Positions 1 to 64,000 of a stretch of 64,000 nt of DNA are shown piece after piece. The DNA comes from Bacteroides zhangwenhongii (GTDB lineage: Bacteria; Bacteroidota; Bacteroidia; Bacteroidales; Bacteroidaceae). The notes beneath the pieces were generated by a model. It was not told the origin of the DNA, ran no database searches, and saw only the letters and a program-made list of their open reading frames with translations. Numbering within the stretch: position 1 is the stretch's first letter; each line of letters begins with the position of its first letter. The position numbers and the translations under genes are program-made. The DNA lies in assembly GCF_009193325.2 (NCBI RefSeq), contig NZ_CP059856.1, positions 3,782,001-3,846,000 on the forward strand, written 5' to 3'.

Positions 1-33
1 ATATATATCTTTTATATAGTTTTTCATATCAGA

Positions 34-1014
34 CTATTTTAAAGTTAAACGCTTTATCGCAAAATTCATACGTTGCAGGTTACTGCTTGTCTCGTTGATA
101 TACAAATAGGCGATATACTTCTGATCATGACTCTTTATCAGCACTCCCTGATCTTGTCCTAACTCATAAGCATGTGTAGTAACTCCATCCAACGCCGCCT
201 GGCGCAGATCAATCTCATCGACGTATATCGTAGGCACGCCACTAGTCTTTAGTTGACCATCAGGCCAATACCTTTTCTCCATCAAAGTGCGGTTGGTTGC
301 TCCCGACGGGATTTCAACAGGATATAAATATCCTTTCTCATTGGACGGGGCCACCAGTCCATGAGCAAATGACCATCCGGAACCCATCGTCGATTTAAAC
401 GTATATATAAAATCAATCTTGTCGGCAATACCCAATTCCTCTACTTGAGCCACGGAATAAGATTGCATTGTCTCCAAAGAAAAACAGTTCCTCTCACCGG
501 ACGACAATGACAGATTCTTAAAGATTTCCACACTACTCACTGTATATTCAGGAGACTGAATAGTAGCCTCACCACCTTCGGTTATACTACGAAAATGAAA
601 CCTTATCTTATTTCCTCTGGCTTCTTTAGGCACTACATAAAAATAGCGTATAGTTGCAGCAATCGTATCAACAATATAAGCCTTGGAGACTGTTCCTTCG
701 GTACTTGTTTCTGTAGCAATACGCACTTCCTCTTCTTCTCCGTTATTAGGATTGGTATATCTGCTATTCATGGCAATTCCCGTTCCTTCGGCACCCGGAA
801 AGGATGCTGTTATCTCTACAGCCTTTATCGAAGTACCGTCAGTAGACCCTATCGCATAGGCAAACTCTAATGTATTTCCCACCAGAACCGGGCCTGCATC
901 TTTCCGTAAGAGATCATTTCTCAAAGGGCTTTCATCGTCAGAACAAGACGAATAGAACACCACTGTAACAGTATACAGCAGTAAATACAGCGAAAACCAA
1001 ATTATCTTTTTCAT
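34..1014 (-). CDS. SusCD-associated surface lipoprotein (DUF4466-like)
   Basis: A 326-residue lipoprotein, last gene of the minus-strand operon with SusC, SusD and a small lipoprotein. The N-terminus is a hydrophobic signal followed by a lipobox ending Ser-Ser-Cys at about residue 24 and an acidic CSDDES stretch, the usual export signal for surface lipoproteins in Bacteroidetes. The rest is beta-rich with no catalytic motif that I can recognise; overall it resembles DUF4466-type proteins found downstream of SusD genes. By position it is probably a surface glycan-binding or accessory protein for the SusCD transporter. The 8-base gap to the upstream gene supports co-transcription. The family name is a recollection and the substrate is unknown. 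Confidence 0.75.
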   Translation of the reverse strand: MKKIIWFSLYLLLYTVTVVFYSSCSDDESPLRNDLLRKDAGPVLVGNTLEFAYAIGSTDGTSIKAVEITASFPGAEGTGIAMNSRYTNPNNGEEEEVRIATETSTEGTVSKAYIVDTIAATIRYFYVVPKEARGNKIRFHFRSITEGGEATIQSPEYTVSSVEIFKNLSLSSGERNCFSLETMQSYSVAQVEELGIADKIDFIYTFKSTMGSGWSFAHGLVAPSNEKGYLYPVEIPSGATNRTLMEKRYWPDGQLKTSGVPTIYVDEIDLRQAALDGVTTHAYELGQDQGVLIKSHDQKYIAYLYINETSSNLQRMNFAIKRLTLK

Positions 1015-1022
1015 ATCTTTCC

Positions 1023-1403
1023 TTATTCCTTTTCAACAACAATAATCTCATATTCCTTATATACCTCTCCACTTCCAGAAATAACGGTATACTTCACAGG
1101 TGCGCTAAAGTTAGTCCATACTCCCATTTTAGGAGTGATAGTTGCCTCGGGAGCCAAAGAACAACGAGGTTTTAGATGGGCTAAATTCACTCCATTCTTG
1201 ACTTCCACATTAATAATCCCATTTACATCATCAATCGTCACTTGTGTAGCAACATTGCGATTATCTGCCGTATATAATTGCACAGAACTTATATAAGCAT
1301 CCGTCCGGTCCGTTACCTGATACACTTCTTCATCGGTATCACAAGCTCCCATAACGATGGCAAGGAATAATACTTTTACCATTAATATGATATGTGTTTT
1401 CAT
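1023..1403 (-). CDS. small lipoprotein, DUF5018-like
   Basis: A 126-residue lipoprotein with signal peptide and lipobox (AIVMGAC, Cys at about residue 20). The mature part is one small beta-sandwich-like domain containing the pattern 'I-V-EVKNGVNLAHLKPRCSLAPEATI.P', typical of DUF5018-like domains next to SusD genes: a clause about values that can be summed, followed by a Y-x-V-x-x-E-like end. It lies 15 bases downstream of SusD and 8 bases upstream of the next lipoprotein, so all four genes form one operon. It probably contributes to glycan capture at the cell surface; no enzyme motif is present. Confidence 0.7.
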   Translation of the reverse strand: MKTHIILMVKVLFLAIVMGACDTDEEVYQVTDRTDAYISSVQLYTADNRNVATQVTIDDVNGIINVEVKNGVNLAHLKPRCSLAPEATITPKMGVWTNFSAPVKYTVISGSGEVYKEYEIIVVEKE

Positions 1404-1418
1404 TTATCTATGTTTTAA

Positions 1419-3137
1419 TTACAACCATGGTTTATTTTGAGTCAGATTAGGATTCAGTACCCGCTCATCCTCCGGTATATTGTAAATGTAATATCTTGGG
1501 AAAGTACGGTCTGTTGCATTCTTATACTGATCTTGGATAAAGTCATTCAAAGTGCTGCGTAGTTCCCGGCCATTGGGGTAATCCCAAACTGTTTCTGCAA
1601 GGCGCCACCTCCTAAGGTCAAAGAACCGTTGCCCCTCTGCCACAAATTCGATAGCTCTTTCCTGTTTGATCGCATCAAAAAAAGTATCCTTCGTCTTAAA
1701 TTTATTACGATCCAGTGCAGGGAGTTTTCCCCGTCCCCTGATCTTGTCAATCAGGTTGTACAATTCATCCGACGGGCCATGAAGTTCATTCATTGCTTCA
1801 CAATACATCAACCAGACATCCGGCAAACGCATCAGATAAAAATCCTGCGGTCCGTTAGATCTTGAATAGCCCGCATACTGTCTGACAAACTTGCGGAACA
1901 TATATCCCGTCCTACTATCATTATAATCCAGATACCCATTCTTATTACCAAACATAAAAGCCAGGCTGTCTCCAATAGTCATTCCGTCAGGAGTGATTGT
2001 ACGCATCTTCTGCCCGTTCCATACAATAGTACTGCGCATCCGGTAATCACGTCCTTCATATGTTTTAGGGTTAGCTGATCCATTTGCCAGATTCTGGTTT
2101 TTGTTCAGAATTATAGGGTCAACATAATCACCTGTTTTGGTACTCTGATATAAATTTACCAAATAATTTGTCGGCTGCATGTTTGCCCATCCATTGAGTA
2201 CACTGCGGTTTCCGAAGATTTTGACAAACTCTTCTCCCTGCCCGATATTGGGTCCTCCGTACTGAAGAGAGAAGATGACTTCCGAGCATTTTTCATTTTC
2301 CAGTGTAAAGAGTTGAAGATAGTTGGGATTCACATACTCTCCGGGAGCACCATCCTTAAATAATTGAAGATTGTAGGCAGGTTTCATTACCTCCTTGAAA
2401 TTACCGATAGCCTTTTCATAATATTCTTTGGCTTCCGACTCACTTTGCTGGAAATTGTCGACTTCCGGACGCCCGTTCTTTTTCCAGCTAGCCCAAAACA
2501 GTTCTAACTTCCCCTTGAAAGCATAAGCAGCTATTTTGGTTGCCCGCCCCTGGTCTTCACTCGATTCATACGAAACCGGAAGTACCGATATAGCATAGTC
2601 ATAGTCTGCGAAAATCAAATCTTTCACCTGCGCAATAGGCGTTCTAGCAATAGAATAGGCTTCTTCTTGTGTAGGCACATGGTCCAAATATTGTATATCA
2701 CCATACAAATCAATCATCAATGCATAATGAAGGGCACGGATAAAGCGGACTTCTCCTTCATAACGTCTCAAAAGATTAAGTTCTTTATCAGTCACAGCTT
2801 CTCCCTGCATTCTGCGTAATTGCATGATAGCATTATTAGCCCGGTTGACAGAAGCATAGCATTTATTCCAATAATCAGAAGTGATTGACTGGCTATTTGC
2901 ATTTTGAAAATAAACCAGGTCAGCATTCGGATAACAATCCAGTCTATAAAATAATCCAAATGCATTACGCATGGCATTATAAACGGCATTTACCCCTTTC
3001 TCCGCATCCTCGGTAGTCTCCCAAAATGTATCTGCACTGATCTTGGTAGTAGCCGGATAATCCAGCAGATTATCAATGCAGCTTGTCTGTACCAACAAGA
3101 CAACCAGCAATAATATATCTCTCATAGCTCTTTTCAT
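1419..3137 (-). CDS. SusD/RagB-family nutrient-binding lipoprotein
   Basis: A 572-residue SusD-like protein, the surface lid of a SusCD importer. It has a lipoprotein signal (lipobox TSC at about residues 18-20) and the SusD N-terminal signature with 'ISADTFWETTEDAEKGVNAVYNA', in which an early helix and TPR-like repeats follow. The C-terminal half holds the usual 'R-FDLRRW' block and the end 'IPEDERVLNPNLTQNKPW', highly typical of the family. Length is normal. It follows SusC by 11 bases and is clearly its partner. The ligand, probably an oligosaccharide, cannot be told from sequence. Confidence 0.95.
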   Translation of the reverse strand: MKRAMRDILLLVVLLVQTSCIDNLLDYPATTKISADTFWETTEDAEKGVNAVYNAMRNAFGLFYRLDCYPNADLVYFQNANSQSITSDYWNKCYASVNRANNAIMQLRRMQGEAVTDKELNLLRRYEGEVRFIRALHYALMIDLYGDIQYLDHVPTQEEAYSIARTPIAQVKDLIFADYDYAISVLPVSYESSEDQGRATKIAAYAFKGKLELFWASWKKNGRPEVDNFQQSESEAKEYYEKAIGNFKEVMKPAYNLQLFKDGAPGEYVNPNYLQLFTLENEKCSEVIFSLQYGGPNIGQGEEFVKIFGNRSVLNGWANMQPTNYLVNLYQSTKTGDYVDPIILNKNQNLANGSANPKTYEGRDYRMRSTIVWNGQKMRTITPDGMTIGDSLAFMFGNKNGYLDYNDSRTGYMFRKFVRQYAGYSRSNGPQDFYLMRLPDVWLMYCEAMNELHGPSDELYNLIDKIRGRGKLPALDRNKFKTKDTFFDAIKQERAIEFVAEGQRFFDLRRWRLAETVWDYPNGRELRSTLNDFIQDQYKNATDRTFPRYYIYNIPEDERVLNPNLTQNKPWL

Positions 3138-3148
3138 ACTATATCGTT

Positions 3149-6100
3149 TTAAAGCGTTATATTTATACCTAAAGAATAGTTTTTCATAAGCGGGTAAGGA
3201 ATCTCCGAACCACTTTTAGGAAGTTTCTCCGGATCCAATCCCGGCCATTTGGTTATCGTAAACAGATTCTCTGCTGATACATGTATGCGCACGGAGTTTA
3301 CACCTATATTTTTGAGAATCTTTGACGGTATTCTATATCCTAACTGGATATTCTTCAATCGGATATAGTCACATGAGTATAACCAGAACGTAGATTGTTC
3401 CTGATTAAATCCACCATTACTCCCCGATGTCAGACGTGGAAATTTCGCTCCCCGGTTATCAGGTGACCAAGTATCCAAATGATGCTCCTGAAAAGCATAA
3501 CGAGAAGTATATACATTTACATTATTGAAATTATCCAGCCAGAAATTCTTTCGTCCCGCATTTCCCTGGAAAAGCATACTCAAATCGAATCCTTTCCAAT
3601 CTGCATTGAAACTTATACTAAAGTCACTTGTCGGAATGTAGCGCATACTATTGGGCATAGCCACTTTATCATTACTGTCAATCATTCCGTCACCATTGAT
3701 GTCTTCCATCAAAAGATCTCCCGGAGCTAAGTTATCACTTTGGTAAGGAGCATTGGCCACCTCTTCCCACGTTTGTACAATTCCGATCGCCTTGTAGGTA
3801 TAGACCATCTCGTAAGGATAACCCAGGAACTTATCTCCGCGTCCCAATCGTTCATTCCATTTAAGCAGTTTATTCTTATTATATGAATAGTTGATACCAA
3901 CACCATAAGAGAAATCAGCAATCTGATCTTGCCAGGAAAGAGAAATCTCCGCTCCCCTGTTTCTCATCTCTCCGATATTCCTGTCGGGTGCTTCCAGCCC
4001 CGACAATAACCTGGATACTTGTCCCGGACGAATCATACTTGTAGTCAGTTTATTATATAAGTCCAGTTCCATCTTCAAGCGATTGTTGAAGAAAGAAAGT
4101 TCCAATCCCAGATTTGTCATAGCAGTAGATTCCCAGGTAAAATTGGGGTCAATCAATTTATAAGGAGCATAACCTTCCACCAATACATTATTTCCGAACG
4201 TATATGGGTAAGAACTATATGTATCTTTCTGATAATAACGGTCTACCCCTGAATTATTTCCGACTTTCCCCCAAGACATTCTGATTTTTCCGTTAGATAC
4301 AATATCCTTTAAAGGTTCAAAAAATCCTTCTTCCGAGAAACGCCACGCAGCAGATACAGAAGGGAATGTTCCCCATTGGTGACCTTTGGAGAACTTGGAC
4401 GATGCATCCCAACGTATCAATGCCTGTAGCATATACTTATCAAGTATATCGTAGTTCAATTTAGTCACAATAGAACGTAACCCCTCTTTGCTAGACGAAC
4501 CGCCTGTAGATTGAGTGGTCACTCCCGCACCGTCTATTTCAGTCAGATTCGGGTGAAACCTGTCATTACGGGAACTACTTTGTGATCTTTCATGCCAATA
4601 TTCTTCAGAATATATAAACTGGAAGCGCAGATTATGCCCGCTGAAAATTTCCTGATTGTAGATAGCATGCAGGTTCAGGATTGTCTTCGTACGTTCGCGC
4701 GTGTAATCTGTGATGCCGGTACTCTTAGTTACAGTTTCATAACCAGCTAAGCCTGTTTGAAAGTTCTGTAAGATAGTAGGCATACTCCATGATTTTGTAA
4801 AGTCATTCCGGTAAGTCAAACCATAATCTGCCCTAAACTGGAGAAACGATACAGGTTTCCACTCCAAAAAAGCCATACCATTAAAGTCTTTGCGTTCCAG
4901 CTTATTGTTGTTTATACTATATTTTGCCAAAAGGTTACTGGCCAAAATATCTTCACCATAGGCCATAGCCCCACCATACTCCCCTGTCACCGGATGTTGC
5001 GGTAAGATACCTGCCACTGTTCTGACCATTTCCCATGTTGAAGCATTCCCGTAAGAAAGTAATCCTTCATCTAGGGGATATACCTGATCCGACCATTGCC
5101 CTGCGGCATTCAGACCTACTTTAAAATGGTTGCCAATTTTCTGATCTACATTAACACGGAAAGAATAGCGTCTGTAATCGTTATTAATCATCAATCCTTC
5201 CTGATCTAATAAACCGATAGACAGATAATAAGTTCCCTTATCATTTCCACCCGTAGCAGACAAACTGTGATTCTGTGTAAAAGGAGAGCGGAAGATGACA
5301 TCCCACCAATCAGTATTAGGATACAACAGCGGATCGACCATTCCCTTCGCCATCCATTCATCAATTGTTCCATCTTTATAAATAGCTCCACTATTACCAT
5401 TTGTCGCTGCTTGGTTATGCAACGTCAGTGCCCTTGGATAGTCTGCTAAAAAATCATAGAAACCGGTCGCTTTTCCAACGGAGAAATTACCTGAATAATT
5501 CACGTTTACCCGCCCTGATTTCCCTTTTTTGGTTGTAATCAAAATAACGCCATTGGCTGCTCTGGAACCATATACTGCTGACGAGGAAGCGTCTTTCAAT
5601 ACAGAAATACTTTCTATGTCATTCATATCAATCCGATCTATCTCTATGTCAGGGATACCGTCAACTACAATCAGAGGAACAGAATTGTTGACAGTTCCCA
5701 GTCCGCGTACTCTCAAAGTAGCCCCATCCTTCCCTGCCATACCGCTGGACTGCTGCACCATCAATCCCGGTACCAATCCACTTAATGCAGTAGAAGTGCT
5801 TGAAATAGACCTGCCGGATAGTTGCTCATCAACGGATACCATTGATACCGCTCCCGATAAGTTTACTTTTCGCTGTGCACCATAACCAACAACTACTACT
5901 TCTTTCAGTAAATGAGAATTTTCCTTCAGGATAACGGCTAATTCTCTTTTCCCGTTTACAGGTTTTTCAATTGTTTCATAACCTATATACGAAAAGACAA
6001 CCGTTGAAGAAGGATCTACATTGTCAAGATGAAATTTTCCGTCAATATCAGTGATAGTGCCTTGTGAAGAGCCTTTTATTAGTACAGACACACCAATCAA

Positions 6101-6481
6101 AGGAATTCCTTTTTCGTCAACGATAGAACCGGTCAATCGTTCTGGTCTTTCTTTCGATTGAGTTTTAGGAACAATTGAAACAACCCGGTTTTCATTTATC
6201 TTATAATCTAAAGAGGTGCCGGATAAAATCTTCTGCATGGCGGATTCTATTCCTACATTCTCACATTTGATAGAAACCGGTTTATCCAGATCTTTCAGAT
6301 TCTCCGAATAGAAGAAACGATAATCAGTCTGCTTTTCGATGTTTCTGATTACTTCTCTAACAGGGAGGTTAACAACACTCAAGGTAATTTTTTCCCGTTT
6401 TGTCTGTTGTCCATAACATTCAAAAGCGAACATTATAAGGCAACAAAATAGACATAGGAAGCCTGTAATTCTTGAACCCAA
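3149..6481 (-). CDS. SusC/RagA-family TonB-dependent outer-membrane transporter with STN domain
   Basis: A 1110-residue TonB-dependent porin, the pore of the SusCD pair. Domain order: signal peptide (about 1-25), secretin/TonB N-terminal short domain (STN, about 30-105), carboxypeptidase-D-like regulatory domain (about 115-190, 'GSIVDEKGIPLIGVSVLIKG'), plug domain (about 200-325, with the VDGIPD and SVLKDASSSAVYGSRAANGVI motifs), then a long beta-barrel. The STN domain is normally the part that talks to a FecR-like anti-sigma factor; no such gene lies upstream, where the ICE genes begin. A perfect Bacteroides promoter lies about 170 bases upstream (6652-6683). Family assignment is firm; substrate unknown. 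Confidence 0.96.
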   Translation of the reverse strand: MGSRITGFLCLFCCLIMFAFECYGQQTKREKITLSVVNLPVREVIRNIEKQTDYRFFYSENLKDLDKPVSIKCENVGIESAMQKILSGTSLDYKINENRVVSIVPKTQSKERPERLTGSIVDEKGIPLIGVSVLIKGSSQGTITDIDGKFHLDNVDPSSTVVFSYIGYETIEKPVNGKRELAVILKENSHLLKEVVVVGYGAQRKVNLSGAVSMVSVDEQLSGRSISSTSTALSGLVPGLMVQQSSGMAGKDGATLRVRGLGTVNNSVPLIVVDGIPDIEIDRIDMNDIESISVLKDASSSAVYGSRAANGVILITTKKGKSGRVNVNYSGNFSVGKATGFYDFLADYPRALTLHNQAATNGNSGAIYKDGTIDEWMAKGMVDPLLYPNTDWWDVIFRSPFTQNHSLSATGGNDKGTYYLSIGLLDQEGLMINNDYRRYSFRVNVDQKIGNHFKVGLNAAGQWSDQVYPLDEGLLSYGNASTWEMVRTVAGILPQHPVTGEYGGAMAYGEDILASNLLAKYSINNNKLERKDFNGMAFLEWKPVSFLQFRADYGLTYRNDFTKSWSMPTILQNFQTGLAGYETVTKSTGITDYTRERTKTILNLHAIYNQEIFSGHNLRFQFIYSEEYWHERSQSSSRNDRFHPNLTEIDGAGVTTQSTGGSSSKEGLRSIVTKLNYDILDKYMLQALIRWDASSKFSKGHQWGTFPSVSAAWRFSEEGFFEPLKDIVSNGKIRMSWGKVGNNSGVDRYYQKDTYSSYPYTFGNNVLVEGYAPYKLIDPNFTWESTAMTNLGLELSFFNNRLKMELDLYNKLTTSMIRPGQVSRLLSGLEAPDRNIGEMRNRGAEISLSWQDQIADFSYGVGINYSYNKNKLLKWNERLGRGDKFLGYPYEMVYTYKAIGIVQTWEEVANAPYQSDNLAPGDLLMEDINGDGMIDSNDKVAMPNSMRYIPTSDFSISFNADWKGFDLSMLFQGNAGRKNFWLDNFNNVNVYTSRYAFQEHHLDTWSPDNRGAKFPRLTSGSNGGFNQEQSTFWLYSCDYIRLKNIQLGYRIPSKILKNIGVNSVRIHVSAENLFTITKWPGLDPEKLPKSGSEIPYPLMKNYSLGINITL

Positions 6482-6650
6482 GAATTTTACTTTCAGATAT
6501 TTTTTGTTATATTTGATGTAGTCTGAAGGTATTTAATTGACTACAAATAGATTAAAAGAAACTCGCATGAGAATGGGCAACGGATAAGAAATTGGTAAAG
6601 TGCTTTGATACACTATATTTCTCATGCTGTCAAACAACTCTTATTTGTTT

Positions 6651-6660
6651 GCAAATATAA
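6651..6660 (-). other. candidate IntDOT-type attachment core at the ICE edge
   Basis: On the minus strand the ten bases read TTATATTTGC, matching 9 of 10 positions of the CTnDOT integrase core GTANNTTTGC. It overlaps the -7 element of the SusC promoter and sits at the chromosome-to-ICE composition change. The other ICE end is outside the window, so the required matching core cannot be seen. The resemblance between this core and the -7 consensus makes chance matches likely. Confidence 0.3.
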
Positions 6661-6683
6661 TATTATTGCAGGTAATAATCAAA
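6652..6683 (-). promoter_or_regulatory. consensus Bacteroides promoter for the SusC operon
   Basis: Read on the minus strand: the -33 element TTTG (6683-6680), a 20-base spacer, and the -7 element TATATTTG (6659-6652), an exact match to TTTG-N19-21-TAnnTTTG. The start of transcription would be near 6645, giving a 5' leader of about 165 bases before the SusC ATG. Confidence 0.75.
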
Positions 6684-6719
6684 AATAACGAGGTTTATTT
6701 TCATTTTTACCTGCTGATA

Positions 6720-6751
6720 TTTGTTCCGGATTATCAGATGCGATATATTTG
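6720..6751 (+). promoter_or_regulatory. consensus Bacteroides promoter for the AraC-type gene
   Basis: TTTG at 6720-6723, a spacer of 20 bases and TATATTTG at 6744-6751, an exact match to the Bacteroides sigma-factor consensus. Transcription would start near 6758 and leave a leader of about 90 bases before the ATG at 6849. Confidence 0.75.
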
Positions 6752-6848
6752 TAATTAGGATTCGTACCGTGTTCCAAGCGGTTCATAAGTAACGACTTGC
6801 GGAGTTTTGGCAACAAGGGGATGCGGCTCCGTTTTATAGAAATGACTT

Positions 6849-7706
6849 ATGCAAACCGACTTATCCATTTACAACAGTCTTCGCCCTTCCTTTATAGAAG
6901 GCGTTCACGCCGTGAAGTTCAATGCTTTGTCGGCGGTCATATTGCGTTACCGGGATTATGCCCGCAGTTCCGAACAAATAAAAGCGTACTCGGGAGATTC
7001 TCTGCTGATGCGGGACATCGCCTCCTTGCTTGACGAAGCACCCCGTCCCATAACGAGGGAATACCAGGATTTCACCCCGTTCCTGCTTCTTCTGATGCTT
7101 TCGGAGGAATTTCATGTCGTCCATTACGTCGAGCGTCTTGTAACGTGGTATTTCGGCTACTGTTGTGTCGATGAACTGCGGACGGTTTGCACCATTCTGT
7201 CCGAGTGTTCCTACCCGCATCACGACACGCTGCGGCTGCGGTTCAAGAATTACCTGCGTGAAGCCCGTAAGACATTGGGTATGCCCGTTGAATGTAACGC
7301 TGCTGTCATGCTGAAAATGCTCGACGCCTCTTATGAACATCTCACTCCCGCCGATGTCGGGGAGTTCGAGGAGCTGTTGCACCTGGGGGACGATTACGAG
7401 TTCATCTCCCGTGTCAAATCGAATTATCTTGCCTCGGATAACGTCACGGAACTCGCCGGGGTTTGCGGGTATTCCAGCACGATTACCTTCCGCCGGCGTT
7501 TCCAGCGGGTTTTCGGCTGCTCGGCCTCCTCGTGGTTACGTCAGCGCCGTATCGAACGTATCGGGGAGTTGTTGCGGACGACACACTACACGTTGCAGGA
7601 AATAGCCTACATGTGCGGTTTCTCCGCCCAATCCCACTTTACGGACTTTTGCAAGCGGAATATGGGGAGCAATCCCACTTCCATCCGCCAGGAAGGTCGG
7701 ATCTGA
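6849..7706 (+). CDS. AraC-family transcriptional regulator
   Basis: A 285-residue protein with a C-terminal AraC/XylS double helix-turn-helix (about residues 195-280). The first helix-turn-helix is 'NVTELAGVCGYSSTITFRRRF' in outline, the second 'TLQEIAYMCGFSAQSHFTDFCKR', followed by the typical G-x-x-P-x-x-x-R ending. The N-terminal 190 residues are helical and match no sugar-binding cupin that I recognise. It is the first ICE gene from the left edge, followed by rteC on the same strand, so it may regulate ICE functions; this is inferred only from position. The ATG at 6849 keeps the whole conserved reading frame; an overlapping frame starting at 6797 is not coding. Confidence 0.88.
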   Translation: MQTDLSIYNSLRPSFIEGVHAVKFNALSAVILRYRDYARSSEQIKAYSGDSLLMRDIASLLDEAPRPITREYQDFTPFLLLLMLSEEFHVVHYVERLVTWYFGYCCVDELRTVCTILSECSYPHHDTLRLRFKNYLREARKTLGMPVECNAAVMLKMLDASYEHLTPADVGEFEELLHLGDDYEFISRVKSNYLASDNVTELAGVCGYSSTITFRRRFQRVFGCSASSWLRQRRIERIGELLRTTHYTLQEIAYMCGFSAQSHFTDFCKRNMGSNPTSIRQEGRI

Positions 7707-7775
7707 CATTAAAATCGGCTCCGTGATAAAAAAACGAAGAGAAAGATAAAAATCGTAATCCGCCGGTTTTTCGAT

Positions 7776-7795
7776 TCGCTAACTTTATACGCGAA
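7776..7795 (+). promoter_or_regulatory. weak promoter and small dyad upstream of rteC
   Basis: TAACTTTA at 7780-7787 matches the -7 consensus TAnnTTTG except for the last base; no good -33 box is seen. It is framed by the inverted repeat TTCGC (7776-7780) and GCGAA (7791-7795). Downstream lies the rteC ATG at 7812. A regulated promoter is plausible but not proven. Confidence 0.35.
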
Positions 7796-7811
7796 AGTAA
7801 CAAGACGGATT

Positions 7812-8672
7812 ATGATTGCATTTATAGAAAAATTAAACAGCGAAGTCCTGCGGAGTATCGAACGTATCGAATCGCGGGATACCGACGTGTTGAAAAAGTC
7901 GCTTGAAGCGTCACGTGTCCTGGGAGAAGCGTTCGACCGTTTGAAACAATATATCATCGGCTACCGTTTTCAAAACGATGACGAGGAAATAAAGTTCTTC
8001 AAAGAAATCAAACCTCGTCTTTTTTGCCGTCTGATCTATTACCGCAAGCTCTACAATATCGAGATGAACCGTCCGGTAGGAAGTATCGAGGCACAACGGG
8101 AGTACCTGGACGCCCATGTTCGGGCCATCAACGCGTACACGCAGAAACGCCTCGACTTTATCCGCTATTTCCGCAGCGGCGCTACACACCTGGACAGCCT
8201 CTATTTCCTGCGCGGGCAGACCGACACGGAGCAATACCTGGAAACCTTCTACTATGAACTCGACCCGCAGTTTTCGACAAACGCGGATTTCAAGGTGGCG
8301 AAAATCCTGGCCAACGATATGTTGTCGGTTTATCTTATGGGCGAATTGGAATCACTGGAGAGCACGAACCTCCGGAACATGGTTCTGCCATTGTCTGACG
8401 TGCGTCCGACATGGCAGGACTCGAAGACGGATCTGACGGAACTTATTTACCTGCTCGACAGTAAAGGCTGTTTCGGCAATGTGCCACTCACGCAACTTGC
8501 CAGCTACATTTCCAACGCTTTCAACGTACACCTCGACATGAACCTTTCGAGGACATTCTGCGATATGAAAATCCGAAACAACCCGACACCGTGGCTTGAC
8601 AAGGCGAAAGAGGCCCTGCTTAAACGTATGCAGACGTGGAAGCGAAACAAGAAAAACGGCAATTCCGAGTAG
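7812..8672 (+). CDS. rteC: RteC-family ICE regulator
   Basis: A 286-residue RteC protein, the regulator that in CTnDOT binds an inverted repeat upstream of the xis2c-xis2d-exc operon and switches on excision. Recognisable family blocks are the central 'FIRYFRSGATHLDSLYFLRG' segment (about residues 117-136) and the C-terminal 'LTELIYLLDSKGCFGN...LDMNLSRTFCDMKIR' block, a winged-helix-like DNA-binding part. Here, too, it lies just upstream of two small HTH genes, separated by a 398-base control region containing dyads. No RteA/RteB two-component pair or tetQ is visible in the window, so the upstream trigger may differ from CTnDOT. Confidence 0.88.
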   Translation: MIAFIEKLNSEVLRSIERIESRDTDVLKKSLEASRVLGEAFDRLKQYIIGYRFQNDDEEIKFFKEIKPRLFCRLIYYRKLYNIEMNRPVGSIEAQREYLDAHVRAINAYTQKRLDFIRYFRSGATHLDSLYFLRGQTDTEQYLETFYYELDPQFSTNADFKVAKILANDMLSVYLMGELESLESTNLRNMVLPLSDVRPTWQDSKTDLTELIYLLDSKGCFGNVPLTQLASYISNAFNVHLDMNLSRTFCDMKIRNNPTPWLDKAKEALLKRMQTWKRNKKNGNSE

Positions 8673-8740
8673 AACATGAACCGGTAAAGCACTCTATTTC
8701 TTATAGAAGCACTGATAATCAGCGTTGTATATAACAAAAG

Positions 8741-8754
8741 AACCGAGGTCGGTT
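8741..8754. promoter_or_regulatory. dyad AACCGA-GG-TCGGTT downstream of rteC
   Basis: Perfect 6-base arms around GG. It could be a binding site (see the inverted copy of its right half at 9006-9015) or the stem of an rteC terminator, since As precede it and Ts follow. Confidence 0.4.
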
Positions 8755-8800
8755 TTCCCCCGTAACTCTCGAAAGGAACTTTCCCGAACGCCCGTATTTG

Positions 8801-8827
8801 CACCCGTATAAGGAGCCGATACGGGTG
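8801..8827. other. perfect 9-bp inverted repeat in the xis control region
   Basis: CACCCGTAT (8801-8809) and ATACGGGTG (8819-8827) enclose a 9-base loop. It is not followed by a T-run, so an operator or RNA leader structure is more likely than a terminator. Confidence 0.45.
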
Positions 8828-9000
8828 TTCCGTTGTAGCCCCGTCCGGATTAGAACACCGTTAAGCGTTGAATCACAGTATGCTATCGCATTTCTGCCAA
8901 TAAAAATACCGAGTACGGGCCGCGGATTTCGGTAAAAAACACTGCCTTCTTCACCGCATGAACCGTTGAGAATCAGTTCACTGCAAATTATCAAAAAAAA

Positions 9001-9046
9001 GTCGTACCGACCTCGTTTTAAGCTGTCCATATAAGCCCGACCTTTG
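9001..9046 (+). promoter_or_regulatory. candidate operator plus weak promoter of the xis-like genes
   Basis: The dyad GTCG-TAC-CGAC (9001-9011) directly precedes a poor -33 box (TTTT, 9016-9019), a 19-base spacer and the -7 element GACCTTTG (9039-9046), which lacks the leading T. Start codon follows at 9071 behind AAAGGAG. A weak promoter with an adjacent dyad suits an activator-dependent operon such as the RteC-controlled excision operon of CTnDOT. Confidence 0.4.
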
Positions 9047-9070
9047 TAACAGACTAAAAAACAAAGGAGT

Positions 9071-9382
9071 ATGAAAATCATAGTGATCAGTTCGCGAGCC
9101 TATAACGAGCTTGTCGGGCGTATAGAGAAAATAGAGGCTGCAATCGCCTCTCTCCCTGAAAAGGGGCGTGCATGGAATAAGGAGTATATAAACGACGAAT
9201 GGATGGACGGCGAGCAGGTCTGCCGTTACCTGGGCATCAGCGGGCGTACCCTTCAACGCCTCCGCTCGGATCACGTGATCACCTATTCGGCCATCAACCG
9301 GAAGCTGTATTATTCCCTCACGGAAATCCGCCGTGTGCTGAAGGAGCGTTCCGTGCGGCGCAAAAACCGACCAAAGGAGTAG
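9071..9382 (+). CDS. small helix-turn-helix protein, Xis2c-like
   Basis: A 103-residue DNA-binding protein. The N-terminal 35 residues are a helix; the second half holds a MerR/excisionase-type winged helix ('VCRYLGISGRTLQRLRSDHVITYSAINRKLYYSLTEIRRVL', about residues 47-90), the fold of recombination directionality factors. It is paired with a similar gene 3 bases downstream and both lie behind rteC, which is the arrangement of xis2c and xis2d in CTnDOT-type ICEs. It probably helps excise the ICE. In CTnDOT the topoisomerase gene exc belongs to the same operon; here topB is on the opposite strand in another operon. Confidence 0.7.
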   Translation: MKIIVISSRAYNELVGRIEKIEAAIASLPEKGRAWNKEYINDEWMDGEQVCRYLGISGRTLQRLRSDHVITYSAINRKLYYSLTEIRRVLKERSVRRKNRPKE

Positions 9383-9385
9383 GCC

Positions 9386-9712
9386 ATGTTTCTGGATAAG
9401 GAATATTTCGACGGATGGATGCAGCGGCTCTCGGAACGGCTGGAACGTATTGAGAAGCTGTGCGCGGGGGACGTGGAGCAACCGCTTTCCATCCTGCCTG
9501 ACGGGGAGCGTCTTCTGGACAATTACGACCTGTGCCGTATGCTCAATATCAGCAAGCGCACACTCCAGCGTTACCGCACCTCGGGAGAGCTGCCTTACGA
9601 GATGATCTATCACAAGACCTTCTACCGGGAATCGGACGTCCTGCGGTTCATCGAGCGTAACTTCAGTAATTTCCGCAAGCTGAAAAAGGATCGTCCTGCC
9701 GGTTCCGGTTAG
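9386..9712 (+). CDS. small helix-turn-helix protein, Xis2d-like
   Basis: A 108-residue paralogue-like partner of the preceding gene: N-terminal helix, then 'LCRMLNISKRTLQRYRTSGELPYEMIYHKTFYRESDVLRFI' (about residues 52-93), a winged-helix excisionase-type domain with the conserved K-R-T-L-Q-R-Y-R recognition helix. The start lies 3 bases after the previous stop. Likely the second ICE excision factor, acting with an IntDOT-like integrase that is not in this window. Confidence 0.7.
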   Translation: MFLDKEYFDGWMQRLSERLERIEKLCAGDVEQPLSILPDGERLLDNYDLCRMLNISKRTLQRYRTSGELPYEMIYHKTFYRESDVLRFIERNFSNFRKLKKDRPAGSG

Positions 9713-9788
9713 GCCCTGTCCCGAGAGTCCGGCGTCATGGAAAAACGCGGAGATACATGGAATAAGGCACGACAAGGCGGTACAACCG

Positions 9789-9819
9789 TTCGATATTTGC
9801 CGTAAAATCAGTATGTTTG
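9789..9819 (+). promoter_or_regulatory. promoter of the DUF1016 gene
   Basis: TTCG (9789-9792, one base off TTTG), a 19-base spacer and TATGTTTG (9812-9819), a full match to TAnnTTTG. The leader to the ATG at 9848 is only about 20 bases. The same bases (9811-9820, GTATGTTTGC) also match the IntDOT core, which shows how the two consensuses overlap. Confidence 0.6.
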
Positions 9820-9847
9820 CACTTGGAAGCCTATATAATAATGAACA

Positions 9848-10861
9848 ATGAAAGAAACAGATAAAATATATCCTGCCGACAAAGGGGAGGAAGAGCTACT
9901 GCATAACGTGCGCCATATCTTGCAGGAAGCGCGCGCGAAGGTGATACATCATGTCAATTCGACCCTCGTGAGGGCTTACTGGCAGGTAGGGAAATACATA
10001 GTGGAGTACGAGCAGCAGGGAACCGGCCGTGCCGGATATGGCAAGGCTGTCATCAACACCCTTTCCAGGCGGCTCGTGGCGGAGTTCGGAAACGGGTTCA
10101 CGGCCACCAACCTGCGGTACATGAGGCAGTTTTACCAGTGCTACCCGAAATATCACACGCTGTGTGATAAATTGAGCTGGTCGCATTGCCGCACGCTTCT
10201 CAAGGTGTCGGGCGATGCCGCCCGTGATTTTTACCTGCACGAGTGCGTCAAGGAAAACTGGAGTGTCCGGCAGCTCGACCGCCAAATCAACACGCTTTTC
10301 TATGACCGCTTGCTGGCCAGCCGAGACAAGAAAGCCGTGAAAGAGGAGATTTCCCGTACCGAACCCGGGCGTGTCGAACCCAAAGAGATCATCCGCGACC
10401 CGTATATCCTGGAGTTTCTCGGTATCCCCCAGGGAGAGCATTTTCTGGAAACCGATCTGGAGCAACTGCTCATCAGCCGCTTGCAGCGCTTGATGCTCGA
10501 ACTCGGGAAAGGCTTCGCCTTCGTCGCGCGACAGAAGCGTATCTCCTTCGACGACAAGCATTTCTACATCGACCTGGTCTTTTACAATTACCTGGCCCGC
10601 TGTTTCGTTTTAATAGACCTTAAATCCGGGGAGCTGACCCATCAGGATTTGGGGCAGATGCAGATGTATGTCAATTACTACACCCGTGAGTTGATGAATC
10701 CCGGGGATAACCCTCCGGTGGGTATCGTCCTCTGCGCGGAGAAAAACGACGCGGTCGTCCGTTATACGCTGCCCGAAGATGAAAAGCAGGTCTTCGCCGC
10801 CCAGTACATGACCTATCTTCCCACGCAGGAGGAGCTGCAAACACTCTTGCAGGAAGTGTGA
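9848..10861 (+). CDS. DUF1016 / YhcG-family PD-(D/E)XK nuclease domain protein
   Basis: A 337-residue YhcG-type protein. The N-terminal DUF1016 domain (about residues 15-160) has the signatures 'REAxxKVIHHVNSTLVRAYWQVGKYI' and 'GYGKAVINTLSRRLVAEFGNGFTATNLRYMRQFYQ'. The C-terminal nuclease domain (about 200-335) shows 'FYIDLVFYN' and 'FVLIDLKSGELTHQDLGQMQMYVNYY', which carry the D and D-x-K of a PD-(D/E)XK active site. Such proteins are common cargo on mobile elements; a defensive or DNA-processing role is often proposed. Here it stands alone, with its own promoter and a strong terminator, and no restriction-modification subunits beside it. Confidence 0.9.
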   Translation: MKETDKIYPADKGEEELLHNVRHILQEARAKVIHHVNSTLVRAYWQVGKYIVEYEQQGTGRAGYGKAVINTLSRRLVAEFGNGFTATNLRYMRQFYQCYPKYHTLCDKLSWSHCRTLLKVSGDAARDFYLHECVKENWSVRQLDRQINTLFYDRLLASRDKKAVKEEISRTEPGRVEPKEIIRDPYILEFLGIPQGEHFLETDLEQLLISRLQRLMLELGKGFAFVARQKRISFDDKHFYIDLVFYNYLARCFVLIDLKSGELTHQDLGQMQMYVNYYTRELMNPGDNPPVGIVLCAEKNDAVVRYTLPEDEKQVFAAQYMTYLPTQEELQTLLQEV

Positions 10862-10885
10862 CAACAACGCTCATGGGCATATGAA

Positions 10886-10921
10886 AAAAGCCGACGGAAA
10901 TCTGTACTTCCGTCGGCTTTT
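10886..10921. terminator. bidirectional rho-independent terminator
   Basis: A 14-bp perfect stem (AAAAGCCGACGGAA at 10886-10899 and its complement at 10908-10921) with an 8-base loop; the outer A/T bases give a T-run on both strands. It separates the convergent DUF1016 gene and the large methylase-helicase gene. Confidence 0.92.
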
Positions 10922-10924
10922 CGC

Positions 10925-13900
10925 TTACATCTTAATCCCTTTCTTTGCGGGGCCGTTCTCCGGCGGGCTGCCCACGCCCGCGATCACGATGCGCCCCCCG
11001 GAGGCGTCGGCAATCTGCCGCAGCCGGGAAGGAATACGGGCCGCCGTGTTGTCTTCCTTCGGGAGCTCTTCCGCCGTGTCATGCCGTTCCCGGCACACGT
11101 CGTTATCCTCCTCCGCCTCCTTTCCCTCGCTCTCTTCTATCGGTTTGAGGCTTTGCTGTATCCTGCGGTCTATTTCCGTCAGGTCAGTTTTCAGGGCCGT
11201 CAGTTCGGGCTCCTTGCGCCAGGAACTTTCCACCACTTCCCGCAGGACGGGAATATCTTTCTCCAGTTCCTCGTTCTTTTTCCGGAATTTTTCCAGTGTC
11301 GGCTCGATGGTCGCGAGCGCGTGGATGAAGTTCATCGCCGCCAGTCGCGGGTCGGAGGCGATATTCCCGTAGTTATACTGGTATAGATAATCCCCTTCAC
11401 CCCGGACATAAAAACGGTTCTGCACCAGGTCGAGCCCGTCTTTCCCGGTCGTTTCGCTCTGGACGAGCAGTTCGAACCCGTAGAGGCTCCCGATGGGTTC
11501 GAGCCTGTCGAGCGTGCGTGCCGTTTCGGCGATACGGTTGAGCTGTTTCCCGATGAGCTTGGGGTCGGAGGTTTCCAGCCCGTTCAGTTTCACGGGATTG
11601 CGGTACGAGCCGTCCTCGTTGAACTCGACGCGGGCCTTGAAGTGTTCCAGATCCTTGCCGATACGCCGTATCAGGTCGTTGTTCTTCTCTATCTTCTCCG
11701 TGATCTGCTCCAGCTTGTAGCGGCTCGATGATTTGCCGCGCACGAATGCCTGGCGTTCGCTTTCGAGCGTGGCGATCTTCTTCTCCAGGCGGGCCTTGTC
11801 CAGCAGGTCTGTATTTCCCGAGAGGACGGCTACATACTCGGAAAAATTCATGCCGCTTTTCTCGTCGATGGCCCCCTCGTCGATGGTACGGCTTCCCATG
11901 TTGTTGGTCTTGAGCTGGCGGATGAACAGTTGCTTGTTGTGCAACAGCCCGAACTTGTAGGCGTCGAGCGACTTCTCGACGGCGTATAATATCACGTCCA
12001 CCTTGTTGTCGGCATGGAGTTTGGCGATCTCGTTCCCGGTGCGTATTCCCCGCCCGTCGCGCTGCTCCAGGTCGCTGGGACGCCAGGGGCAGTCCAGGTG
12101 GTGTATCGCCACGCAGCGTTTCTGCGCGTTCACTCCCGTCCCGAGCATCTCGGTCGATCCGAAGAGTACGCGGATTTTTCCGGCGTTCATACCGGCGATC
12201 ATCTCCTTGCGCGCTTTTTCCGAGGTCGCCTCCTGGATGAACCGCACCTCGCTTTGGGGTATGCCGTAATCCTCCGCGAGTTTACGCCGTATCTCGGAAT
12301 AGACGTTCCACCCCGCTCCGGGTTTGTAGGTTCCCAGGTCGGAGAATACGAACTGCGTACCTTTGTACGCCTCGAAACGGCGGTAGTAACCGGCAATCAT
12401 ACGGGCGCAGTGGCTCGCCTTGTTGTCCACGTGGTCGCTGTATAGTTCGGGGTCTATCATACGCATATCGAGCGACATCTTGCGGGCGTAGTCTGTGGCA
12501 ATGAGCATTTTCGCCTTTTCCTCCCGCTCCGAGAGCGGCAGGCGGCCCAGGAGCGTGGCATCGCCCGATTTGGCGAATTGCACCAGCCGTTCTATGAACT
12601 CCGTCTGCTGGGGTGTCGGCGGGATATTGTGCAATATCTCGTTCTTTTGCGGTCGGTCGATCCCTATATCCTCCGCCGAGCGGTAATCTGTAATCTCGGA
12701 GTAGAACATGGCCAGTTCGGGAACCTTGATGAAATATCGGAACCGTTCTTTCTGCACGACCTCGTTGGTCACGGAAAACTCGTAGTCGATGGTTTTCTTG
12801 GCAAATATGGCCGCCCAGGCATCGAAGGTGCGGATATTCTGACGCTCCAGTTCCTTCGGGCGCAGGTACTTGAAAAGCAGGTACAGTTCCGTGAGCGAGT
12901 TGGAGATGGTCGTTCCCGAGAGGAACGTCGCCCCCAGGTCGCGGCCCGTGCGCTGCTGTATGGTACGCAGCGCGAAAAGCATGTTGAGCGCCCGCTGCGA
13001 CCCCTCGGGATTTCCGAGGCCCGCCACCCGGTCATGCCGGGTCGTGAAAGTCAGGTTCTTGAATTTGTGGCTCTCGTCCACGTAGAGGTGGTCGATACCC
13101 ATGAGGCGGAAGTCCACGGCGTCGTCCTTGCGTGTTTCCAGCGCGTGCGCCACCTTCTGCAACTTGGCTTCCAGGTTGGCCTTGCGTTTCTGACACCCTT
13201 TCATCATGGCGCGGGAAACGTCCCTGCCTTGTGCTTTGAGCACTTCGAGGTTCTCCTCCACACAGTCCAGCTCGGCCTGCAATATCTCCTGCTGTATCTC
13301 CGGGGACTGGGGTATCATGCCGAACTGTTCGTGCGAGAGGATCACGGCGTCCCAGTCGTTGTTGCGTATCTCCCGGAAGATGCGCTCACGCTTCCGGGGC
13401 GTGAAATCCTCCTTGCCCGGGTAGAGGACTTTGGCCATCGGGTAAGCGGTGCAGAACGTCCGGGCTATTTCATGGATGTTGGCTTTCAGCCCGATAATCA
13501 TGGGTTTATTGGCCAGCCCGAGGCGTTTCTTCTCGTAGGCCCCGCAGCACATGATAAGGGTCTTTCCGCCGCCCACCTCGTGGTCGATTATCCCGCCGCC
13601 GAGCAGTTTGTCCATCCATATCGCGTCCTTCTGGCTGTCATACAGTTTGTCGATTCCCAGCCCCTTGAGGTCGAGGTCGGGGAATTCCTGGTGCGTCCCG
13701 TCGTACTTCGGGCGCACGTAACAGTTGAAAGTACGGTTATAGAGGTCTGTCAGGCGGTCTTTGAAGTCGGACGACTGCTCGCGCAGCCATTCGGGGAAAG
13801 CACCCCGGATCTCATCTATCTTGCTGTTGGCGAGCTGTATGGCCTCCCCGTCACGCACTTTGACCTCCCGCCGTTCTCCGTCCACCCATTTGAGGACGGT

Positions 13901-16900
13901 CTTGGTGATGTCGGGCGAAGTGTTTTGCAGGGCGTGTTTCAAAAGGTGCAGGCCGTTGTACTTACGGGTCTGCGCGCTGACGGCATACTGCTCCGTGATC
14001 TTCACGTTCGTCGCTTCCGCCTTCACGCCGTACTCGTCCAGGTTGGAGGCGAAGGTGATCTTCACCTCCGTATCGAAGAGCGAGGAGGCGAAACGCTCGT
14101 AAACACCTTTTGGAATCCACCGTTCGCCCAGGTTGAAATCCAGGTCGTCGAAAGCGATGGGTTTGGGCGTCGCCTCGCGCAGAGCCTCCAGCGATTCCCG
14201 GGCCGGGGCGTGGTCGGGATTCTCCCGCAGGAACGCCTCGATCCGTTCGGCTTTCCCGATGACATTGCCGGCGATGAACTTGTCGGCAACCTCGTAGCCG
14301 TCCGTTTCCGGGTTGTAATAGATACGTCCTTTCAGTTCCCCGAGTATTCCCTCCACGGTAGTTCCCGTGAGCGAGGCCATGTAGTGCGGTTCCACCCGGC
14401 CGTACTTGTTCAGGCTGGCCACAAGGGCCTCCGAAGCGTCGTCGGCGTGCGTGATCTCATCGGGATTGAAGGCCACGGGACGCTCGAAGATGTCGGCTTT
14501 GCGTGCCTTGCCGTCGATGTAACGCTCCAGCGACAGAATCTCCGTCCCCCGCGCGTCCATCTTGATCAGGTCGAGGTTGCGTTTGTCATTGAGCCGTCCG
14601 AAGCGTTCGGTGAAATTGTCGTAAAGCCGGTTGAGCATCTCCCGCAGGGCGGGGTTCGCCGTCAGCGTTTCCGCCTCGTTGTTATAAAGGTGGTAATAGG
14701 CATCGCGTATCTCGATATACATGGAGGCTTTCGTCCGTTGTGCAGGCGTGAGTTCCAGCGGGTGGAACATGGGTTGCAGGGATTCAGTCTCCCGCAGGTA
14801 GCCGACCCGGTTTTGTCCGTCCGTGACGAGTGTCCCCTCGCGGAAATAGGGGGCGACCTCCCCCTCGAACGGGCGGGGTTTCATATCCGCCTCCCGTATC
14901 TGCGGCGTTTCTTTACCGGGTTCTTCCTCCTCCGGATTTTCCGGCGTGTCGAACAAGCTGCCCGTTCTCGGCGTACCGGCGGCTTGTTTTCGTCTGTCTT
15001 TCGGGGCTTCCGTCGGGGGGCGTACCGCCTGCCGTTCCCGCTGTTCCGGGGTTTCCTGCTGCCGGGCGCTTTGTCGGCGTAGTTCCGCCCTCCGTTCCGG
15101 GGTAAGCGACATCATCATCTCGTAAAAGCCGTTGATCGGCGGGTTGTCCTCCCAGTTCAGGGAGGCATACAAGTCTTCGGGATCACGCTCCGGTGGCGTC
15201 GTTTTCGGCATTTCGCTCTTCTGTTCCTCCGGAGAGGAGGCCGGGGCGAATAATGAGGGTTGTCGGGGCGTCTTCCGCTTTGCTCCCCGGCGGCTGTTCC
15301 TTTTCTTGGATATACCGAGTTCTGCCTGCCGCCGCTCCTCGGCGCTGAAGCCGAACAGATCGTAGAGCGTCAGCAACGGTTCCTGCTGCACGTTTACCGG
15401 TTCGGCAGCTTGGGTGGCAGGTGCGGGAGCCGCCGTTTCCACCGTGTCGAAAAGCGACCCGGCGAAGCCCTCCCGCGGTTTCGGTTCCGTTATTCCGCCC
15501 ACGTGCTGCACGGGAGTATCTGCCATGCCGAAATCTTCGGGTTTCGGCGGGTGCTGCTCCCACAAGCGATTCTCCCGCTCTTTCGACCAGGCCCCGAAGT
15601 CGGCCAGATCCTCCCCGGTCGGTTCTCCGGCGGGTGTGGCAGCAGAATCCGGTAACACTTGTCCGGGTTTGTTTTCGATTCGGGTAATCTCCCCGGTTTC
15701 GGTATCGACATGGTAGCCCTGTGCCGCCATTTCGGCGACGACGCGGCGTTTTTCCTCCTCTTCCCGCTGCTGCTGAAGGTTACGGGCATCGGCGATAATC
15801 TCCTTGACGATTTCTCCGGCAAGGCGGGGCTCGTGTCTTTCGGCACGCTGGCGTTCCGCCTGACGGGGACGGGACAATTCCCGCTCCGGTGTACCGGGTG
15901 TCTGTTCCGGAGCATGTTCCAGGCAATAACTCTCGTTGAAATGCCGGTTGAAATCCTCCGAGAGCATACGCCGCATCTCCCGGTCGATGCCGTCCACGCC
16001 CTCCGCGTGGGTGAACTCCATCGCCGGTTTGCCGTAGGGGTCTTTGCCTACTTTGGCCTCGGTATGGATCACCCTGTCGAACGACTGGAAAAGGTTGTTT
16101 ATCCGGATGCCGTTCGACAGCTTGCGGGATTCGATGAAATCCCGCTGCCGTTCGGACAGTTCCCCCGTGGCGGCTTTCTTTTGCAGGATAACCAGGTCGC
16201 TGCCGACCTCCGTCCCCGCGTGTTCTGTAAAGAGGTTGTTCGGCAGCCGGATGGCCGATACGGGCTCGCAGCGGTTCATCAGCCACTCGCGCACGGGGCG
16301 TCCCTGCTCGGCGTTCAATACTCCCTGCGAGGTGATGAATGCCACCAGGCCGCCCTCGCGTACCATATCGACGGACTTCATGAAAAAATAGTTGTGCAGC
16401 GCCCGTGTGCCTTGCCGCCGCACGGGGTCGGTATGGGTGGAGAAGAACGGGTCGAAGAGCGCCACGTCCCCGAAAGGGATGTTGCTCACGGCCACGTCGT
16501 AGTAACCGGCGTATTTGGGTTCGATGCGCTCGAATCCCTGTACCCGCACCCGTTTTTCGGGGTGCAGGTGCTTCAGGATCAACCCCGTGGCGGGGTCTTT
16601 CTCGAAGCAGGTGATCTCCGCATAGGGGGCGTGGAAATCCACGGCACTGACGAAAACCCCCGTTCCCGCACTGGGGTCAAGAATACGTTTGGGGACGATC
16701 CGCGTGTCCCATATCGCCTCCACGATGGCGTCTGCCACTTTCGGGGGCGTGTAAAAAGCCGTCAGGACGGAGTTCTTGATCCCGTCCATGTAGCGCTTGT
16801 ATTCCCGTTCGTCGGGGGTGTTCGCCCTGATGACCTCGTGCAACTCGGCCACGAGCGTTGCCATGCCGTCCTTGTCCGGTTTCCCGGTGGGGTTTTCCAG

Positions 16901-17047
16901 CACTTCCTTGATGGCGCCGAAGCCGCTGTATGCGCCGAGTGTCCTTTCTTCTTCGGGAGTCGGCGCCCGCCGTTCCCTGTCGAGCGTGAAGGCCGTCTTC
17001 AGCGCGTCGATATTCTGGCGGAGGTGGGTTTTCTTATTGAATGCCAT
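10925..17047 (-). CDS. giant N6-adenine methylase / SNF2-type helicase fusion (BmhA-like)
   Basis: A 2040-residue ICE backbone protein. The N-terminal part is an adenine methyltransferase: 'FYTPP' (about 98-102), motif I DPSAGTG (124-130) and a variant motif IV NIPF (189-192). A low-complexity linker rich in Pro, Glu and Arg follows (about 390-700). The helicase part has a Walker A-like GGGKT near residue 1159, DESH near 1323 and the motif VI block '[15 protein letters not shown]' near 1667; the C-terminus is a long coiled coil. Proteins of this design occur in CTnDOT-type ICEs and are thought to protect or unwind element DNA. It overlaps the DUF1896 gene by 14 bases, so they are translationally coupled. 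Confidence 0.88.
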
Positions 17048-17483
17048 CTTCGAGAAGTATTTGGACGGTTCCCGTCAGTTCGGTATAGAACAGTTCGTAG
17101 TCGGGCGTGTCGGCGAAGTCGTCCGTGAGGTCGTACTTCTCCAGCACCCCGCGGCAGAGGGGCAGCAGGCGTAGAGCCGCCTGCCGGGCGGTATCCTCGG
17201 GAATCTCCGCCTCGAATTCCCTCCAGAGGATGTTTACCAGCGTGTTGTAGGGTGAAAAGTGCAGTCCGCGGCAGAGTTCCTCGCGGGCAATTTCTTCGGC
17301 CTCGATGTGGTTGCAGCCCGAACGGATCGCCTCGCTGTACGCTTGGGCGGCGCTGTCGGCCCGCTCGGCGATGAACTCACTTTCGGCGATGAGTTCCGGG
17401 TGGCTGTCCTTGAGGTAGGATAGTAACGAAAGTCCGTAATAGGACAATTCCCCCGTGGGGGTATGGTGTTGCTTGTCTGGCAT
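17034..17483 (-). CDS. DUF1896 family protein
   Basis: A 149-residue protein of a small family tied to Bacteroidetes ICEs. The block '[42 protein letters not shown]' near the N-terminus is the family hallmark. I choose the ATG at 17483 (MPDKQ...) rather than a further upstream one at 17543 because the family starts here and because the upstream stretch is a structured leader. Function unknown; always next to topoisomerase III and the large methylase-helicase, and it overlaps the latter by 14 bases. Confidence 0.85.
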
Positions 17484-17626
17484 GATAAGAATTTTTAGTG
17501 GTCGTTGATAATCGGGGAAGAGAAAGGCGCCCCGGGTTCCCACCCGAAGCGCCGACCACTGAAAAAATCCTTATCAAACAAGCGTATCTCGTTATGACAG
17601 GTCTTTTCCAGTGGCAAAGGTAACGA
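17484..17626 (-). promoter_or_regulatory. structured RNA leader between topB and DUF1896
   Basis: Two nested inverted repeats. The outer pair is TTTTTAGTGGTCG (17493-17506 region) with CGACCACTGAAAAA (17553-17566). Inside, GGCGC...GCGCC (17527-17554) encloses CGGGT-tccc-ACCCG. On the minus strand the GC-rich hairpin is followed by a T/C-rich run, so it resembles an attenuator or intrinsic terminator placed in front of DUF1896 and the methylase-helicase. The CCACTgAAAAA motif is shared with several other ICE leaders. Confidence 0.5.
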
Positions 17627-19726
17627 TTATTTCCGTTTGTTCCTCTTTCCCTGCCTGGGAGTATCGCGCGGTTCGAAAACGAACGAGGTCTTGAACTGGT
17701 CATCGAGCGTGAGGGCCGCGTCGAACGTTCCGCCGCCGTTTTTGACGAATCCCCGGATCGTGCCGGTTTTGCCTTTGGTCAGCAGTTCCGCGAGCTGCTT
17801 GTCGGTCAGCTCCTTGCGGCCCACGGTTCTCCATACGGTCAGGCCGCAATCGGGATTCTGACACTTGGCGAGTTTGGGATAGAACACCACGGGCCTGCCG
17901 CAACGCGGGCAGGCTGTGTCACTCTCCGCGCCGTCGATTCTTGCTTCCAGCAGTTCTTTGGCGATTTGCGAGGTGAAGACCTCGATACCGCGATGGAACG
18001 TCGGGGCGTCCATCTCCCCGGTGGCGATCTTCGAGAGGGCCAGTTCCCAGCCGCCCGTCATGGCGACATCGGCAATCTTCTTGTCCCTGACCACGGCATA
18101 CACGGCCAGTCCCTTGTCCGTGGGTACAAGCGACTTTTTCTCTCGCCTGACATACTCGCGGGCAAAGAGCGTTTCGATGATGGCGGCACGGGTGGCGGGC
18201 GTGCCGATGCCGGCATCTTTCATCGCCTCGCGTTCGGCCTCGTCGGACAGTTCGCGTCCGGCGGTTTCCATCGCCGCCAGCAGGCTCGATTCCGTGTGAA
18301 GGGGGCGCGGCCGGGTCTGTTTCTGTTCCGTGCCGCATCCTTTGACGGGCAGCTCGTCGCCTTGCACGATGTCGGGAAGGAGGGTCATGTCCTCCTCTTT
18401 CTCTTCGACAGGTTCATTCAGGACGGCCCGCCAGCCCGTCTCGACCATGATACTGCCGCGGGCCGTGAAATCATGTCCCGCGCTTTGCAGGGTAAGGAAA
18501 GTGTTTTCTTTCACGCAGGCCCCGGAAAAGGTTTCGAGCATCCGCCCCGCGACCATCTCATAGACGATGCGGTGGTCGGCATCCAGTTCGGAGGGGAGGT
18601 TCTCGGTGGGAAGCAGCGCGTGGTGGTCGGCGATCTTTTCGTTGTCCACGCTTCGGCGGGAGAGAGATGCGGTATCCATCCTGCCCGCGTATTCCGCGAA
18701 ACGGGGATAGCGTGTCATGTTCCCGATGAGTGCCGGAATCTCCTCGGCCACATCTTCCGATATATAGCGTGAGCCGGTACGGGGATAAGTGATGAACTTC
18801 TTCTCGTAAAGCGACTGGGCGATGTCGAGCGTTTTTTCTGCCGAAAAACCATACCGGCTGTTGGCCTCTTTTTGGAGTGTCGTCAGGTCGTACAAGAGAG
18901 GCGGCTGTTCCCTGGCCTCCTTGCGCTCCACGTTCACGACGCGTACCGTTCGGACGCCGATAACCTCGGCGCGGGCTGCTTCCGCCTTTTCCCTGCCGTC
19001 GAATTTCTCCGTGGAGAGGACGGTGAACTCCGTGCCCTCCTTTGCCGTGGAGAGCTTCAGCCGGAAATAGGTGGCGGGCTTGAACGCCTTGTTCTCCAGG
19101 TAACGGGAGCAGATGATCGCCAGCGTGGGGGTCTGCACCCGTCCGAGCGACCAGACGCCCCGCCCGGCAGCCACGGCAAGCGCTTGCGAGGCGTTGATAC
19201 CGACGATCCAGTCGGCTTCGCTGCGGGCTTTGGCCGAGAGGTAAAGGTTGTCGTATTCGTTGCCGGGGCGGAGGTGTTGTAACCCCTCGCGGATGGCCCG
19301 GTCGGTCAGGCTGCTGATCCATAACCGCACGAAAGGGGTGCGGCATTCCAGGTAAGAGTAGATGTAGCGGAAGATCAGCTCCCCTTCACGCCCCGCGTCG
19401 GTCGCGACGATGATGCGCTCGGCCATGCCGAACAATTCCCGGAGAATACCGAGCTGCTTCACGACACCCGGGTCGGCCTTATACTCTTTACCCTCCCGAA
19501 CCTGCCGGGGCAGGAGGATGAACGATGATGGCAGGATAGGCAGGTTTTCCCGGCGGAAACCCGCGATGCCGTACTGTTGGGGCATTGCCAGCCCGACCAG
19601 GTGGCCGAAGGCCCAGGTTACGGCGTAGCCGTTTCCCTCGATAAAACCGTCTTTACGGTTCGTGGCTCCCACGATGGCGGCGATCTCACGCGCCACCGAG
19701 GGCTTCTCTGCGATAATTACTTGCAT
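17627..19726 (-). CDS. topB: DNA topoisomerase III (Exc-type, ICE-encoded)
   Basis: A 699-residue type IA topoisomerase. The TOPRIM domain opens with 'MQVIIAEKPSVAREIAAIVGA'; acidic residues in 'VATDAGREGE' (about residues 108-117) coordinate metal. The active-site tyrosine lies in 'FITYPRTGSRYIS' near residue 315. The C-terminus has a zinc ribbon starting CPRCG near 607. Homologues in CTnDOT are called Exc and are linked to excision. The enzyme relaxes DNA by single-strand passage. It is embedded in the minus-strand operon with DUF3945 and DUF1896, and its leader carries the CCACTGAAAAA motif directly before the ATG. Confidence 0.93.
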   Translation of the reverse strand: MQVIIAEKPSVAREIAAIVGATNRKDGFIEGNGYAVTWAFGHLVGLAMPQQYGIAGFRRENLPILPSSFILLPRQVREGKEYKADPGVVKQLGILRELFGMAERIIVATDAGREGELIFRYIYSYLECRTPFVRLWISSLTDRAIREGLQHLRPGNEYDNLYLSAKARSEADWIVGINASQALAVAAGRGVWSLGRVQTPTLAIICSRYLENKAFKPATYFRLKLSTAKEGTEFTVLSTEKFDGREKAEAARAEVIGVRTVRVVNVERKEAREQPPLLYDLTTLQKEANSRYGFSAEKTLDIAQSLYEKKFITYPRTGSRYISEDVAEEIPALIGNMTRYPRFAEYAGRMDTASLSRRSVDNEKIADHHALLPTENLPSELDADHRIVYEMVAGRMLETFSGACVKENTFLTLQSAGHDFTARGSIMVETGWRAVLNEPVEEKEEDMTLLPDIVQGDELPVKGCGTEQKQTRPRPLHTESSLLAAMETAGRELSDEAEREAMKDAGIGTPATRAAIIETLFAREYVRREKKSLVPTDKGLAVYAVVRDKKIADVAMTGGWELALSKIATGEMDAPTFHRGIEVFTSQIAKELLEARIDGAESDTACPRCGRPVVFYPKLAKCQNPDCGLTVWRTVGRKELTDKQLAELLTKGKTGTIRGFVKNGGGTFDAALTLDDQFKTSFVFEPRDTPRQGKRNKRK

Positions 19727-19741
19727 GATGATTCGGATTTT

Positions 19742-19957
19742 TCAGTGGTTGTTTTCTTGTAGTTCTTCTTCTTTCTCTTTTTCCGGACGGGCGATCAGCC
19801 GGCGGTCGTAATAGACATGGTTGCCGTTCCCGTCGTAATACTGCCGTCCGTCGTCCGCCTCCTCCGGGGGGCTGCGTTTACCCGGCCGGAGGTACAAGGC
19901 GGCCAGCGCCGCGATCAGGAGCGGCATGGCTCCGGCCTGCATGTAGAACCATTTCAT
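19742..19957 (-). CDS. small inner-membrane protein
   Basis: A 71-residue protein with one N-terminal membrane segment (about residues 3-24, 'FYMQAGAMPLLIAALAALYL') and a charged tail (acidic and Lys-rich, ending EEELQENNH). It lies 3 bases after the DUF3945 gene and 15 bases before topB, so it is part of this operon. No family is recognised; genes of this kind occupy the same slot in related ICEs. Confidence 0.65.
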   Translation of the reverse strand: MKWFYMQAGAMPLLIAALAALYLRPGKRSPPEEADDGRQYYDGNGNHVYYDRRLIARPEKEKEEELQENNH

Positions 19958-19960
19958 ACG

Positions 19961-21418
19961 TTATACCTTGACACCTTTGGAGTTGCTCTTTTTGCTGCTG
20001 CGGTAATTTTTCTTCTGCGTCGGGGTGGCTTCCTGCTGTCCCTGCTTGAGCGGCTCTTTCACACCTTTGACCGCTTCGACGGTCTTGCCCTCGGAATTGA
20101 CGGCGACCTGGGTACGGCTTTCAACGGCGGGTTTGACCTCCGCTCCCTGCCGTTTCGCACGGTCGGGATTCCAGCGGAAGAAGTCCATCTTGTTACGCTC
20201 GAAGTTGGGCTTGACCCAGGCGTTGAACGGCTCACCCTGCCCGTCCTTGACCATGCCCTTGATGTAGAAAGCCTTGACATCCGCCCGCTTGGAGGGATCA
20301 TTCACCGCTTCCGTCCACTGGTCATAAGCCTCTTTGGGCACGGAGGCTTTGAGGATTGTCCGGTGAATCGTGAGCGTGGGCTGTCGTTCGGAGGCCGTAG
20401 TTTCCTGCCGTCCGTTTTTCTCGGCGGCCTTCTGACGGTAAATCTCCTTGTTCTCCTGGGCGTAGCGGTTGCGATCCAAACCGTCGTAGGTAAAGGAATA
20501 GTTACGTTCGGCCGCGTCGATTTGGATATAGGCATCCCGCTTATAACCCGCGCGGGTGGTATATCCTTCGAGCAACACCTTGCCGCCGCCGTAGAAATCC
20601 ATCTGCTTGCCTTCCGAGAGGTCGGCCTCCTTGATGCGGGCACGTTTTTCGAGTAACGAAACGGGCATGGGTTCCAGCGTGTTCGTCCATTTGTCTATCG
20701 ACACGTAGCAGGGCGTGAGCTTGCCCGGCTCCAGCTCCAGGTCGATCACTTTCCCGGCGTGGCGGGTGTTCATCAGGTTCGTTTTCGCCTCCTCGTCGAG
20801 CAGCACCCCGTGGAAGGGGGCGTCGAGGTCGGGCCGTTCCTGCCAGTAATGCGGCACGACGCGCAGCGAGCCGTCCGCCTGCTCTTCGAGCGACACGCGC
20901 CCTTTGGTGGAAACACGCATCCCGTTCTCCAGTTCGGGGTTCATCTCCACCAGCCCGTTGGATTTATGTCCGTAAGACATGGCTTTCAGGTGCGGCTCGA
21001 TGTCCTCCATGCGGATACCTTTCTTCTCCATATCCGCCAGGTCTATCTTCGTGACGTCCAGCGGCTCGAACTGCCGCTGCTCCTGCGTCTGAAGCCGTTC
21101 GGAGGGGTCGATACGGTAATTTTCCAGAATCTCCGGGTCGAAGTCGATGCGGATAAGTTTGTTCAGGGCATTCTCCGTCATGACGAAGATACCCGTGTGG
21201 ACGGGGTTCTGGGCCTGTTCCATGAACTTTTTGAAGAAGGCTTCGAGGGCTGAATCCTGCGTGTTCACGTTCAGCAGGCTCGCCACATTCTGATCCGTGG
21301 GGTCGGCGGTCTGGATATTGCCGTCCCGATCCACGCCGGTAACGGCTTGCAGTCGTCCGTCGTCGGCATTCTGAACGAGCATGACTTGTTTAGCGTCGTT
21401 CTTTACGTTTTCGTCCAT
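19961..21418 (-). CDS. DUF4099/DUF3945 domain protein
   Basis: A 485-residue ICE backbone protein. The middle part (about residues 105-190) fits DUF4099 ('IDLADMEKKGIRMEDIEPHLKAMSYG'), and repeats of the type 'GKVIDLELEPGKLTPCYVSIDKWTNTLEPM' (about 230-270) and the following 'QMDFYGGGKVLLEGYTTRAGYKRDAYIQIDAAERNYSF' are typical of DUF3945. The C-terminal 100 residues are basic (Lys/Arg-rich, ending KKSNSKGVKV), which suggests nucleic-acid binding. First gene of the operon leading to topB and the methylase-helicase. Function unknown. Confidence 0.85.
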   Translation of the reverse strand: MDENVKNDAKQVMLVQNADDGRLQAVTGVDRDGNIQTADPTDQNVASLLNVNTQDSALEAFFKKFMEQAQNPVHTGIFVMTENALNKLIRIDFDPEILENYRIDPSERLQTQEQRQFEPLDVTKIDLADMEKKGIRMEDIEPHLKAMSYGHKSNGLVEMNPELENGMRVSTKGRVSLEEQADGSLRVVPHYWQERPDLDAPFHGVLLDEEAKTNLMNTRHAGKVIDLELEPGKLTPCYVSIDKWTNTLEPMPVSLLEKRARIKEADLSEGKQMDFYGGGKVLLEGYTTRAGYKRDAYIQIDAAERNYSFTYDGLDRNRYAQENKEIYRQKAAEKNGRQETTASERQPTLTIHRTILKASVPKEAYDQWTEAVNDPSKRADVKAFYIKGMVKDGQGEPFNAWVKPNFERNKMDFFRWNPDRAKRQGAEVKPAVESRTQVAVNSEGKTVEAVKGVKEPLKQGQQEATPTQKKNYRSSKKSNSKGVKV

Positions 21419-21460
21419 AATTACGAGTGTTTTTAGTTAGCACCAATAGCGATGCGGGAA

Positions 21461-21490
21461 CGAAAGTAAGGGGAACCGGCTGAACGTAAA
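21461..21490 (-). promoter_or_regulatory. candidate promoter of the DUF3945-topB operon
   Basis: On the minus strand TACTTTCG (21468-21461) matches the -7 consensus in 7 of 8 positions; a TTTA box (21490-21487) lies 18 bases upstream. The leader would be about 35 bases, ending in the A-rich stretch ACTAAAAACACTCGTAATT before the ATG. Confidence 0.35.
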
Positions 21491-21670
21491 AGAGTTGGAA
21501 AGGCTATGGAAGCATCGGGCACAGAAGTGGCCGCTTGTGGCGCAGGGCAGAGGAAATCGGAGAAACGGAGTGCCGGGAAGGACGGATTTGGCAGAGGGTA
21601 TTTTCGTGGCTCCTCACCTTATTGTCAGGTAGTCGGGATCTATTGTTAAATGTCAATAAAGCGCATGGAT

Positions 21671-21706
21671 AACCCGTGTTTTTTTATAAATTTGCGAAAA
21701 CGGGTT
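21671..21706 (+). promoter_or_regulatory. recombinase promoter inside a 7-bp inverted repeat
   Basis: TAAATTTG (21687-21694) is a perfect -7 element; the -33 region is weak. It is framed by AACCCGT (21671-21677) and ACGGGTT (21700-21706), a perfect inverted repeat with a 22-base centre. This placement suggests that a protein bound to the repeat, perhaps the recombinase itself, represses the promoter. Confidence 0.5.
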
Positions 21707-21730
21707 TCAATATCCGACAAAACGTGAGGC

Positions 21731-22849
21731 ATGGAAATATATACCCCAAAAACCAAGATCAAACTTTCTCCGGTGATAAGAAACGGGAGAGAATTTGTCG
21801 AAGTGACTTTCGGTAATGACAATGACATCCGCTTGTCGCTGTCGAAGGAAGAAAACGTACTGCTTGTCGGCGGCAGGGCTTATCTGCCGGCAGAAGATTT
21901 CGTGCTTGCCGAGTTCTTCGACCGCTATGTGAAAATGGCGTTTATAGACTATTCTGCCATCAAGGAAACCGCCCCCCGTAAAGAGGAAGACAAACGGCCG
22001 CCACTGCCGGAAGGCTATCTGGAAAAACTTCAGCAAGTGCGTTACAGTGACCATACCGTAAGGGTATATACCTCCTATTTCCGCGATTTCCAACAGCATT
22101 TCGAGGGGCGTAAGATTGAAACGGTTACCCCCGGCGAGATAAACGACTACCTGCTGTATCTCATCCACGAGAAAAACATATCCTCCTGCCAGCAAAACCA
22201 GCGTATCAACGCCATCAAGTTCTATTACGAGAAAGTTCTCGGTCAGGAACGGCGGTGTTACAAGGTGAACCGTGCCAAACGGGAGAAGACGCTGCCCGAC
22301 GTGTTGAGCAAGGAGGAAATAAAGAAGATACTCGACGCGACGGTGACAGACCTGCGCTTCTTCTGCATGTTCTCCATACTCTATTCCGCAGGATTGCGCA
22401 TCAGCGAACTGCTGGAACTGAAACCCGGCGACATCAACGAATCCCGCTCCCTGATACGGGTGCGGCAGGGTAAAGGAAAAAAAGACCGCTACACCCTGCT
22501 ATCAAAACCGTTGATGAAAAAGCTGACGGAATATAACAGACTATACAAACCGAAAGTGTGGCTTTTTGAACACAGACCGGGCGAACCTTTCACCGAGAGT
22601 ATCGTGTCGAAACGGCTGAAGGCAGCGGCCCGGGAAGCGGGAATCACGAAACGGATTTATCCGCACCTGCTGCGCCATTCTTTCGCCACCCACTTGCTGG
22701 AGCAAGGAACCGACATCAAGATTGTGAAAGAGCTTATGGGACATAACAACATCAAGACAACGGAAAGGTATGTCCACATAGCCGACACTTTCAAAAGCAA
22801 TATCAAAAGCCCGTTGGACGATCTGTTGATGGAGGAAGACGAGGTCTGA
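21731..22849 (+). CDS. XerD-like tyrosine recombinase of the cassette array
   Basis: A 372-residue site-specific recombinase. Residues 1-90 are an extra N-terminal domain absent from XerD; about 93-175 is the SAM-like core-binding domain; about 188-360 is the catalytic domain with R223 (SAGLRISEL), K248/K250 (GKGKKDR), H312 and R315 (HLLRHSFATHLL), H338 (MGHNN) and the nucleophile Y347 (TTERYVHI). The R-to-H spacing (89) matches XerD (96) and not the integron integrase IntI1 (about 131), so the extra IntI segment is missing. It is the first gene of the array, in the same direction as all cassettes and 12 bases before the first site (S0). By context it excises and inserts the cassettes. Confidence 0.93.
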   Translation: MEIYTPKTKIKLSPVIRNGREFVEVTFGNDNDIRLSLSKEENVLLVGGRAYLPAEDFVLAEFFDRYVKMAFIDYSAIKETAPRKEEDKRPPLPEGYLEKLQQVRYSDHTVRVYTSYFRDFQQHFEGRKIETVTPGEINDYLLYLIHEKNISSCQQNQRINAIKFYYEKVLGQERRCYKVNRAKREKTLPDVLSKEEIKKILDATVTDLRFFCMFSILYSAGLRISELLELKPGDINESRSLIRVRQGKGKKDRYTLLSKPLMKKLTEYNRLYKPKVWLFEHRPGEPFTESIVSKRLKAAAREAGITKRIYPHLLRHSFATHLLEQGTDIKIVKELMGHNNIKTTERYVHIADTFKSNIKSPLDDLLMEEDEV

Positions 22850-22860
22850 TACTTAAAGAA

Positions 22861-22896
22861 AATAACAGCCAAATCGGCTGATAGTATAACGTTATC
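22861..22896 (+). other. S0: first recombination site, attI-like candidate
   Basis: A 36-base site between recombinase and cassette 1: AATAACA left box, a short hairpin AGCC-aaat-CGGCT type, then TATAACG|TTATC. It is shorter than the cassette sites and its last base before the crossover is G instead of A, but the crossover TTATC is shared. The identity between cassettes 1 and 5 starts exactly at 22892, so exchange has occurred here. Its place beside the recombinase is that of attI in integrons. Confidence 0.6.
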
Positions 22897-22920
22897 CGCA
22901 ACTAAAAATCAAAAAGGAAT

Positions 22921-23670
22921 ATGAAAGAATTAGAAAACAACTGGATGAAAAAATGGGAATCGGTAAAAGAAAAAACCGTCTGCCCTGTTGACCTCAATAC
23001 TTATTTTGAGCAAGAAGAAATTGCAGGAAAATCGTTAACGACGATTAATATCGGTTCTTGCGATTTGCCGAGTGGAAATCTTTTGGTACGAGATCCATTG
23101 GTATATCTCCCAAACAGAAACGAACGTCCATATTTTCAGAACGCTCCTGCGGGTAAATATGAAACGGAAATTTGTGTAATCAAATCTGACGACGAGGATT
23201 GCGACCGTTATGCCGCAGTACGTTTGCGCTTCAATGAAAAGCGGGCTGTTCGATTCTATGAAGCATTAGTTGGGAATGAAAACCTTGAAACATTGGAAGA
23301 GGGTGATTACTTTGGATTTTGTGTAGATGCTGGTTTAGGATGTGTATGTGATGAAATTATCCACCGTATTTATTGCGACTGGGATGAACAATGGCGCAAA
23401 GATAATCCCGATGATAATCCTTATGATGGATATTTTGCTGCATTATTCAAAGAAAACTATTATCTCCATCCAGAATATCAACGTGCAGGCGGAGACTGGT
23501 TAAATTGGCAAGTGCCGGGGACGGAGTATCATATTCCCATTTTTCAATCAGGGTTCGGAGATGGTACGTATCCGGTTTATTGGGGCATAGACGAAGGCGG
23601 CGAAATATGTCAGTTGGTAATTCAGTTTATTGATATAGAATTAGCCTATGGCAATGATGAAGAGAATTAA
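22921..23670 (+). CDS. cassette 1: DUF4241 immunity-type protein
   Basis: A 249-residue DUF4241 protein, a family found as immunity proteins in polymorphic-toxin loci. Typical blocks are 'DLPSGNLLVRDPLVYL' (about 49-64) and the ending 'YPVYWGIDEGGEICQLVIQFIDIEL'. Cytosolic, no signal peptide. No toxin gene is adjacent, so it would protect against toxins of other cells. The cassette (22892-23722) is repeated without a visible change as cassette 5; start codon lies behind AAAAAGGAAT. Confidence 0.85.
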   Translation: MKELENNWMKKWESVKEKTVCPVDLNTYFEQEEIAGKSLTTINIGSCDLPSGNLLVRDPLVYLPNRNERPYFQNAPAGKYETEICVIKSDDEDCDRYAAVRLRFNEKRAVRFYEALVGNENLETLEEGDYFGFCVDAGLGCVCDEIIHRIYCDWDEQWRKDNPDDNPYDGYFAALFKENYYLHPEYQRAGGDWLNWQVPGTEYHIPIFQSGFGDGTYPVYWGIDEGGEICQLVIQFIDIELAYGNDEEN

Positions 23671-23676
23671 TGTGCG

Positions 23677-23727
23677 GATAACAAATAAATAAGCAACCCT
23701 AACAGTTGCTATTTACAACCCATTAGC
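23677..23727 (+). repeat. cassette site S1
   Basis: Left box GATAACA, inner stem AAATA-A-GCAAC with GTTGC-TATTT (single unpaired A), core CA|TTAGC. Terminus TGCGGATAA (23673-23681) is the reverse complement of the cassette-1 start TTATCCGCA (22892-22900). Confidence 0.85.
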
Positions 23728-23743
23728 TGCAAATAAAAAAATA

Positions 23744-24637
23744 ATGAGCATGGAACTGATACAAACTTTTAAGAAGTCATATTTTCTAAAGATGTCAGAC
23801 GACAAACATTTGATTGCACAAGTTAATAGTAGTCAGATAAACATCTTTGAAAATGAAACATATCGGCATTTAGCACAGTTCAAAGAAGTAGGCGATGCAT
23901 CTGTTTTCTTTTCAGACGACAGCAACTTGCTCTTGGCTAAAAATAATGACCGCAAACTTGTTGTGTATGATTTAGCAACCATGTCAATCCGTTGCAAACT
24001 TAAACCGAAAATAGGCAGTTCAAATGGTGATGGTGACGCTTGTATTTCACATGATAACAAGTATGTCATTAATTTGGGGTATGATTTTCCATACGGCTAT
24101 ATATCAGTTTATGATATTGAAAACGGAAAGGAAACGAGATTCCGTGAAGATATGAGAGAAGTGTATGAACATATATGTTATATCCCTTCACGCCAATTAT
24201 ACTTCATTGACGGGTTTCGCAGACCGGAAGAAGGGACAAGTGAAAAGAATCGGTACTTCTATCTTTGGTTTGATATGAACAACAGAACATTTGAACAAAC
24301 ATTCTGCGATTTGGACGATGCAAATTTTCTGTATAGTGAATATTTAGAGCAAGTGTTATACTTTGCGAAAGAAGGCAATCTTGCTTTTCGCATTTTGCCC
24401 TTAAATATAGAACTGCCAATTAAACACCAACAAGGCTGTTTGGATATACAACTTTCGCATAACAACAAGATGATTGCCTTATATCAAGAAGATAATCTAA
24501 AACTTTGTACGTTCCCTAATATGGAAATATTGGCTGAATTATCAAATATCGGCTATGGTAATATTTCATTCTCTCCTGATGATAAAGAAATATTGATTGC
24601 AAGTACAATAAAAGGGCTTATTTATAAATTGGAATAA
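23744..24637 (+). CDS. cassette 2: WD40/YVTN-like beta-propeller protein
   Basis: A 297-residue protein with about six repeats of the propeller type, for example 'VFFSDDSNLLLAKNNDRKLVVYDLATM', 'CISHDNKYVINLG...GYISVYDIENGKE' and 'ISFSPDDKEILIASTIKGLIYKLE'. No signal peptide. Propeller proteins can act as binding scaffolds; in this array an immunity role is the simplest reading, but no toxin partner is known. A second ATG two codons downstream is an equally possible start. Confidence 0.75.
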   Translation: MSMELIQTFKKSYFLKMSDDKHLIAQVNSSQINIFENETYRHLAQFKEVGDASVFFSDDSNLLLAKNNDRKLVVYDLATMSIRCKLKPKIGSSNGDGDACISHDNKYVINLGYDFPYGYISVYDIENGKETRFREDMREVYEHICYIPSRQLYFIDGFRRPEEGTSEKNRYFYLWFDMNNRTFEQTFCDLDDANFLYSEYLEQVLYFAKEGNLAFRILPLNIELPIKHQQGCLDIQLSHNNKMIALYQEDNLKLCTFPNMEILAELSNIGYGNISFSPDDKEILIASTIKGLIYKLE

Positions 24638-24642
24638 GTGCA

Positions 24643-24695
24643 GCTAACAAGTGGATCAATCTTCCTTAATGGTCGATTATCCACCGAACATTATT
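24643..24695 (+). repeat. cassette site S2
   Basis: Left box GCTAACA, inner stem GTGGAT-C-AATC with GATT-ATCCAC (unpaired C), core CA|TTATT. Terminus TGCAGCTAA (24639-24647) complements the cassette-2 start TTAGCTGCA (23723-23731). Confidence 0.85.
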
Positions 24696-24706
24696 CGCAA
24701 AAACAA

Positions 24707-25330
24707 ATGGAAGAAAAAAACTATATATCAAACTTTGATTGCTCGCTTTGGCAAATTGATGATTGGGGACTATATACAGCCAAATCTCCTATCTATATCA
24801 ATTCTTTGGGCAGCGATTTTAATGTGTGGTTTGATGTGGACGGCGAGAGTTTTCCTACCGACAAACAGCTTGTTGCATGGGCGGGATTTTGCAATATTAA
24901 TTCAAATGAAATAAAAGAAATGATGATTGACGGTCTTACAAAGTTAGTAGATAAAATGGATGTCTTGCCAAATGATGTAGAGCCGGAATTTGGTCCGATA
25001 TATAGACCTATGGCGATTTCGAGAAATGCCAAACGCTCTATTGAAGCTGTAAGACATAGTAGAAAGACATTAGGTAAAGTGGCAAAATCCACCTTAAAAT
25101 GCAATTCGGTTGTTGTACCGTTACAAGATAAAGCTCCAGTTAGATTTATTGTAATGAACTTTGAAATTGGTCGTCGCCCTTATGAAATGGAAGCTGTTTT
25201 TTGTAATGAAAAGATGCTTATGGTCGGTGAAAACTCTGGCATTTGGACTCGCCTTGAATGGATAAATGAGTTTAATGTTCCAATGTTTAATATTGGAACG
25301 GCATTACATCCATATTGGCGACCCGAATAA
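24707..25330 (+). CDS. cassette 3: unidentified immunity-type protein (DUF6985-like?)
   Basis: A 207-residue cytosolic protein. I choose ATG 24707; a longer reading from GTG 24638 would run through site S2 and does not exist in the second copy (35373). It starts 'MEEKNYISNFDCSLWQIDDWGLYTA' and has a beta-rich N-terminal half followed by a helical middle with 'MMIDGLTKLVDKMDVLPNDVEPEFGP'. It resembles small immunity-type domains, but I cannot fix the family. Duplicated exactly, together with cassette 4, as cassettes 18-19. Confidence 0.75.
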   Translation: MEEKNYISNFDCSLWQIDDWGLYTAKSPIYINSLGSDFNVWFDVDGESFPTDKQLVAWAGFCNINSNEIKEMMIDGLTKLVDKMDVLPNDVEPEFGPIYRPMAISRNAKRSIEAVRHSRKTLGKVAKSTLKCNSVVVPLQDKAPVRFIVMNFEIGRRPYEMEAVFCNEKMLMVGENSGIWTRLEWINEFNVPMFNIGTALHPYWRPE

Positions 25331-25336
25331 TATGCG

Positions 25337-25386
25337 AATAACATGCACCTGTTCCGCCTAACGGCGGCAAGCTGCAAACCATTATC
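25337..25386 (+). repeat. cassette site S3
   Basis: Left box AATAACA, inner hairpin CCGCC-taac-GGCGG, core CA|TTATC. Terminus TGCGAATAA (25333-25341) complements the cassette-3 start TTATTCGCA (24691-24699). Confidence 0.85.
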
Positions 25387-25397
25387 GTCAAAAGAAT

Positions 25398-25985
25398 ATG
25401 GAGAAAGGCATTAGAAAAATTGAGCAGAATGGTGTTCACGTTGCATATCTTACTTGTCCTCAAATCAAATTGAATAAGTATAAAGATGCAACTATGTTAT
25501 CGTTGTGGCATATCAAAGGCGACTCAATGGATTTTATTTTGGATATGCCCGAATTGCAAGATATTAGGATGTATGCGTGTAAATTCAATGACTATACAGC
25601 ATTAAGCAAATTGACACATCTAAGGAAATTATGTATTAATGGTATTGCCACAAAGGAAGAGCAAACTTTTGATTATATAGCCAATCTTTCTTCTTTAGAA
25701 GAACTAATCATTGGTTACATACAACCGTTTATCAAATTCCCCAATTTATCGAACTTACATAGTTTATATAAATTATTTATTTTTGAATGTAAAAATTTAG
25801 TTGATATAAAAAGCATAGCCAATATTCCCAATTTGCGTGTATTTGATTGGTGTTGTTCTCAATTAAAGCCTACTGAATTGGAATTTGTAATGCAAAAAGA
25901 CAGTATTCAAAAAGTTGCTGCTCAATTTGGAGGAAAGAGGTTAAATGAAGAATTTAAATCATTATTAATGAAGTACAATTTATGA
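25398..25985 (+). CDS. cassette 4: leucine-rich-repeat protein
   Basis: A 195-residue protein with four to five LRR units of the form 'L..L..L..L.I.....', seen in 'LSKLTHLRKLCINGI', 'IANLSSLEELIIGYI', 'LSNLHSLYKLFIFEC' and 'IANIPNLRVFDWCC'. No signal peptide, so it acts in the cytosol, presumably as a binding protein. The identical gene is found in cassette 19. Confidence 0.8.
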   Translation: MEKGIRKIEQNGVHVAYLTCPQIKLNKYKDATMLSLWHIKGDSMDFILDMPELQDIRMYACKFNDYTALSKLTHLRKLCINGIATKEEQTFDYIANLSSLEELIIGYIQPFIKFPNLSNLHSLYKLFIFECKNLVDIKSIANIPNLRVFDWCCSQLKPTELEFVMQKDSIQKVAAQFGGKRLNEEFKSLLMKYNL

Positions 25986-25986
25986 C

Positions 25987-26038
25987 GATAACAAGCGGAT
26001 GAATCTCCCTAACGGTCGATTATCTGCCGGACATTATC
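25987..26038 (+). repeat. cassette site S4
   Basis: Left box GATAACA, inner stem GCGGAT-G-AATC with GATT-ATCTGC (unpaired G), core CA|TTATC. Terminus TGACGATAA (25983-25991) complements the cassette-4 start TTATCGTCA (25382-25390). Confidence 0.85.
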
Positions 26039-26062
26039 CGCAACTAAAAATCAAAAAGGAAT

Positions 26063-26812
26063 ATGAAAGAATTAGAAAACAACTGGATGAAAAAATGGGA
26101 ATCGGTAAAAGAAAAAACCGTCTGCCCTGTTGACCTCAATACTTATTTTGAGCAAGAAGAAATTGCAGGAAAATCGTTAACGACGATTAATATCGGTTCT
26201 TGCGATTTGCCGAGTGGAAATCTTTTGGTACGAGATCCATTGGTATATCTCCCAAACAGAAACGAACGTCCATATTTTCAGAACGCTCCTGCGGGTAAAT
26301 ATGAAACGGAAATTTGTGTAATCAAATCTGACGACGAGGATTGCGACCGTTATGCCGCAGTACGTTTGCGCTTCAATGAAAAGCGGGCTGTTCGATTCTA
26401 TGAAGCATTAGTTGGGAATGAAAACCTTGAAACATTGGAAGAGGGTGATTACTTTGGATTTTGTGTAGATGCTGGTTTAGGATGTGTATGTGATGAAATT
26501 ATCCACCGTATTTATTGCGACTGGGATGAACAATGGCGCAAAGATAATCCCGATGATAATCCTTATGATGGATATTTTGCTGCATTATTCAAAGAAAACT
26601 ATTATCTCCATCCAGAATATCAACGTGCAGGCGGAGACTGGTTAAATTGGCAAGTGCCGGGGACGGAGTATCATATTCCCATTTTTCAATCAGGGTTCGG
26701 AGATGGTACGTATCCGGTTTATTGGGGCATAGACGAAGGCGGCGAAATATGTCAGTTGGTAATTCAGTTTATTGATATAGAATTAGCCTATGGCAATGAT
26801 GAAGAGAATTAA
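26063..26812 (+). CDS. cassette 5: second copy of the DUF4241 protein
   Basis: The 249-residue product equals that of cassette 1. The identical stretch is 22892-23727 against 26034-26869, equal in length (836 bases), and the two copies diverge at the base before TTATC on the left and just after TTAGC on the right. This looks like a recent duplication by the recombinase rather than homologous drift. Confidence 0.85.
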   Translation: MKELENNWMKKWESVKEKTVCPVDLNTYFEQEEIAGKSLTTINIGSCDLPSGNLLVRDPLVYLPNRNERPYFQNAPAGKYETEICVIKSDDEDCDRYAAVRLRFNEKRAVRFYEALVGNENLETLEEGDYFGFCVDAGLGCVCDEIIHRIYCDWDEQWRKDNPDDNPYDGYFAALFKENYYLHPEYQRAGGDWLNWQVPGTEYHIPIFQSGFGDGTYPVYWGIDEGGEICQLVIQFIDIELAYGNDEEN

Positions 26813-26818
26813 TGTGCG

Positions 26819-26869
26819 GATAACAAATAAATAAGCAACCCTAACAGTTGCTATTTACAACCCATTAGC
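26819..26869 (+). repeat. cassette site S5
   Basis: Same sequence as S1 up to the core CA|TTAGC. Terminus 26815-26823 complements the cassette-5 start 26034-26042. Confidence 0.85.
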
Positions 26870-26892
26870 ATCGAAGAATAAATTGAAATGTA

Positions 26893-27243
26893 ATGAAAAA
26901 GATATTTAGTACAGCACCAGATGGCAATGATAATGCACAATTTGTAGGAGTAGAATATATAAAATTCTCTATTTCTCAGATTGAAGATGTTTGTGATTGG
27001 ATGAGGAAAAACGATGAAATCGCTCAACCATTATTAGCAAATATAGATTTGTTATTAACTATAACGAGAAAATATTCCGTAGATGCAAATCTATTAATCG
27101 AGAAAGACAAAGTAAAAGAATGAAAAAAAGTTTTCAACGATTGGTTTGAGCGTGTTGGTAATAAAATTCCTGCCAAATTCAGGAACGGTATAAAAGCCAA
27201 TGGTGATGAACTATTTAAAGAGTTAGAACAATATGGGTACTAA
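26893..27243 (+). pseudogene. cassette 6a: broken paralogue of cassette 6b, nonsense mutation
   Basis: The frame opens MKKIFSTAPDGNDNAQFVG and stops at TGA 27121-27123, where the downstream paralogue has Trp (KVQEWKKVFNDWF). Behind the stop the same frame continues with KKVFNDWFERVGNKIP...ELEQYGY to TAA at 27241-27243, so one TGG-to-TGA change has cut a gene of about 116 codons. After it, a short frame MGTNDFRKYNLDV resembles the start of cassette 6c. The whole is a decayed tandem copy of the following pair with no recombination site between. Confidence 0.85.
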
Positions 27244-27291
27244 TGATTTTAGAAAGTATAATCTGGATGTAAAACTTAAAACAAATAAAAA

Positions 27292-27639
27292 ATGAAAATA
27301 TTTAGTACTGCACCCGATGGTAATGAAATGGCTGATATGGCAAATGCACGCTACTTTAATTTGGCTATAAAACAAATTGAAGAAAATGCAGAATGGTTGA
27401 AAACAGCCAACAAACCAACACAAGCTCTTTTAGCACATATTGAAATACTAATTATGCTTGCAAAAAGATTTCCAATTGATGCAAATTTGAGTATCAAAAA
27501 AGAGAAAGTTCAGGAATGGAAGAAAGTTTTCAACGATTGGTTTGAACGCTGCGGCAATAAAATTCCTGTCAAATTCAGAGAGGGTATTAAAGCAAATGGA
27601 GATGAACTTTTTAAAGAATTAGAACAATATGGACACTAA
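27292..27639 (+). CDS. cassette 6b: small helical immunity-type protein
   Basis: A 115-residue, mostly helical cytosolic protein, paralogue of the broken gene just upstream (shared starts K-IFSTAPDGN and ends KANGDELFKELEQYG). The gene overlaps the Imm51 gene by 11 bases, which indicates translational coupling; the pair may be a two-part immunity or two immunities travelling together. No family recognised. Confidence 0.7.
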   Translation: MKIFSTAPDGNEMADMANARYFNLAIKQIEENAEWLKTANKPTQALLAHIEILIMLAKRFPIDANLSIKKEKVQEWKKVFNDWFERCGNKIPVKFREGIKANGDELFKELEQYGH

Positions 27640-27982
27640 TAATTTTGAACAAAAAATAATTCAACCTTTCTTTTGGGTCGAGCATGGATCGACATATTCA
27701 GTATGTCTGAATGTTGGAGAATACAAAGCTGAAATCTTCGAAGCAAGAGAGGACGAGGGCTTTGAGGGGAACGGCTATGACTGGGAGTCCTTAGCTCGTG
27801 TCTTTGTGGAAGAACAAGTACCAGAATTATCGGATAAAATTGATTTTGATTCTGAAGGTAGTATGTTTTGTGCCTACTCAAAAGATAAAGAGGCATTGAA
27901 AAGCTTTATTCTACAATTCAAGGAAGCGTGTGAAAACCATGTATTGATTATGGATTTGTTTTCTCGTGCTGAACTTGATTAA
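27629..27982 (+). CDS. cassette 6c: Imm51-family immunity protein
   Basis: A 117-residue protein matching immunity protein 51: 'FFWVEHGSTYSVCLNVGEYKAEIFEAREDEGFEGNGYDWESLARVFVEE' is the hallmark segment (the E-G-F-E-G-N-G-Y-D-W motif near residues 43-52). Imm51 proteins neutralise nuclease-type polymorphic toxins in known loci. No toxin is encoded nearby. Starts inside the end of the upstream gene. Confidence 0.8.
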   Translation: MDTNNFEQKIIQPFFWVEHGSTYSVCLNVGEYKAEIFEAREDEGFEGNGYDWESLARVFVEEQVPELSDKIDFDSEGSMFCAYSKDKEALKSFILQFKEACENHVLIMDLFSRAELD

Positions 27983-27990
27983 GAAACGAT

Positions 27991-28040
27991 GCTAACAAAC
28001 ACCTGTGCCGCCTAATGGCGGCAAGCTGCAAACCATTAGT
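27991..28040 (+). repeat. cassette site S6
   Basis: Left box GCTAACA, inner hairpin GCCGCC-taat-GGCGGC, core CA|TTAGT. Terminus CGATGCTAA (27987-27995) complements the start TTAGCATCG (26865-26873), proving that 6a, 6b and 6c form one cassette. Confidence 0.85.
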
Positions 28041-28056
28041 GTCATATAAAATTATA

Positions 28057-28458
28057 ATGAAACAGATAATAGAAAAAATCAATAAAAGTTGGCACTCCAA
28101 TCCTCCATGTGATCAACAAATAATGTTGAGTGTGGGAAAGTTGTTTCCATTACCCGATGATTATAAGGAATTTATGTTATGGAGTAATGGTGGAGAAGGT
28201 AATATTGGTAGTCAATATTTATCATTATGGAAGATTGAAGATTTGATGCAACTGAACAAAGAATACCAAATACAAAAGTATTTGTCGAAAAAATCTTTGG
28301 TTATTGGCACTGATGGAGGCGATAATTGTATCGGTTTTTATTTTGGAGAACCTACTTTTATTTTTTTACAACCATTAGGAGATTTAGACTTATCTGAGAA
28401 TAGATTTTTATCCCAATCATTTACAGATATGTTCATTAATTGGTTGAGAATAAGATAA
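28057..28458 (+). CDS. cassette 7: SMI1/KNR4 (SUKH) immunity-type protein
   Basis: A 133-residue SUKH protein, the commonest immunity superfamily in bacterial toxin systems. It shows 'LPDDYKEFMLWSNGGEGNIG' (about 32-51) and 'SLVIGTDGGDNCIGFYFG', the usual G-G-E-G and I-G-(S/T)-x-G-x-x-x-(I/F) positions. The start at 28057 is preferred to the one at 28015, which lies inside site S6. Confidence 0.85.
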   Translation: MKQIIEKINKSWHSNPPCDQQIMLSVGKLFPLPDDYKEFMLWSNGGEGNIGSQYLSLWKIEDLMQLNKEYQIQKYLSKKSLVIGTDGGDNCIGFYFGEPTFIFLQPLGDLDLSENRFLSQSFTDMFINWLRIR

Positions 28459-28466
28459 AAAATGAC

Positions 28467-28520
28467 ACTAACAAGCGGCTCAACCTCCCCTGAAAGGTCG
28501 GTTAGCCACCCAACATTATC
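28467..28520 (+). repeat. cassette site S7
   Basis: Left box ACTAACA, inner stem GGCT-C-AACC with GGTT-AGCC (unpaired C), core CA|TTATC. Terminus TGACACTAA (28463-28471) complements the start TTAGTGTCA (28036-28044). Confidence 0.85.
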
Positions 28521-28539
28521 GACCTGAAAAGAACAAGAA

Positions 28540-29214
28540 ATGAAACCAAGAGATATATTTATTAAAGCCTGCAATGAGATAGCTATTCCTTTTATCGCAA
28601 TGGGATTTAAGCCGTCTAAAAATGGACAATGTTTGAAAAAGATTTCAAAAGACAAAAATTTGACTTTTGAAATATGGTTTCGTTCAAGTGTATATAATTC
28701 ATCTTGTAATGTGGCTATATATCCACTGATTACGATTACCTGTAAAAACTTGAAAAAGTGGGTGCAAGAAGAGAATCTCAATGTCAATGATGATGGCTTA
28801 GTATATCATAATCATATTGGATACCTATCGCCAATAAATCAATATCAATCTTGGGATCTTGCCGGACTAAGCTATGCTCCATCAATAAAAACAATAATTG
28901 ATTTACTTGAAAAATATGCTTGTCCGATATTTGATTTATTTGAGAATAGACAAATGGCTATTGACTTCATTACGCAACATGGCTGTTGTTTCAATCAATA
29001 CACGAAAGACTCTCTCCTTGCCCTGCCATATATGTTGAGATATGGTGAAAAGGAACAAGCCGAGAACTACTTCAATCATTACATACATTCAAGTAAATGT
29101 CGAAATAGATTTGTAAAAGCCTATTCTCAATTAGAAAAGAATGATGTAATTGATTGTGGATTAGATAATCGTTTCGTAATACTTGCATATAGTCAAAAAC
29201 TAAAAATAAAATAG
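28540..29214 (+). CDS. cassette 8: unidentified protein, DUF4304-like N-terminus
   Basis: A 224-residue cytosolic protein. The first 80 residues ('IAIPFIAMGFKPSKNGQCLKKISKDKNLTFEIWFRSS') look like DUF4304-type immunity domains, with a Gly-Phe-Lys turn and a beta-strand ladder. The remainder is helical. Exact second copy in cassette 24. The family link is tentative. Confidence 0.7.
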   Translation: MKPRDIFIKACNEIAIPFIAMGFKPSKNGQCLKKISKDKNLTFEIWFRSSVYNSSCNVAIYPLITITCKNLKKWVQEENLNVNDDGLVYHNHIGYLSPINQYQSWDLAGLSYAPSIKTIIDLLEKYACPIFDLFENRQMAIDFITQHGCCFNQYTKDSLLALPYMLRYGEKEQAENYFNHYIHSSKCRNRFVKAYSQLEKNDVIDCGLDNRFVILAYSQKLKIK

Positions 29215-29217
29215 GTC

Positions 29218-29267
29218 GATAACAAACAGATGAAACTTTTAAGGTGGTTTATCCGCCGAACATTAGT
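29218..29267 (+). repeat. cassette site S8
   Basis: Left box GATAACA, inner stem CAGAT-G-AAAC with GTTT-ATCCG (unpaired G, one mismatch), core CA|TTAGT. Terminus AGGTCGATAA (29213-29222) complements the start TTATCGACCT (28516-28525). Confidence 0.85.
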
Positions 29268-29291
29268 CGCTTGAAAAATAAAAAAAAGAAA

Positions 29292-30188
29292 ATGAGTAAG
29301 ATAATGATATGGGTCGGTCAATTCGATTCCGAAGCTGACTTTGAGAAATATATGGATCAATCGGCTTTCCGTCAATGGTGGAAAGATTATGATGAAGACA
29401 ATAAGGAACTTCGTTGCCAGTTCTGTAAGGAGCTTGGTGTAATGAGCTATGATGAGGATTTTCTTATTATGAAATTCACATCTGACGGCTTGGCAGGATT
29501 ACTTAACCTTATTCCTGCTGATACCCAAAAGATAAGTCTGTCGATAGCTGATAAAAATATTACAATGGCAAATGCTGTTATCTGCTATAATTGTCGTGAG
29601 GGTATATCTCCTAAGAAGGCAGAGAATACCACAACCATGACTTATCTTGGTACGTTTGAGTTTGAACTGTCGCCTGAAGGAATGCAAGGGTCTAATGCTG
29701 GATTAGAATATATGATTTGGATTGGCACAACCGATAAAAGTAGGGAAGAATTTATGGAGTATTTCAATCAAGATGAATACATGAAAGAAATACGAGATTA
29801 CGAAGAAGGTCGTACAAAGAAACGCCCAAATCCCGACCATCGCTGTCAGTTCTGCAAGGACATAGGAATTAAGTTCTATTACCCAGAATTTTTGAAAGTG
29901 GAAATTTTGGATCATCTTGAGAATCCATTTGAAATGGTAAAAAGGATGATAAACAATCAATTTGTGCCTGATTGGGTAATTGAACTCTACGTCAAGGAAG
30001 AACATGTATCAGCATCGAATTGTATAGTCTGCTATATTCCTAATGGATTTAAAGATAAAAAGAAAAATCAGAACATCTATATAAAGAAAAAAAGTTACGA
30101 TGATTCTGATGTTCCCAAAAAACATATTGAGGAATTAGTAGATTACAACGGCATTAAATATCTTGAATGGTTTAAAGCCGAAGGATAA
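29292..30188 (+). CDS. cassette 9: Imm22-like protein with two tandem domains
   Basis: A 298-residue protein with an internal duplication. Both halves start with a 'M-I-W-(V/I)-G' strand (first at the N-terminus, second near residue 140 as YMIWIGTTDKSREEF) and both carry 'RCQFCK(E/D)(L/I)G' followed by 'Y..(D/E)FL.(M/V).' strands. The pattern fits immunity protein 22. Two domains may recognise two toxins or give tighter binding. The ATG at 29292 is used; an earlier GTG lies within site S8. Confidence 0.72.
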   Translation: MSKIMIWVGQFDSEADFEKYMDQSAFRQWWKDYDEDNKELRCQFCKELGVMSYDEDFLIMKFTSDGLAGLLNLIPADTQKISLSIADKNITMANAVICYNCREGISPKKAENTTTMTYLGTFEFELSPEGMQGSNAGLEYMIWIGTTDKSREEFMEYFNQDEYMKEIRDYEEGRTKKRPNPDHRCQFCKDIGIKFYYPEFLKVEILDHLENPFEMVKRMINNQFVPDWVIELYVKEEHVSASNCIVCYIPNGFKDKKKNQNIYIKKKSYDDSDVPKKHIEELVDYNGIKYLEWFKAEG

Positions 30189-30294
30189 TTATAATGGTAT
30201 AGATTAGGTCGTCTATCTGCCATAACCTTTTATGGTAAAGATGATAAAAATATGAGCAGCTAATAGTTGAGTTGAAAAAAGAACAAATTGTGCG
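30189..30294 (+). other. gene-free tail of cassette 9
   Basis: About 106 AT-rich bases with no frame of note; the segment around 30205-30230 faintly resembles a degenerate site. The matching cassette termini (see S9) show that it belongs to cassette 9. Confidence 0.4.
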
Positions 30295-30350
30295 ACTAAC
30301 AAGCGGCTTAACCTCCCCTGAAAAAGGTCGGTTAGCCACCAAACATTACC
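30295..30350 (+). repeat. cassette site S9
   Basis: Left box ACTAACA, inner stem GGCT-T-AACC with GGTT-AGCC (unpaired T), core CA|TTACC. Terminus GCGACTAA (30292-30299) complements the start TTAGTCGC (29263-29270). Confidence 0.85.
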
Positions 30351-30374
30351 GATAATAATAAAAACAAAGAAAAT

Positions 30375-30926
30375 ATGAACGAACGATATGCCAAATGTAT
30401 TCCATTCGATAAGAATGTAAAAGGCAGGATTGGTGGCAATCCTCCTAAATGTATAGAAGGACAAATCCCTTGCGATTATAAATTCTATGCAACACTGGTA
30501 CATCCTGAAAAGGAGAACATCATGCTTTCTATCATCATTCACCAAGATTATGACACTCTTATTGACAACAACATATATCCCTCAATAGCAGTCAAAGTAA
30601 TAGAACATGAATTTTCCGAAATTGGCAATTGTGCAGAAAAGCGAAACGCCAGCTTAGACATGTGTTCTATCAGTGAATATTCAGAAGATAAGGATAGTGA
30701 AAATATACTTGTAAAAATAGGTGGTGAACCTTCCCTTATCCAAGATGAAGAAAGCTATTATAAAGAATTAGAGAAACATGGTTTTTCTTTTTTCTTATCA
30801 ATAGACGAGGACGGATATAGTGAAGATGTTACTATTGGCAGTTATCCTTTCGGATATGGAGCTTTGTATTTGTATAAGCGCTGTACAACCAATGAAATAA
30901 TCGCAGGATTTTGGCAATGTTCGTAA
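30375..30926 (+). CDS. cassette 10: unidentified protein with GGEPSLIQ motif
   Basis: A 183-residue cytosolic protein. Near residue 116 it has 'VKIGGEPSLIQDEESYYKELEKHGFSFFLSIDEDGY', a Gly-Gly-x-Pro-x-x-Ile-Gln turn that recalls YwqG/DUF1963-like proteins; an aromatic-rich end follows ('YPFGYGALYLYKR'). I cannot assign the family with confidence. Confidence 0.65.
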   Translation: MNERYAKCIPFDKNVKGRIGGNPPKCIEGQIPCDYKFYATLVHPEKENIMLSIIIHQDYDTLIDNNIYPSIAVKVIEHEFSEIGNCAEKRNASLDMCSISEYSEDKDSENILVKIGGEPSLIQDEESYYKELEKHGFSFFLSIDEDGYSEDVTIGSYPFGYGALYLYKRCTTNEIIAGFWQCS

Positions 30927-30936
30927 AAAATATATC

Positions 30937-30986
30937 GGTAACATGCACCTGTTCCGCCTAACGGCGGCAAGCTGCAAACCATTAGC
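30937..30986 (+). repeat. cassette site S10
   Basis: Left box GGTAACA, inner hairpin CCGCC-taac-GGCGG like S3, core CA|TTAGC. Terminus TATCGGTAA (30933-30941) complements the start TTACCGATA (30346-30354). Confidence 0.85.
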
Positions 30987-31001
30987 ATCAAATAAAAAAG
31001 A

Positions 31002-31523
31002 ATGAAAACAATAAAAGAATTGCTTGATGAAGTCATTGATTTAGAAGGTAAGGTTCAAATAAGCCAAGCTATCGACTTTCATAAGGGAGTGCCTACCCTT
31101 GAAAAAGGAGTTTATAGAAATGTCTCTCCTATGTTGAAAATCAGGTATGGGGCATTTGGTAAATGGATTAATGCGACACATGGAGATTGGCTTGATACAA
31201 AAGAAATGGAAAGTCCATGGAATGAAGATGAAAAGGATGAACGGTTGATAGGAATTGTTCGCGACATAAAAGCTTCAAAGGATTATTGGGAAGACCATGC
31301 TACTGGACTATTTGCGCCAAACAGAATTTCCATTTTTGCAGCAAGCGATAATGGCTATGAAATGATTTGCCTAATATGGTTTGACGGTACAGAAGAACCG
31401 GAATTATGGGTATATGATTGCAACGGTGAAAGTCGATATAAAGATTTAGCTGCTTATTTGCAAGCATATATTGATGATGATGTATCAGCTTCTGAAGTAA
31501 AGTGGAAATTAGCTGATATGTGA
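31002..31523 (+). CDS. cassette 11: SUKH-like protein, tentative
   Basis: A 173-residue cytosolic protein. The C-terminal half 'RISIFAASDNGYEMICLIWFDGTEEPELWVYDCNGESRYKDLAAYLQAYI' has the strand order and acidic helix of SMI1/KNR4-like immunity proteins; the N-terminal half does not match the usual SUKH signature. An immunity role is inferred from the array. Confidence 0.65.
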   Translation: MKTIKELLDEVIDLEGKVQISQAIDFHKGVPTLEKGVYRNVSPMLKIRYGAFGKWINATHGDWLDTKEMESPWNEDEKDERLIGIVRDIKASKDYWEDHATGLFAPNRISIFAASDNGYEMICLIWFDGTEEPELWVYDCNGESRYKDLAAYLQAYIDDDVSASEVKWKLADM

Positions 31524-31542
31524 TTCTTTTATTAGAAGTGAT

Positions 31543-31594
31543 GCTAACATACACCTTAATCGCCCAAAATGGCGATTAGCTGCCGAACATTATC
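31543..31594 (+). repeat. cassette site S11
   Basis: Left box GCTAACA, inner stem AATCGCC with GGCGATT, an unpaired T, then CACCT with AGCTG (one mismatch), core CA|TTATC. Terminus TGATGCTAA (31539-31547) complements the start TTAGCATCA (30982-30990). Confidence 0.85.
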
Positions 31595-31609
31595 GACCTA
31601 AAAAGCAAA

Positions 31610-32089
31610 ATGATTATTAAAATAAAGGACATAAATAATAATATAACTTTTGAGTTATTGATTGAATCTAATATTTTAATCAATGACTTGCATAAGTGTA
31701 TAAGAAAAGTCCATAATCAATATTTAGGCAATAATGGTATTGATGTCATTAGAATAAATGGTTCACTACATATCTTGTTATACTTCGTATCACTTGATAA
31801 ATATGTAGAAATGAATTATGGGAATAAGCCATTGAATTTTATTATTGATGAATACAATCATAATCAGTGGCGAAAAGAAACGTTTAATTTTCTTTCTTTT
31901 GAACATTTCAATTCAACTGAAGATTATGCAAAGGAACTCTATACCGGTTATGATTGCAGTTTTGTTGAAATGGGTAAAGATGGATGGTATGAAATATATG
32001 AATTATGCAATGTACCTAACGAAAAAGCAAGAGAATGGAAAATTGAATATTTAGAAAAGAAGGTCAATAACAAACAGCAAACCGACTGA
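31610..32089 (+). CDS. cassette 12: unidentified protein ending inside site S12
   Basis: A 159-residue cytosolic protein of no recognised family, with an N-terminal beta-strand region and an acidic, aromatic C-terminal half ('DGWYEIYELCNVPNEKAREWK'). The last codons (NNKQQTD and stop) are encoded by the left part of site S12, so gain or loss of the downstream site would change its C-terminus. Confidence 0.65.
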   Translation: MIIKIKDINNNITFELLIESNILINDLHKCIRKVHNQYLGNNGIDVIRINGSLHILLYFVSLDKYVEMNYGNKPLNFIIDEYNHNQWRKETFNFLSFEHFNSTEDYAKELYTGYDCSFVEMGKDGWYEIYELCNVPNEKAREWKIEYLEKKVNNKQQTD

Positions 32090-32116
32090 ATAAGTGGAAC
32101 GCTGCCGAACATTATC
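32066..32116 (+). repeat. cassette site S12
   Basis: Left box AATAACA, inner pairs CAGC with GCTG and CC with GG, core CA|TTATC. Terminus GGTCAATAA (32062-32070) complements the start TTATCGACC (31590-31598) with one mismatch, the only imperfect pair among the distinct intact cassettes. Confidence 0.8.
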
Positions 32117-32152
32117 GGCTCAATAAAATGTTCAATTTTTAATTAGAAGAAA

Positions 32153-32524
32153 ATGAATACTAAAACAAATGATTTAAAAGAAGTTATCAAAAGTTGGATC
32201 ATCAATATTGATAAAACAGAAGAATTGCCTTCTGATATTGTGGCTTTGAGCTTTAATCTTTATGAACCTTATGGTTTAGAAATGGTTGGTTCTATTTGGT
32301 TTGATGAAAAGGATGAAGATTGGGCATGTGATGAAAGTTTTGAACCAGCTCAAAGAAGTTGTCCTAATTTTGAAATTTCAGACAAACTAAAATGGGAAGA
32401 AGTGTTAGAAATAGTTGTAGCTATTCTTAAAGACTTACTCAATGAACTTGCTGACTTAAATATTTTTAGAGTAGAACATATCGCAGTTGGATTTGTAGAT
32501 GGTGATTTGATTATCATTAAATAA
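32153..32524 (+). CDS. cassette 13: unidentified small acidic protein
   Basis: A 123-residue, strongly acidic cytosolic protein. A central strand pair with 'GLEMVGSIWFDEKDEDWACDESF' and a helix rich in Leu and Val follow the order of known small immunity proteins; high acidity is usual for inhibitors of nucleases. No family recognised. Confidence 0.65.
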   Translation: MNTKTNDLKEVIKSWIINIDKTEELPSDIVALSFNLYEPYGLEMVGSIWFDEKDEDWACDESFEPAQRSCPNFEISDKLKWEEVLEIVVAILKDLLNELADLNIFRVEHIAVGFVDGDLIIIK

Positions 32525-32534
32525 TCAATATGCC

Positions 32535-32585
32535 GATAACACGCACCGCAATTGCCTAAACGGTGATTAGCTGCCGAACATTAGC
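32535..32585 (+). repeat. cassette site S13
   Basis: Left box GATAACA, inner arms CACCG-C-AATTGCC with GGTGATT-AGCTG, core CA|TTAGC. Terminus GCCGATAA (32532-32539) complements the start TTATCGGC (32112-32119). Confidence 0.85.
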
Positions 32586-32600
32586 AACCGAGAAGTAAAT

Positions 32601-33005
32601 ATGAAAAAGGATCTTATAGAACGATTGAGAAGATTTCTAACGGCACATGATATGATTGGGACACCTGCATCTGATGAGCAGGTATTATGTGCGGAACAAG
32701 AATTAGGAGTAAAATTTAGTTCTGACTATATAGACTTTATCAAGAATTTCGGAGCTGCATACGCAGGAATGATGATTAATGCTTTAGACGGCAATGAAAA
32801 TGTGGTCGATGAAACTAAATCATTCAGAGAAGTTCATCCCGATGTTACAGATACTTATGTGATTTCAGATGATGGTTCTGGCAATCCCATAATGATTAAT
32901 TCTAAGGGAGAGGTCGAAATATATTATCATGATAGTGATGCAGAAATAGAAATCATCGCTTCGTCATTAGAACAATATATAGAAGATAATTTTCCTGAAT
33001 GGTAA
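32601..33005 (+). CDS. cassette 14: SMI1/KNR4 (SUKH-1) immunity protein
   Basis: A 134-residue classical SUKH-1 protein: 'GTPASDEQVLCAEQELGVKFSSDYIDFIKNFGAAYAG' (about 20-56) and the end 'DGSGNPIMINSKGEVEIYYHD...ASSLEQYIEDNF'. This is the standard pattern of SMI1/KNR4-type immunity proteins. Cytosolic. Confidence 0.9.
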   Translation: MKKDLIERLRRFLTAHDMIGTPASDEQVLCAEQELGVKFSSDYIDFIKNFGAAYAGMMINALDGNENVVDETKSFREVHPDVTDTYVISDDGSGNPIMINSKGEVEIYYHDSDAEIEIIASSLEQYIEDNFPEW

Positions 33006-33013
33006 AAGCGGTT

Positions 33014-33063
33014 GCTAACAAACAGATGAAACATTGAAGGCAGTTTATCTGCCGGGCATTAGT
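33014..33063 (+). repeat. cassette site S14
   Basis: Left box GCTAACA, inner stem CAGAT-G-AAAC with GTTT-ATCTG (perfect apart from the unpaired G), core CA|TTAGT. Terminus CGGTTGCTAA (33009-33018) complements the start TTAGCAACCG (32581-32590). Confidence 0.85.
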
Positions 33064-33087
33064 CGCTTGAAAAAATAAAAAGAAAAT

Positions 33088-33672
33088 ATGGAAGTGTTTA
33101 CGGAAATAATGAAATACATTCAGACTTTTGGAAAGTATGGATGTAAGGAATACGAAAACGGAACAAAATTATATGGTCATGCGCCTTTTATCGCTCCCAA
33201 AGCATATAATTTTCGTGTTTTTTCGCCATTGAGTGAACAAGAAATCGTAAAGTTAGAACAAGATATGCATCGGGAAATCCCTATTGCATATCGTTCGTTT
33301 CTAATAAAAAATGCTAATGGTTTGAATCTTTTTAATACTACTCTATGTTTTGATGGGTTGAGAAAATCGTATTGCAGGAGTTTGGAAGCTACCCCTGAAC
33401 CATTTTCTTTATCCGAACTTAACAAATTCGAAAGACCTAAAAATGCAAAAGAGTCCTACTTTTTCATTGGGGGATATGATAATGACTTATCCAAGCTCTA
33501 TATAAATTCAGAAGATGGCACAGTTCATTTTTGCAAACGCTGGGATGCTACCTCGTTATTAAAATGGAACTCTTTTGAAGAAATGATTTTATCTGAAACA
33601 AGAAGGCTTCTAAGTCTTCATAATGATAGGGGTGAAATTCTTGTACCACATGAGAAAACACTTCCAATATGA
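33088..33672 (+). CDS. cassette 15: SMI1/KNR4 (SUKH) family protein
   Basis: A 194-residue SUKH protein with 'SPLSEQEIVKLEQDMHREIPIAYRSFLIKNANGLNLFNTTLCFDGL' (about 46-91) and 'FFIGGYDNDLSKLYINSEDGTVHFCKR', the family's start helix, N-G turn and final strands. Longer than the minimal domain because of an N-terminal helix. Confidence 0.85.
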   Translation: MEVFTEIMKYIQTFGKYGCKEYENGTKLYGHAPFIAPKAYNFRVFSPLSEQEIVKLEQDMHREIPIAYRSFLIKNANGLNLFNTTLCFDGLRKSYCRSLEATPEPFSLSELNKFERPKNAKESYFFIGGYDNDLSKLYINSEDGTVHFCKRWDATSLLKWNSFEEMILSETRRLLSLHNDRGEILVPHEKTLPI

Positions 33673-33683
33673 GAGATAAGGCG

Positions 33684-33735
33684 ACTAACAAGCGGATAAA
33701 TCTCTCCGAAAATTGATTATCCACCGGACATTATC
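33684..33735 (+). repeat. cassette site S15
   Basis: Left box ACTAACA, inner stem GCGGAT-A-AATC with GATT-ATCCAC (unpaired A), core CA|TTATC. Terminus GCGACTAA (33681-33688) complements the start TTAGTCGC (33059-33066). Confidence 0.85.
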
Positions 33736-33783
33736 GACCATAAAAAAGATTAACTAACTGATAAATAATTAAATGACTGAAAG

Positions 33784-34659
33784 ATGATGGATTTAAGAAA
33801 TATCATATTGGAGAAGAAAGACCATTTGCCAAAACAAACCGGGAAGTTGGTTAATCGACTATATAACAAAATTAAACTTGATAGTTATTATCCTGACAAT
33901 AAGAATGTAATAAAACTTAAAGAGTTCTCAACCGTAGAAATAAATAATTTTCTATTAGAATGTTTGGCGGAGTATGATAAAACAGAAAGACTATTTTGTG
34001 AACATCATGATATTGTTGGCTTACGAGGTGTATGGGCGGTTTTAGCCTTCTCCAAAGAAGAGAATGTCTTAAAGTATTTCGACGAACTTATAGACAAATA
34101 TATTCACGGTAAACCGTTTTACTTACATTTTTTATTTGAATTATTTGGCTATTCGGAAATTCAGCACCCTTTATTCGATAAGATACGAAAGTATTATGAT
34201 AAAATTTCCGATGATTTACCAGCATATATATTATTGAAAAATCTCAATATAGTGCCTTCGGATAAATATAATTGGTCTGTATCTCTTATAATTACAACAG
34301 ATGGAGAATGGCTCACATCCAGTCAACTTACCGATGAAGAAAAAGAGCAAAGATTTTCATTTGAAATGCGGCTGAGTAACCCGCGAACAATGGGAGATAC
34401 CTATGAAATAATAATCGAAAATGAACTATCCTCTCGAAAAAAACAAATTATTTTTTCAGATAGTAATATTCGGGCAATTAGCGTTGATAAGACAGTATTT
34501 AGCACTCCTAATATATTAGATCTGAATAATTTTGTTAGTGAGGTAGAGAATTATTTTGGTATTCAATTTAATTTTGAAAAAATAGCCTACTTATCAGTAA
34601 GCAAAGGCATAAACAGAAAACAAATAGAAAAGTGGGTGAAGAATAAATTTGTGATATAA
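33784..34659 (+). CDS. cassette 16: unidentified two-part protein
   Basis: A 291-residue cytosolic protein. Residues 1-150 are helical, like HEAT-type or helical-bundle proteins ('VWAVLAFSKEENVLKYFDELIDKYIHGKPFYLHFLFELFGY'); residues about 155-290 are beta-rich ('NWSVSLIITTDGEWLTSSQLTDEE') and end in 'RKQIEKWVKNKFVI'. Not recognised; among the largest cassette genes. Confidence 0.65.
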   Translation: MMDLRNIILEKKDHLPKQTGKLVNRLYNKIKLDSYYPDNKNVIKLKEFSTVEINNFLLECLAEYDKTERLFCEHHDIVGLRGVWAVLAFSKEENVLKYFDELIDKYIHGKPFYLHFLFELFGYSEIQHPLFDKIRKYYDKISDDLPAYILLKNLNIVPSDKYNWSVSLIITTDGEWLTSSQLTDEEKEQRFSFEMRLSNPRTMGDTYEIIIENELSSRKKQIIFSDSNIRAISVDKTVFSTPNILDLNNFVSEVENYFGIQFNFEKIAYLSVSKGINRKQIEKWVKNKFVI

Positions 34660-34666
34660 TATGGTC

Positions 34667-34717
34667 GATAACAAGAGGCTTAACATCTTAAAGGTAAGTT
34701 AGCCACCAAACATTATC
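34667..34717 (+). repeat. cassette site S16
   Basis: Left box GATAACA, inner stem GGCT-T-AAC with GTT-AGCC (unpaired T), core CA|TTATC. Terminus ATGGTCGATAA (34661-34671) complements the start TTATCGACCAT (33731-33741), 11 bases. Confidence 0.85.
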
Positions 34718-34738
34718 TTTTTGAATAAATAATAAGCG

Positions 34739-35302
34739 ATGAACGAAGAACTAACAAATATTGTATTGAGCCTATCTTCTCTCGGGAATAAACGTATCGA
34801 GAGTTTGAGCAAGAAGGTTCTGAAAAAGATGAACTTCAAGTCTTCAAAAGATTTGGAAAATCTGAAAGACCTGTGTTTTTGGCTGTATATTTATGGTTAT
34901 ACTAATCAGTTTACTCAACTGTATTCAATACTTCTTTCTGTATCGTTTACTGGCAACTGGAATACATGGACACAAGTCGAACTGGTGTTGGCTTTAGTCT
35001 ATTATGCTTCAAGAAAAAGTAAAGATGTTCTGCATGAATCTAAGGCATTGGCGGGAATCATGCAGGCAGAGACGGATGTTGAAAATATAAAGAGTCGATG
35101 CAACGGTTCGCTATTAGAAGGACGAGAGCAAAATGTTCAAGAAAGTATCCAACTTGGGAATAAAACAGATATAAGAGAGGCTCTTTACGCTGAAATGAGA
35201 GAGTTAGTATTGATATATGCTCTCGGTGGAAGTGAAAAATATCCCCTTGAGAAGATTGAGGCAAGAGTAGAGGAAATAAAAGAGAACTTAAAAGGAATGT
35301 AG
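34739..35302 (+). CDS. cassette 17: helical protein, DUF6707-like (tentative)
   Basis: A 187-residue, almost fully helical cytosolic protein. The N-terminus 'LTNIVLSLSSLGNKRIESLSKKVLKKMN' is followed by 'LCFWLYIYGYTNQFTQLYSILLSVSFTGNWNTWTQVELVLALVYYASR', a pattern I associate with DUF6707-type proteins. Immunity role inferred only from the array. Confidence 0.65.
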   Translation: MNEELTNIVLSLSSLGNKRIESLSKKVLKKMNFKSSKDLENLKDLCFWLYIYGYTNQFTQLYSILLSVSFTGNWNTWTQVELVLALVYYASRKSKDVLHESKALAGIMQAETDVENIKSRCNGSLLEGREQNVQESIQLGNKTDIREALYAEMRELVLIYALGGSEKYPLEKIEARVEEIKENLKGM

Positions 35303-35309
35303 CAAAAAA

Positions 35310-35361
35310 GATAACAAGCGGATCAATCTCCTTTAATGGCGATTATCCACCGGGCATTATT
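35310..35361 (+). repeat. cassette site S17
   Basis: Left box GATAACA, inner stem GGAT-C-AATC with GATT-ATCC (unpaired C), core CA|TTATT. Terminus AAAAAGATAA (35305-35314) complements the start TTATCTTTTT (34713-34722). Confidence 0.85.
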
Positions 35362-35372
35362 CGCAAAAACAA

Positions 35373-35996
35373 ATGGAAGAAAAAAACTATATATCAAACT
35401 TTGATTGCTCGCTTTGGCAAATTGATGATTGGGGACTATATACAGCCAAATCTCCTATCTATATCAATTCTTTGGGCAGCGATTTTAATGTGTGGTTTGA
35501 TGTGGACGGCGAGAGTTTTCCTACCGACAAACAGCTTGTTGCATGGGCGGGATTTTGCAATATTAATTCAAATGAAATAAAAGAAATGATGATTGACGGT
35601 CTTACAAAGTTAGTAGATAAAATGGATGTCTTGCCAAATGATGTAGAGCCGGAATTTGGTCCGATATATAGACCTATGGCGATTTCGAGAAATGCCAAAC
35701 GCTCTATTGAAGCTGTAAGACATAGTAGAAAGACATTAGGTAAAGTGGCAAAATCCACCTTAAAATGCAATTCGGTTGTTGTACCGTTACAAGATAAAGC
35801 TCCAGTTAGATTTATTGTAATGAACTTTGAAATTGGTCGTCGCCCTTATGAAATGGAAGCTGTTTTTTGTAATGAAAAGATGCTTATGGTCGGTGAAAAC
35901 TCTGGCATTTGGACTCGCCTTGAATGGATAAATGAGTTTAATGTTCCAATGTTTAATATTGGAACGGCATTACATCCATATTGGCGACCCGAATAA
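35373..35996 (+). CDS. cassette 18: second copy of the cassette-3 protein
   Basis: A 207-residue product identical to that at 24707-25330. Here the in-frame upstream extension seen before the first copy is missing, which confirms the ATG as start. Confidence 0.8.
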   Translation: MEEKNYISNFDCSLWQIDDWGLYTAKSPIYINSLGSDFNVWFDVDGESFPTDKQLVAWAGFCNINSNEIKEMMIDGLTKLVDKMDVLPNDVEPEFGPIYRPMAISRNAKRSIEAVRHSRKTLGKVAKSTLKCNSVVVPLQDKAPVRFIVMNFEIGRRPYEMEAVFCNEKMLMVGENSGIWTRLEWINEFNVPMFNIGTALHPYWRPE

Positions 35997-36002
35997 TATG
36001 CG

Positions 36003-36052
36003 AATAACATGCACCTGTTCCGCCTAACGGCGGCAAGCTGCAAACCATTATC
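36003..36052 (+). repeat. cassette site S18
   Basis: Copy of S3. Terminus 35999-36007 complements the cassette start at 35357-35365. Confidence 0.85.
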
Positions 36053-36063
36053 GTCAAAAGAAT

Positions 36064-36651
36064 ATGGAGAAAGGCATTAGAAAAATTGAGCAGAATGGTG
36101 TTCACGTTGCATATCTTACTTGTCCTCAAATCAAATTGAATAAGTATAAAGATGCAACTATGTTATCGTTGTGGCATATCAAAGGCGACTCAATGGATTT
36201 TATTTTGGATATGCCCGAATTGCAAGATATTAGGATGTATGCGTGTAAATTCAATGACTATACAGCATTAAGCAAATTGACACATCTAAGGAAATTATGT
36301 ATTAATGGTATTGCCACAAAGGAAGAGCAAACTTTTGATTATATAGCCAATCTTTCTTCTTTAGAAGAACTAATCATTGGTTACATACAACCGTTTATCA
36401 AATTCCCCAATTTATCGAACTTACATAGTTTATATAAATTATTTATTTTTGAATGTAAAAATTTAGTTGATATAAAAAGCATAGCCAATATTCCCAATTT
36501 GCGTGTATTTGATTGGTGTTGTTCTCAATTAAAGCCTACTGAATTGGAATTTGTAATGCAAAAAGACAGTATTCAAAAAGTTGCTGCTCAATTTGGAGGA
36601 AAGAGGTTAAATGAAGAATTTAAATCATTATTAATGAAGTACAATTTATGA
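36064..36651 (+). CDS. cassette 19: second copy of the LRR protein
   Basis: A 195-residue product identical to that of cassette 4 (25398-25985). The pair of cassettes moved or was copied as one block. Confidence 0.8.
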   Translation: MEKGIRKIEQNGVHVAYLTCPQIKLNKYKDATMLSLWHIKGDSMDFILDMPELQDIRMYACKFNDYTALSKLTHLRKLCINGIATKEEQTFDYIANLSSLEELIIGYIQPFIKFPNLSNLHSLYKLFIFECKNLVDIKSIANIPNLRVFDWCCSQLKPTELEFVMQKDSIQKVAAQFGGKRLNEEFKSLLMKYNL

Positions 36652-36652
36652 C

Positions 36653-36704
36653 GATAACAAGCGGATGAATCTCCCTAACGGTCGATTATCTGCCGGACAT
36701 TATT
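36653..36704 (+). repeat. cassette site S19
   Basis: Copy of S4 up to CA|TTAT; the next base differs because another cassette follows. Terminus 36649-36657 complements 36048-36056. Confidence 0.85.
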
Positions 36705-36721
36705 CTTCAAAAGAATTGGAT

Positions 36722-37147
36722 ATGAATAAAGGAAATACCATAGAAGATTTTTTTTGTAAGCAATTCATTAAGTCTGGTTATCAAGACCGTTTCTTTTTTG
36801 AACTGTCATCAAACAAAAAAAGAGTAAAAGCTATTAGTCGAATTTGTCATAATATGATGGATATTATAAATGAGAATAAGATTGTCGAGGTCTATAATTC
36901 TACGGATTTAATCCATTTGACAGATAGACTTCGTGAATTATCTAAAGAGAAAGAAGGATATTGCATCGGTTTTTTTGAGCTGGATCAAAAATGGGCAGAT
37001 ATATCAGAGGCTATAAATGCAGGAATACAGTCGAATTTTGGCTTTGCCATAATATTGTCTGATGGAATTGCTTGTATATGTGAAGAAACCGGTATAACCA
37101 ATAGAAGAGCTGTAATATTACACTCCATATCCAAATTGAAAGAATAA
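36722..37147 (+). CDS. cassette 20: unidentified protein
   Basis: A 141-residue cytosolic protein. Start ATG 36722; the upstream extension to 36665 is site sequence. It has an N-terminal helical part and 'LSKEKEGYCIGFFELDQKWADISEAINAGIQSNFGFAIILSDGIACICEE', a strand-helix-strand core. No family recognised. The TAA stop is part of the left box of site S20. Confidence 0.65.
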   Translation: MNKGNTIEDFFCKQFIKSGYQDRFFFELSSNKKRVKAISRICHNMMDIINENKIVEVYNSTDLIHLTDRLRELSKEKEGYCIGFFELDQKWADISEAINAGIQSNFGFAIILSDGIACICEETGITNRRAVILHSISKLKE

Positions 37148-37196
37148 CAAGCGGCTCAACCTCCCCTTAAAGGTCGGTTAGCTGCCAAACATTATC
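37143..37196 (+). repeat. cassette site S20
   Basis: Left box AATAACA (contains the stop of the preceding gene), inner stem GCGGCT-C-AACC with GGTT-AGCTGC, core CA|TTATC. Terminus AAGAATAA (37140-37147) complements the start TTATTCTT (36700-36707). Confidence 0.85.
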
Positions 37197-37226
37197 TGCC
37201 CAATAATATGAACTAAAAAAAGTGAT

Positions 37227-37916
37227 ATGGAAACTAAAGCGGAAGTCCTAAAATACATGTTTACAAGAATACAAGAGATGCTTCCTGTAAATGTGGTCAA
37301 AGCAAAAAAGAATAAAGACTACTTTACTTACATAGTGGAAAACGATTGTAGTATTGAGTTTTACTTTCAAACAACCCAAGGTGGATATGCCGGTAAAAAC
37401 ACTTTTTGTATGGGTGTATCAGCTAAAATAAAGAATCCATATTTATGTAGTCTTGTATTAGAACCATTAAATAAAAAAGACGCTGGTGGTAACATCATAG
37501 TTTGCTTTGATAATAATATTGATTGGTTTAAGCAGCATCTAATGGATATGGATTATTTTTTCGGGAATAAGAGTGACAAGACTCCTAACGTTGAGAGATT
37601 CTTAAACGATTTGAAAAAGGATTTTTTTCCGTATATCATACCTTTTGTCAAACAATATACAAAAATTATAGATTTTTACTCAAATTCGGGTCATATTCAA
37701 CATATATATGCAGATAAACAGTTTAGCTTAGGAGTAATCTGTTCTCTCTTGTGCAACCATGAAGAGTTCATTGAAGAAACTTTGGTTCCATTAGCCAAAG
37801 CAAGTGAAGGAGGTTGGATATTTAGAGAATTTTTTAAGTGCACAAACTACGTTACCGATATAGTTGAGCCGATTAAGAAATATGTCGCAGAGAATAATAT
37901 CCATTTTGAACAATGA
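37227..37916 (+). CDS. cassette 21: unidentified protein
   Basis: A 229-residue cytosolic protein: alpha/beta N-terminal half ('DCSIEFYFQTTQGGYAGKNTFCMGVSAKI') and a helical C-terminal half ('EEFIEETLVPLAKASEGGWIFREFFKCTNYVTDIVEPIKKYV'). The layout recalls cassette 8 (DUF4304-like) but sequence similarity is weak. Confidence 0.65.
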   Translation: METKAEVLKYMFTRIQEMLPVNVVKAKKNKDYFTYIVENDCSIEFYFQTTQGGYAGKNTFCMGVSAKIKNPYLCSLVLEPLNKKDAGGNIIVCFDNNIDWFKQHLMDMDYFFGNKSDKTPNVERFLNDLKKDFFPYIIPFVKQYTKIIDFYSNSGHIQHIYADKQFSLGVICSLLCNHEEFIEETLVPLAKASEGGWIFREFFKCTNYVTDIVEPIKKYVAENNIHFEQ

Positions 37917-37933
37917 GAAGAATAGAATGGGCA

Positions 37934-37987
37934 GATAAAAGCGGATTAATTGCTCTCGAAATGGTCGGTTATCCACCAAACATTATC
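37934..37987 (+). repeat. cassette site S21
   Basis: Left box GATAAAA (C to A against the consensus), inner stem GGAT-T-AA with TT-ATCC, core CA|TTATC. Terminus GGGCAGATAA (37929-37938) complements the start TTATCTGCCC (37192-37201). Confidence 0.8.
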
Positions 37988-38006
37988 CGTCAAAATAAAA
38001 AATAAA

Positions 38007-38420
38007 ATGGAACTTGAATTTAACAATAAATCAGAATCAATTACAGCTAAGGATATAGCTGATGTTGAGCGGAAAAACAAATTTATTTTCCCGCAGGAAA
38101 TCAAATCGTTCCTTCTTGCCAATAACGGAGGTCAACCAAATAAAACGATATACACTCAAAATAGTCAGGATTATGTGGTGGATTTCTTTCTGCCCATAAA
38201 GTCCACAGAATTTGAAGACTTGACGTATTCGGCGACAATAACTGATTTGAGTGATATAATCCCGAATACTGTAATACCATTTGCTATAGATCCATTCGGC
38301 AATTATTTCGTTTTTGACAAAGCTGAAGGTAAAATCTATTTCTTGGAAATGGAAGAAGTAGCTCTTTCCTTATTGGCGAGTGATTTTGAATCGTTTATTT
38401 CATCATTAAAAAAGGAATGA
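38007..38420 (+). CDS. cassette 22: SMI1/KNR4 (SUKH) immunity protein
   Basis: A 137-residue SUKH protein: 'ITAKDIADVERKNKFIFPQEIKSFLLANNGGQPNK' (about 11-45) and 'VIPFAIDPFGNYFVFDKAEGKIYFLEMEE' show the start helix, the N-G-G turn and the D-P-x-G-N-x-(F/I) strand of the family. Start ATG 38007; an upstream frame from 37950 lies in the site. Confidence 0.88.
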   Translation: MELEFNNKSESITAKDIADVERKNKFIFPQEIKSFLLANNGGQPNKTIYTQNSQDYVVDFFLPIKSTEFEDLTYSATITDLSDIIPNTVIPFAIDPFGNYFVFDKAEGKIYFLEMEEVALSLLASDFESFISSLKKE

Positions 38421-38424
38421 GACG

Positions 38425-38476
38425 GATAACAAGCGGATCAATCTCATTTAATGATGATTATCCACCAGACATTATC
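38425..38476 (+). repeat. cassette site S22
   Basis: Left box GATAACA, inner stem GGAT-C-AATC with GATT-ATCC, core CA|TTATC. Terminus GACGGATAA (38421-38429) complements the start TTATCCGTC (37983-37991). Confidence 0.85.
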
Positions 38477-38497
38477 AAATTCTAAAATAAAGCAGTT

Positions 38498-39013
38498 ATG
38501 AGTACAAAATATAACGAAGAAGCAGAAGATCTGATGTTTGAATTATTCGACGAAGATGATTTTACAAAAGTCATATCATTTGTGGATAAGTATGGATGTG
38601 ATTTTGTGGATAGAGATGGAAGAAATCTATTAATGAATTTCATTGTCGAAGGAAAGAGTACGTTTGCCATTGAACTAATAAAGCAATACAAAATGAATGG
38701 TTTGAATTTGGATTTGCAAGATGACTCTGGGTGGACGGCGTTGCATTTCGCTGCTCAAGAGAATAGCCCGGAAATTATAGAACTTCTTGCAGGGTCAAAG
38801 GCAAACTTAAATATCCAAGAAGAAAATGGTCGTACCCCGCTATTCATTGCCATTTTTGATAGAAATGACAAATCTGCGATTACATTATTGGAAAATGGTG
38901 CAGATATAACAGTGAATAATAATTCAGGTGTTTCTCCAATGTCATTTGTAACGAAAAAAGTAAAGAAATGGATAAATGAGAATTTGATAACAAACAGCAA
39001 ACCGACTGAATAA
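38498..39013 (+). CDS. cassette 23: ankyrin-repeat protein ending inside site S23
   Basis: A 171-residue protein with about four ankyrin repeats; clearest are 'DSGWTALHFAAQENSPEIIELLAGSKANLNIQEENGRTPLFIAIFDRNDKSAITLLENGADITVNNNSG'. Ankyrin proteins occur as immunity proteins in toxin loci. The last residues (TNSKPTE) and the stop are encoded by site S23. Confidence 0.88.
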   Translation: MSTKYNEEAEDLMFELFDEDDFTKVISFVDKYGCDFVDRDGRNLLMNFIVEGKSTFAIELIKQYKMNGLNLDLQDDSGWTALHFAAQENSPEIIELLAGSKANLNIQEENGRTPLFIAIFDRNDKSAITLLENGADITVNNNSGVSPMSFVTKKVKKWINENLITNSKPTE

Positions 39014-39036
39014 GTGGAACGCTGCCAAACATTATC
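38986..39036 (+). repeat. cassette site S23
   Basis: Left box GATAACA, inner pairs CAGC with GCTG, same type as S12 and S25, core CA|TTATC. Terminus AGAATTTGATAA (38979-38990) complements the start TTATCAAATTCT (38472-38483), 12 bases, the longest match. Confidence 0.85.
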
Positions 39037-39778
39037 GACCTGAAAAGAACAAGAAATGAAACCAAGAGATATATTTATTAAAGCCTGCAATGAGATAGCT
39101 ATTCCTTTTATCGCAATGGGATTTAAGCCGTCTAAAAATGGACAATGTTTGAAAAAGATTTCAAAAGACAAAAATTTGACTTTTGAAATATGGTTTCGTT
39201 CAAGTGTATATAATTCATCTTGTAATGTGGCTATATATCCACTGATTACGATTACCTGTAAAAACTTGAAAAAGTGGGTGCAAGAAGAGAATCTCAATGT
39301 CAATGATGATGGCTTAGTATATCATAATCATATTGGATACCTATCGCCAATAAATCAATATCAATCTTGGGATCTTGCCGGACTAAGCTATGCTCCATCA
39401 ATAAAAACAATAATTGATTTACTTGAAAAATATGCTTGTCCGATATTTGATTTATTTGAGAATAGACAAATGGCTATTGACTTCATTACGCAACATGGCT
39501 GTTGTTTCAATCAATACACGAAAGACTCTCTCCTTGCCCTGCCATATATGTTGAGATATGGTGAAAAGGAACAAGCCGAGAACTACTTCAATCATTACAT
39601 ACATTCAAGTAAATGTCGAAATAGATTTGTAAAAGCCTATTCTCAATTAGAAAAGAATGATGTAATTGATTGTGGATTAGATAATCGTTTCGTAATACTT
39701 GCATATAGTCAAAAACTAAAAATAAAATAGGTCGATAACAAACAGATGAAACTTTTAAGGTGGTTTATCCGCCGAACA
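39032..39778 (+). repeat. second copy of cassette 8
   Basis: 747 bases equal in length and apparently identical to 28516-29262; ends at CA|TTA on both sides, with different neighbours. Confidence 0.88.
39056..39730 (+). CDS. cassette 24: second copy of the cassette-8 protein
   Basis: A 224-residue product identical to that at 28540-29214. See cassette 8 for its features. Confidence 0.78.
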   Translation: MKPRDIFIKACNEIAIPFIAMGFKPSKNGQCLKKISKDKNLTFEIWFRSSVYNSSCNVAIYPLITITCKNLKKWVQEENLNVNDDGLVYHNHIGYLSPINQYQSWDLAGLSYAPSIKTIIDLLEKYACPIFDLFENRQMAIDFITQHGCCFNQYTKDSLLALPYMLRYGEKEQAENYFNHYIHSSKCRNRFVKAYSQLEKNDVIDCGLDNRFVILAYSQKLKIK

Positions 39779-39783
39779 TTAGC
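39734..39783 (+). repeat. cassette site S24
   Basis: Copy of S8 up to CA|TTAG; next base differs. Terminus 39729-39738 complements 39032-39041. Confidence 0.85.
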
Positions 39784-39802
39784 ATCATATAAAATTGAAA
39801 TT

Positions 39803-40156
39803 ATGAAAGAATTAGAATTAAGAAAACCATATCGTTTACAAGAAATTATCGAAATAGTTTCTAAAAATATAGCTAATAATGGCTTCACTGACTCTAACTA
39901 TTGCTTATACTCCAATGAGGGTACAGCCCAATTGAATCAATTATGCTATTTGGAACTATATCCTACGATAGATGATAATGATGAGGAAGTATATCCAGAT
40001 TTTGTAAGAGATAAGTCTTTGGATTTATTTTATTACGGGCAACAATTTGAAGATGTATTGATGTCCGTATTTGATCAAAAAGAAACTGCATCAATTAATG
40101 ACTATATTGATGCGTTGAACTATTATATGGAAAATGATACGTTTATGGATTTCTGA
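39803..40156 (+). CDS. cassette 25: small acidic protein, DUF7716-like
   Basis: A 117-residue acidic cytosolic protein (start ATG 39803, not the site-derived 39746). The C-terminal half 'YPDFVRDKSLDLFYYGQQFEDVLMSVFDQKETASINDYIDALNYYMENDTF' matches a widespread small family I recall as DUF7716, often seen among orphan immunity genes. The high share of Asp and Glu would suit an inhibitor of a nucleic-acid-binding toxin. Confidence 0.72.
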   Translation: MKELELRKPYRLQEIIEIVSKNIANNGFTDSNYCLYSNEGTAQLNQLCYLELYPTIDDNDEEVYPDFVRDKSLDLFYYGQQFEDVLMSVFDQKETASINDYIDALNYYMENDTFMDF

Positions 40157-40160
40157 TGAT

Positions 40161-40211
40161 GCTAACAAACAGCAAACCGACTGAATAAGCGGAACGCTGC
40201 CAAACATTATC
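40161..40211 (+). repeat. cassette site S25
   Basis: Left box GCTAACA, S12-type inner part, core CA|TTATC. Terminus ATGATGCTAA (40156-40165) complements the start TTAGCATCAT (39779-39788). Confidence 0.85.
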
Positions 40212-40234
40212 TATTTAATAATAAGCATAAAACT

Positions 40235-40718
40235 ATGATTTACTTCTATCTTAAGTTTATTGAGTTGCGGGCATGGGAATAAACGAGTGACGCAAAACGA
40301 CGGTATAAACTCCAATATCCCGGTTGCTGCCCGGATTACGATAGACAAACTGCCGGATGTATTGAGAAACGTGCAGGCAGGAAATACTGATTATGATTTT
40401 ATAGGTATTTGTTCCAATGGTGTGGACTGCATCTACTTTGTGCTGGAGAACGGAAAGTTTTACATAGATTTTGAAGCTATGGGTAAAGAGCAGCTTCCCT
40501 ACATAGATACCTTGAAACAGTTCGCAAAGGAACATAATTATCCTATTGTCGAAACAACCTATAACAATACTCCGGTCGATTACGAACATCTGAAATACGC
40601 TCCCGTCCTTAGCCTGAAAGTCAATGCTGACATAGACAGCATCGTAAAGGTCGGAAAACAGATTGAGCAGACCATTTTCAGGAACAACGAACGAACCGTT
40701 TACGAAATAGTGCCTTGA
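40235..40718 (+). pseudogene. cassette 26: lipoprotein-like gene with disrupted signal peptide
   Basis: The long frame (about 152 codons from 40260) reads upstream as TSILSLLSCGHGNKRV, a typical end of a lipoprotein signal with lipobox LLSC, but this frame meets a stop at 40236-40238. The only ATG at hand (40235) is in the neighbouring frame and ends after 15 codons. A single frameshift near 40240 would join them. So the gene is either broken or uses a TTG start (40260) and is no longer exported. The C-terminal part is intact and shows 'DYDFIGICSNGVDCIYFVLENGKFYIDFEAMGKEQLPYIDTLKQFA'. Confidence 0.65.
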
Positions 40719-40745
40719 TTTTGCCAATAAAGACATTAAGATTTA

Positions 40746-40794
40746 GATAACAAACAGCACTGCCGCTTAAAGCGAAACGCTGCCAAGCATTACC
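40746..40794 (+). repeat. cassette site S26
   Basis: Left box GATAACA, inner CGCT-taa-AGCG within CAGC/GCTG, core CA|TTACC. Terminus TAGATAA (40744-40750) complements the start TTATCTA (40207-40213), 7 bases, the shortest match. Last fully formed site. Confidence 0.8.
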
Positions 40795-40807
40795 GATAAG
40801 AAATAAA

Positions 40808-41143
40808 ATGAAAGATATAATTGAGTTATTACAAAAAGAACGAATAAAAACTGTTGATGCCCTGAAGCATGGCAATCAGCAGGAACTTTCCTATCTTCAA
40901 CAAATAGATAAGGCTTTAGGATGGTTGAAACGGATTGAAGAAAAAGGATTGGAAGATGTTGGATGTTATGACATACATAGTCTGCCGGATTTACCTCAAG
41001 AAAATTCCGGTCTATACTCCTTTTATCATATAATGATGGATTATGAAAGTCCCAACATTGAAGATTGGAAAGAATATAGACCAAACGGTCAGTCTTTGCC
41101 ATTAAGTTTTGATGATATTGTAATAACTCGAAAAAACAGATAG
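40808..41143 (+). CDS. cassette 27: unidentified small protein
   Basis: A 111-residue cytosolic protein with a helical, coiled-coil-like N-terminus ('IIELLQKERIKTVDALKHGNQQELSYLQQIDKALGWLKRIEEKG') and a C-terminal half without a clear fold ('DIHSLPDLPQENSGLYSFYHIMMDYESPN'). The stop overlaps the decayed site S27. Confidence 0.6.
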   Translation: MKDIIELLQKERIKTVDALKHGNQQELSYLQQIDKALGWLKRIEEKGLEDVGCYDIHSLPDLPQENSGLYSFYHIMMDYESPNIEDWKEYRPNGQSLPLSFDDIVITRKNR

Positions 41144-41176
41144 CAAACAGCACTACCGCTTAAAGCGGAACAATAA
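41139..41176 (+). repeat. decayed site S27
   Basis: GATAGCAAACAG (box changed from TAAC to TAGC) and the hairpin CCGCT-taa-AGCGG are present, but the right core CA|TTA is missing, so cassettes 27 and 28 are probably fused and no longer separable. Confidence 0.65.
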
Positions 41177-41188
41177 TAAAGGAAAGTA

Positions 41189-41842
41189 ATGAAGAAGTTA
41201 TTTGATGCGATAAATAAAGGAGATTTCGATACAGTTAAGCAAGTGATAGAAAAAAATCCTGTTCTTATCAATAGCATAGAAAAAGGATGGCGCAAAAGGG
41301 ATGAAGGTTTGTGCCCTTTACGCATAGCAATCAAGAATTGTCACTATGATATTGTCTGTTTCTTAATAGATGCGGGTGCGAATGTAAATGACTATACTCC
41401 CAAAGATGATATGTATATAAGTCACCAAGCTGTCTATACCGCTGTTACACATTGCATACCCAAATATGGGTTACAATGCGGTACATACGAAGATTCTTTA
41501 AAAATATTGAAGTATCTTATTGAACATCGGATGGACATCAACCTTACAGATAACAAGGGGGTTAATAGTTTCTTTCATGGAGTAAATCTCTCTCACTCAA
41601 TGATACATTCGACATCGGATATGTTTGAATCCGATCTGCCTGATACTCTAATTTGGAATCCGGAATTTGATGTAAATATAGCTTATCAAAGATTCAAAGA
41701 AGTATTCACACTCCTTTTGGAGCATGGTGCCAATACTGATATCCCTGATTATTGGAAAGAGCAGTCTGCATCTTGGGAGGGGTTTAATGCAAAAATCAAA
41801 TGGGCTAAGAATTTATTAAATCTATGCAATAGAGAAAAGTAG
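41189..41842 (+). CDS. cassette 28: ankyrin-repeat protein
   Basis: A 217-residue protein with ankyrin repeats: 'LFDAINKGDFDTVKQVIEKNPVLINSIEK', 'CPLRIAIKNCHYDIVCFLIDAGANVNDYTPK', 'LKILKYLIEHRMDINLTDNKGVNSFFHG' and 'FKEVFTLLLEHGANTDIPDYW'. No signal peptide. Likely an immunity-type binding protein. Confidence 0.88.
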   Translation: MKKLFDAINKGDFDTVKQVIEKNPVLINSIEKGWRKRDEGLCPLRIAIKNCHYDIVCFLIDAGANVNDYTPKDDMYISHQAVYTAVTHCIPKYGLQCGTYEDSLKILKYLIEHRMDINLTDNKGVNSFFHGVNLSHSMIHSTSDMFESDLPDTLIWNPEFDVNIAYQRFKEVFTLLLEHGANTDIPDYWKEQSASWEGFNAKIKWAKNLLNLCNREK

Positions 41843-41843
41843 G

Positions 41844-41954
41844 ATGTACGATATGATTGGATATGAAAATGAAGATGATTATCACATTCATCTTGATGGG
41901 CTTTATGATATAAATGAGGAAAACAAGGTATTTACAATAAATAAAAGTAAATAG
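41844..41954 (+). CDS. 36-residue frame behind the ankyrin gene
   Basis: MYDMIGYENEDDYHIHLDGLY-like frame of 36 residues starting one base after the ankyrin stop. It looks like the C-terminal piece of a small immunity protein and may be debris rather than a gene. Confidence 0.3.
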   Translation: MYDMIGYENEDDYHIHLDGLYDINEENKVFTINKSK

Positions 41955-41964
41955 TAGGCGGTTT

Positions 41965-42008
41965 AATAGCAAACTGGCTGAATAAGCGGAGCACTATCAA
42001 ACATTACC
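41965..42008 (+). repeat. degenerate site S28, end of the array
   Basis: TAATAGCAAACTGGCTGAATAAGCGG resembles the S12 type with TAGC for TAAC; the core CA|TTACC is present at 42002-42008. No further site follows on the right. Confidence 0.6.
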
Positions 42009-42025
42009 CATGCAATATATTTAGA

Positions 42026-42862
42026 ATGAAGAAACGGGAATATAAGGAGCAAGAACGACAACGGCATTATTATTTCTTCGACTATCTGTTCTGGTTGGGA
42101 GAAATGGCACAATGGCATTATAAGGGTGAGCCAAGACGCCCCGACGGGGAGTCCATGCTGATGCTTTGCATCATGATATTTATCTATGAGCCGATATTCC
42201 TTACAACCGCTCATTTTCTTTACGGTTCCCCGGCATTTGGGTGGTTTACAGTCGCCATGATAGTTGGAATCGTCGTAGTCCATCACTGTGTTTCGCGCGG
42301 CTGGATATACCCGTTTTCACGAAGGCAAGCGGTCATGCAGCACTATGAAGGACGCAGGTTCAGCCCCTTCAGATGTTACTTCTTCCTGTTCTCCCTCGTC
42401 TTTCTGATTATTGCCGAAATTAACCTGTTGCCAAGCACACTGATGCGGATAGACGGGCGCAAGGCGGAGCCGGTGGAGAACACACGGACGGAAGTTCCAC
42501 AAAGGTGGAGGGATTACCTTGCGCTGCATATCACGGTAGGAGCCCGTCAGGAAGTACCCAGCGAAGCCTTGCTATATCTGATCAATCAGGACGGTCGCAC
42601 CTCCCGCTACGGGCAACCGGTCTATGTCATGCAGGTAAGGGCAACAGAGGGAGATATGGGCGGAGAGTTTCGTGCAGGGTTGCTGAACCACGCCACCTTT
42701 GAGGAAATCCAAGACGGCAGACGGAAGTTTGTCGAATGCACATGGGTCAAGGGATATACGCCGGACAGCATAAGGGTACTGCTGACCGGGTGGTACGAAG
42801 TGAATAACGCCGGACTTTGTCCGGTGGACTCTCTGGAATGGACAGAAGATACGGAATTTTGA
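42026..42862 (+). CDS. membrane protein, FDYLFWLGE family, with C-terminal soluble domain
   Basis: A 278-residue protein. Residues 1-135 match the two small membrane proteins at 44568 and 44951: the N-terminal 'YFFDYLFWLGEMAQW', then 'DGESMLMLCIMIF', then 'AVMQHYEGRRFS' between membrane helices (about three or four). The C-terminal 140 residues ('RWRDYLALHITVGARQEVPSEALLYLINQDG...') form a soluble domain the others lack. Function unknown. It lies right after the last cassette site; GC content is higher than in the cassettes. Confidence 0.7.
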   Translation: MKKREYKEQERQRHYYFFDYLFWLGEMAQWHYKGEPRRPDGESMLMLCIMIFIYEPIFLTTAHFLYGSPAFGWFTVAMIVGIVVVHHCVSRGWIYPFSRRQAVMQHYEGRRFSPFRCYFFLFSLVFLIIAEINLLPSTLMRIDGRKAEPVENTRTEVPQRWRDYLALHITVGARQEVPSEALLYLINQDGRTSRYGQPVYVMQVRATEGDMGGEFRAGLLNHATFEEIQDGRRKFVECTWVKGYTPDSIRVLLTGWYEVNNAGLCPVDSLEWTEDTEF

Positions 42863-43258
42863 ATAATCAGCAACATACCCAATAAATAGAATGAAGAAAT
42901 CTGTCATAACATTGTTTTTAGCGGTTGTATCCGGAGATCCACCCATGTCGCCGTGCGCCAAGGTGTAAGCGCAAGATAGTGAAAGCCCTTTCACCCACGT
43001 TAGGGATTGCAGGGGAAAGCCCACAGCATAGCGAGGACTTGCAGCGGAAAGCCCGACCCGAAGGGGAACGCCCAAACAACCGCCCGCAAAAACTGCTTTT
43101 GAGCATACCTTGAAAAAAGGAAGACCGAATATTCCGAAGTTTCGTCCTTATGGTATATATTTGTAATTGAACGGAAAAAATAGCTGCATATCAAGGCTTG
43201 AAGCGAAGATTACAGCGAAAAAGCAAATCACTACCTATTTTTGAAAAGAATTGCATTT
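42863..43258. other. gene debris and GC-rich patch between membrane protein and LRR gene
   Basis: 396 bases. 42891-42968 is a broken lipoprotein start (separate entry). 42975-43110 is GC-rich with the short direct repeat GCAG(G/C)GGAAAGCCC (two copies about 40 bases apart) and no convincing gene. TATATTTG at 43156-43163 is a perfect -7 element (weak -33) for the LRR gene at 43259. Confidence 0.5.
42891..42968 (+). pseudogene. fragment of a lipoprotein gene
   Basis: The frame MKKSVITLFLAVVSGDPPMSPCAKV ends after 25 residues. Its signal-like start followed by G-(D/E)-P-P-M-(S/P)-P recalls the beginning of the lipoprotein at 43949 (LFAASCGEPPMPPS), so it is probably a truncated relative. Confidence 0.5.
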
Positions 43259-43930
43259 ATGGAAAAATACAAAGTAGATTATAGTGAGTTTTCTTATTTT
43301 AAAGGCATAACGATAGATTTTGATTCTTTAGAAGAAGGTCTTGATTATGCCCAAAGACATAATATCAAAGATGTTTTAGTCCGCTCTGAAAAGAATGATA
43401 TAAAAAGAGTTGTAAACTTTGATTTTCTAAATGGGCGGGATTTTATACAAACATTTCATTGGATCGTTTCTCTTTCTAAAAGGTCGAACATTACTGGATT
43501 ATATCATCTTTCAAAACTGAAAGATTTCCGTTGGGGAGTAGATAATAATTTTGACTTGGATTTATCTCTTTTTCCAGTATTAGAGAAAGTCAATATCAGT
43601 TATGATGCAAAAATCAGTGGTTGGGAAATGCTGCATCAATTAAATTGGCTTCAGCTAAGCAAAGTTAGGACAGACAACCTTTCATTTTTAGAAAAGACCA
43701 TTAGTTTACAGTATTTGCGTATTATCGGAGGTTCATTTACTTCGATCGAAGGTTTGGAAAAGTGTGTCAATCTAAAAACTCTTTTTCTACAAAGGTGTAC
43801 GGCTCTCACAAACCTAAAACCAACAATCGCAAGTTTGTATAATTTAGAGAGATTGAATTTAGAAGCATGCCGAAAAGTCAGTGTAGAAGAACTCAAAGGC
43901 ATTGCTGTCAGATATATATCAGTAATTTGA
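43259..43930 (+). CDS. leucine-rich-repeat protein outside the cassette array
   Basis: A 223-residue protein with LRR units in the C-terminal two thirds ('LYHLSKLKDFRWGV', 'TISLQYLRIIGGSFTSIEGLEKCVNLKTLFLQRCTALTNLKPTIASLYNLERLNLEACRKVS'). No signal peptide. AT-rich like the cassettes and similar in type to cassettes 4 and 19, but not framed by sites, so it may be a stranded former cassette. Start ATG 43259 behind GAATTGCATTT. Confidence 0.75.
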   Translation: MEKYKVDYSEFSYFKGITIDFDSLEEGLDYAQRHNIKDVLVRSEKNDIKRVVNFDFLNGRDFIQTFHWIVSLSKRSNITGLYHLSKLKDFRWGVDNNFDLDLSLFPVLEKVNISYDAKISGWEMLHQLNWLQLSKVRTDNLSFLEKTISLQYLRIIGGSFTSIEGLEKCVNLKTLFLQRCTALTNLKPTIASLYNLERLNLEACRKVSVEELKGIAVRYISVI

Positions 43931-43948
43931 AAAACATTGGGAGCAAAA

Positions 43949-44539
43949 ATGAAAATACCCATCACAATCCTGCTTTTAGCAAGCCTGTTTGCCGCAAGTT
44001 GCGGAGAGCCGCCCATGCCACCGAGCGACGAGGAAATGATACGCCATTTCACCACGCACGAGGTGGCGTTCCGTAAGGTGTACGAAATCATGGCAGAGAG
44101 TTCAGAAGGTAGTTTTCACTACCCGCCGCTTTCTCCGGAAGAGGTTATTATACTTGATTCAATGGAGCAAAGCGATACATCCCATGAAACGAATGATGAA
44201 CAAGACATCCCGGTATATGGACTGTTGAAGCCGGAGCGAATCCTACTCGACTCCCTGTTATCAGAAATTGGATGCGGTTTTATCCTTGTTGATCGCAGGG
44301 AATGGGGAACGGCAGATTCGGTATATGTGAGCCTCGTTATGCCGTACTACTCCCACGGCATCGTGGATGCCGGAACGTCCAAGAGTTTCGTTTACGATCC
44401 CGGATTGAGAAGCCGTCGGAATATCCGTATCACCGAACATGGCGACCTGAACGAGATCTACCGCAGGACGTACAACGACACCACGCTTTACAAGCCCATC
44501 AAGGGAAACTGGTACATCGAGTTAGACCATTCGATATAA
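43949..44539 (+). CDS. lipoprotein of unknown function
   Basis: A 196-residue lipoprotein: 'MKIPITILLLASLFAASC' is a signal peptide with lipobox FAASC, followed by an acidic Pro-rich linker. The mature part has no recognised domain ('GLLKPERILLDSLLSEIGCGFILVDRREWGTADSVYVSLVMPYYSHGIVDAG'). Exported lipoproteins can act as immunity proteins against periplasmic toxins; that is only a guess here. The start is set at the second Met of the frame, directly at the signal peptide. Confidence 0.75.
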   Translation: MKIPITILLLASLFAASCGEPPMPPSDEEMIRHFTTHEVAFRKVYEIMAESSEGSFHYPPLSPEEVIILDSMEQSDTSHETNDEQDIPVYGLLKPERILLDSLLSEIGCGFILVDRREWGTADSVYVSLVMPYYSHGIVDAGTSKSFVYDPGLRSRRNIRITEHGDLNEIYRRTYNDTTLYKPIKGNWYIELDHSI

Positions 44540-44567
44540 CGGCCCGGAGTCCGTATCAAAGTATGTA

Positions 44568-44954
44568 TCATTTTTTGTCAAGAAGATACATCATAAAGCA
44601 GATAATGGCCATCGCAAGGAAAAATAACAGAACCGCAAGGAGTTCGTTAAACCTGCACTTGGCATAGTGAGACATCACTGCTTTGCCTCGCCATTTGTAA
44701 ATCCTGCTGACGAGCGACATAACGGCAAATGTGACAATGCTAAAAACGACACATGGCAACAATGCCGACACACCTGGAAAAAGCCGGATAGTAACAGTCA
44801 TCATAGGGAATATCAAAAGAGCGAAGATATAAATCGAGAGCATCATTTCGCCATCGACCCTGCCTGTTCGTCTTGCCTGCTTCCATTTCTCCCCCATCCA
44901 CCAGAGGTAGTCCCAGAGATAAAACCGTTGCTTATTCTCCTGCCGTTTCATCAT
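44568..44954 (-). CDS. small membrane protein, FDYLFWLGE family
   Basis: A 128-residue protein with three to four membrane helices. The N-terminal motif 'FYLWDYLWWMGEKW', 'DGEMMLSIYIF' and 'AVMSHYAKCRFNELLA' are shared with the genes at 42026 and 44951. It starts in an ATGA overlap with the upstream gene, so the minus-strand trio (45632-44568) is an operon. Function unknown. Confidence 0.75.
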   Translation of the reverse strand: MMKRQENKQRFYLWDYLWWMGEKWKQARRTGRVDGEMMLSIYIFALLIFPMMTVTIRLFPGVSALLPCVVFSIVTFAVMSLVSRIYKWRGKAVMSHYAKCRFNELLAVLLFFLAMAIICFMMYLLDKK

Positions 44955-45346
44955 GCCCAATGTATAAATCCGAGGTGGAACATCAGCGCTACATTTGCCA
45001 CGATCAGGGCGATAGCGATAAGAACTATTTTGGCGAGCTTCCTGCCGGGATGTTTCATCTTCCCGTAATGTTCACGGAGTGCTTCACGCCGTCCGGCTGT
45101 ATAGCGTAGCTTGCAGAATAAATCGGGAAGAAAGCAGAGAGGAATCACTATGGCCAAACCAATCATCCAGCCGAAAAGGCGCAATATCGGCGGAAACCCA
45201 AGCGGTATGAGTAGGACGAAGAGCCAGCACCAAAACAGTAGCATACGTCCGTTGAGATTGGTACGCTCCCTTTCGTGCCATATCTCGGCTACATACCACA
45301 TATAGTCGATGAAGCAGATCCGGTATTTGCGATTGTCCTTTTCCAT
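44951..45346 (-). CDS. small membrane protein, FDYLFWLGE family
   Basis: A 131-residue protein with about four membrane helices and the same signature points: 'CFIDYMWYVAEIWHE', 'NGRMLLFW', and 'ALREHYGKMKHPGRKLA'. Start ATG 45346 behind GGAGATAACGG. Middle gene of the trio. Confidence 0.75.
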   Translation of the reverse strand: MEKDNRKYRICFIDYMWYVAEIWHERERTNLNGRMLLFWCWLFVLLIPLGFPPILRLFGWMIGLAIVIPLCFLPDLFCKLRYTAGRREALREHYGKMKHPGRKLAKIVLIAIALIVANVALMFHLGFIHWA

Positions 45347-45350
45347 ACCG

Positions 45351-45632
45351 TTATCTCCATACAAAGAAACCAACCAATATAAGTATAATCAGAACGCTGA
45401 CCAACACAATCTGAACCCTGCGGCGTGTTTCAGGCTTGCAATCGTCAAATAACCACAGTTTGCTGTTAAACTGCCAATGACACGCCCATTTCCAACGGAA
45501 CAGCAACCCTGCAAGCCATAGGGCAAGCAACCCGACACCAAACAGCAACCCGTATTGCGGGTGAGCCTGCAACCACTCGAAAAACGTTTCCGCCTTGCTG
45601 TTCATTGCTTCGTATATATCGGTAACTGTCAT
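45351..45632 (-). CDS. small membrane protein with two helices
   Basis: A 93-residue protein (start ATG 45632) with membrane segments at about 22-42 and 72-92 and a charged middle ('WQFNSKLWLFDDCKPETRRRVQ'). First gene of the minus-strand trio. Not similar to the other two at sequence level. Function unknown. Confidence 0.7.
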   Translation of the reverse strand: MTVTDIYEAMNSKAETFFEWLQAHPQYGLLFGVGLLALWLAGLLFRWKWACHWQFNSKLWLFDDCKPETRRRVQIVLVSVLIILILVGFFVWR

Positions 45633-45742
45633 ACTTATAATTAAAAGGATTCCGAACACAAAAATAATGTTTTCCGTTCACATAATCACTACTTTATGCT
45701 CCAAAACACCAGCTGTGCGGTTATAAAACCAGGAAACAGCCC

Positions 45743-45757
45743 CCGTTAAGGTAACGG
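45743..45757 (-). terminator. hairpin downstream of mobC
   Basis: CCGTTA (45743-45748) and TAACGG (45752-45757) with flanking C and G runs give a stable stem about 30 bases after the mobC stop on the minus strand. The T-run is weak, so termination is likely but partial. Confidence 0.45.
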
Positions 45758-45785
45758 AGGGTGTTTGCGGGGTGTTTGTGTTCAT

Positions 45786-47795
45786 TTAGTTCTGTTCCGG
45801 CAGGAGCTTGCAAAGCACCGGGTCGTTCTTGATACGTTCCAGCTCCTCGGCGACGATGCGGCCGGCCTCTGCCTTGATACGTTCGTAGTTTTCCTGCACG
45901 ACCTGTTTCATGTGATCCGTCCCATTCTCATCCGTGAAGTCGGTAATTTGTGGTATCTTCTTGTACCGGGCCGTTTCCGCTTTCACTTTTTCGTTGTCCA
46001 CGACAATCTCGCAGTGGAAAATCTTCTGCTCGATACGTTCGTCGAAATTGTCCGCCACGGCCCCGACGAACATTCCCTGCGTGAGCGTCGAGATCTTCGA
46101 GGCCGGGATCAGGCTGTCCAGCTGCGTGGATATGGATGTCGATTTGTCGCTGCGGCTCAACGTCATGCTCTGCCGCTTCTGCAATACCTTACCGAACCGT
46201 TCCGAGAGTGTTTTGGCCGTTTCACCTACGACCTGCCCGGAGAAGATGTTGCCCACCGTGTTCATCACGACGGCGGCCTCCTTGTCCCCGTAGTCCCTCT
46301 TCAACTGTGAAAAATCCTGGAAGCACAGCAGCACGGCGACCTTGTTGCTTCTGGCCGTGGCGATCAGGTTGTCGAGTCCCTTGAAGTAGATTGTCGGCAG
46401 CTCGTCGATGATGATGCCCGATTTGAGCTGGCCTTTCTTATTTATGAGCTTGACAATCCGGGAATTATACAATCCCAAAGCCGCTCCGTAAATGTTTTGC
46501 CTGTCGGGATTGTTCCCCACGCAGAGTATCTTGGGATCGTCCGGGTTATTGATGTCGAGCGTGAAGTCATCGCCCGACATGACCCAATATAGCTGGGGCG
46601 AAATCATGCGGGAAAGCGGAATTTTGGCCGATGCTATCTGGCCCTGGAGCTGGTCTTGAGCGCCTCCGAGCCAGGCATCCATAAAGGGGCTGAGGTAGTT
46701 TTCGAGTTCCGGGTAGGATGTCAGAATCGGGAAAATATCCTCGTACCGCTTGTTCAGGAACTCGATGGCGTGCGGGAAGGTACAATACCGCCCGTTGTCG
46801 TAGATGCGCAGGAACCAGATCACGGCCGCGAAAAGGATAATGGGGCTTTCCACAAAAAAATCGCCCTGCTTCTGCACCCAACTTCGGTTCAGGTTGAGCA
46901 TGATGGTATAGGCGCTCTCGTAGGCGTCCGAAATATCGGTCATGAAGTCCGGGTGAATGGGGTTACAGCGGTGCGAGCGGCGCGGGTCGTCGAAATTTAT
47001 GACGTAGAAAGTCGGGATTTTCTTGTAACCTTTCTGGTGATTCAGCAGGTGGTTGTAGGCGATTTCCGAAAGATCGGGAAACTTGTAGTCATAGATGTAT
47101 TGGGTATAGCCCTTTTCGATTTGCTGTTTAATAAACTGGTTTACAACACAATAACTCTTCCCGCTGCCCGGGCTTCCCATGCAGATGCAAGCCCTTTGCG
47201 GGTTTACGACGTTGGCGAACCCGTTGTTCCACTGTTTGTTATAGTAAAATTTCGTCGGCAGATTTATGGAGTACTCGTTCTCGATCAGGCGTGTTTCCTG
47301 CTGGAATGATTCGTTCTCGTTGTTGAAAGGGTCATCCATGAGATTGTTCTTCAGCAGGCGGGACATCCACACGCCGCCCATCAAGAGGCAGATATACCCG
47401 GCCGATAGGGTCAGTATGTAGAAAGCCGCGTTCGCCGTTGCCGTCAGCGGCAAGTCCAGCAGCCACCAGTTGAAGAAGAACAGCACGCCTCCCGTGGCCA
47501 GCGATGCCGTGATTTTCCGCCAGGTAATTTTCTCCTCTTTTACTCCTTTTGTCCCGAGGCATGAAAGGGCGAGGAACACGACGGCGAAAAGTTTCGTCCA
47601 TAGTATATTCCGGAACAGCCCCGCGGTGCGGTCGAAGTTCAGCAGAATCCTATCGACCACGCCGATATTGATTCCCCATTCCCGTATCTGCCCGTAGCAG
47701 AACCAGTAGATGTTGATAACCACGAACAAGATACTCAATGCCCGCATGAAATCCATTGTTTTTGCAAGACCCCGAAGGTCGTCTTCCTGTTGCAT
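45786..47795 (-). CDS. mobC: MobC: VirD4/TraG-type coupling protein (YWFCY domain)
   Basis: A 669-residue type IV coupling protein that brings the relaxase-DNA complex to the mating channel. The N-terminal YWFCY motif (residues 30-34, in 'INIYWFCYGQIREWG') and about four membrane helices (to about 145) are typical of the Bacteroidetes form. Walker A is GSPGSGKS (207-214); a Walker B-like 'GIIIDELPTIYFKG' lies near 445. Downstream of mobB in a minus-strand mobA-mobB-mobC operon, as in CTnDOT. Confidence 0.93.
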   Translation of the reverse strand: MQQEDDLRGLAKTMDFMRALSILFVVINIYWFCYGQIREWGINIGVVDRILLNFDRTAGLFRNILWTKLFAVVFLALSCLGTKGVKEEKITWRKITASLATGGVLFFFNWWLLDLPLTATANAAFYILTLSAGYICLLMGGVWMSRLLKNNLMDDPFNNENESFQQETRLIENEYSINLPTKFYYNKQWNNGFANVVNPQRACICMGSPGSGKSYCVVNQFIKQQIEKGYTQYIYDYKFPDLSEIAYNHLLNHQKGYKKIPTFYVINFDDPRRSHRCNPIHPDFMTDISDAYESAYTIMLNLNRSWVQKQGDFFVESPIILFAAVIWFLRIYDNGRYCTFPHAIEFLNKRYEDIFPILTSYPELENYLSPFMDAWLGGAQDQLQGQIASAKIPLSRMISPQLYWVMSGDDFTLDINNPDDPKILCVGNNPDRQNIYGAALGLYNSRIVKLINKKGQLKSGIIIDELPTIYFKGLDNLIATARSNKVAVLLCFQDFSQLKRDYGDKEAAVVMNTVGNIFSGQVVGETAKTLSERFGKVLQKRQSMTLSRSDKSTSISTQLDSLIPASKISTLTQGMFVGAVADNFDERIEQKIFHCEIVVDNEKVKAETARYKKIPQITDFTDENGTDHMKQVVQENYERIKAEAGRIVAEELERIKNDPVLCKLLPEQN

Positions 47796-47832
47796 AACCG
47801 TAAGATTTAATAAATGAATGATAATTGAGATG

Positions 47833-48978
47833 TTATACTTTCCTCCGTCGTGAGGTATTCCGCTTCCGTTGCCCGTCCCGTCCGGCAGGCGCTTGTTTCG
47901 GGGACAAGCCCCTCGTGTTTTCCCCGGGATTCCGTTTTCCGCCGAAGCGCAGCTCGAAGGCGTTGGCCGAGTATGCCTTTCCCAGCCGTGATCCGTTCAC
48001 GACCGTCCGTGTTTCGTGGTCAATGAAGGTCACACCCACGATGCGGCCGTTTTCGTTGCGTCGTATGTAGAGATCCACCCGGGCTCCCCGCAGGCGTTCG
48101 CGCAGTTCTTCCTCCGTGGGTTCTCCCCGAAGCGCTTTATCGACCCGGCCACGGATTTGCCTCCTCGTGTCGTCCTTCCCGAACCGTTCGGCGCTGCGCT
48201 CCATGTGCCGTTCCAGCCCGTCATACCCGACCTCTTTACCGAACAGTGAGGATTTGAGCGGCGCGGCCACTGCCTTGTCCCCGTTCTCGTCCAGCAGCGT
48301 GTAGAGCAATCCCCGGTAGGGGGTTCCGTTCCGCTCTCCCCGGACTTCCTCTATACCTATATTATATAGGGACAGCAATGCCCGGAACTCGCCGAGGGTC
48401 TGGAAGCGGTATGTCGCCACGGCCGGTTTTATTACCGCTGCCACCTGGCGTTTCAGGTCGCCCCGCGTGTAATCGGCGGGGACGATCCCTTGCCCTTTCT
48501 CCCGCTTTCTCCCTTTGGCGGGATGCAGTCCGTACTCCCGTTCCAGTTCCTCGGTAACGGCCACGCTGCGTTCGTTGCGCCTGCTGTCGTTTATCTTGCG
48601 CCCGTCCTGGGCCACCTGCACCGACACGATATGGATATGCTCCCGTCCGATGTCGGTATGCTTGAATACGATATAAGGTTGTCCTCCCCAGCCCATGCGC
48701 TCCATGTAGGCCCCGGCTATCTCCGCGAGTTGCCCGTCGTCGAGGCGGTCTTCGGGAGCCGGGTTGAGCGACACGTGCACGACGGGTTTTTCCGTCCGGT
48801 AGTGCGAGGGCATCCAGCGCAGGAGGTCTTCTGCCGTCGCGGCCACGTTGAAGCGCCCATCCACCGGCTCCCTCACGATGTGGGTCAGCAGTACCTTCCC
48901 GTCGCCCCGATCGACTTTCTCCTGGTTGTACGCCAGCGCGCCGTACACGTCTTTTCCGGTGGTGATATTGGCTACCAT
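47833..48978 (-). CDS. mobB: MobB relaxase
   Basis: A 381-residue relaxase that nicks oriT and leads the strand. The metal-binding signature is 'HTDIGREHIHIVS' (H107, H114, H116); a candidate nucleophilic Tyr is Y12 or Y17 in the first helix ('DVYGALAYNQEKV'). The C-terminal third is basic (ends RKRNTSRRRKV), fit for DNA binding. It overlaps mobA by 7 bases. Confidence 0.92.
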   Translation of the reverse strand: MVANITTGKDVYGALAYNQEKVDRGDGKVLLTHIVREPVDGRFNVAATAEDLLRWMPSHYRTEKPVVHVSLNPAPEDRLDDGQLAEIAGAYMERMGWGGQPYIVFKHTDIGREHIHIVSVQVAQDGRKINDSRRNERSVAVTEELEREYGLHPAKGRKREKGQGIVPADYTRGDLKRQVAAVIKPAVATYRFQTLGEFRALLSLYNIGIEEVRGERNGTPYRGLLYTLLDENGDKAVAAPLKSSLFGKEVGYDGLERHMERSAERFGKDDTRRQIRGRVDKALRGEPTEEELRERLRGARVDLYIRRNENGRIVGVTFIDHETRTVVNGSRLGKAYSANAFELRFGGKRNPGENTRGLSPKQAPAGRDGQRKRNTSRRRKV

Positions 48979-49394
48979 CGTTGTTTGAACTCTTCGGAGA
49001 GCGACACGACCTGCTGCCCGACGGCCGCCAGTTCACGTGTCGCTCTCTCCAGTTTATAGAGCAGCGCGAGTGTTTTCTTCTCGGAAAAATGCGCGTGCAG
49101 CTCCTTCACCACCTGGTTATAATTCGTTCCTATGGCACGGAATTGGGCGTGGAAAGCGGTCAGCTTCGCCACGTATTCGAGCGTTCCCCGGTCGGTCTTT
49201 ACCACCCGGAACGCCTCGTTGAACACTCTCGCTTTGATAAAAGCGGCTTTGGACAATAGCCCGGACTGCTCGTAAAGGTCGAGGAAACGGGCATGTTCCA
49301 CGGCTGAAAAGTTTACCGAAAAGCGGTAAACGGCCGGGTCGTTTTTCGCGGGTCGTCCCCCTTTGCCCCCTCGGGGCTTTCTGTTCTTTTCCAT
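48972..49394 (-). CDS. mobA: MobA relaxosome accessory protein
   Basis: A 140-residue protein with a basic N-terminus ('RKPRGGKGGRPAKND') and a MobC-type ribbon-helix-helix/helical body ('RFSVNFSAVEHARFLDLYEQSGLLSKAAFIKARVF', later 'AIGTNYNQVVKELHAHFS'). Such proteins bind oriT and help the relaxase. First gene of the mob operon, directly beside the oriT region. Confidence 0.88.
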   Translation of the reverse strand: MEKNRKPRGGKGGRPAKNDPAVYRFSVNFSAVEHARFLDLYEQSGLLSKAAFIKARVFNEAFRVVKTDRGTLEYVAKLTAFHAQFRAIGTNYNQVVKELHAHFSEKKTLALLYKLERATRELAAVGQQVVSLSEEFKQRW

Positions 49395-49513
49395 CGCATC
49401 GAAATTTTAAGGAGAGGCCAGGGCCCCACCGGTTCCTGAAAATTCCGATCCCTTCGCGGCTTGCCGCCTTTCTGAAAAGCACCGACTCCGGAGGTGCTTT
49501 CTCCCCCTTGCGG

Positions 49514-49567
49514 GCAAGCTGTTTTCTGCTGCAAAACGAGAATCGTGCAGCAGAAAACACAGCTTGC
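49514..49567. other. large stem-loop in the oriT region
   Basis: GTTTTCTGCTGCA (49521-49533) pairs with TGCAGCAGAAAAC (49546-49558), 13 bp; the stem goes on with GCAAGCT (49514-49520) and AGCTTGC (49561-49567) after a 2-base bulge. Loop 12 bases. A likely relaxase-binding or replication-initiation structure. Confidence 0.7.
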
Positions 49568-49837
49568 TATTTGCCCTTTGCAAATACCTTCTGCCCGCTC
49601 GCGGACAGAACATTGAAAGAGCCGCCGTAAAACGGGGCAAGGACGGCTTCATTAGCGTCGGGATCGTTCACGAGGCAAAGATACCGACCTATTCAATCGC
49701 TTGTGCCATAAGCGATTATGCCACTTGCATCCACTTTGACGCCACACGCGGCCATAGCGGAAAAAGAGCATACAACCCGTGTTTTTAAGGGTTTACTTTG
49801 CACGTGAGAACGGATACGGGCAATGACACATCCTCCT

Positions 49838-49855
49838 GTCCGCACACGTGCGGAC
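49838..49855. other. palindrome in the oriT region
   Basis: GTCCGCAC and GTGCGGAC with a 2-base centre; the outer bases CATCC (49829-49833) and GGATG (49856-49860) prolong the symmetry. A candidate protein-binding site for MobA or the tra regulator. Confidence 0.55.
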
Positions 49856-50097
49856 GGATGCAGAAAACACCGTGTGCAGAGGAAAAAGCGGGTCTTTGTC
49901 CGGATAAGCAAATGCGGTTGCGCATGAGTATAAAATCGGACACGCGCCCATGCACCGGCATACCGGCGTAACAGCCTGCCAGCGCACCAGCATATATGCG
50001 TGCCGGCATACCTGCATAAAATCTCATGCCGTCACTTGCCCGGATACGTGAAGAGATGAACGATTACCCGATTGTATAACTAAAAACGCATGGAACA

Positions 50098-50850
50098 ATG
50101 AAAGAGAAAACGAAATTCGTGGCCTTCTCCACCCAAAAAGGCGGAGCGGGCAAAACCACCCTCACGGTGCTGGCAGCCTCTTACCTGCACTATGTAAAGG
50201 GTTTCAATGTCGCGGTCATCGACTGCGATTATCCCCAACACTCCATCGTGGAGATGCGGGAACGTGACCTGAAGCTTGCCCTCGAAGACGAACATTACAA
50301 GAGGTTAGCTTACGAACAATTCACCCGGCTTCAAAAGAAAGCCTATCCTGTCGTGGAAAGCAACACGAAAGAGGCGTTGGCCGATGCCGACTACCTCCTG
50401 CCGCAAGGTGATTTCGATTATGTGTTCTTCGACCTTCCCGGTACGATCAATAACGAGGATCTGATTCATTCCCTGGCCGGAATGGATTATCTCGTCGCCC
50501 CGATCAGTGCCGACCGGGTTGTCATGGAAAGCACCCTGAATTACGCGGTTGTGGTAAAGGAGCATATCATGGGCCGCGAGAAGTCCCGGATGAAAGGGCT
50601 GTATATGCTATGGAACATGGTGGACGGACGTGAAAAGACAGAATTATATCAGGTTTACGAGGCGGTAATGAAAGAGCTGGATCTTCCTGTCCTGAAGACC
50701 TTCTTGCCTGACACCAAGCGTTTTCGTCGTGAGCAGAACGCCAGCCGTCGCTCTGTCTTCCGCTCCACGCTCTTCCCGGCAGACCGTTCTTTGATCCGGG
50801 GCAGCAACCTGGATAAACTCGTGGATGAATTGATCGAACTGTTAAAGTAG
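50098..50850 (+). CDS. traA: TraA: ParA-family ATPase
   Basis: A 250-residue ParA/MinD-type ATPase. The deviant Walker A motif is KGGAGKTT (residues 14-21), with D in 'VIDCDYPQHS' and 'FFDLPGTINNEDL'. First gene of the tra operon. In this ICE class its role is not settled; a part in element segregation or in positioning the transfer machinery is assumed. Confidence 0.9.
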   Translation: MKEKTKFVAFSTQKGGAGKTTLTVLAASYLHYVKGFNVAVIDCDYPQHSIVEMRERDLKLALEDEHYKRLAYEQFTRLQKKAYPVVESNTKEALADADYLLPQGDFDYVFFDLPGTINNEDLIHSLAGMDYLVAPISADRVVMESTLNYAVVVKEHIMGREKSRMKGLYMLWNMVDGREKTELYQVYEAVMKELDLPVLKTFLPDTKRFRREQNASRRSVFRSTLFPADRSLIRGSNLDKLVDELIELLK

Positions 50851-50856
50851 GATCTC

Positions 50857-51279
50857 ATGAGCGGAAAAGAACATGACGACGGTTTGGACGCTTCCTTCAT
50901 CATCAGCCAGGCCAAAAGTCGAAACCGGCCATTGCATCCTTACACGCCGGAAAAAGAGGAGGAGGCATCGGCTCTATCGGAACCGTCCGGCGAGGCCGCC
51001 TCCTCGTCGGCTACGAAAGAGGAGGGACGCCGCCGAAGAGGGAAAGGCCAGGATTACGAGCGTCTTTTTATCCGGAACGCCCCCTCCAATACCCGAAGCG
51101 GCAAAACGGTGTATATCCGCAAGGAGTTTCACGAGCGTATAACCCGGATAGTGCAGGTTATCGGTAAGAACGAACTCTCGCTGTATAGCTACCTGGACAA
51201 TGTGCTGGAGCAGCATTTCGCGACCTATCAGGAGGAAATTTCGGAACTCTACAAGAAACGGAACTCCGATATTTTTTAG
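50857..51279 (+). CDS. traB: TraB: DUF3408 protein
   Basis: A 140-residue DUF3408 protein: charged, low-complexity N-terminal half (Glu/Lys/Ser-rich), then 'TVYIRKEFHERITRIVQVIGKNELSLYSYLDNVLEQHFATYQEEISELY', which is the family core and resembles a ribbon-helix-helix DNA-binding domain. Follows traA by 6 bases. Confidence 0.85.
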   Translation: MSGKEHDDGLDASFIISQAKSRNRPLHPYTPEKEEEASALSEPSGEAASSSATKEEGRRRRGKGQDYERLFIRNAPSNTRSGKTVYIRKEFHERITRIVQVIGKNELSLYSYLDNVLEQHFATYQEEISELYKKRNSDIF

Positions 51280-51320
51280 TTATGAACCCAATATTTACAA
51301 CCCATTAAAAACAATCCATC

Positions 51321-51740
51321 ATGTCAGACAAAGCAATTATTTTATCTGTTATCCTGGCGGCCGTCCTTTGCGTCGCCGTGCCCTTCATCTTCCGCGTGTG
51401 CCGCTACCGGCGCAGGATGAAAACCCTTATCGTCCCCGACGGCCCTTCGGGGGAGGTCGCCGTGGGGACTGTCCCCACCCCCGAGGCCGAGTACCTGGCC
51501 CGTTACATCTGCCTGCTGCGGCTGCCTTTCGCCGGTAACAAGCACGTGAAGATACGTCCGTCGTATCACGAGCGTATCCGCGAGATCACCCGTGTCATCG
51601 GTCGTGGCGACGTGACGATCACGGCCTACGTGGACAAGGTTCTCAAGGCGCACCTGGACGATAACCGGGAAACCATCGAGCGGCTTTTCGAGGAGCGTGA
51701 GGCCGTGGCCTCCCGGCAACCCAAAGCGGAGGAGCGATGA
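51321..51740 (+). CDS. traC: TraC: DUF3408 protein with membrane anchor
   Basis: A 139-residue protein with an N-terminal membrane helix (about 6-24, 'IILSVILAAVLCVAVPFIF') and a DUF3408 core ('VKIRPSYHERIREITRVIGRGDVTITAYVDKVLKAHLDDNRETIERLF') like that of TraB. Overlaps traD by 4 bases (ATGA). Confidence 0.82.
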   Translation: MSDKAIILSVILAAVLCVAVPFIFRVCRYRRRMKTLIVPDGPSGEVAVGTVPTPEAEYLARYICLLRLPFAGNKHVKIRPSYHERIREITRVIGRGDVTITAYVDKVLKAHLDDNRETIERLFEEREAVASRQPKAEER

Positions 51741-52477
51741 ACGGGGCGTTGTGGCTGCTGCCCCTCTTTGCCGTGGGGTATGCCTTGTGGGCGTTTTTCC
51801 GCCTGCGGCGGATGGAACGTAACGAACCGGCAGACGGGATCGTTGCCGAAGACACGCCCTGCCGGCAGGAGATCATCGGCAGGAGCCGCTTTGTCCTCGA
51901 CTTGCGCCACTCCCGGCCACAAGCTGCCGTAGAATCTGAAACTGAAAAAGTTACGGAAAAAGCCGATATATTTGTGCCCACGAATGTACCCGAACACCCC
52001 CGGCAGATTCCGCCGGAAGACCTGGATGAAGTGTTCGGTGTCGCTCCCGAGGGGGAGCCTAACGAACCTCTGGAAATCGACTTTCCGCTGTACGATGAAT
52101 CTTTCCCGGATGCGGACGCGGAGGAGCCGGATTATGACGAGGATGAAGACGACACCGAAGAGCTGCCCCTTTTGGGCCGCTCGCTTGCCCAGGGGGTTAG
52201 TTTTGAACAGATGGGCGAAGCCTACCGCCACGTGGTACACGATCCACCTTCAACAGACGAGCAAAGGGAGGAAACGGGACGTGTCCTCCTGGGCCTGAAA
52301 CAGACCGACATGTTCGAGGTCATCGTTTCGGGCTGCCCCGACGGGAACGACAGGGTAAAATCCCTGATCGACACCTACCTCTCGGCTTTTCACCGGCGTA
52401 TGTCCGAGAGGTCTGCGGAAAGCCCATCTCCGCAGGGTTCGGTTCCCACGGGTTTCGACGTCCGTGAGTTTGTTTAA
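51737..52477 (+). CDS. traD: TraD: conjugal transfer protein
   Basis: A 246-residue protein with an N-terminal membrane helix (about 3-20), a long acidic low-complexity linker (about 80-150, rich in Asp and Glu) and a C-terminal helical domain ('QGVSFEQMGEAYRHVVHDPPSTDEQREETGRVLLGLKQTDMFEVI'). Belongs to the TraD proteins of Bacteroidetes ICEs. Function unknown. Confidence 0.8.
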   Translation: MNGALWLLPLFAVGYALWAFFRLRRMERNEPADGIVAEDTPCRQEIIGRSRFVLDLRHSRPQAAVESETEKVTEKADIFVPTNVPEHPRQIPPEDLDEVFGVAPEGEPNEPLEIDFPLYDESFPDADAEEPDYDEDEDDTEELPLLGRSLAQGVSFEQMGEAYRHVVHDPPSTDEQREETGRVLLGLKQTDMFEVIVSGCPDGNDRVKSLIDTYLSAFHRRMSERSAESPSPQGSVPTGFDVREFV

Positions 52478-52622
52478 CCCCATAATGACATCACGATGAA
52501 AGAAAAAGACTACGGGTAGCGCGTGAGGCTATCCTCGAACCACTGAAAAAAAACGAATCAAGAAGTTTAACCCGGTGCGGGGCCTATCCATCCCCGCGCC
52601 ACAATTCAAACATTATCGAGTT
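52478..52622 (+). promoter_or_regulatory. leader before traE
   Basis: 145 bases with a tiny frame MKEKDYG (52496-52519) and the motif CCACTGAAAAAAAA (52543-52556), which is shared with the leaders of topB and traN. A leader-peptide type of control is possible. Confidence 0.35.
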
Positions 52623-52925
52623 ATGAGAAAGAACAAGATTCTTCTTCCGGCGGCATTTCTCTTTGCCGCCATCTCCTCCGCTTTCGCGCAGGGCAACGGC
52701 ATCGCCGGCATTACGGAGGCTACCAACATGGTAACCAGCTACTTCGATCCCGGAACGAAGCTCATCTACGCGATTGGGGCTGTGGTCGGCCTTATCGGGG
52801 GCATCAAGGTCTATAACAAGTTTTCGAGCGGCGACCCCGACACGTCGAAGACCGCCGCGAGCTGGTTCGGCGCGTGTATTTTCCTGATTGTCGCCGCGAC
52901 GATCCTACGCTCTTTCTTCTTGTAG
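52623..52925 (+). CDS. traE: TraE: DUF4134 protein (pilin-like)
   Basis: A 100-residue protein: signal peptide ('ILLPAAFLFAAISSAFAQG', cleavage after about residue 21) and two membrane helices ('LIYAIGAVVGLIGGIKVYNKF', 'SWFGACIFLIVAATILRSFF') with a short turn, the shape of VirB2-type pilins. I choose ATG 52623 rather than an upstream one because the signal peptide starts here. Confidence 0.9.
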   Translation: MRKNKILLPAAFLFAAISSAFAQGNGIAGITEATNMVTSYFDPGTKLIYAIGAVVGLIGGIKVYNKFSSGDPDTSKTAASWFGACIFLIVAATILRSFFL

Positions 52926-52948
52926 TCCAACCTGTCATGCAAATAATT

Positions 52949-53272
52949 ATGGAATATGGAATCAACAAGGGAATCGGCAAGAGCGTGGAGTTCCGGGGCC
53001 TGAAGGCGCAGTACCTCTTCATCTTCGCGGGCGGCCTGCTGGCCGTCTTCGTGGTGTTCGTCATCCTCTACATGGCAGGGGTCGATCAGTGGGTATGTAT
53101 CGCTTTCGGCGTTGCGGCGGCTTCGGTGCTGGTCTGGCTTACCTTCCGCCTGAACGCCCGTTACGGGGAACACGGGCTGATGAAGCTGCTCGCCGCGCGC
53201 CGGCATCCCCGCTACCTGCTCAACCGCAAGTCCCTGCGCCGGTTGCTGAAAAGAAAGGGGGGCCGCGTATGA
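52949..53272 (+). CDS. traF: TraF: DUF4133 protein (VirB3-like)
   Basis: A 107-residue protein starting MEYGINKGIGKSVEFRGLKAQYLF, the family start; two membrane helices (about 24-45 and 50-68) and a basic tail. It corresponds to VirB3 by size and position before the VirB4-like ATPase. Its stop overlaps the traG ATG (ATGA). Confidence 0.9.
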   Translation: MEYGINKGIGKSVEFRGLKAQYLFIFAGGLLAVFVVFVILYMAGVDQWVCIAFGVAAASVLVWLTFRLNARYGEHGLMKLLAARRHPRYLLNRKSLRRLLKRKGGRV

Positions 53273-54186
53273 GAAACATCTTGAAAGCCACCACGCTGGA
53301 AAGCAAGTTCCCGCTCCTGGCCGTGGAAGGCGGTTGTATCATCAGCAAGGATGCGGACATAACGGTCGCCTATCGGGTCGAACTCCCGGAGCTGTTCACC
53401 GTCACGTCCGCCGAGTACGAGGCGATCCACGCCGCCTGGTGCAAGGCCCTGAAGGTCTTGCCCGAATACAGCGTGGTACACAAGCAGGACTGGTTCATCC
53501 GCGAGCGTTACCGCCCGGCCACGGGCGAGGGGGACATGAGTTTCCTCTCCCGCAGTTACGAGCGGCATTTCAACGAGCGTCCGTTCCTGACCCACGCCTG
53601 CTTCCTCTACCTGACGAAAACGACGAGGGAGCGTATGCACATGCGTTCAGACTTCTCGACCCTCTGCCGGGGCAACATCATTCCCAAAGAGGTAAACCGG
53701 GAATCGGCGACAAAATTCCTGGAGGCGGCGGAACAGTTCGAGCGTATTCTGAACGATTCGGGTTTCCTGACCCTTGTCCGCCTCACGGGGGACGAGATCA
53801 CGGGTACGGCGGATTGTCCGGGCCTGCTGGAGCGGTACTTTTCCCTCTCGCTCTCGGAGACGACTTCTCTTCAGGACATCGAGCTGGGGGCCGAGGTTCT
53901 GCGCGTGGGTAACAAACGGGTGTGCCTGCACACGCTCTCGGACACGGAAGACCTGCCGGGGCGCGTGGGTACGGACACCCGTTACGAGCGTCTTTCCACC
54001 GACCGTTCGGACTGCCTGCTCTCGTTCGCGGCCCCCGTGGGGCTTCTGCTTTCCTGCGACCACCTTTACAACCAGTACGTGTTCCTGGAAGACAGCGACG
54101 AAAACCTGCGTATGTTCGAGAAACGTGCGCGTAACATGCAGTCCCTTTCCCGCTACTCCCGCGGGAACCAGATAAACAAGGAGTGG
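53269..54186 (+). CDS. traG: TraG exon 1: VirB4-type conjugation ATPase, N-terminal part
   Basis: 306 codons of the TraG ATPase up to 'SRGNQINKEW'. The frame would run only seven codons into the intron (to 54207). Joined to exon 2 (56566-58143) it yields a protein of about 831 residues, the normal length of this family, with 'NQINKEW' followed by 'IDQYLNEAHSFG' as in unsplit homologues. TraG energises assembly of the mating channel. Confidence 0.92.
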
Positions 54187-54790
54187 GTGCGATACGTCGC
54201 TGTGTAAGTAATTGTTAAACTTAGATTTAACCCGTTGTTTCGTCAACGGTAGCCTATGGACAGATGCACCAATAGTAATATACTGTATCAAAGCTGTCCA
54301 GACAAGGTAGCCCTTCCGAAAGGAGCAGTCAGAACCGTGAGGGAAAGACAATGGCTGTTAGTATCATACAGTCAGGGAGCTTGGCTTGGGTGGTATGGTT
54401 AGCGTAAGCGAACTGTCGTCTAAACGTCGTAAGGTTGAAGAAGCCAAAGATACTGATAGGCTTCAGCCCAAAAGGGAAGCAGTCGGTTATTCCTCTCCAT
54501 TCTGGGAATACACGAACAGAGTACTGCCGGTGTAATAGACAGAACCTAACCCACTTATAAGTTACTTGCACGGAACGTAGTAAGCCCGTATTTCTCCTGC
54601 CAATGACAGGTAAGCAGACCGTAAGGAATGCCGAATGGAGTGCGGGTATAGGATTGCAGAAAAAGCGAATGCCACCCTGTAATGGGGTGAATAGGGATTG
54701 AAACATCATCCCGCTGCGAAAGCAGGCTGACTTCTGCGGTAGGTGATTCTTTACAAGAAACTTTTAGAACTTTTAAAAGGAGAAAAGCAA

Positions 54791-56452
54791 ATGAACGAAA
54801 TTAAAAAATCGTGTGCATCGACTGACCAAACGCAGAGCAAATGGGACAGTATAAATTGGCTCAAATGCGAAGCTGCGGTTCAAAAGCTACAAGCGCGCAT
54901 TGTAAAGGCTCAAAAAGAGGGTCGCCACAACAAGGTCAAAGCCTTGCAGTGGACACTGACCCACTCGTTTTACGCTAAAGCATTAGCGGTAAGACGTGTA
55001 ACTTCCAATAATGGGAGTAAAACGGCTGGCGTCGATATGGTAACATGGAAAACGCCAGATGCTAAAGTGTGTGCAATAACCGAACTGAAAAGGAGAGGTT
55101 ATACACCCCAACCTCTGAGACGAGTACATATCAGAAAGAGTAACGGGAAATTAAGACCATTGGGTATACCAACTATGAAAGACCGGGCTATGCAGGCATT
55201 GTATCTGATGGCACTGGCTCCCGTAGCTGAAACAACGGCTGATGCCAATTCTTATGGTTTCAGAAAAGAAAGGAGCACGGCAGATGCCGTTCAACAATGC
55301 TTCAATGACCTGGCAAGGACGACATCCCCACAATGGATCTTAGAAGGTGATATCAAAGGTTGTTTCGACCATATCAGTCATGAATGGTTGCTTGACAATA
55401 TCCCTATGGATAAAGTTTTGCTCCGTAAATGGTTGAAAAGTGGATTTATTTTCAACAAGCAACTTTTTCCGACAGAGGAGGGAACTCCTCAAGGCGGCAT
55501 CATCTCCCCAACTCTTGCAAATATGACTTTGGACGGACTGGAAAAACTGCTTGCCGATAGCTTTCCGATAAACCGCTCGAAGAAAAATTACTATACTCCT
55601 ATGATAAATCTTGTTCGCTACGCGGATGATTTTATTATCACAGGAGAGAGTAAGGAGTTGTTGGAGAACCATGTTAAACCATTAGTCATTGAGTTTCTTC
55701 AAGTAAGAGGGCTTACCTTATCAGAAGAAAAGACTAAGATAACTCATATAGAAGAAGGGTTTGATTTTCTTGGGTTCAATATCAGAAAATATAAAGGCAA
55801 GTTTATCACAAAACCATCCAAGAAGAGTCGAAAGAGATTTTTAGATAAGGTTCGTGAAATAGTGGACAAGAACAAGTCTTCTAAGCAACAATCTTTGATA
55901 CGATTGCTAAACCCAGTCATTAGAGGATGGGCGAACTACTACAAGGGGTGTTCTGCATCGGAAACTTTCCGTAAAACAGATGCACAAATTTTCAACAAAC
56001 TATGGCGATGGTCTCGCAGAAGACATCCCAAAAAAGGTAAACGATGGATTGCCAACAAGTATTATCACACTGTAAGAGGTAGAAGCTGGACTTTTGCCGT
56101 ACCGCTTGAAAACAGGAAAGTGGATAAATACCACACTCTTGTGAGATTGTCGGATACGAAAATAAAGCGACATATCAAAATCCGCAGTGAGGCCAACCCA
56201 TATGATGCCGATTGGAAAGATTTCTTCGATCAATACAAGACCCGAAGAATGCTTGCACACTTAGACGGCAAGCAATATATCTATCGCCTGTGGAATCAGC
56301 AAATGCAATGTTGCCCTGTGTGTGGCAAGCACATCACACGGGAAACTCCCTGGAAAATTACTGAAATGACAGGGAGCAGTAGAAAGGCGAAAGTCCTAAT
56401 ACATGATCATTGCAGCCGAATTACTAACAGAAATAAATGGAAGTTACTATGA
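54791..56452 (+). CDS. ltrA: group II intron reverse transcriptase/maturase (LtrA-like) with HNH domain
   Basis: A 553-residue intron-encoded protein. The reverse transcriptase domain (about 80-330) has 'RPLGIPTMKDRAMQALY', 'EGTPQGGIISPTLANM' and the catalytic YADD near residue 276. A maturase (X) domain follows ('GWANYYKGCSASETFRK'), and the C-terminus has an HNH endonuclease ('CCPVCGKHITRETPWKITEM...LIHDHC'). It therefore should be able both to splice and to retrohome. Start ATG 54791 behind AAAGGAGAAAAGCAA; an upstream ATG at 54743 is less likely. Confidence 0.93.
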   Translation: MNEIKKSCASTDQTQSKWDSINWLKCEAAVQKLQARIVKAQKEGRHNKVKALQWTLTHSFYAKALAVRRVTSNNGSKTAGVDMVTWKTPDAKVCAITELKRRGYTPQPLRRVHIRKSNGKLRPLGIPTMKDRAMQALYLMALAPVAETTADANSYGFRKERSTADAVQQCFNDLARTTSPQWILEGDIKGCFDHISHEWLLDNIPMDKVLLRKWLKSGFIFNKQLFPTEEGTPQGGIISPTLANMTLDGLEKLLADSFPINRSKKNYYTPMINLVRYADDFIITGESKELLENHVKPLVIEFLQVRGLTLSEEKTKITHIEEGFDFLGFNIRKYKGKFITKPSKKSRKRFLDKVREIVDKNKSSKQQSLIRLLNPVIRGWANYYKGCSASETFRKTDAQIFNKLWRWSRRRHPKKGKRWIANKYYHTVRGRSWTFAVPLENRKVDKYHTLVRLSDTKIKRHIKIRSEANPYDADWKDFFDQYKTRRMLAHLDGKQYIYRLWNQQMQCCPVCGKHITRETPWKITEMTGSSRKAKVLIHDHCSRITNRNKWKLL

Positions 56453-56490
56453 GCCGGCTTTTAGTTACAAATAAAAGTTTTGAATTGCTT

Positions 56491-56524
56491 GAGCCGTATG
56501 AGGGGAAACTCTCACGTACGGTTC
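56491..56524 (+). ncRNA. group II intron domain V
   Basis: 34 bases forming the catalytic hairpin: GAGCCGTATGAG pairs with CTCACGTACGGTTC around GGGAAACT, containing the AGC-type triad region and a GAAA loop. Confidence 0.85.
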
Positions 56525-56565
56525 TTAGAGGGGAAAGCTCCCGTAAGGGGGCTGACCTACTCGAC

Positions 56566-58143
56566 ATCGACCAGTATCTCAACGAGGCGCACTCGTTCGG
56601 TCTTCAATCCGTCCGGGCCCATTTCAACGTGCTGGCCTGGTCGGACGACGTGCAGGAGCTCCGGCATATCCGCAATGATGTGGGCAGCCAGCTCGCTCTG
56701 ATGGAGTGCCGCCCGCGCCACAACACCGTGGACGCCGCCACGCTCTACTGGGCGGGTATGCCGGGCAACGCGGGGGATTTCCCCGCCGAGGAATCGTTCT
56801 ACACGTTCATCGAGCCCGCAGTCTGTTTCTTCACGGAGGAAACCAACTATAAATCCTCGTCCAGCCCTTTCGGCATCAAGCTGTGCGACCGCGTAAGCGG
56901 CAGGCCCCTGCACCTGGACATCTCGGACGAACCGATGAAAAAAGGGATCATTACGAATAGGAATAAATTCGTGTTAGGCGGCTCGGGGTCAGGCAAGTCA
57001 TTCTTTATGAATCATTTAGTCCGCCAATACTGGGAGCAGGGCACGCATGTCGTGCTGGTGGATACCGGTAACAGCTACCAGGGCCTTTGCGAGCTGATCC
57101 GGCGTAAGACCAAAGGTGAGGACGGCGTGTATTTTACCTATACCGAGGAACATCCCATCAGTTTCAACCCGTTCTACACCGACGATTACTATTTCGACGT
57201 GGAGAAGAAGGACAGCATCAAGACGCTGCTGCTGACACTCTGGAAAACCGAGGACGACAAGATCACGAAGACCGAGAGCGGCGAGCTGGGCAGTGCCGTG
57301 AACGCCTATATCGAGCGTATCCGCGCCGACCGGAATATCGTGCCGTGTTTCGACAGTTTCTACGAGTACCTGCGAGACGACTACCGCCGTGAGCTGGAGG
57401 AGCGGGAGATCCGGGTCAGCCGCGAGGATTTCAACATCGACAACATGCTCATCACCCTGCGGCAGTATTATAAGGGCGGACGCTACGACTTCCTTCTGAA
57501 CTCCCGGGCCAACATCGACCTGCTCTCGAAGCGCTTCGTGGTCTTCGAGGTGGATTCCATCAAGGAAAACAAGGAGCTTTTTCCCGTGGTCACCATTATC
57601 ATCATGGAGGCTTTCATAAACAAGATGAGACGGCTCAAGGGGGTACGCAAACAGCTCATCGTCGAGGAGGCCTGGAAGGCGCTCTCTACGGCCAATATGG
57701 CTGAATATCTGCGTTATATGTATAAAACAGTCCGCAAATACTACGGTGAGGCCATCGTTGTGACGCAGGAGGTCGAGGACATCATTTCCAGCCCGGTGGT
57801 CAAGGAGGCGATCATCAACAACTCGGACTGCAAGATCCTGCTCGACCAGCGCAAGTTCATGAACCGTTTCGACGCGATTCAGTCCTTGTTGGGGCTGACC
57901 GACAAGGAGAAGGCGCAGATTCTCTCGATTAACCAGTCCAACGACCCTTCCCGTAAATACAAGGAGGTCTGGATCGGTCTGGGCGGCGTTCAGTCGGCGG
58001 TCTATGCCACGGAGGTCAGCGTCCCGGAGTACCTGGCCTACACGACCGAGGAAACGGAGAAAGTGGAGGTACAGCGGCTTGCCGGGGAGCTGGGCGGTGA
58101 TATGGAACTGGCGATCAGGCAGCTCGCCGAGGGCAAACGTTAA
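56566..58143 (+). CDS. traG: TraG exon 2: VirB4-type ATPase, motor domain
   Basis: 525 codons plus stop. It continues TraG with 'IDQYLNEAHSFGLQSVRAHFNVLAWSDD'. Walker A is GGSGSGKS (residues 444-451 of the joined protein); Walker B-like 'KQLIVEEAWKAL' and 'AIVVTQEVEDI' follow. A frame open from 56437 exists through the intron end, but it begins in intron RNA and is not a natural start. Confidence 0.92.
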   Translation: MDQYLNEAHSFGLQSVRAHFNVLAWSDDVQELRHIRNDVGSQLALMECRPRHNTVDAATLYWAGMPGNAGDFPAEESFYTFIEPAVCFFTEETNYKSSSSPFGIKLCDRVSGRPLHLDISDEPMKKGIITNRNKFVLGGSGSGKSFFMNHLVRQYWEQGTHVVLVDTGNSYQGLCELIRRKTKGEDGVYFTYTEEHPISFNPFYTDDYYFDVEKKDSIKTLLLTLWKTEDDKITKTESGELGSAVNAYIERIRADRNIVPCFDSFYEYLRDDYRRELEEREIRVSREDFNIDNMLITLRQYYKGGRYDFLLNSRANIDLLSKRFVVFEVDSIKENKELFPVVTIIIMEAFINKMRRLKGVRKQLIVEEAWKALSTANMAEYLRYMYKTVRKYYGEAIVVTQEVEDIISSPVVKEAIINNSDCKILLDQRKFMNRFDAIQSLLGLTDKEKAQILSINQSNDPSRKYKEVWIGLGGVQSAVYATEVSVPEYLAYTTEETEKVEVQRLAGELGGDMELAIRQLAEGKR

Positions 58144-58157
58144 AGGGAGGGCAGGCC

Positions 58158-58472
58158 ATGTATCGCAAGTGTATCGGATCAGACCCCACGGCGGCGCGTT
58201 TGGACTTCGCGCTGTACGAGGTGGCGGGCGAGTGGGAAAGCCGCTCGGGTTCTCCCCGGGTTCGCATCTACCGCAACCCGGGACGCCGGGGCGGCGGTTT
58301 TTACGTGGAGGTGTCCTACAAGGACGGGACACGCTTCTCCCGTCCCGTAAGGAAGTATTGGGGAGGTATCCGTTACTTCGACCTCTACGGGTATGTCGCC
58401 CTGGCCTACGATGCGGGGCGCGAGGTGCTCCAGCTCTCCGCCTACGGGGATTATTACCGGGCGTCGGAATGA
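58158..58472 (+). CDS. traH: TraH: DUF3876 protein
   Basis: A 104-residue DUF3876 protein ('VAGEWESRSGSPRVRIYRNPGRRGGGFYVEVSYKDGTRFSRPVRKYWGGIRYFDLYGYVALAYDAGREVLQLSAYGDYYR'), beta-rich, no signal. Sits between traG and traI in this ICE class; function unknown. RBS AAAGGGAGGG. Confidence 0.85.
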   Translation: MYRKCIGSDPTAARLDFALYEVAGEWESRSGSPRVRIYRNPGRRGGGFYVEVSYKDGTRFSRPVRKYWGGIRYFDLYGYVALAYDAGREVLQLSAYGDYYRASE

Positions 58473-58498
58473 CCGCCCAAGTATTCACGAATTAAATA

Positions 58499-59128
58499 AT
58501 GAAAAGGATGAAACGATTGATTTTAACGCTGTTCGTGGGGCTTCTTTGCTTCACGTACCAGGCAAAAGCGCAGTGGACGGTCATCGACCCGTCGAACCTC
58601 GTTCAGAACATCAAGAGCGCGGTTCAAAGCTCGACCACGGCGACCAACATGGTCAAGTCGCTGCAAGAGAGTATCAAGATTTATAACCAGAGCAAGGCTT
58701 ACTACGACGCCCTCAAATCGGTGCATAACATCATCAAGGATGCCCGGAAGGTGAAGCTGACGCTCGAAATGGTCAGCGAGATCACGGAAATCTACACCTC
58801 GGGATTCAACCGTATGGTTTCAGACCCGAACTTCACGGTGGACGAGCTGGCGGCGATCTCGGCGGGTTACGCCCGGTTGCTGGAGGAGGGTGGCGCGCTG
58901 GTGGCGGAACTCAAGACGGTCATAACCGGCGGCAACGGCCTCTCGCTCTCGGACAAGGAGCGGATGGACGTGGTGGATCAGGTTTACACGAAGATGCTGG
59001 AGTACCGCAACCTCACGCGCTATTACACGCGCAAGACCATCTCCGTGTCCTTCATCCGCAGCCGCGAAAAGGGCGACGCGCACCGGGTGCTGGCACTTTA
59101 CGGGAACCCGAACGACAGATATTGGTAA
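58499..59128 (+). CDS. traI: TraI: DUF4141 protein (VirB5-like position)
   Basis: A 209-residue periplasmic protein. A signal peptide (cleavage after QAKA, about residue 24) is followed by a long helical body with 'IKSAVQSSTTATNMVKSLQESIKIYNQSKAYYDALKSVHNIIKDARKV'. Shape and place before TraJ match VirB5-type channel components. An internal Met at 58508 is an alternative start. Confidence 0.88.
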   Translation: MKRMKRLILTLFVGLLCFTYQAKAQWTVIDPSNLVQNIKSAVQSSTTATNMVKSLQESIKIYNQSKAYYDALKSVHNIIKDARKVKLTLEMVSEITEIYTSGFNRMVSDPNFTVDELAAISAGYARLLEEGGALVAELKTVITGGNGLSLSDKERMDVVDQVYTKMLEYRNLTRYYTRKTISVSFIRSREKGDAHRVLALYGNPNDRYW

Positions 59129-59147
59129 CCTGAAAACGGAGGCAGTC

Positions 59148-60227
59148 GTGGATTTCGACAATTTACACCAGGTTCTCCGGAACCTGTATCAGGAGATGAT
59201 GCCGCTATGCGGCGACATGATCGGGGTGGCGAAAGGTATCGCCGGCCTGGGTGCGCTCTTTTACGTGGCTTACCGGGTATGGAAGGCACTGGCCAATGCG
59301 GAGCCTATCGACGTGTTCCCGCTCCTGCGGCCTTTCGCCATCGGCTTGTGCGTGATGTTCTTTCCCACCGTGGTTCTGGGGACGATCAACGCCGTGATGT
59401 CGCCCGTGGTGCAGGGCACGCACGCCATACTGGAGGGGCAGACATTGGATTTGCAGGCATACCAGCAACAGAAGGACGATTTGGAAGCCGAGGCCCGCAG
59501 GCGCGAGGGCAAGGCTTGGTTAGTGGACGACGAGGTGTATGAACAACGGCTTGCGGATATGGGTATCACGGACTTGGGCGAGATTATCAGCATGTGGGCC
59601 GAACGCACGTGGTACGACATCAAGGCCGGTTTCCGGCAGCTTGTCCGGGACTTCTTCGAGTTGTTGTTCAACGCCGCGGGGCTTACCATCGACACGCTGC
59701 GGACATTCTTTTTAGTCGTGCTGTCGATTCTGGGGCCCTTGTCGTTCGCCCTCTCCATTTACGACGGCTTCCACTCGACGCTCGCGAGCTGGATTTCCCG
59801 CTATATCAGCGTGTACCTTTGGCTTCCCATCGCCGACCTGTTCTCCGCGGTGCTGGCCAAGATCCAGACGTTGATGCTCCAGGCGGACGTCCTGGCCCTG
59901 CAAGACCCCAACTACATTCCCGACAGTGGCAGCGGTGTCTATATTATCTTTTTGATTATAGGTATCATAGGCTATTTCACGATCCCCACCGTTGCCGAGT
60001 GGGTGATCCAGTCGGGCGGAGCCGGCGGGGCTATGGGCGGTATCAACAAGGCCGGGGCATTCGCCACGGGTGTCGCGGGCGGTATCGCCGGCAACATGAT
60101 CGGCCGCACGTTCGGGCGTCGCGGCGGTGGCGGTTCCTCCTCCGGTAACAGCGGCGGTGGCCCGGCTTCGGGCAGTGCCCCCAACGGGCGCAACCTGGCA
60201 ACACAAGGTAACAATAATCATTCATAA
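59148..60227 (+). CDS. traJ: TraJ: polytopic channel protein (VirB6-like)
   Basis: A 359-residue inner-membrane protein with about six membrane helices ('GIAGLGALFYVAYRVWKAL', 'PFAIGLCVMFFPTVVLGTI', 'TFFLVVLSILGPLSFALSIY', 'VYIIFLIIGIIGYFTIPTVAEWVI') and a Gly/Ser-rich tail. The start is GTG 59148 behind GGAGG. It matches VirB6/TrbL-like proteins of the mating channel. Confidence 0.9.
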   Translation: MDFDNLHQVLRNLYQEMMPLCGDMIGVAKGIAGLGALFYVAYRVWKALANAEPIDVFPLLRPFAIGLCVMFFPTVVLGTINAVMSPVVQGTHAILEGQTLDLQAYQQQKDDLEAEARRREGKAWLVDDEVYEQRLADMGITDLGEIISMWAERTWYDIKAGFRQLVRDFFELLFNAAGLTIDTLRTFFLVVLSILGPLSFALSIYDGFHSTLASWISRYISVYLWLPIADLFSAVLAKIQTLMLQADVLALQDPNYIPDSGSGVYIIFLIIGIIGYFTIPTVAEWVIQSGGAGGAMGGINKAGAFATGVAGGIAGNMIGRTFGRRGGGGSSSGNSGGGPASGSAPNGRNLATQGNNNHS

Positions 60228-60238
60228 CAATTTGGACA

Positions 60239-60862
60239 ATGGAATTCAAGTCATTAAAAAACATCGAAACAAGTTTCAGGCAGATTCGGCTTTTCGGTAT
60301 CGTGTTCCTCTGCCTGTGCGCGCTGGTATCCGTGTTCAGCGTGGTCGCGAGCTTTCGTTTCGCCGAAAAGCAGCGCGAGAAGATCTACGTCCTGGACGGG
60401 GGCAAGTCGCTGATGCTGGCGCTCTCGCAGGATTTGAGCCAGAACCGCCCCGTGGAGGCGCGCGAACATATCCGGCGTTTTCACGAGTTGTTCTTCACCC
60501 TCTCGCCCGACCGTGCGGCCATCGAGAGCAACATCAACCGCGCGCTGTTCCTGGTCGATAAGAGCGCCTTCGCCTATTACCAGGACATGCAGGAGAAAGG
60601 TTACTACAACCGTGTGGTGTCGGGGAACATCAGCCAGCGTATCGAGGTGGACTCCGTGGTGTGCGACTTCAACGCCTATCCCTACCGGGCCATGACCTAT
60701 GCCCGGCAAATGATTGTCCGCGAGAGCAACATCACCGAGCGTTCGCTGGTCACGCGCTGCGAGCTGATCAACTCGGGGCGTTCGGACAATAACCCGCAGG
60801 GTTTCATCATGGAGAAATTCGAGATTCTGGAGAACCGCGATTTACGTACATTAAAAAGATAA
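60239..60862 (+). CDS. traK: TraK: VirB8-like channel protein
   Basis: A 207-residue protein with a short cytoplasmic N-terminus ('FKSLKNIETSFRQIR'), one membrane helix (about 18-42) and a periplasmic domain with 'FFTLSPDRAAIESNINRALFLVDKSAFAYYQDMQEKGYYNRVVSGNISQRIEVD'. This is the standard TraK of Bacteroidetes ICEs, equal to VirB8 by topology. Confidence 0.92.
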   Translation: MEFKSLKNIETSFRQIRLFGIVFLCLCALVSVFSVVASFRFAEKQREKIYVLDGGKSLMLALSQDLSQNRPVEAREHIRRFHELFFTLSPDRAAIESNINRALFLVDKSAFAYYQDMQEKGYYNRVVSGNISQRIEVDSVVCDFNAYPYRAMTYARQMIVRESNITERSLVTRCELINSGRSDNNPQGFIMEKFEILENRDLRTLKR

Positions 60863-60866
60863 GGTT

Positions 60867-61166
60867 ATGGCAAAGAAGAGAATAAAGGCTTTCGGGGAGT
60901 GGGTCGAAGACCACCTGCGCCGCGCTTGCGGGGCGCTCTCGCCCGATAAGCGGATTATCGTGATCCTCACGCTGCTCTTGTTCTTTTCCGTCTTGTCGCT
61001 CTACTTTACCGTGTCTTCCATCTACCGCTTCGGCAAGGGAGCCGGGGAACGGATGCAGATACGGCATATCGAGCGGCTGGAACTGGAATTAAGACAACGG
61101 CAGGAGGCCGACAGTGTAAAACATCTAAAAGATTTCAATTATGACGACGAACGAAAAACAGAATAA
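60867..61166 (+). CDS. traL: TraL: DUF3989 membrane protein
   Basis: A 99-residue protein with one membrane helix (about 33-54, 'RIIVILTLLLFFSVLSLYFTVS') and charged ends. Located between traK and traM and overlapping traM by 26 bases, which indicates coupled translation. Confidence 0.88.
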   Translation: MAKKRIKAFGEWVEDHLRRACGALSPDKRIIVILTLLLFFSVLSLYFTVSSIYRFGKGAGERMQIRHIERLELELRQRQEADSVKHLKDFNYDDERKTE

Positions 61167-62421
61167 ACAGCCGGAGGCGGGGAAAAAGGAACTCACGCCC
61201 CGGCAGATACAGATGCGGAAGAAGATGGTGGTCTTCCCGCTCTTTTTCCTGGCCTTTGCCGGGTGCATGTGGCTGATCTTCTCCCCCGGCGAAAAAGAAC
61301 GGGAGGAGCCTTCGGCGGGTTTCAACACGGAGCTGCCGACCCCGGAATCGGAGGGTATCCTCTCGGACAAGCGTGATGCCTACGTGCAGGAGGAGATGCG
61401 GCGCAGGGAGCGGGAAAAGATGCGCTCCTTGCAGGATTTCGCGTTCGGGATGGAGGACGAGGAGGAAGAGCCCGTCATGCCCGCTGCCGTGCCGGATAAG
61501 TCTTCCGGCCCTGCCGGCGGTTCGTCGGGAGCTTTCCGGACTTCCCGTGCCGCCTATGCCGACATCAACCGCCAGTTAGGCAGTTTCTACGAGGAGACCG
61601 CCGGTGAAACGGGGGAAGAGCGCGAGATGCAGGCCCGCATCGAGGAACTGGAACGCCGCCTGGAAGAACAGCAGGCGCAGAAAACGGCCCAGGAGGAGCA
61701 GGTGGCGCTGCTGGAGAAGTCCTACGAGATCGCCGCCCGCTATATGAATGGCGGTCAGGCCCCTGAAGCCCCGCGTCAGAAGACCTCCGTTTCCGGCAAG
61801 GCTTCCGTGCAGCCCGTGCGCCAGGTGCGCCGTAACATCGTGTCGCTGCTCGCCGCCCCGCTGCCCGATTCGGTCTTCGCCCGTGAGTTCGTCAAGCCCC
61901 GGAACTGGGGGTTCAACACGGTGGGGAGCGACCTTCGCGAGCCCGAGCGCAACAGTATCCGTGCCGCCGTGCAGCAAACCGTGACGCTCACCGATGGCGG
62001 GGAGGTTACTTTCCGGCTGCTGGAACCGATGATGGCGGGAGATCTGCTCATCCCCTCGGGTACGCCCGTAACGGGGGCGGCGAGGATCAACGGCGAACGG
62101 CTGACGGTCAAGGTCAGCGCTGTCCAGCACGGCGGGGCGGTCGTTCCGGTCGATCTGTCGGTCTATGACACGAACGGCAACGAGGGTATTCCCGTGCCGG
62201 GGTCGGAAGAACTCAATGCCGTGAAGGAGATCGCCGCCAATATGGGTGCGGGCATGGGCAGCAGTATCACGATCACGGACGATGCCGGTTCGCAACTGCT
62301 CTCCGACCTGGGGCGCAGCGCCATCCAGGGCGTGTCGCAATACGTGAGCAAGAAGATGCGCTCGGTCAAGGTCACGCTCAAGGCCGGTTACAGCGTCCTG
62401 CTGCTCCCGCCCCTTCAATAA
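61141..62421 (+). CDS. traM: TraM: VirB10-like channel protein
   Basis: A 426-residue protein: cytoplasmic start, one membrane helix (about 29-47), a long linker rich in Glu and Arg with a coiled coil (about 155-205), and a C-terminal beta-domain with 'FRLLEPMMAGDLLIPSGTPVTGAARINGERLTVKVSAVQHGGAVVPVDLSVYD', typical of TraM/VirB10. It spans from the inner to the outer membrane part of the channel. Confidence 0.92.
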   Translation: MTTNEKQNKQPEAGKKELTPRQIQMRKKMVVFPLFFLAFAGCMWLIFSPGEKEREEPSAGFNTELPTPESEGILSDKRDAYVQEEMRRREREKMRSLQDFAFGMEDEEEEPVMPAAVPDKSSGPAGGSSGAFRTSRAAYADINRQLGSFYEETAGETGEEREMQARIEELERRLEEQQAQKTAQEEQVALLEKSYEIAARYMNGGQAPEAPRQKTSVSGKASVQPVRQVRRNIVSLLAAPLPDSVFAREFVKPRNWGFNTVGSDLREPERNSIRAAVQQTVTLTDGGEVTFRLLEPMMAGDLLIPSGTPVTGAARINGERLTVKVSAVQHGGAVVPVDLSVYDTNGNEGIPVPGSEELNAVKEIAANMGAGMGSSITITDDAGSQLLSDLGRSAIQGVSQYVSKKMRSVKVTLKAGYSVLLLPPLQ

Positions 62422-62493
62422 GGGTACAAACGACGTACTTCCGTACACCACTGAAAAAATCCATTTTTATCAACAATCAAAAAATTATCGAGT

Positions 62494-63414
62494 ATGAAAA
62501 AGATTCTTCTGGCACTCGCTTTTATCGGGTGCATGTTCGCTGCCCACGCGCAGGAAAAGCCCTCCACGGGCGATTTGTACGACGGTCTTACCCGTCCGCT
62601 GACCTTCAACCGGGTTATCCCGCCCTACGCGCTGGAGGTGACGTTCAGCAAGACCGTTCATGTGATTTTCCCCTCGGCCATCCGTTACGTCGATCTGGGG
62701 TCTTCGGATCTTCTGGCGGCGAAAGCCGACGGCACGGAAAACGTGCTGCGTGTAAAGGCGGCCCTGCGTGATTTCTCGCGCGAGAGCAACCTTTCGGTCA
62801 TTACCGAGGACGGGGCCTATTACAGCTTCAATGTCAAGTATGCCGACGAGCCGGTGAAACTGTCGGTCGAGATGGCGGACTTCCTGCATGGCGGGGAGGC
62901 GGTAAACCGCCCCAATAACGCGCTGGACATCTATTTGCAGGAGTTGGGATGCGAATCTCCGCTGCTGGTCAAACTGATCATGCAGTCCATTTACAAGAAT
63001 GACCGCCGCGAGATCAAGCATATCGGTTGCAAGCGTTTCGGGGTACAATACCTCCTCAAAGGTATCTACGTGCATAACGACCTGCTTTATTTCCACCTCC
63101 AACTGAAAAACTCCTCCAACGTGCCTTTCAACGTGGACTACCTGACGTTCAAGATTACGGACAAGAAGGTGGCCAAACGCACGGCCATCCAGGAGCAGGT
63201 CGTATGGCCCGTGCGGGCGTACAACAACGTGCAGGTCATCGGCGGCAAGCGTACCGAGCGCATGGTCTTCACGCTCCCGAAGTTCACGCTGGCCGACGAC
63301 AAGCAGCTGGTCGTGGAACTGCACGAGCAGCAAGGCGGGCGACACCAGACTTTCACGGTGGAGAATGCCGACCTGGTGCGCGCACGTGTTATCAACGAGT
63401 TAAAGGTAAAGTGA
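62494..63414 (+). CDS. traN: TraN: VirB9-like channel protein
   Basis: A 306-residue protein with signal peptide (cut after AHAQ, about residue 19) and 'GLTRPLTFNRVIPPYALEVTFSKTVHVIFPSAIRYVDLGSSDLLAAKADGTENVLRVKAA', the TraN/VirB9 start domain. The leader carries CCACTGAAAAAATCC (62447-62461). Confidence 0.92.
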   Translation: MKKILLALAFIGCMFAAHAQEKPSTGDLYDGLTRPLTFNRVIPPYALEVTFSKTVHVIFPSAIRYVDLGSSDLLAAKADGTENVLRVKAALRDFSRESNLSVITEDGAYYSFNVKYADEPVKLSVEMADFLHGGEAVNRPNNALDIYLQELGCESPLLVKLIMQSIYKNDRREIKHIGCKRFGVQYLLKGIYVHNDLLYFHLQLKNSSNVPFNVDYLTFKITDKKVAKRTAIQEQVVWPVRAYNNVQVIGGKRTERMVFTLPKFTLADDKQLVVELHEQQGGRHQTFTVENADLVRARVINELKVK

Positions 63415-63415
63415 T

Positions 63416-64000
63416 ATGAAACGGGCGATATTCATTCTCACGCTGGGGTTATGCCTCCTCCTTTCGGACGGGGCGCACGCCCAGCGTGCCCTGCCCGCCA
63501 TGCGCGGGCTGGAAATACGGGGAGGCATGGCCGACGGCTTCTATACCCGGGACAGCCGCAGCGAAACGGGCTACTGGTTCGGGCTGGCCATGAGCCGCTA
63601 CGCGAAGAATGCCGACAAGTGGGTGTTCGGCGCGGAGTTCCTGAACCGTTATTACCCCTACAAGTCGGAACGTATCCCTGTGGCGCAGTTCACTGCCGAG
63701 GGCGGTTACTATTACAAGTTCCTCGCCGACCCGTCCAGGACTTTTTTCTTCTACCTCGGCGGCTCGGCGCTGGCCGGTTACGAGAGTGTGAACCGGGGCG
63801 AAAGGCGGCTCTATGACGGCTCTACGCTCCGCCACCGCGACCGTTTCCTCTATGGCGGGGCCGTCACGCTGGAGGTCGATGCGTACCTGACCGACAGGAT
63901 TATCCTCTCGCTGACGGGGCGTGAGCGTATCCTATGGGGCACTACAACGGGACATTTCCACGCGCAGTTCGGCCTGGGCGTGAAATTCATAATCCATTAA
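63416..64000 (+). CDS. traO: TraO: outer-membrane-type conjugal transfer protein
   Basis: A 194-residue protein with signal peptide (cut after AHAQ, about residue 24). The mature part has amphipathic beta-strands, ends with Phe/His-rich 'GHFHAQFGLGVKFIIH' and resembles a small beta-barrel. The stop TAA is the last codon of the window, so the gene is complete. The following genes (traP, traQ and others) are outside. Confidence 0.88.
   Translation: MKRAIFILTLGLCLLLSDGAHAQRALPAMRGLEIRGGMADGFYTRDSRSETGYWFGLAMSRYAKNADKWVFGAEFLNRYYPYKSERIPVAQFTAEGGYYYKFLADPSRTFFFYLGGSALAGYESVNRGERRLYDGSTLRHRDRFLYGGAVTLEVDAYLTDRIILSLTGRERILWGTTTGHFHAQFGLGVKFIIH

Follow-up and report, generated by a model that had tools for sequence, protein, structure and literature searches.

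How a Bacteroides chromosome comes to carry a long, co-oriented series of short genes behind a single tyrosine recombinase gene is the question raised by the window considered here, a stretch of 64,000 nucleotides from Bacteroides zhangwenhongii (contig NZ_CP059856.1, positions 3,782,001 to 3,846,000, forward strand). The locus is very probably a platform for gene capture that works like an integron and sits on a conjugative element, with cassettes moving as circles and recognized through folded single-stranded sites. Its parts are listed below in window coordinates, run being the length over which head and tail of a unit are complementary (TTA counted):

21731–22849, +, tyrosine recombinase, 372 aa (Pfam PF13495 and PF00589)
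22850–22891, +, attI-like leader: hairpin CAGCC-AAATC-GGCTG (22866–22880), followed by ATAGTATAACG as far as the first core
22892–23722, +, unit 1: DUF4241 (Pfam); site 23679–23725; run 9
23723–24690, +, unit 2: weak beta-propeller matches, all under cut-off; site 24645–24693; run 9
24691–25381, +, unit 3; site 25339–25384; run 9
25382–26033, +, unit 4: LRR (Pfam); site 25989–26036; run 9
26034–26864, +, unit 5: copy of unit 1 (99.3%); site 26821–26867; run 9
26865–28035, +, unit 6: two small ORFs, then an Imm51 gene (Pfam); site 27993–28038; run 9
28036–28515, +, unit 7: SUKH (Pfam); site 28469–28518; run 10
28516–29262, +, unit 8; site 29220–29265; run 10
29263–30345, +, unit 9: Imm22/DUF4284 in two stretches (Pfam); site 30297–30348; run 8
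30346–30981, +, unit 10; site 30939–30984; run 9
30982–31589, +, unit 11; site 31545–31592; run 9
31590–32111, +, unit 12; site 32068–32114; run 4, one mismatch, then pairing again
32112–32580, +, unit 13; site 32537–32583; run 8
32581–33058, +, unit 14: SUKH (Pfam); site 33016–33061; run 10
33059–33730, +, unit 15: SUKH (Pfam); site 33686–33733; run 8
33731–34712, +, unit 16; site 34669–34715; run 12
34713–35356, +, unit 17: DUF6707 (Pfam); site 35312–35359; run 10
35357–36047, +, unit 18: copy of unit 3; site 36005–36050; run 9
36048–36699, +, unit 19: copy of unit 4; site 36655–36702; run 9
36700–37191, +, unit 20; site 37145–37194; run 8
37192–37982, +, unit 21; site 37936–37985, beginning TAAAA instead of TAACA; run 11
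37983–38471, +, unit 22: SUKH (Pfam); site 38427–38474; run 9
38472–39031, +, unit 23: ankyrin repeats (Pfam); site 38988–39034; run 12
39032–39778, +, unit 24: copy of unit 8; site 39736–39781; run 10
39779–40206, +, unit 25: DUF7716 (Pfam); site 40163–40209; run 10
40207–40789, +, unit 26; site 40748–40792; run 7
40790–42006, +, distal array remnants: two ORFs (one ankyrin, one with no Pfam family) and decayed sites

The array runs from the first core at 22892 to the end of the last unit at 40789 and comprises 26 units, reducing to 22 when those alike in head and tail are counted once, with Pfam matches over cut-off in 11 of the 22 distinct units. Decayed site remnants were read directly in the sequence beyond it (approximately 41139–41175 and 41964–42006); mismatch strings along the arrays show no clear statistical trend of distal decay.

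An earlier note on this DNA had claimed that each of the 26 units (22 distinct) between 22892 and 40789 starts with the reverse complement of its own end, and this is borne out. Among window units, the mean run beyond TTA is 6.1 for own pairs and 0.90 for mismatched pairs, while the junction as it stands in the array (tail i against head i+1) gives 0.72, not above mismatched pairs. Across the 22 distinct units, own-pair matches number 22, 21, 22 and 22 at positions 4, 5, 6 and 7, 21 at position 8, 17 at position 9 and 11 at position 10, then 7, 11 and 4 at positions 11–13, approximately the expectation for AT-rich DNA. Of the 7–12 paired bases originally described, the steady pairing is of TTA plus 5–6 bases (8–9 bp), with longer runs partly a matter of luck. 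Own pairs match at 108 of 110 places over five positions, against a mean of 50.1 (sd 5.3, maximum 72) with tails shuffled among units, and none of 20,000 rounds of shuffling reached the observed value; true pairs thus match far better than shuffled ones, and the termini covary, as stated, with no fixed consensus. The three examples cited in the note are exact. It had named unit 12 as the only mismatched unit; that unit mispairs once, at position 5, where the top strand sets C against A and the bottom strand has a G.T wobble, but unit 26 pairs over just 7 bases. Neither CA|TTA at every core nor a TAACA box at every end holds, the first core being CG|TTA and the site at 37936 (unit 21) beginning with TAAAA. 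Transposon terminal inverted repeats were considered for these ends and rejected, because the ends differ per unit and the unit continues approximately 45 nt past the tail.

The pairing is kept in related arrays. In those beside recombinases 73–100% identical to that of the window (group A; 15 of 23 loci with at least two units), runs of at least 5 beyond TTA are found in 70 of 102 distinct units versus 1.8% of mismatched pairs, and in those beside recombinases 46–49% identical (group B; 21 of 28 loci) in 56 of 97 distinct units versus 1.9%. In 58 of 291 adjacent units there is more than one mismatch, which may reflect missed sites, false sites or decay. The −2/−1 bases are CA at 125 of 130 and 121 of 122 internal cores; first cores have CG or TG in 11 of 15 cases in group A and AA in 14 of 21 in group B. 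Site model R1 recovers 20 of the 26 window sites, and site-model matches in the 5.3 Mb genome fall only in two recombinase-adjacent arrays (21 and 3, the best 150 candidates being scored). No comparable array was seen at loci of more distant homologues (40–52%), several on short contigs, or by motif-based chaining and a repeat scan of 17 distant-homologue loci. Motif-free chaining of complementary 8-mers recovered the known arrays but was too noisy to reveal any beside distant homologues, with shuffled sequence yielding chains of up to 15. The recombinase of Marinifilum fragile (L066) has unlike repeats upstream, and elsewhere single or few repeat pairs occur.

Once joined as in a circle, the sites are predicted to fold into attC-like hairpins, the bottom strand being more stable in 214 of 252 sites, counts that are not independent trials because the sites are related; for these sites, found by motif alone, the figures are 20 of 23 in the window, 97 of 117 in A and 97 of 112 in B. 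Calculated for naked DNA, bottom-strand energies with a site's own head are −11.8, −12.0 and −11.6 kcal/mol (window, A and B), compared with −6.6, −7.6 and −8.7 kcal/mol with the next cassette's head and −7.0, −7.9 and −8.9 kcal/mol with a random head; the own head is no better than the next at 48 of the 252 sites. This comparison is free of the partial circularity of an earlier one between circle and array folds, which used chained units. The inner stem, which lies outside the selection, is paired in 93.3% and 91.4% of cells in two site classes and shows changes on both sides in 9 of 11 and 7 of 10 pairs, a count covering 33 of 49 site types (16 fitting neither class by eye were excluded) and using structures taken from folds of the same sequences; the outer helix in these sets is partly circular, units having been chained at no more than one mismatch. 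The measure of further pair types gives no excess, its observed value being reached in 163 and 80 of 500 shuffles. Analogues of the attC-type features tested (UCS, extrahelical bases, VTS and bottom-strand bias) are present in the predicted folds and covariation.

The recombinase bears on two alternatives. An ordinary IntI integron with divergent sites would have the same anatomy, and integron integrase is the second NCBIfam match of the protein; IntI1 and IntI2 (approximately 31%) are most of the 30 plasmid matches listed, sampled at even steps from at least 5000, with recombinases of Paraburkholderia and Sinorhizobium outranking them among those listed. Scores nevertheless stay under the NCBIfam cut-offs for IntI, XerA, XerC and XerD (TIGR02249: 203.4 bits versus 265), and the spacing from K to the box II H is 65–66 residues (K248–H312 = 65) versus 107 in IntI1 and IntI2; by this residue spacing, the IntI-specific additional domain around patch III was not found. 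Integron R boxes follow RYYYAAC/GTTRRRY, in place of which TAACA/CATTA occurs here, with G|TTA only at group A first cores (11 of 15). An IntI integron is accordingly judged highly improbable. R223, K248, H312, R315, H338 and Y347, which we take to be the catalytic residues, are invariant in a 37-row alignment, and the structure model (pLDDT 82, pTM 0.55) has a beta-rich N-terminal domain of approximately 75–90 aa, followed by a SAM-like and a catalytic domain. Conventional double-strand site-specific recombination of the XerCD/dif type at the intergenic repeats, with termini pairing for some other reason, gains from XerA and IntI4 being the nearest solved structures, from XerA being the top NCBIfam match (under cut-off) and from the conservation of CA|TTA with its left flank. 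The right arm beyond TTA varies between most units, which would leave a double-strand enzyme without a conserved second arm, and the account gives no function to own-pair covariation, to the compensatory changes in the inner stem or to strand asymmetry; it is very unlikely. The covarying hairpin, the predicted bottom-strand bias and the missing IntI domain support, at the level of sequence, the attC analogue and non-IntI recombinase suggested in the earlier note.

The movement of units bears on a further alternative, in which arrays grow as genes duplicate and near-identical intergenic repeats undergo homologous recombination. Units 1/5, 3–4/18–19 and 8/24 are repeated in the window, site types common to neighbours could act as homology, and homologous recombination may contribute to block moves such as that of units 3–4 to 18–19. 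Yet duplication does not produce own-pair complementarity, and it leaves further observations unexplained. Among the 22 distinct window units, 12 are found in other species at an identity of at least 97%, and in 5 of these 12 identity ends within 10 bases of the core on both sides. The leader is the same in loci L013–L018 and one base different in L020 and L021, while the first cassettes downstream differ between most of these loci, so that the attI-like element adjoining the recombinase gene is a fixed leader with varying first cassettes. More widely, 279 cassettes form 187 clusters, of which 51 occur in more than one locus and 5 are common to A and B arrays, and cassettes recur as blocks with borders near CA|TTA, in an order shuffled across genera. 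As the sole source of the array, duplication is unlikely. A search for a shared right half of attI behind the last cassette met sequences that vary by locus, with no clear common end. The pairing could also work in mRNA, as a stem closing each gene of a polycistronic transcript, given that head and tail flank every gene in the linear array too. Among 26 single mismatches, however, wobble is available on the bottom strand only in 15 and on the top strand only in 4 (two-sided p 0.02), that is, A.C in 15 and G.T in 4 in the sense strand, the opposite of RNA tolerance; the conserved core TAACA/CATTA is mismatched A.C/C.A in sense, and unit identity often stops at the head start. A role in mRNA is the least credible of these accounts.

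Own-pair complementarity, the attC-like fold, block recurrence and the leader together point to an integron-like cassette system. Its recombinase (21731–22849) would cut out single cassettes as circles, which would enter at the attI-like core directly 3' of the recombinase gene, the cassette site being read in folded, single-stranded form, with the bottom strand the likeliest substrate. In the circle, an outer stem would be formed by the first ~8 bases of a cassette (TTAnnnnn) and the last ~8 of the same cassette (nnnnnTAA), next to a conserved core, TAATG/TGTTA with two G.T pairs, and beyond it an unpaired spacer, an inner stem with 1–2 bulged bases and a loop. Strand transfer would fall directly right of the −1 base, at CA|TTA (CA|TT in transposase cassettes). 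Because the outer stem would close fully only in the circle, a free circle would be a better site than a resident one and capture would be favoured. The cargo, presumably expressed, would be T6SS and related immunity genes, as in recombinase-associated acquired interbacterial defence (rAID). A weak test, a scan of viral contigs for three exact circle-junction patterns, gave no match.

As in integrons, in which the head and tail of one cassette are complementary once circular, a cassette comprises a gene and a 3' site, and insertion would be beside the recombinase gene. The array differs in that its CA|TTA core pairs with TAACA through G.T wobbles, in an outer stem specific to each unit over ~8 bp, and in a recombinase with an extra N-terminal domain and without the IntI additional domain. 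The bottom-strand hairpin, unpaired spacer, extrahelical bases on the R''-L'' arm and variable loop resemble attC, as described in parts of PMC2727003 and PMC8946536. Archaeal integrons, as portrayed in part of PMC9668308, share the same-direction integrase and cassettes and the attI directly behind the gene. Passages of that paper give the IntI additional domain a defining role for integrons, and by its absence the array system, judged on protein sequence, is not among IntI integrons. The integron solution, a site closing only as a circle, may therefore be workable without a domain described as necessary for integron recombination in passages of PMC9668308 and PMC8138268.

A tie to IS91-type elements is also suggested, their partner tyrosine recombinases grouping beside the array-type lineage (8 rows, 97/94), and an IS91-type HUH transposase being the first-cassette product in four other arrays. 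The partners differ from array recombinases in being short (285–305 aa in seven examined, on 3.5–5 kb pieces). For the two nearest relatives of this cassette-borne transposase (G243, G053), the stretches of sequence covered contained no recombinase, and paired ends with a site behind were not found for the stand-alone IS91-type genes L174 and L175. That the arrays are a second kind of integron, whose non-IntI recombinase, of a lineage allied to IS91 partners, adopted folded single-stranded sites on its own, with the HUH (rolling-circle) gene retained as first cassette in some arrays supplying or copying single-stranded cassettes, is a speculative and rather doubtful extension.

The earlier note left the system unnamed; in layout and genes it fits rAID of Bacteroidales, reportedly described by Ross in 2019. 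At the window locus the recombinase gene lies upstream of at least two co-directional genes, short, and 26 of 27 ORFs are below 41% GC, counted with 3 of the 27 starts as given not being start codons (array 34.4%, flanks 51.6% and 53.7%). An orphan immunity-gene array is indicated by Pfam matches to SUKH in four units, Imm51 and Imm22, the conserved intergenic motifs are the 26 TAACA/TAAAA...CATTA sites, and, as with rAID, the arrays spread over several Bacteroidales genera; no feature tested contradicts membership. Parts of PMC12247911 include in the definition of rAID a tyrosine recombinase upstream of at least two co-directional genes and leave the mechanism of biogenesis open. Judged from sequence, the genes (SUKH, Imm51, Imm22, ankyrin, LRR) and layout fit published rAID, to which the present analysis adds the cassette unit, a hairpin closed only in the circle, the attI-like leader and a proposed mechanism. 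Head/tail pairing gives exact cassette borders, so immunity genes could be extracted from genomes and metagenomes by rule, and rAID, by which gut Bacteroidales defend themselves from T6SS attack, would gain a concrete, testable gene-capture mechanism: an integron-like cassette system is probably how rAID arrays grow.

The cassettes of the window follow a recombinase gene and a short leader, arranged as listed here.

21731-22849, plus strand: recombinase gene
22850-22891: leader, between the recombinase stop codon and core 1
22892-40789: array of cassettes (units 1-26), each lying between two TTA cores

Split at its TTA cores, 22892-40789 yields 26 units, 22 of them distinct, and in every one the head (first bases, TTAnn..) is the reverse complement of the bases entering the unit's own TAA. 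Among the distinct units, head and tail agree in 21 or 22 at positions 4-8, in 17 at position 9, in 11 at position 10 and in 4-11 at later positions, bearing out the claim of the earlier note that all 26 cassettes (22 distinct) carry their own complementary termini. The mean run past TTA is 6.1 for own pairs, compared with 0.9 for mismatched pairs and 0.72 for junctions as they stand in the array. Pairing is a property of the unit rather than of the junction. True pairs give 108 of 110 five-position matches, whereas 20,000 shuffles peaked at 72 and none came close. Joining both ends of one unit would turn head and tail into a stem.

This pairing is kept in related arrays. A recombinase scan of species genomes provided 80 loci (the best 80 of 569 confirmed), in which sites were located by motif only (TAAC..CATTA), with pairing playing no part in selection. 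Loci with 73-100% identical recombinases (group A) number 23, of which 15 have at least two units (102 distinct units); those with 46-49% identical recombinases (group B) number 28, including a second locus of the window's own genome, and 21 have at least two units (97 distinct units). Runs of at least five past TTA occur in 70/102 units of group A and 56/97 of group B, versus 1.8% and 1.9% of mismatched pairs, and five-position matches reach 413/510 and 361/485, versus 225.7 ± 13.4 and 220.3 ± 12.1 in within-locus shuffles. Over the five variable positions, own head and tail pair exactly in 207 of 291 adjacent units from 49 arrays, with one mismatch in 26 and with more in 58; the shortfall from 100% pairing results at least partly from missed or false sites.

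When circle-joined, the end and start of a unit are predicted to fold as a single hairpin with a unit-specific outer stem. In the core, TAATG pairs with TGTTA on the bottom strand via two G.T wobbles, while the top strand has A.C and C.A mismatches. Beyond the core, the R'-L' side has an unpaired spacer of 3-4 nt; the inner stem that follows has one or two bases bulged from its R''-L'' side and ends in a loop. For 252 sites selected by motif alone (23 in the window, 117 in group A and 112 in group B), mean bottom-strand energies are -11.8, -12.0 and -11.6 kcal/mol with the unit's own head, compared with -6.6, -7.6 and -8.7 kcal/mol with the next unit's head and -7.0, -7.9 and -8.9 kcal/mol with a random head. 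The own head is more stable than the next in 21/23, 98/117 and 85/112 sites, respectively. The bottom strand is more stable than the top in 20/23, 97/117 and 97/112 (214/252 altogether, these sites being related and not independent trials), as it is in another unselected set (19/21, 85/102 and 84/97) and among chained units (102/112 and 91/110). The attC-like site folded from one strand, as proposed on first reading, would fit this predicted bias.

Covariation was assessed in 19 and 14 of 49 site types, forming two structural classes picked by eye (16 types were left out), with structures derived from folds of the same sequences. The inner helix is paired in 93.3% and 91.4% of cells, and 9/11 and 7/10 of its pairs changed on both sides. 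Covariation scores for both helices are 0.558 and 0.526, whereas shuffles give 0.204 and 0.181 and sliding gives no more than 0.122; the outer helix is partly circular because units were chained at no more than one mismatch; the count of further pair types in the two classes showed no excess over shuffles. Pairing of head and tail in the sense mRNA is an alternative on which the 26 single mismatches bear: 15 form a wobble on the bottom strand only, compared with four on the top only and seven on neither, which disfavours pairing in mRNA and argues for the bottom strand as the probable paired form. Unit 12, previously singled out as the one-mismatch exception, does contain a mismatch, and it belongs to the bottom-only wobble class.

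Covariance models of two site types, applied to the 5.32-Mb genome at E up to 0.1 with the best 150 first-look candidates scored for each, gave 21 and 3 matches, all on the bottom strand. Twenty lie in the window array, which has 26 sites, four in the second array and, among these candidates, none elsewhere in the genome. Family-wide, under stricter filters, 7/121 genomes (own genome counted) have a match. A 46-kb plasmid of Phocaeicola massiliensis encodes a 69% identical recombinase followed by such sites. Separately, Marinifilum fragile (L066:6264-8833) has seven copies of a ~50-nt repeat, five of them 164 nt long, at intervals of about 360-490 nt; they lie upstream of its recombinase.

Twelve of the 22 distinct units (1, 3, 4, 7, 8, 9, 10, 13, 20, 21, 22 and 23) are found in other species at ≥97% identity and units 14, 15, 16 and 26 at 89-95%; six had no match in other species at the search cut-offs. 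Among the twelve, five (1, 4, 8, 10 and 13) have both ends of the identical stretch no more than 10 bases from the core, six have one such end, and unit 21 continues into a shared neighbour; where identity passes the core, the adjoining site is similar or the neighbouring unit is common to both. Clustering at 85% identity across 47 arrays (of 52 places, from both groups and the window), 45 with at least one chained cassette, placed 279 cassettes in 187 clusters, of which 51 are found at two or more loci, mostly in other order and company, and five are common to both recombinase groups. Two loci of one species (L057 and L058) hold the same five cassettes, and L015 and L017 have six leading cassettes in common.

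The leader of the window recurs unchanged in L013-L018 and differs by a single base in L020 and L021, with unlike sequence after it in most of these loci. The two bases preceding TTA are CA at 125/130 and 121/122 internal cores of the two groups, whereas first cores have CG (10), CA (4) or TG (1) in group A and AA (14) or CA (7) in group B, suggesting the right-hand side of the -1 base as the most probable point of strand transfer. New cassettes most likely insert at the leader, as at attI. A hairpin lies within the leader ahead of the first core (22866-22880); its stem carries a compensatory change in L022 (CAGCC/GGCTG to CAGCG/CGCTG) and is broken in L031 and L035.

The first cassette of L014, L030, L044 and L050 is an IS91-type HUH transposase gene, present as two tandem copies in L050. 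The L044 protein contains Y2_Tnp and Zn_Tnp_IS91, and the other three proteins are 90-99% identical; contig ends interrupt L042 (25 residues) and L035 (leader only). The head of this cassette (TTCAAG..) pairs with its tail (..CTTGAA) over nine bases in L044 and L050; in L014 and L030 the pairing includes one wobble, on the bottom strand. Its core reads TTC/GAACA and its own site stands behind it, which together with the pairing reduces the core to CA|TT here. Across 295 genomes of the order, 17/24 places of transposase relatives are directly 3' of an extended-family recombinase (G217, G210, G222 and G230 among them), the partner tyrosine recombinases being short; the two closest relatives, G243 and G053, are not directly downstream of one. 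Seven partner recombinases and one from Paraburkholderia group (97/94) beside the array-type lineage, which the eighth row (L176, whose locus has two recombinases, this being the further one) joins with weak support. The array and IS91 partner recombinases may share an origin, with the HUH protein perhaps supplying single strands.

Cassette genes include SUKH (units 7, 14, 15 and 22), Imm51, Imm22, DUF4241, LRR, ankyrin, DUF6707 and DUF7716 families, with Pfam matches above cut-off in 11/22 distinct units. GC content is <41% in 26/27 ORFs and 52-54% in the flanks. By eye, two similar small tandem ORFs, the first split, appear before the Imm51 gene in unit 6 (26880-27640). By the criteria of PMC12247911 on gene layout, GC content, orphan immunity genes and intergenic motifs, to which that paper adds a recombinase homologous to the B. 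fragilis reference, this is probably a recombinase-associated acquired interbacterial defence (rAID) locus; the paper leaves open how such arrays grow. RteC, TraG-like and topoisomerase III-like neighbours, and recombinases 100% identical across Phocaeicola, Paraprevotella and Bacteroides, indicate that the array probably sits on a conjugative element. Upstream are genes for a YhcG-type nuclease protein (9848-10861) and for a protein of 2040 aa (10925-17047) that matches helicases and, weakly, methylases.

The 372-aa recombinase has six tyrosine-recombinase active-site residues, presumably with the usual catalytic roles, that are invariant in a 37-row alignment, and a beta-rich N-terminal domain (~75 residues) in its predicted model. 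Among solved structures XerA and IntI4 come nearest, and its NCBIfam scores miss the cut-offs of integron integrase (203 bits against 265), XerA (210 against 220), XerC and XerD. Array-bearing recombinases form one clade (16 rows, 100/99; 98/95 in a second tree, seven rows) inside a poorly resolved set of Bacteroidota homologues that had no detected array next to them. Rows of IntI fall outside on long branches that draw a long-branch warning, and the array recombinases may be independent of IntI. The IntI additional domain is named as defining integron integrases in PMC9668308. Conserved lysine and box II are 65 residues apart here, versus 107 in IntI1 and IntI2 (73 and 70 in two Xer-like paralogues of the genome), implying absence of that domain; this, with the integron-integrase score, agrees with the non-IntI recombinase proposed earlier.

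Searches by title and abstract opening found no description of these sites, and no paper among the texts searched mentions both acquired interbacterial defence and integrons. Ross, in 2019, reportedly may already have likened rAID to integrons, and priority for the analogy is not claimed. Cassettes of classical integrons likewise have complementary heads and tails.
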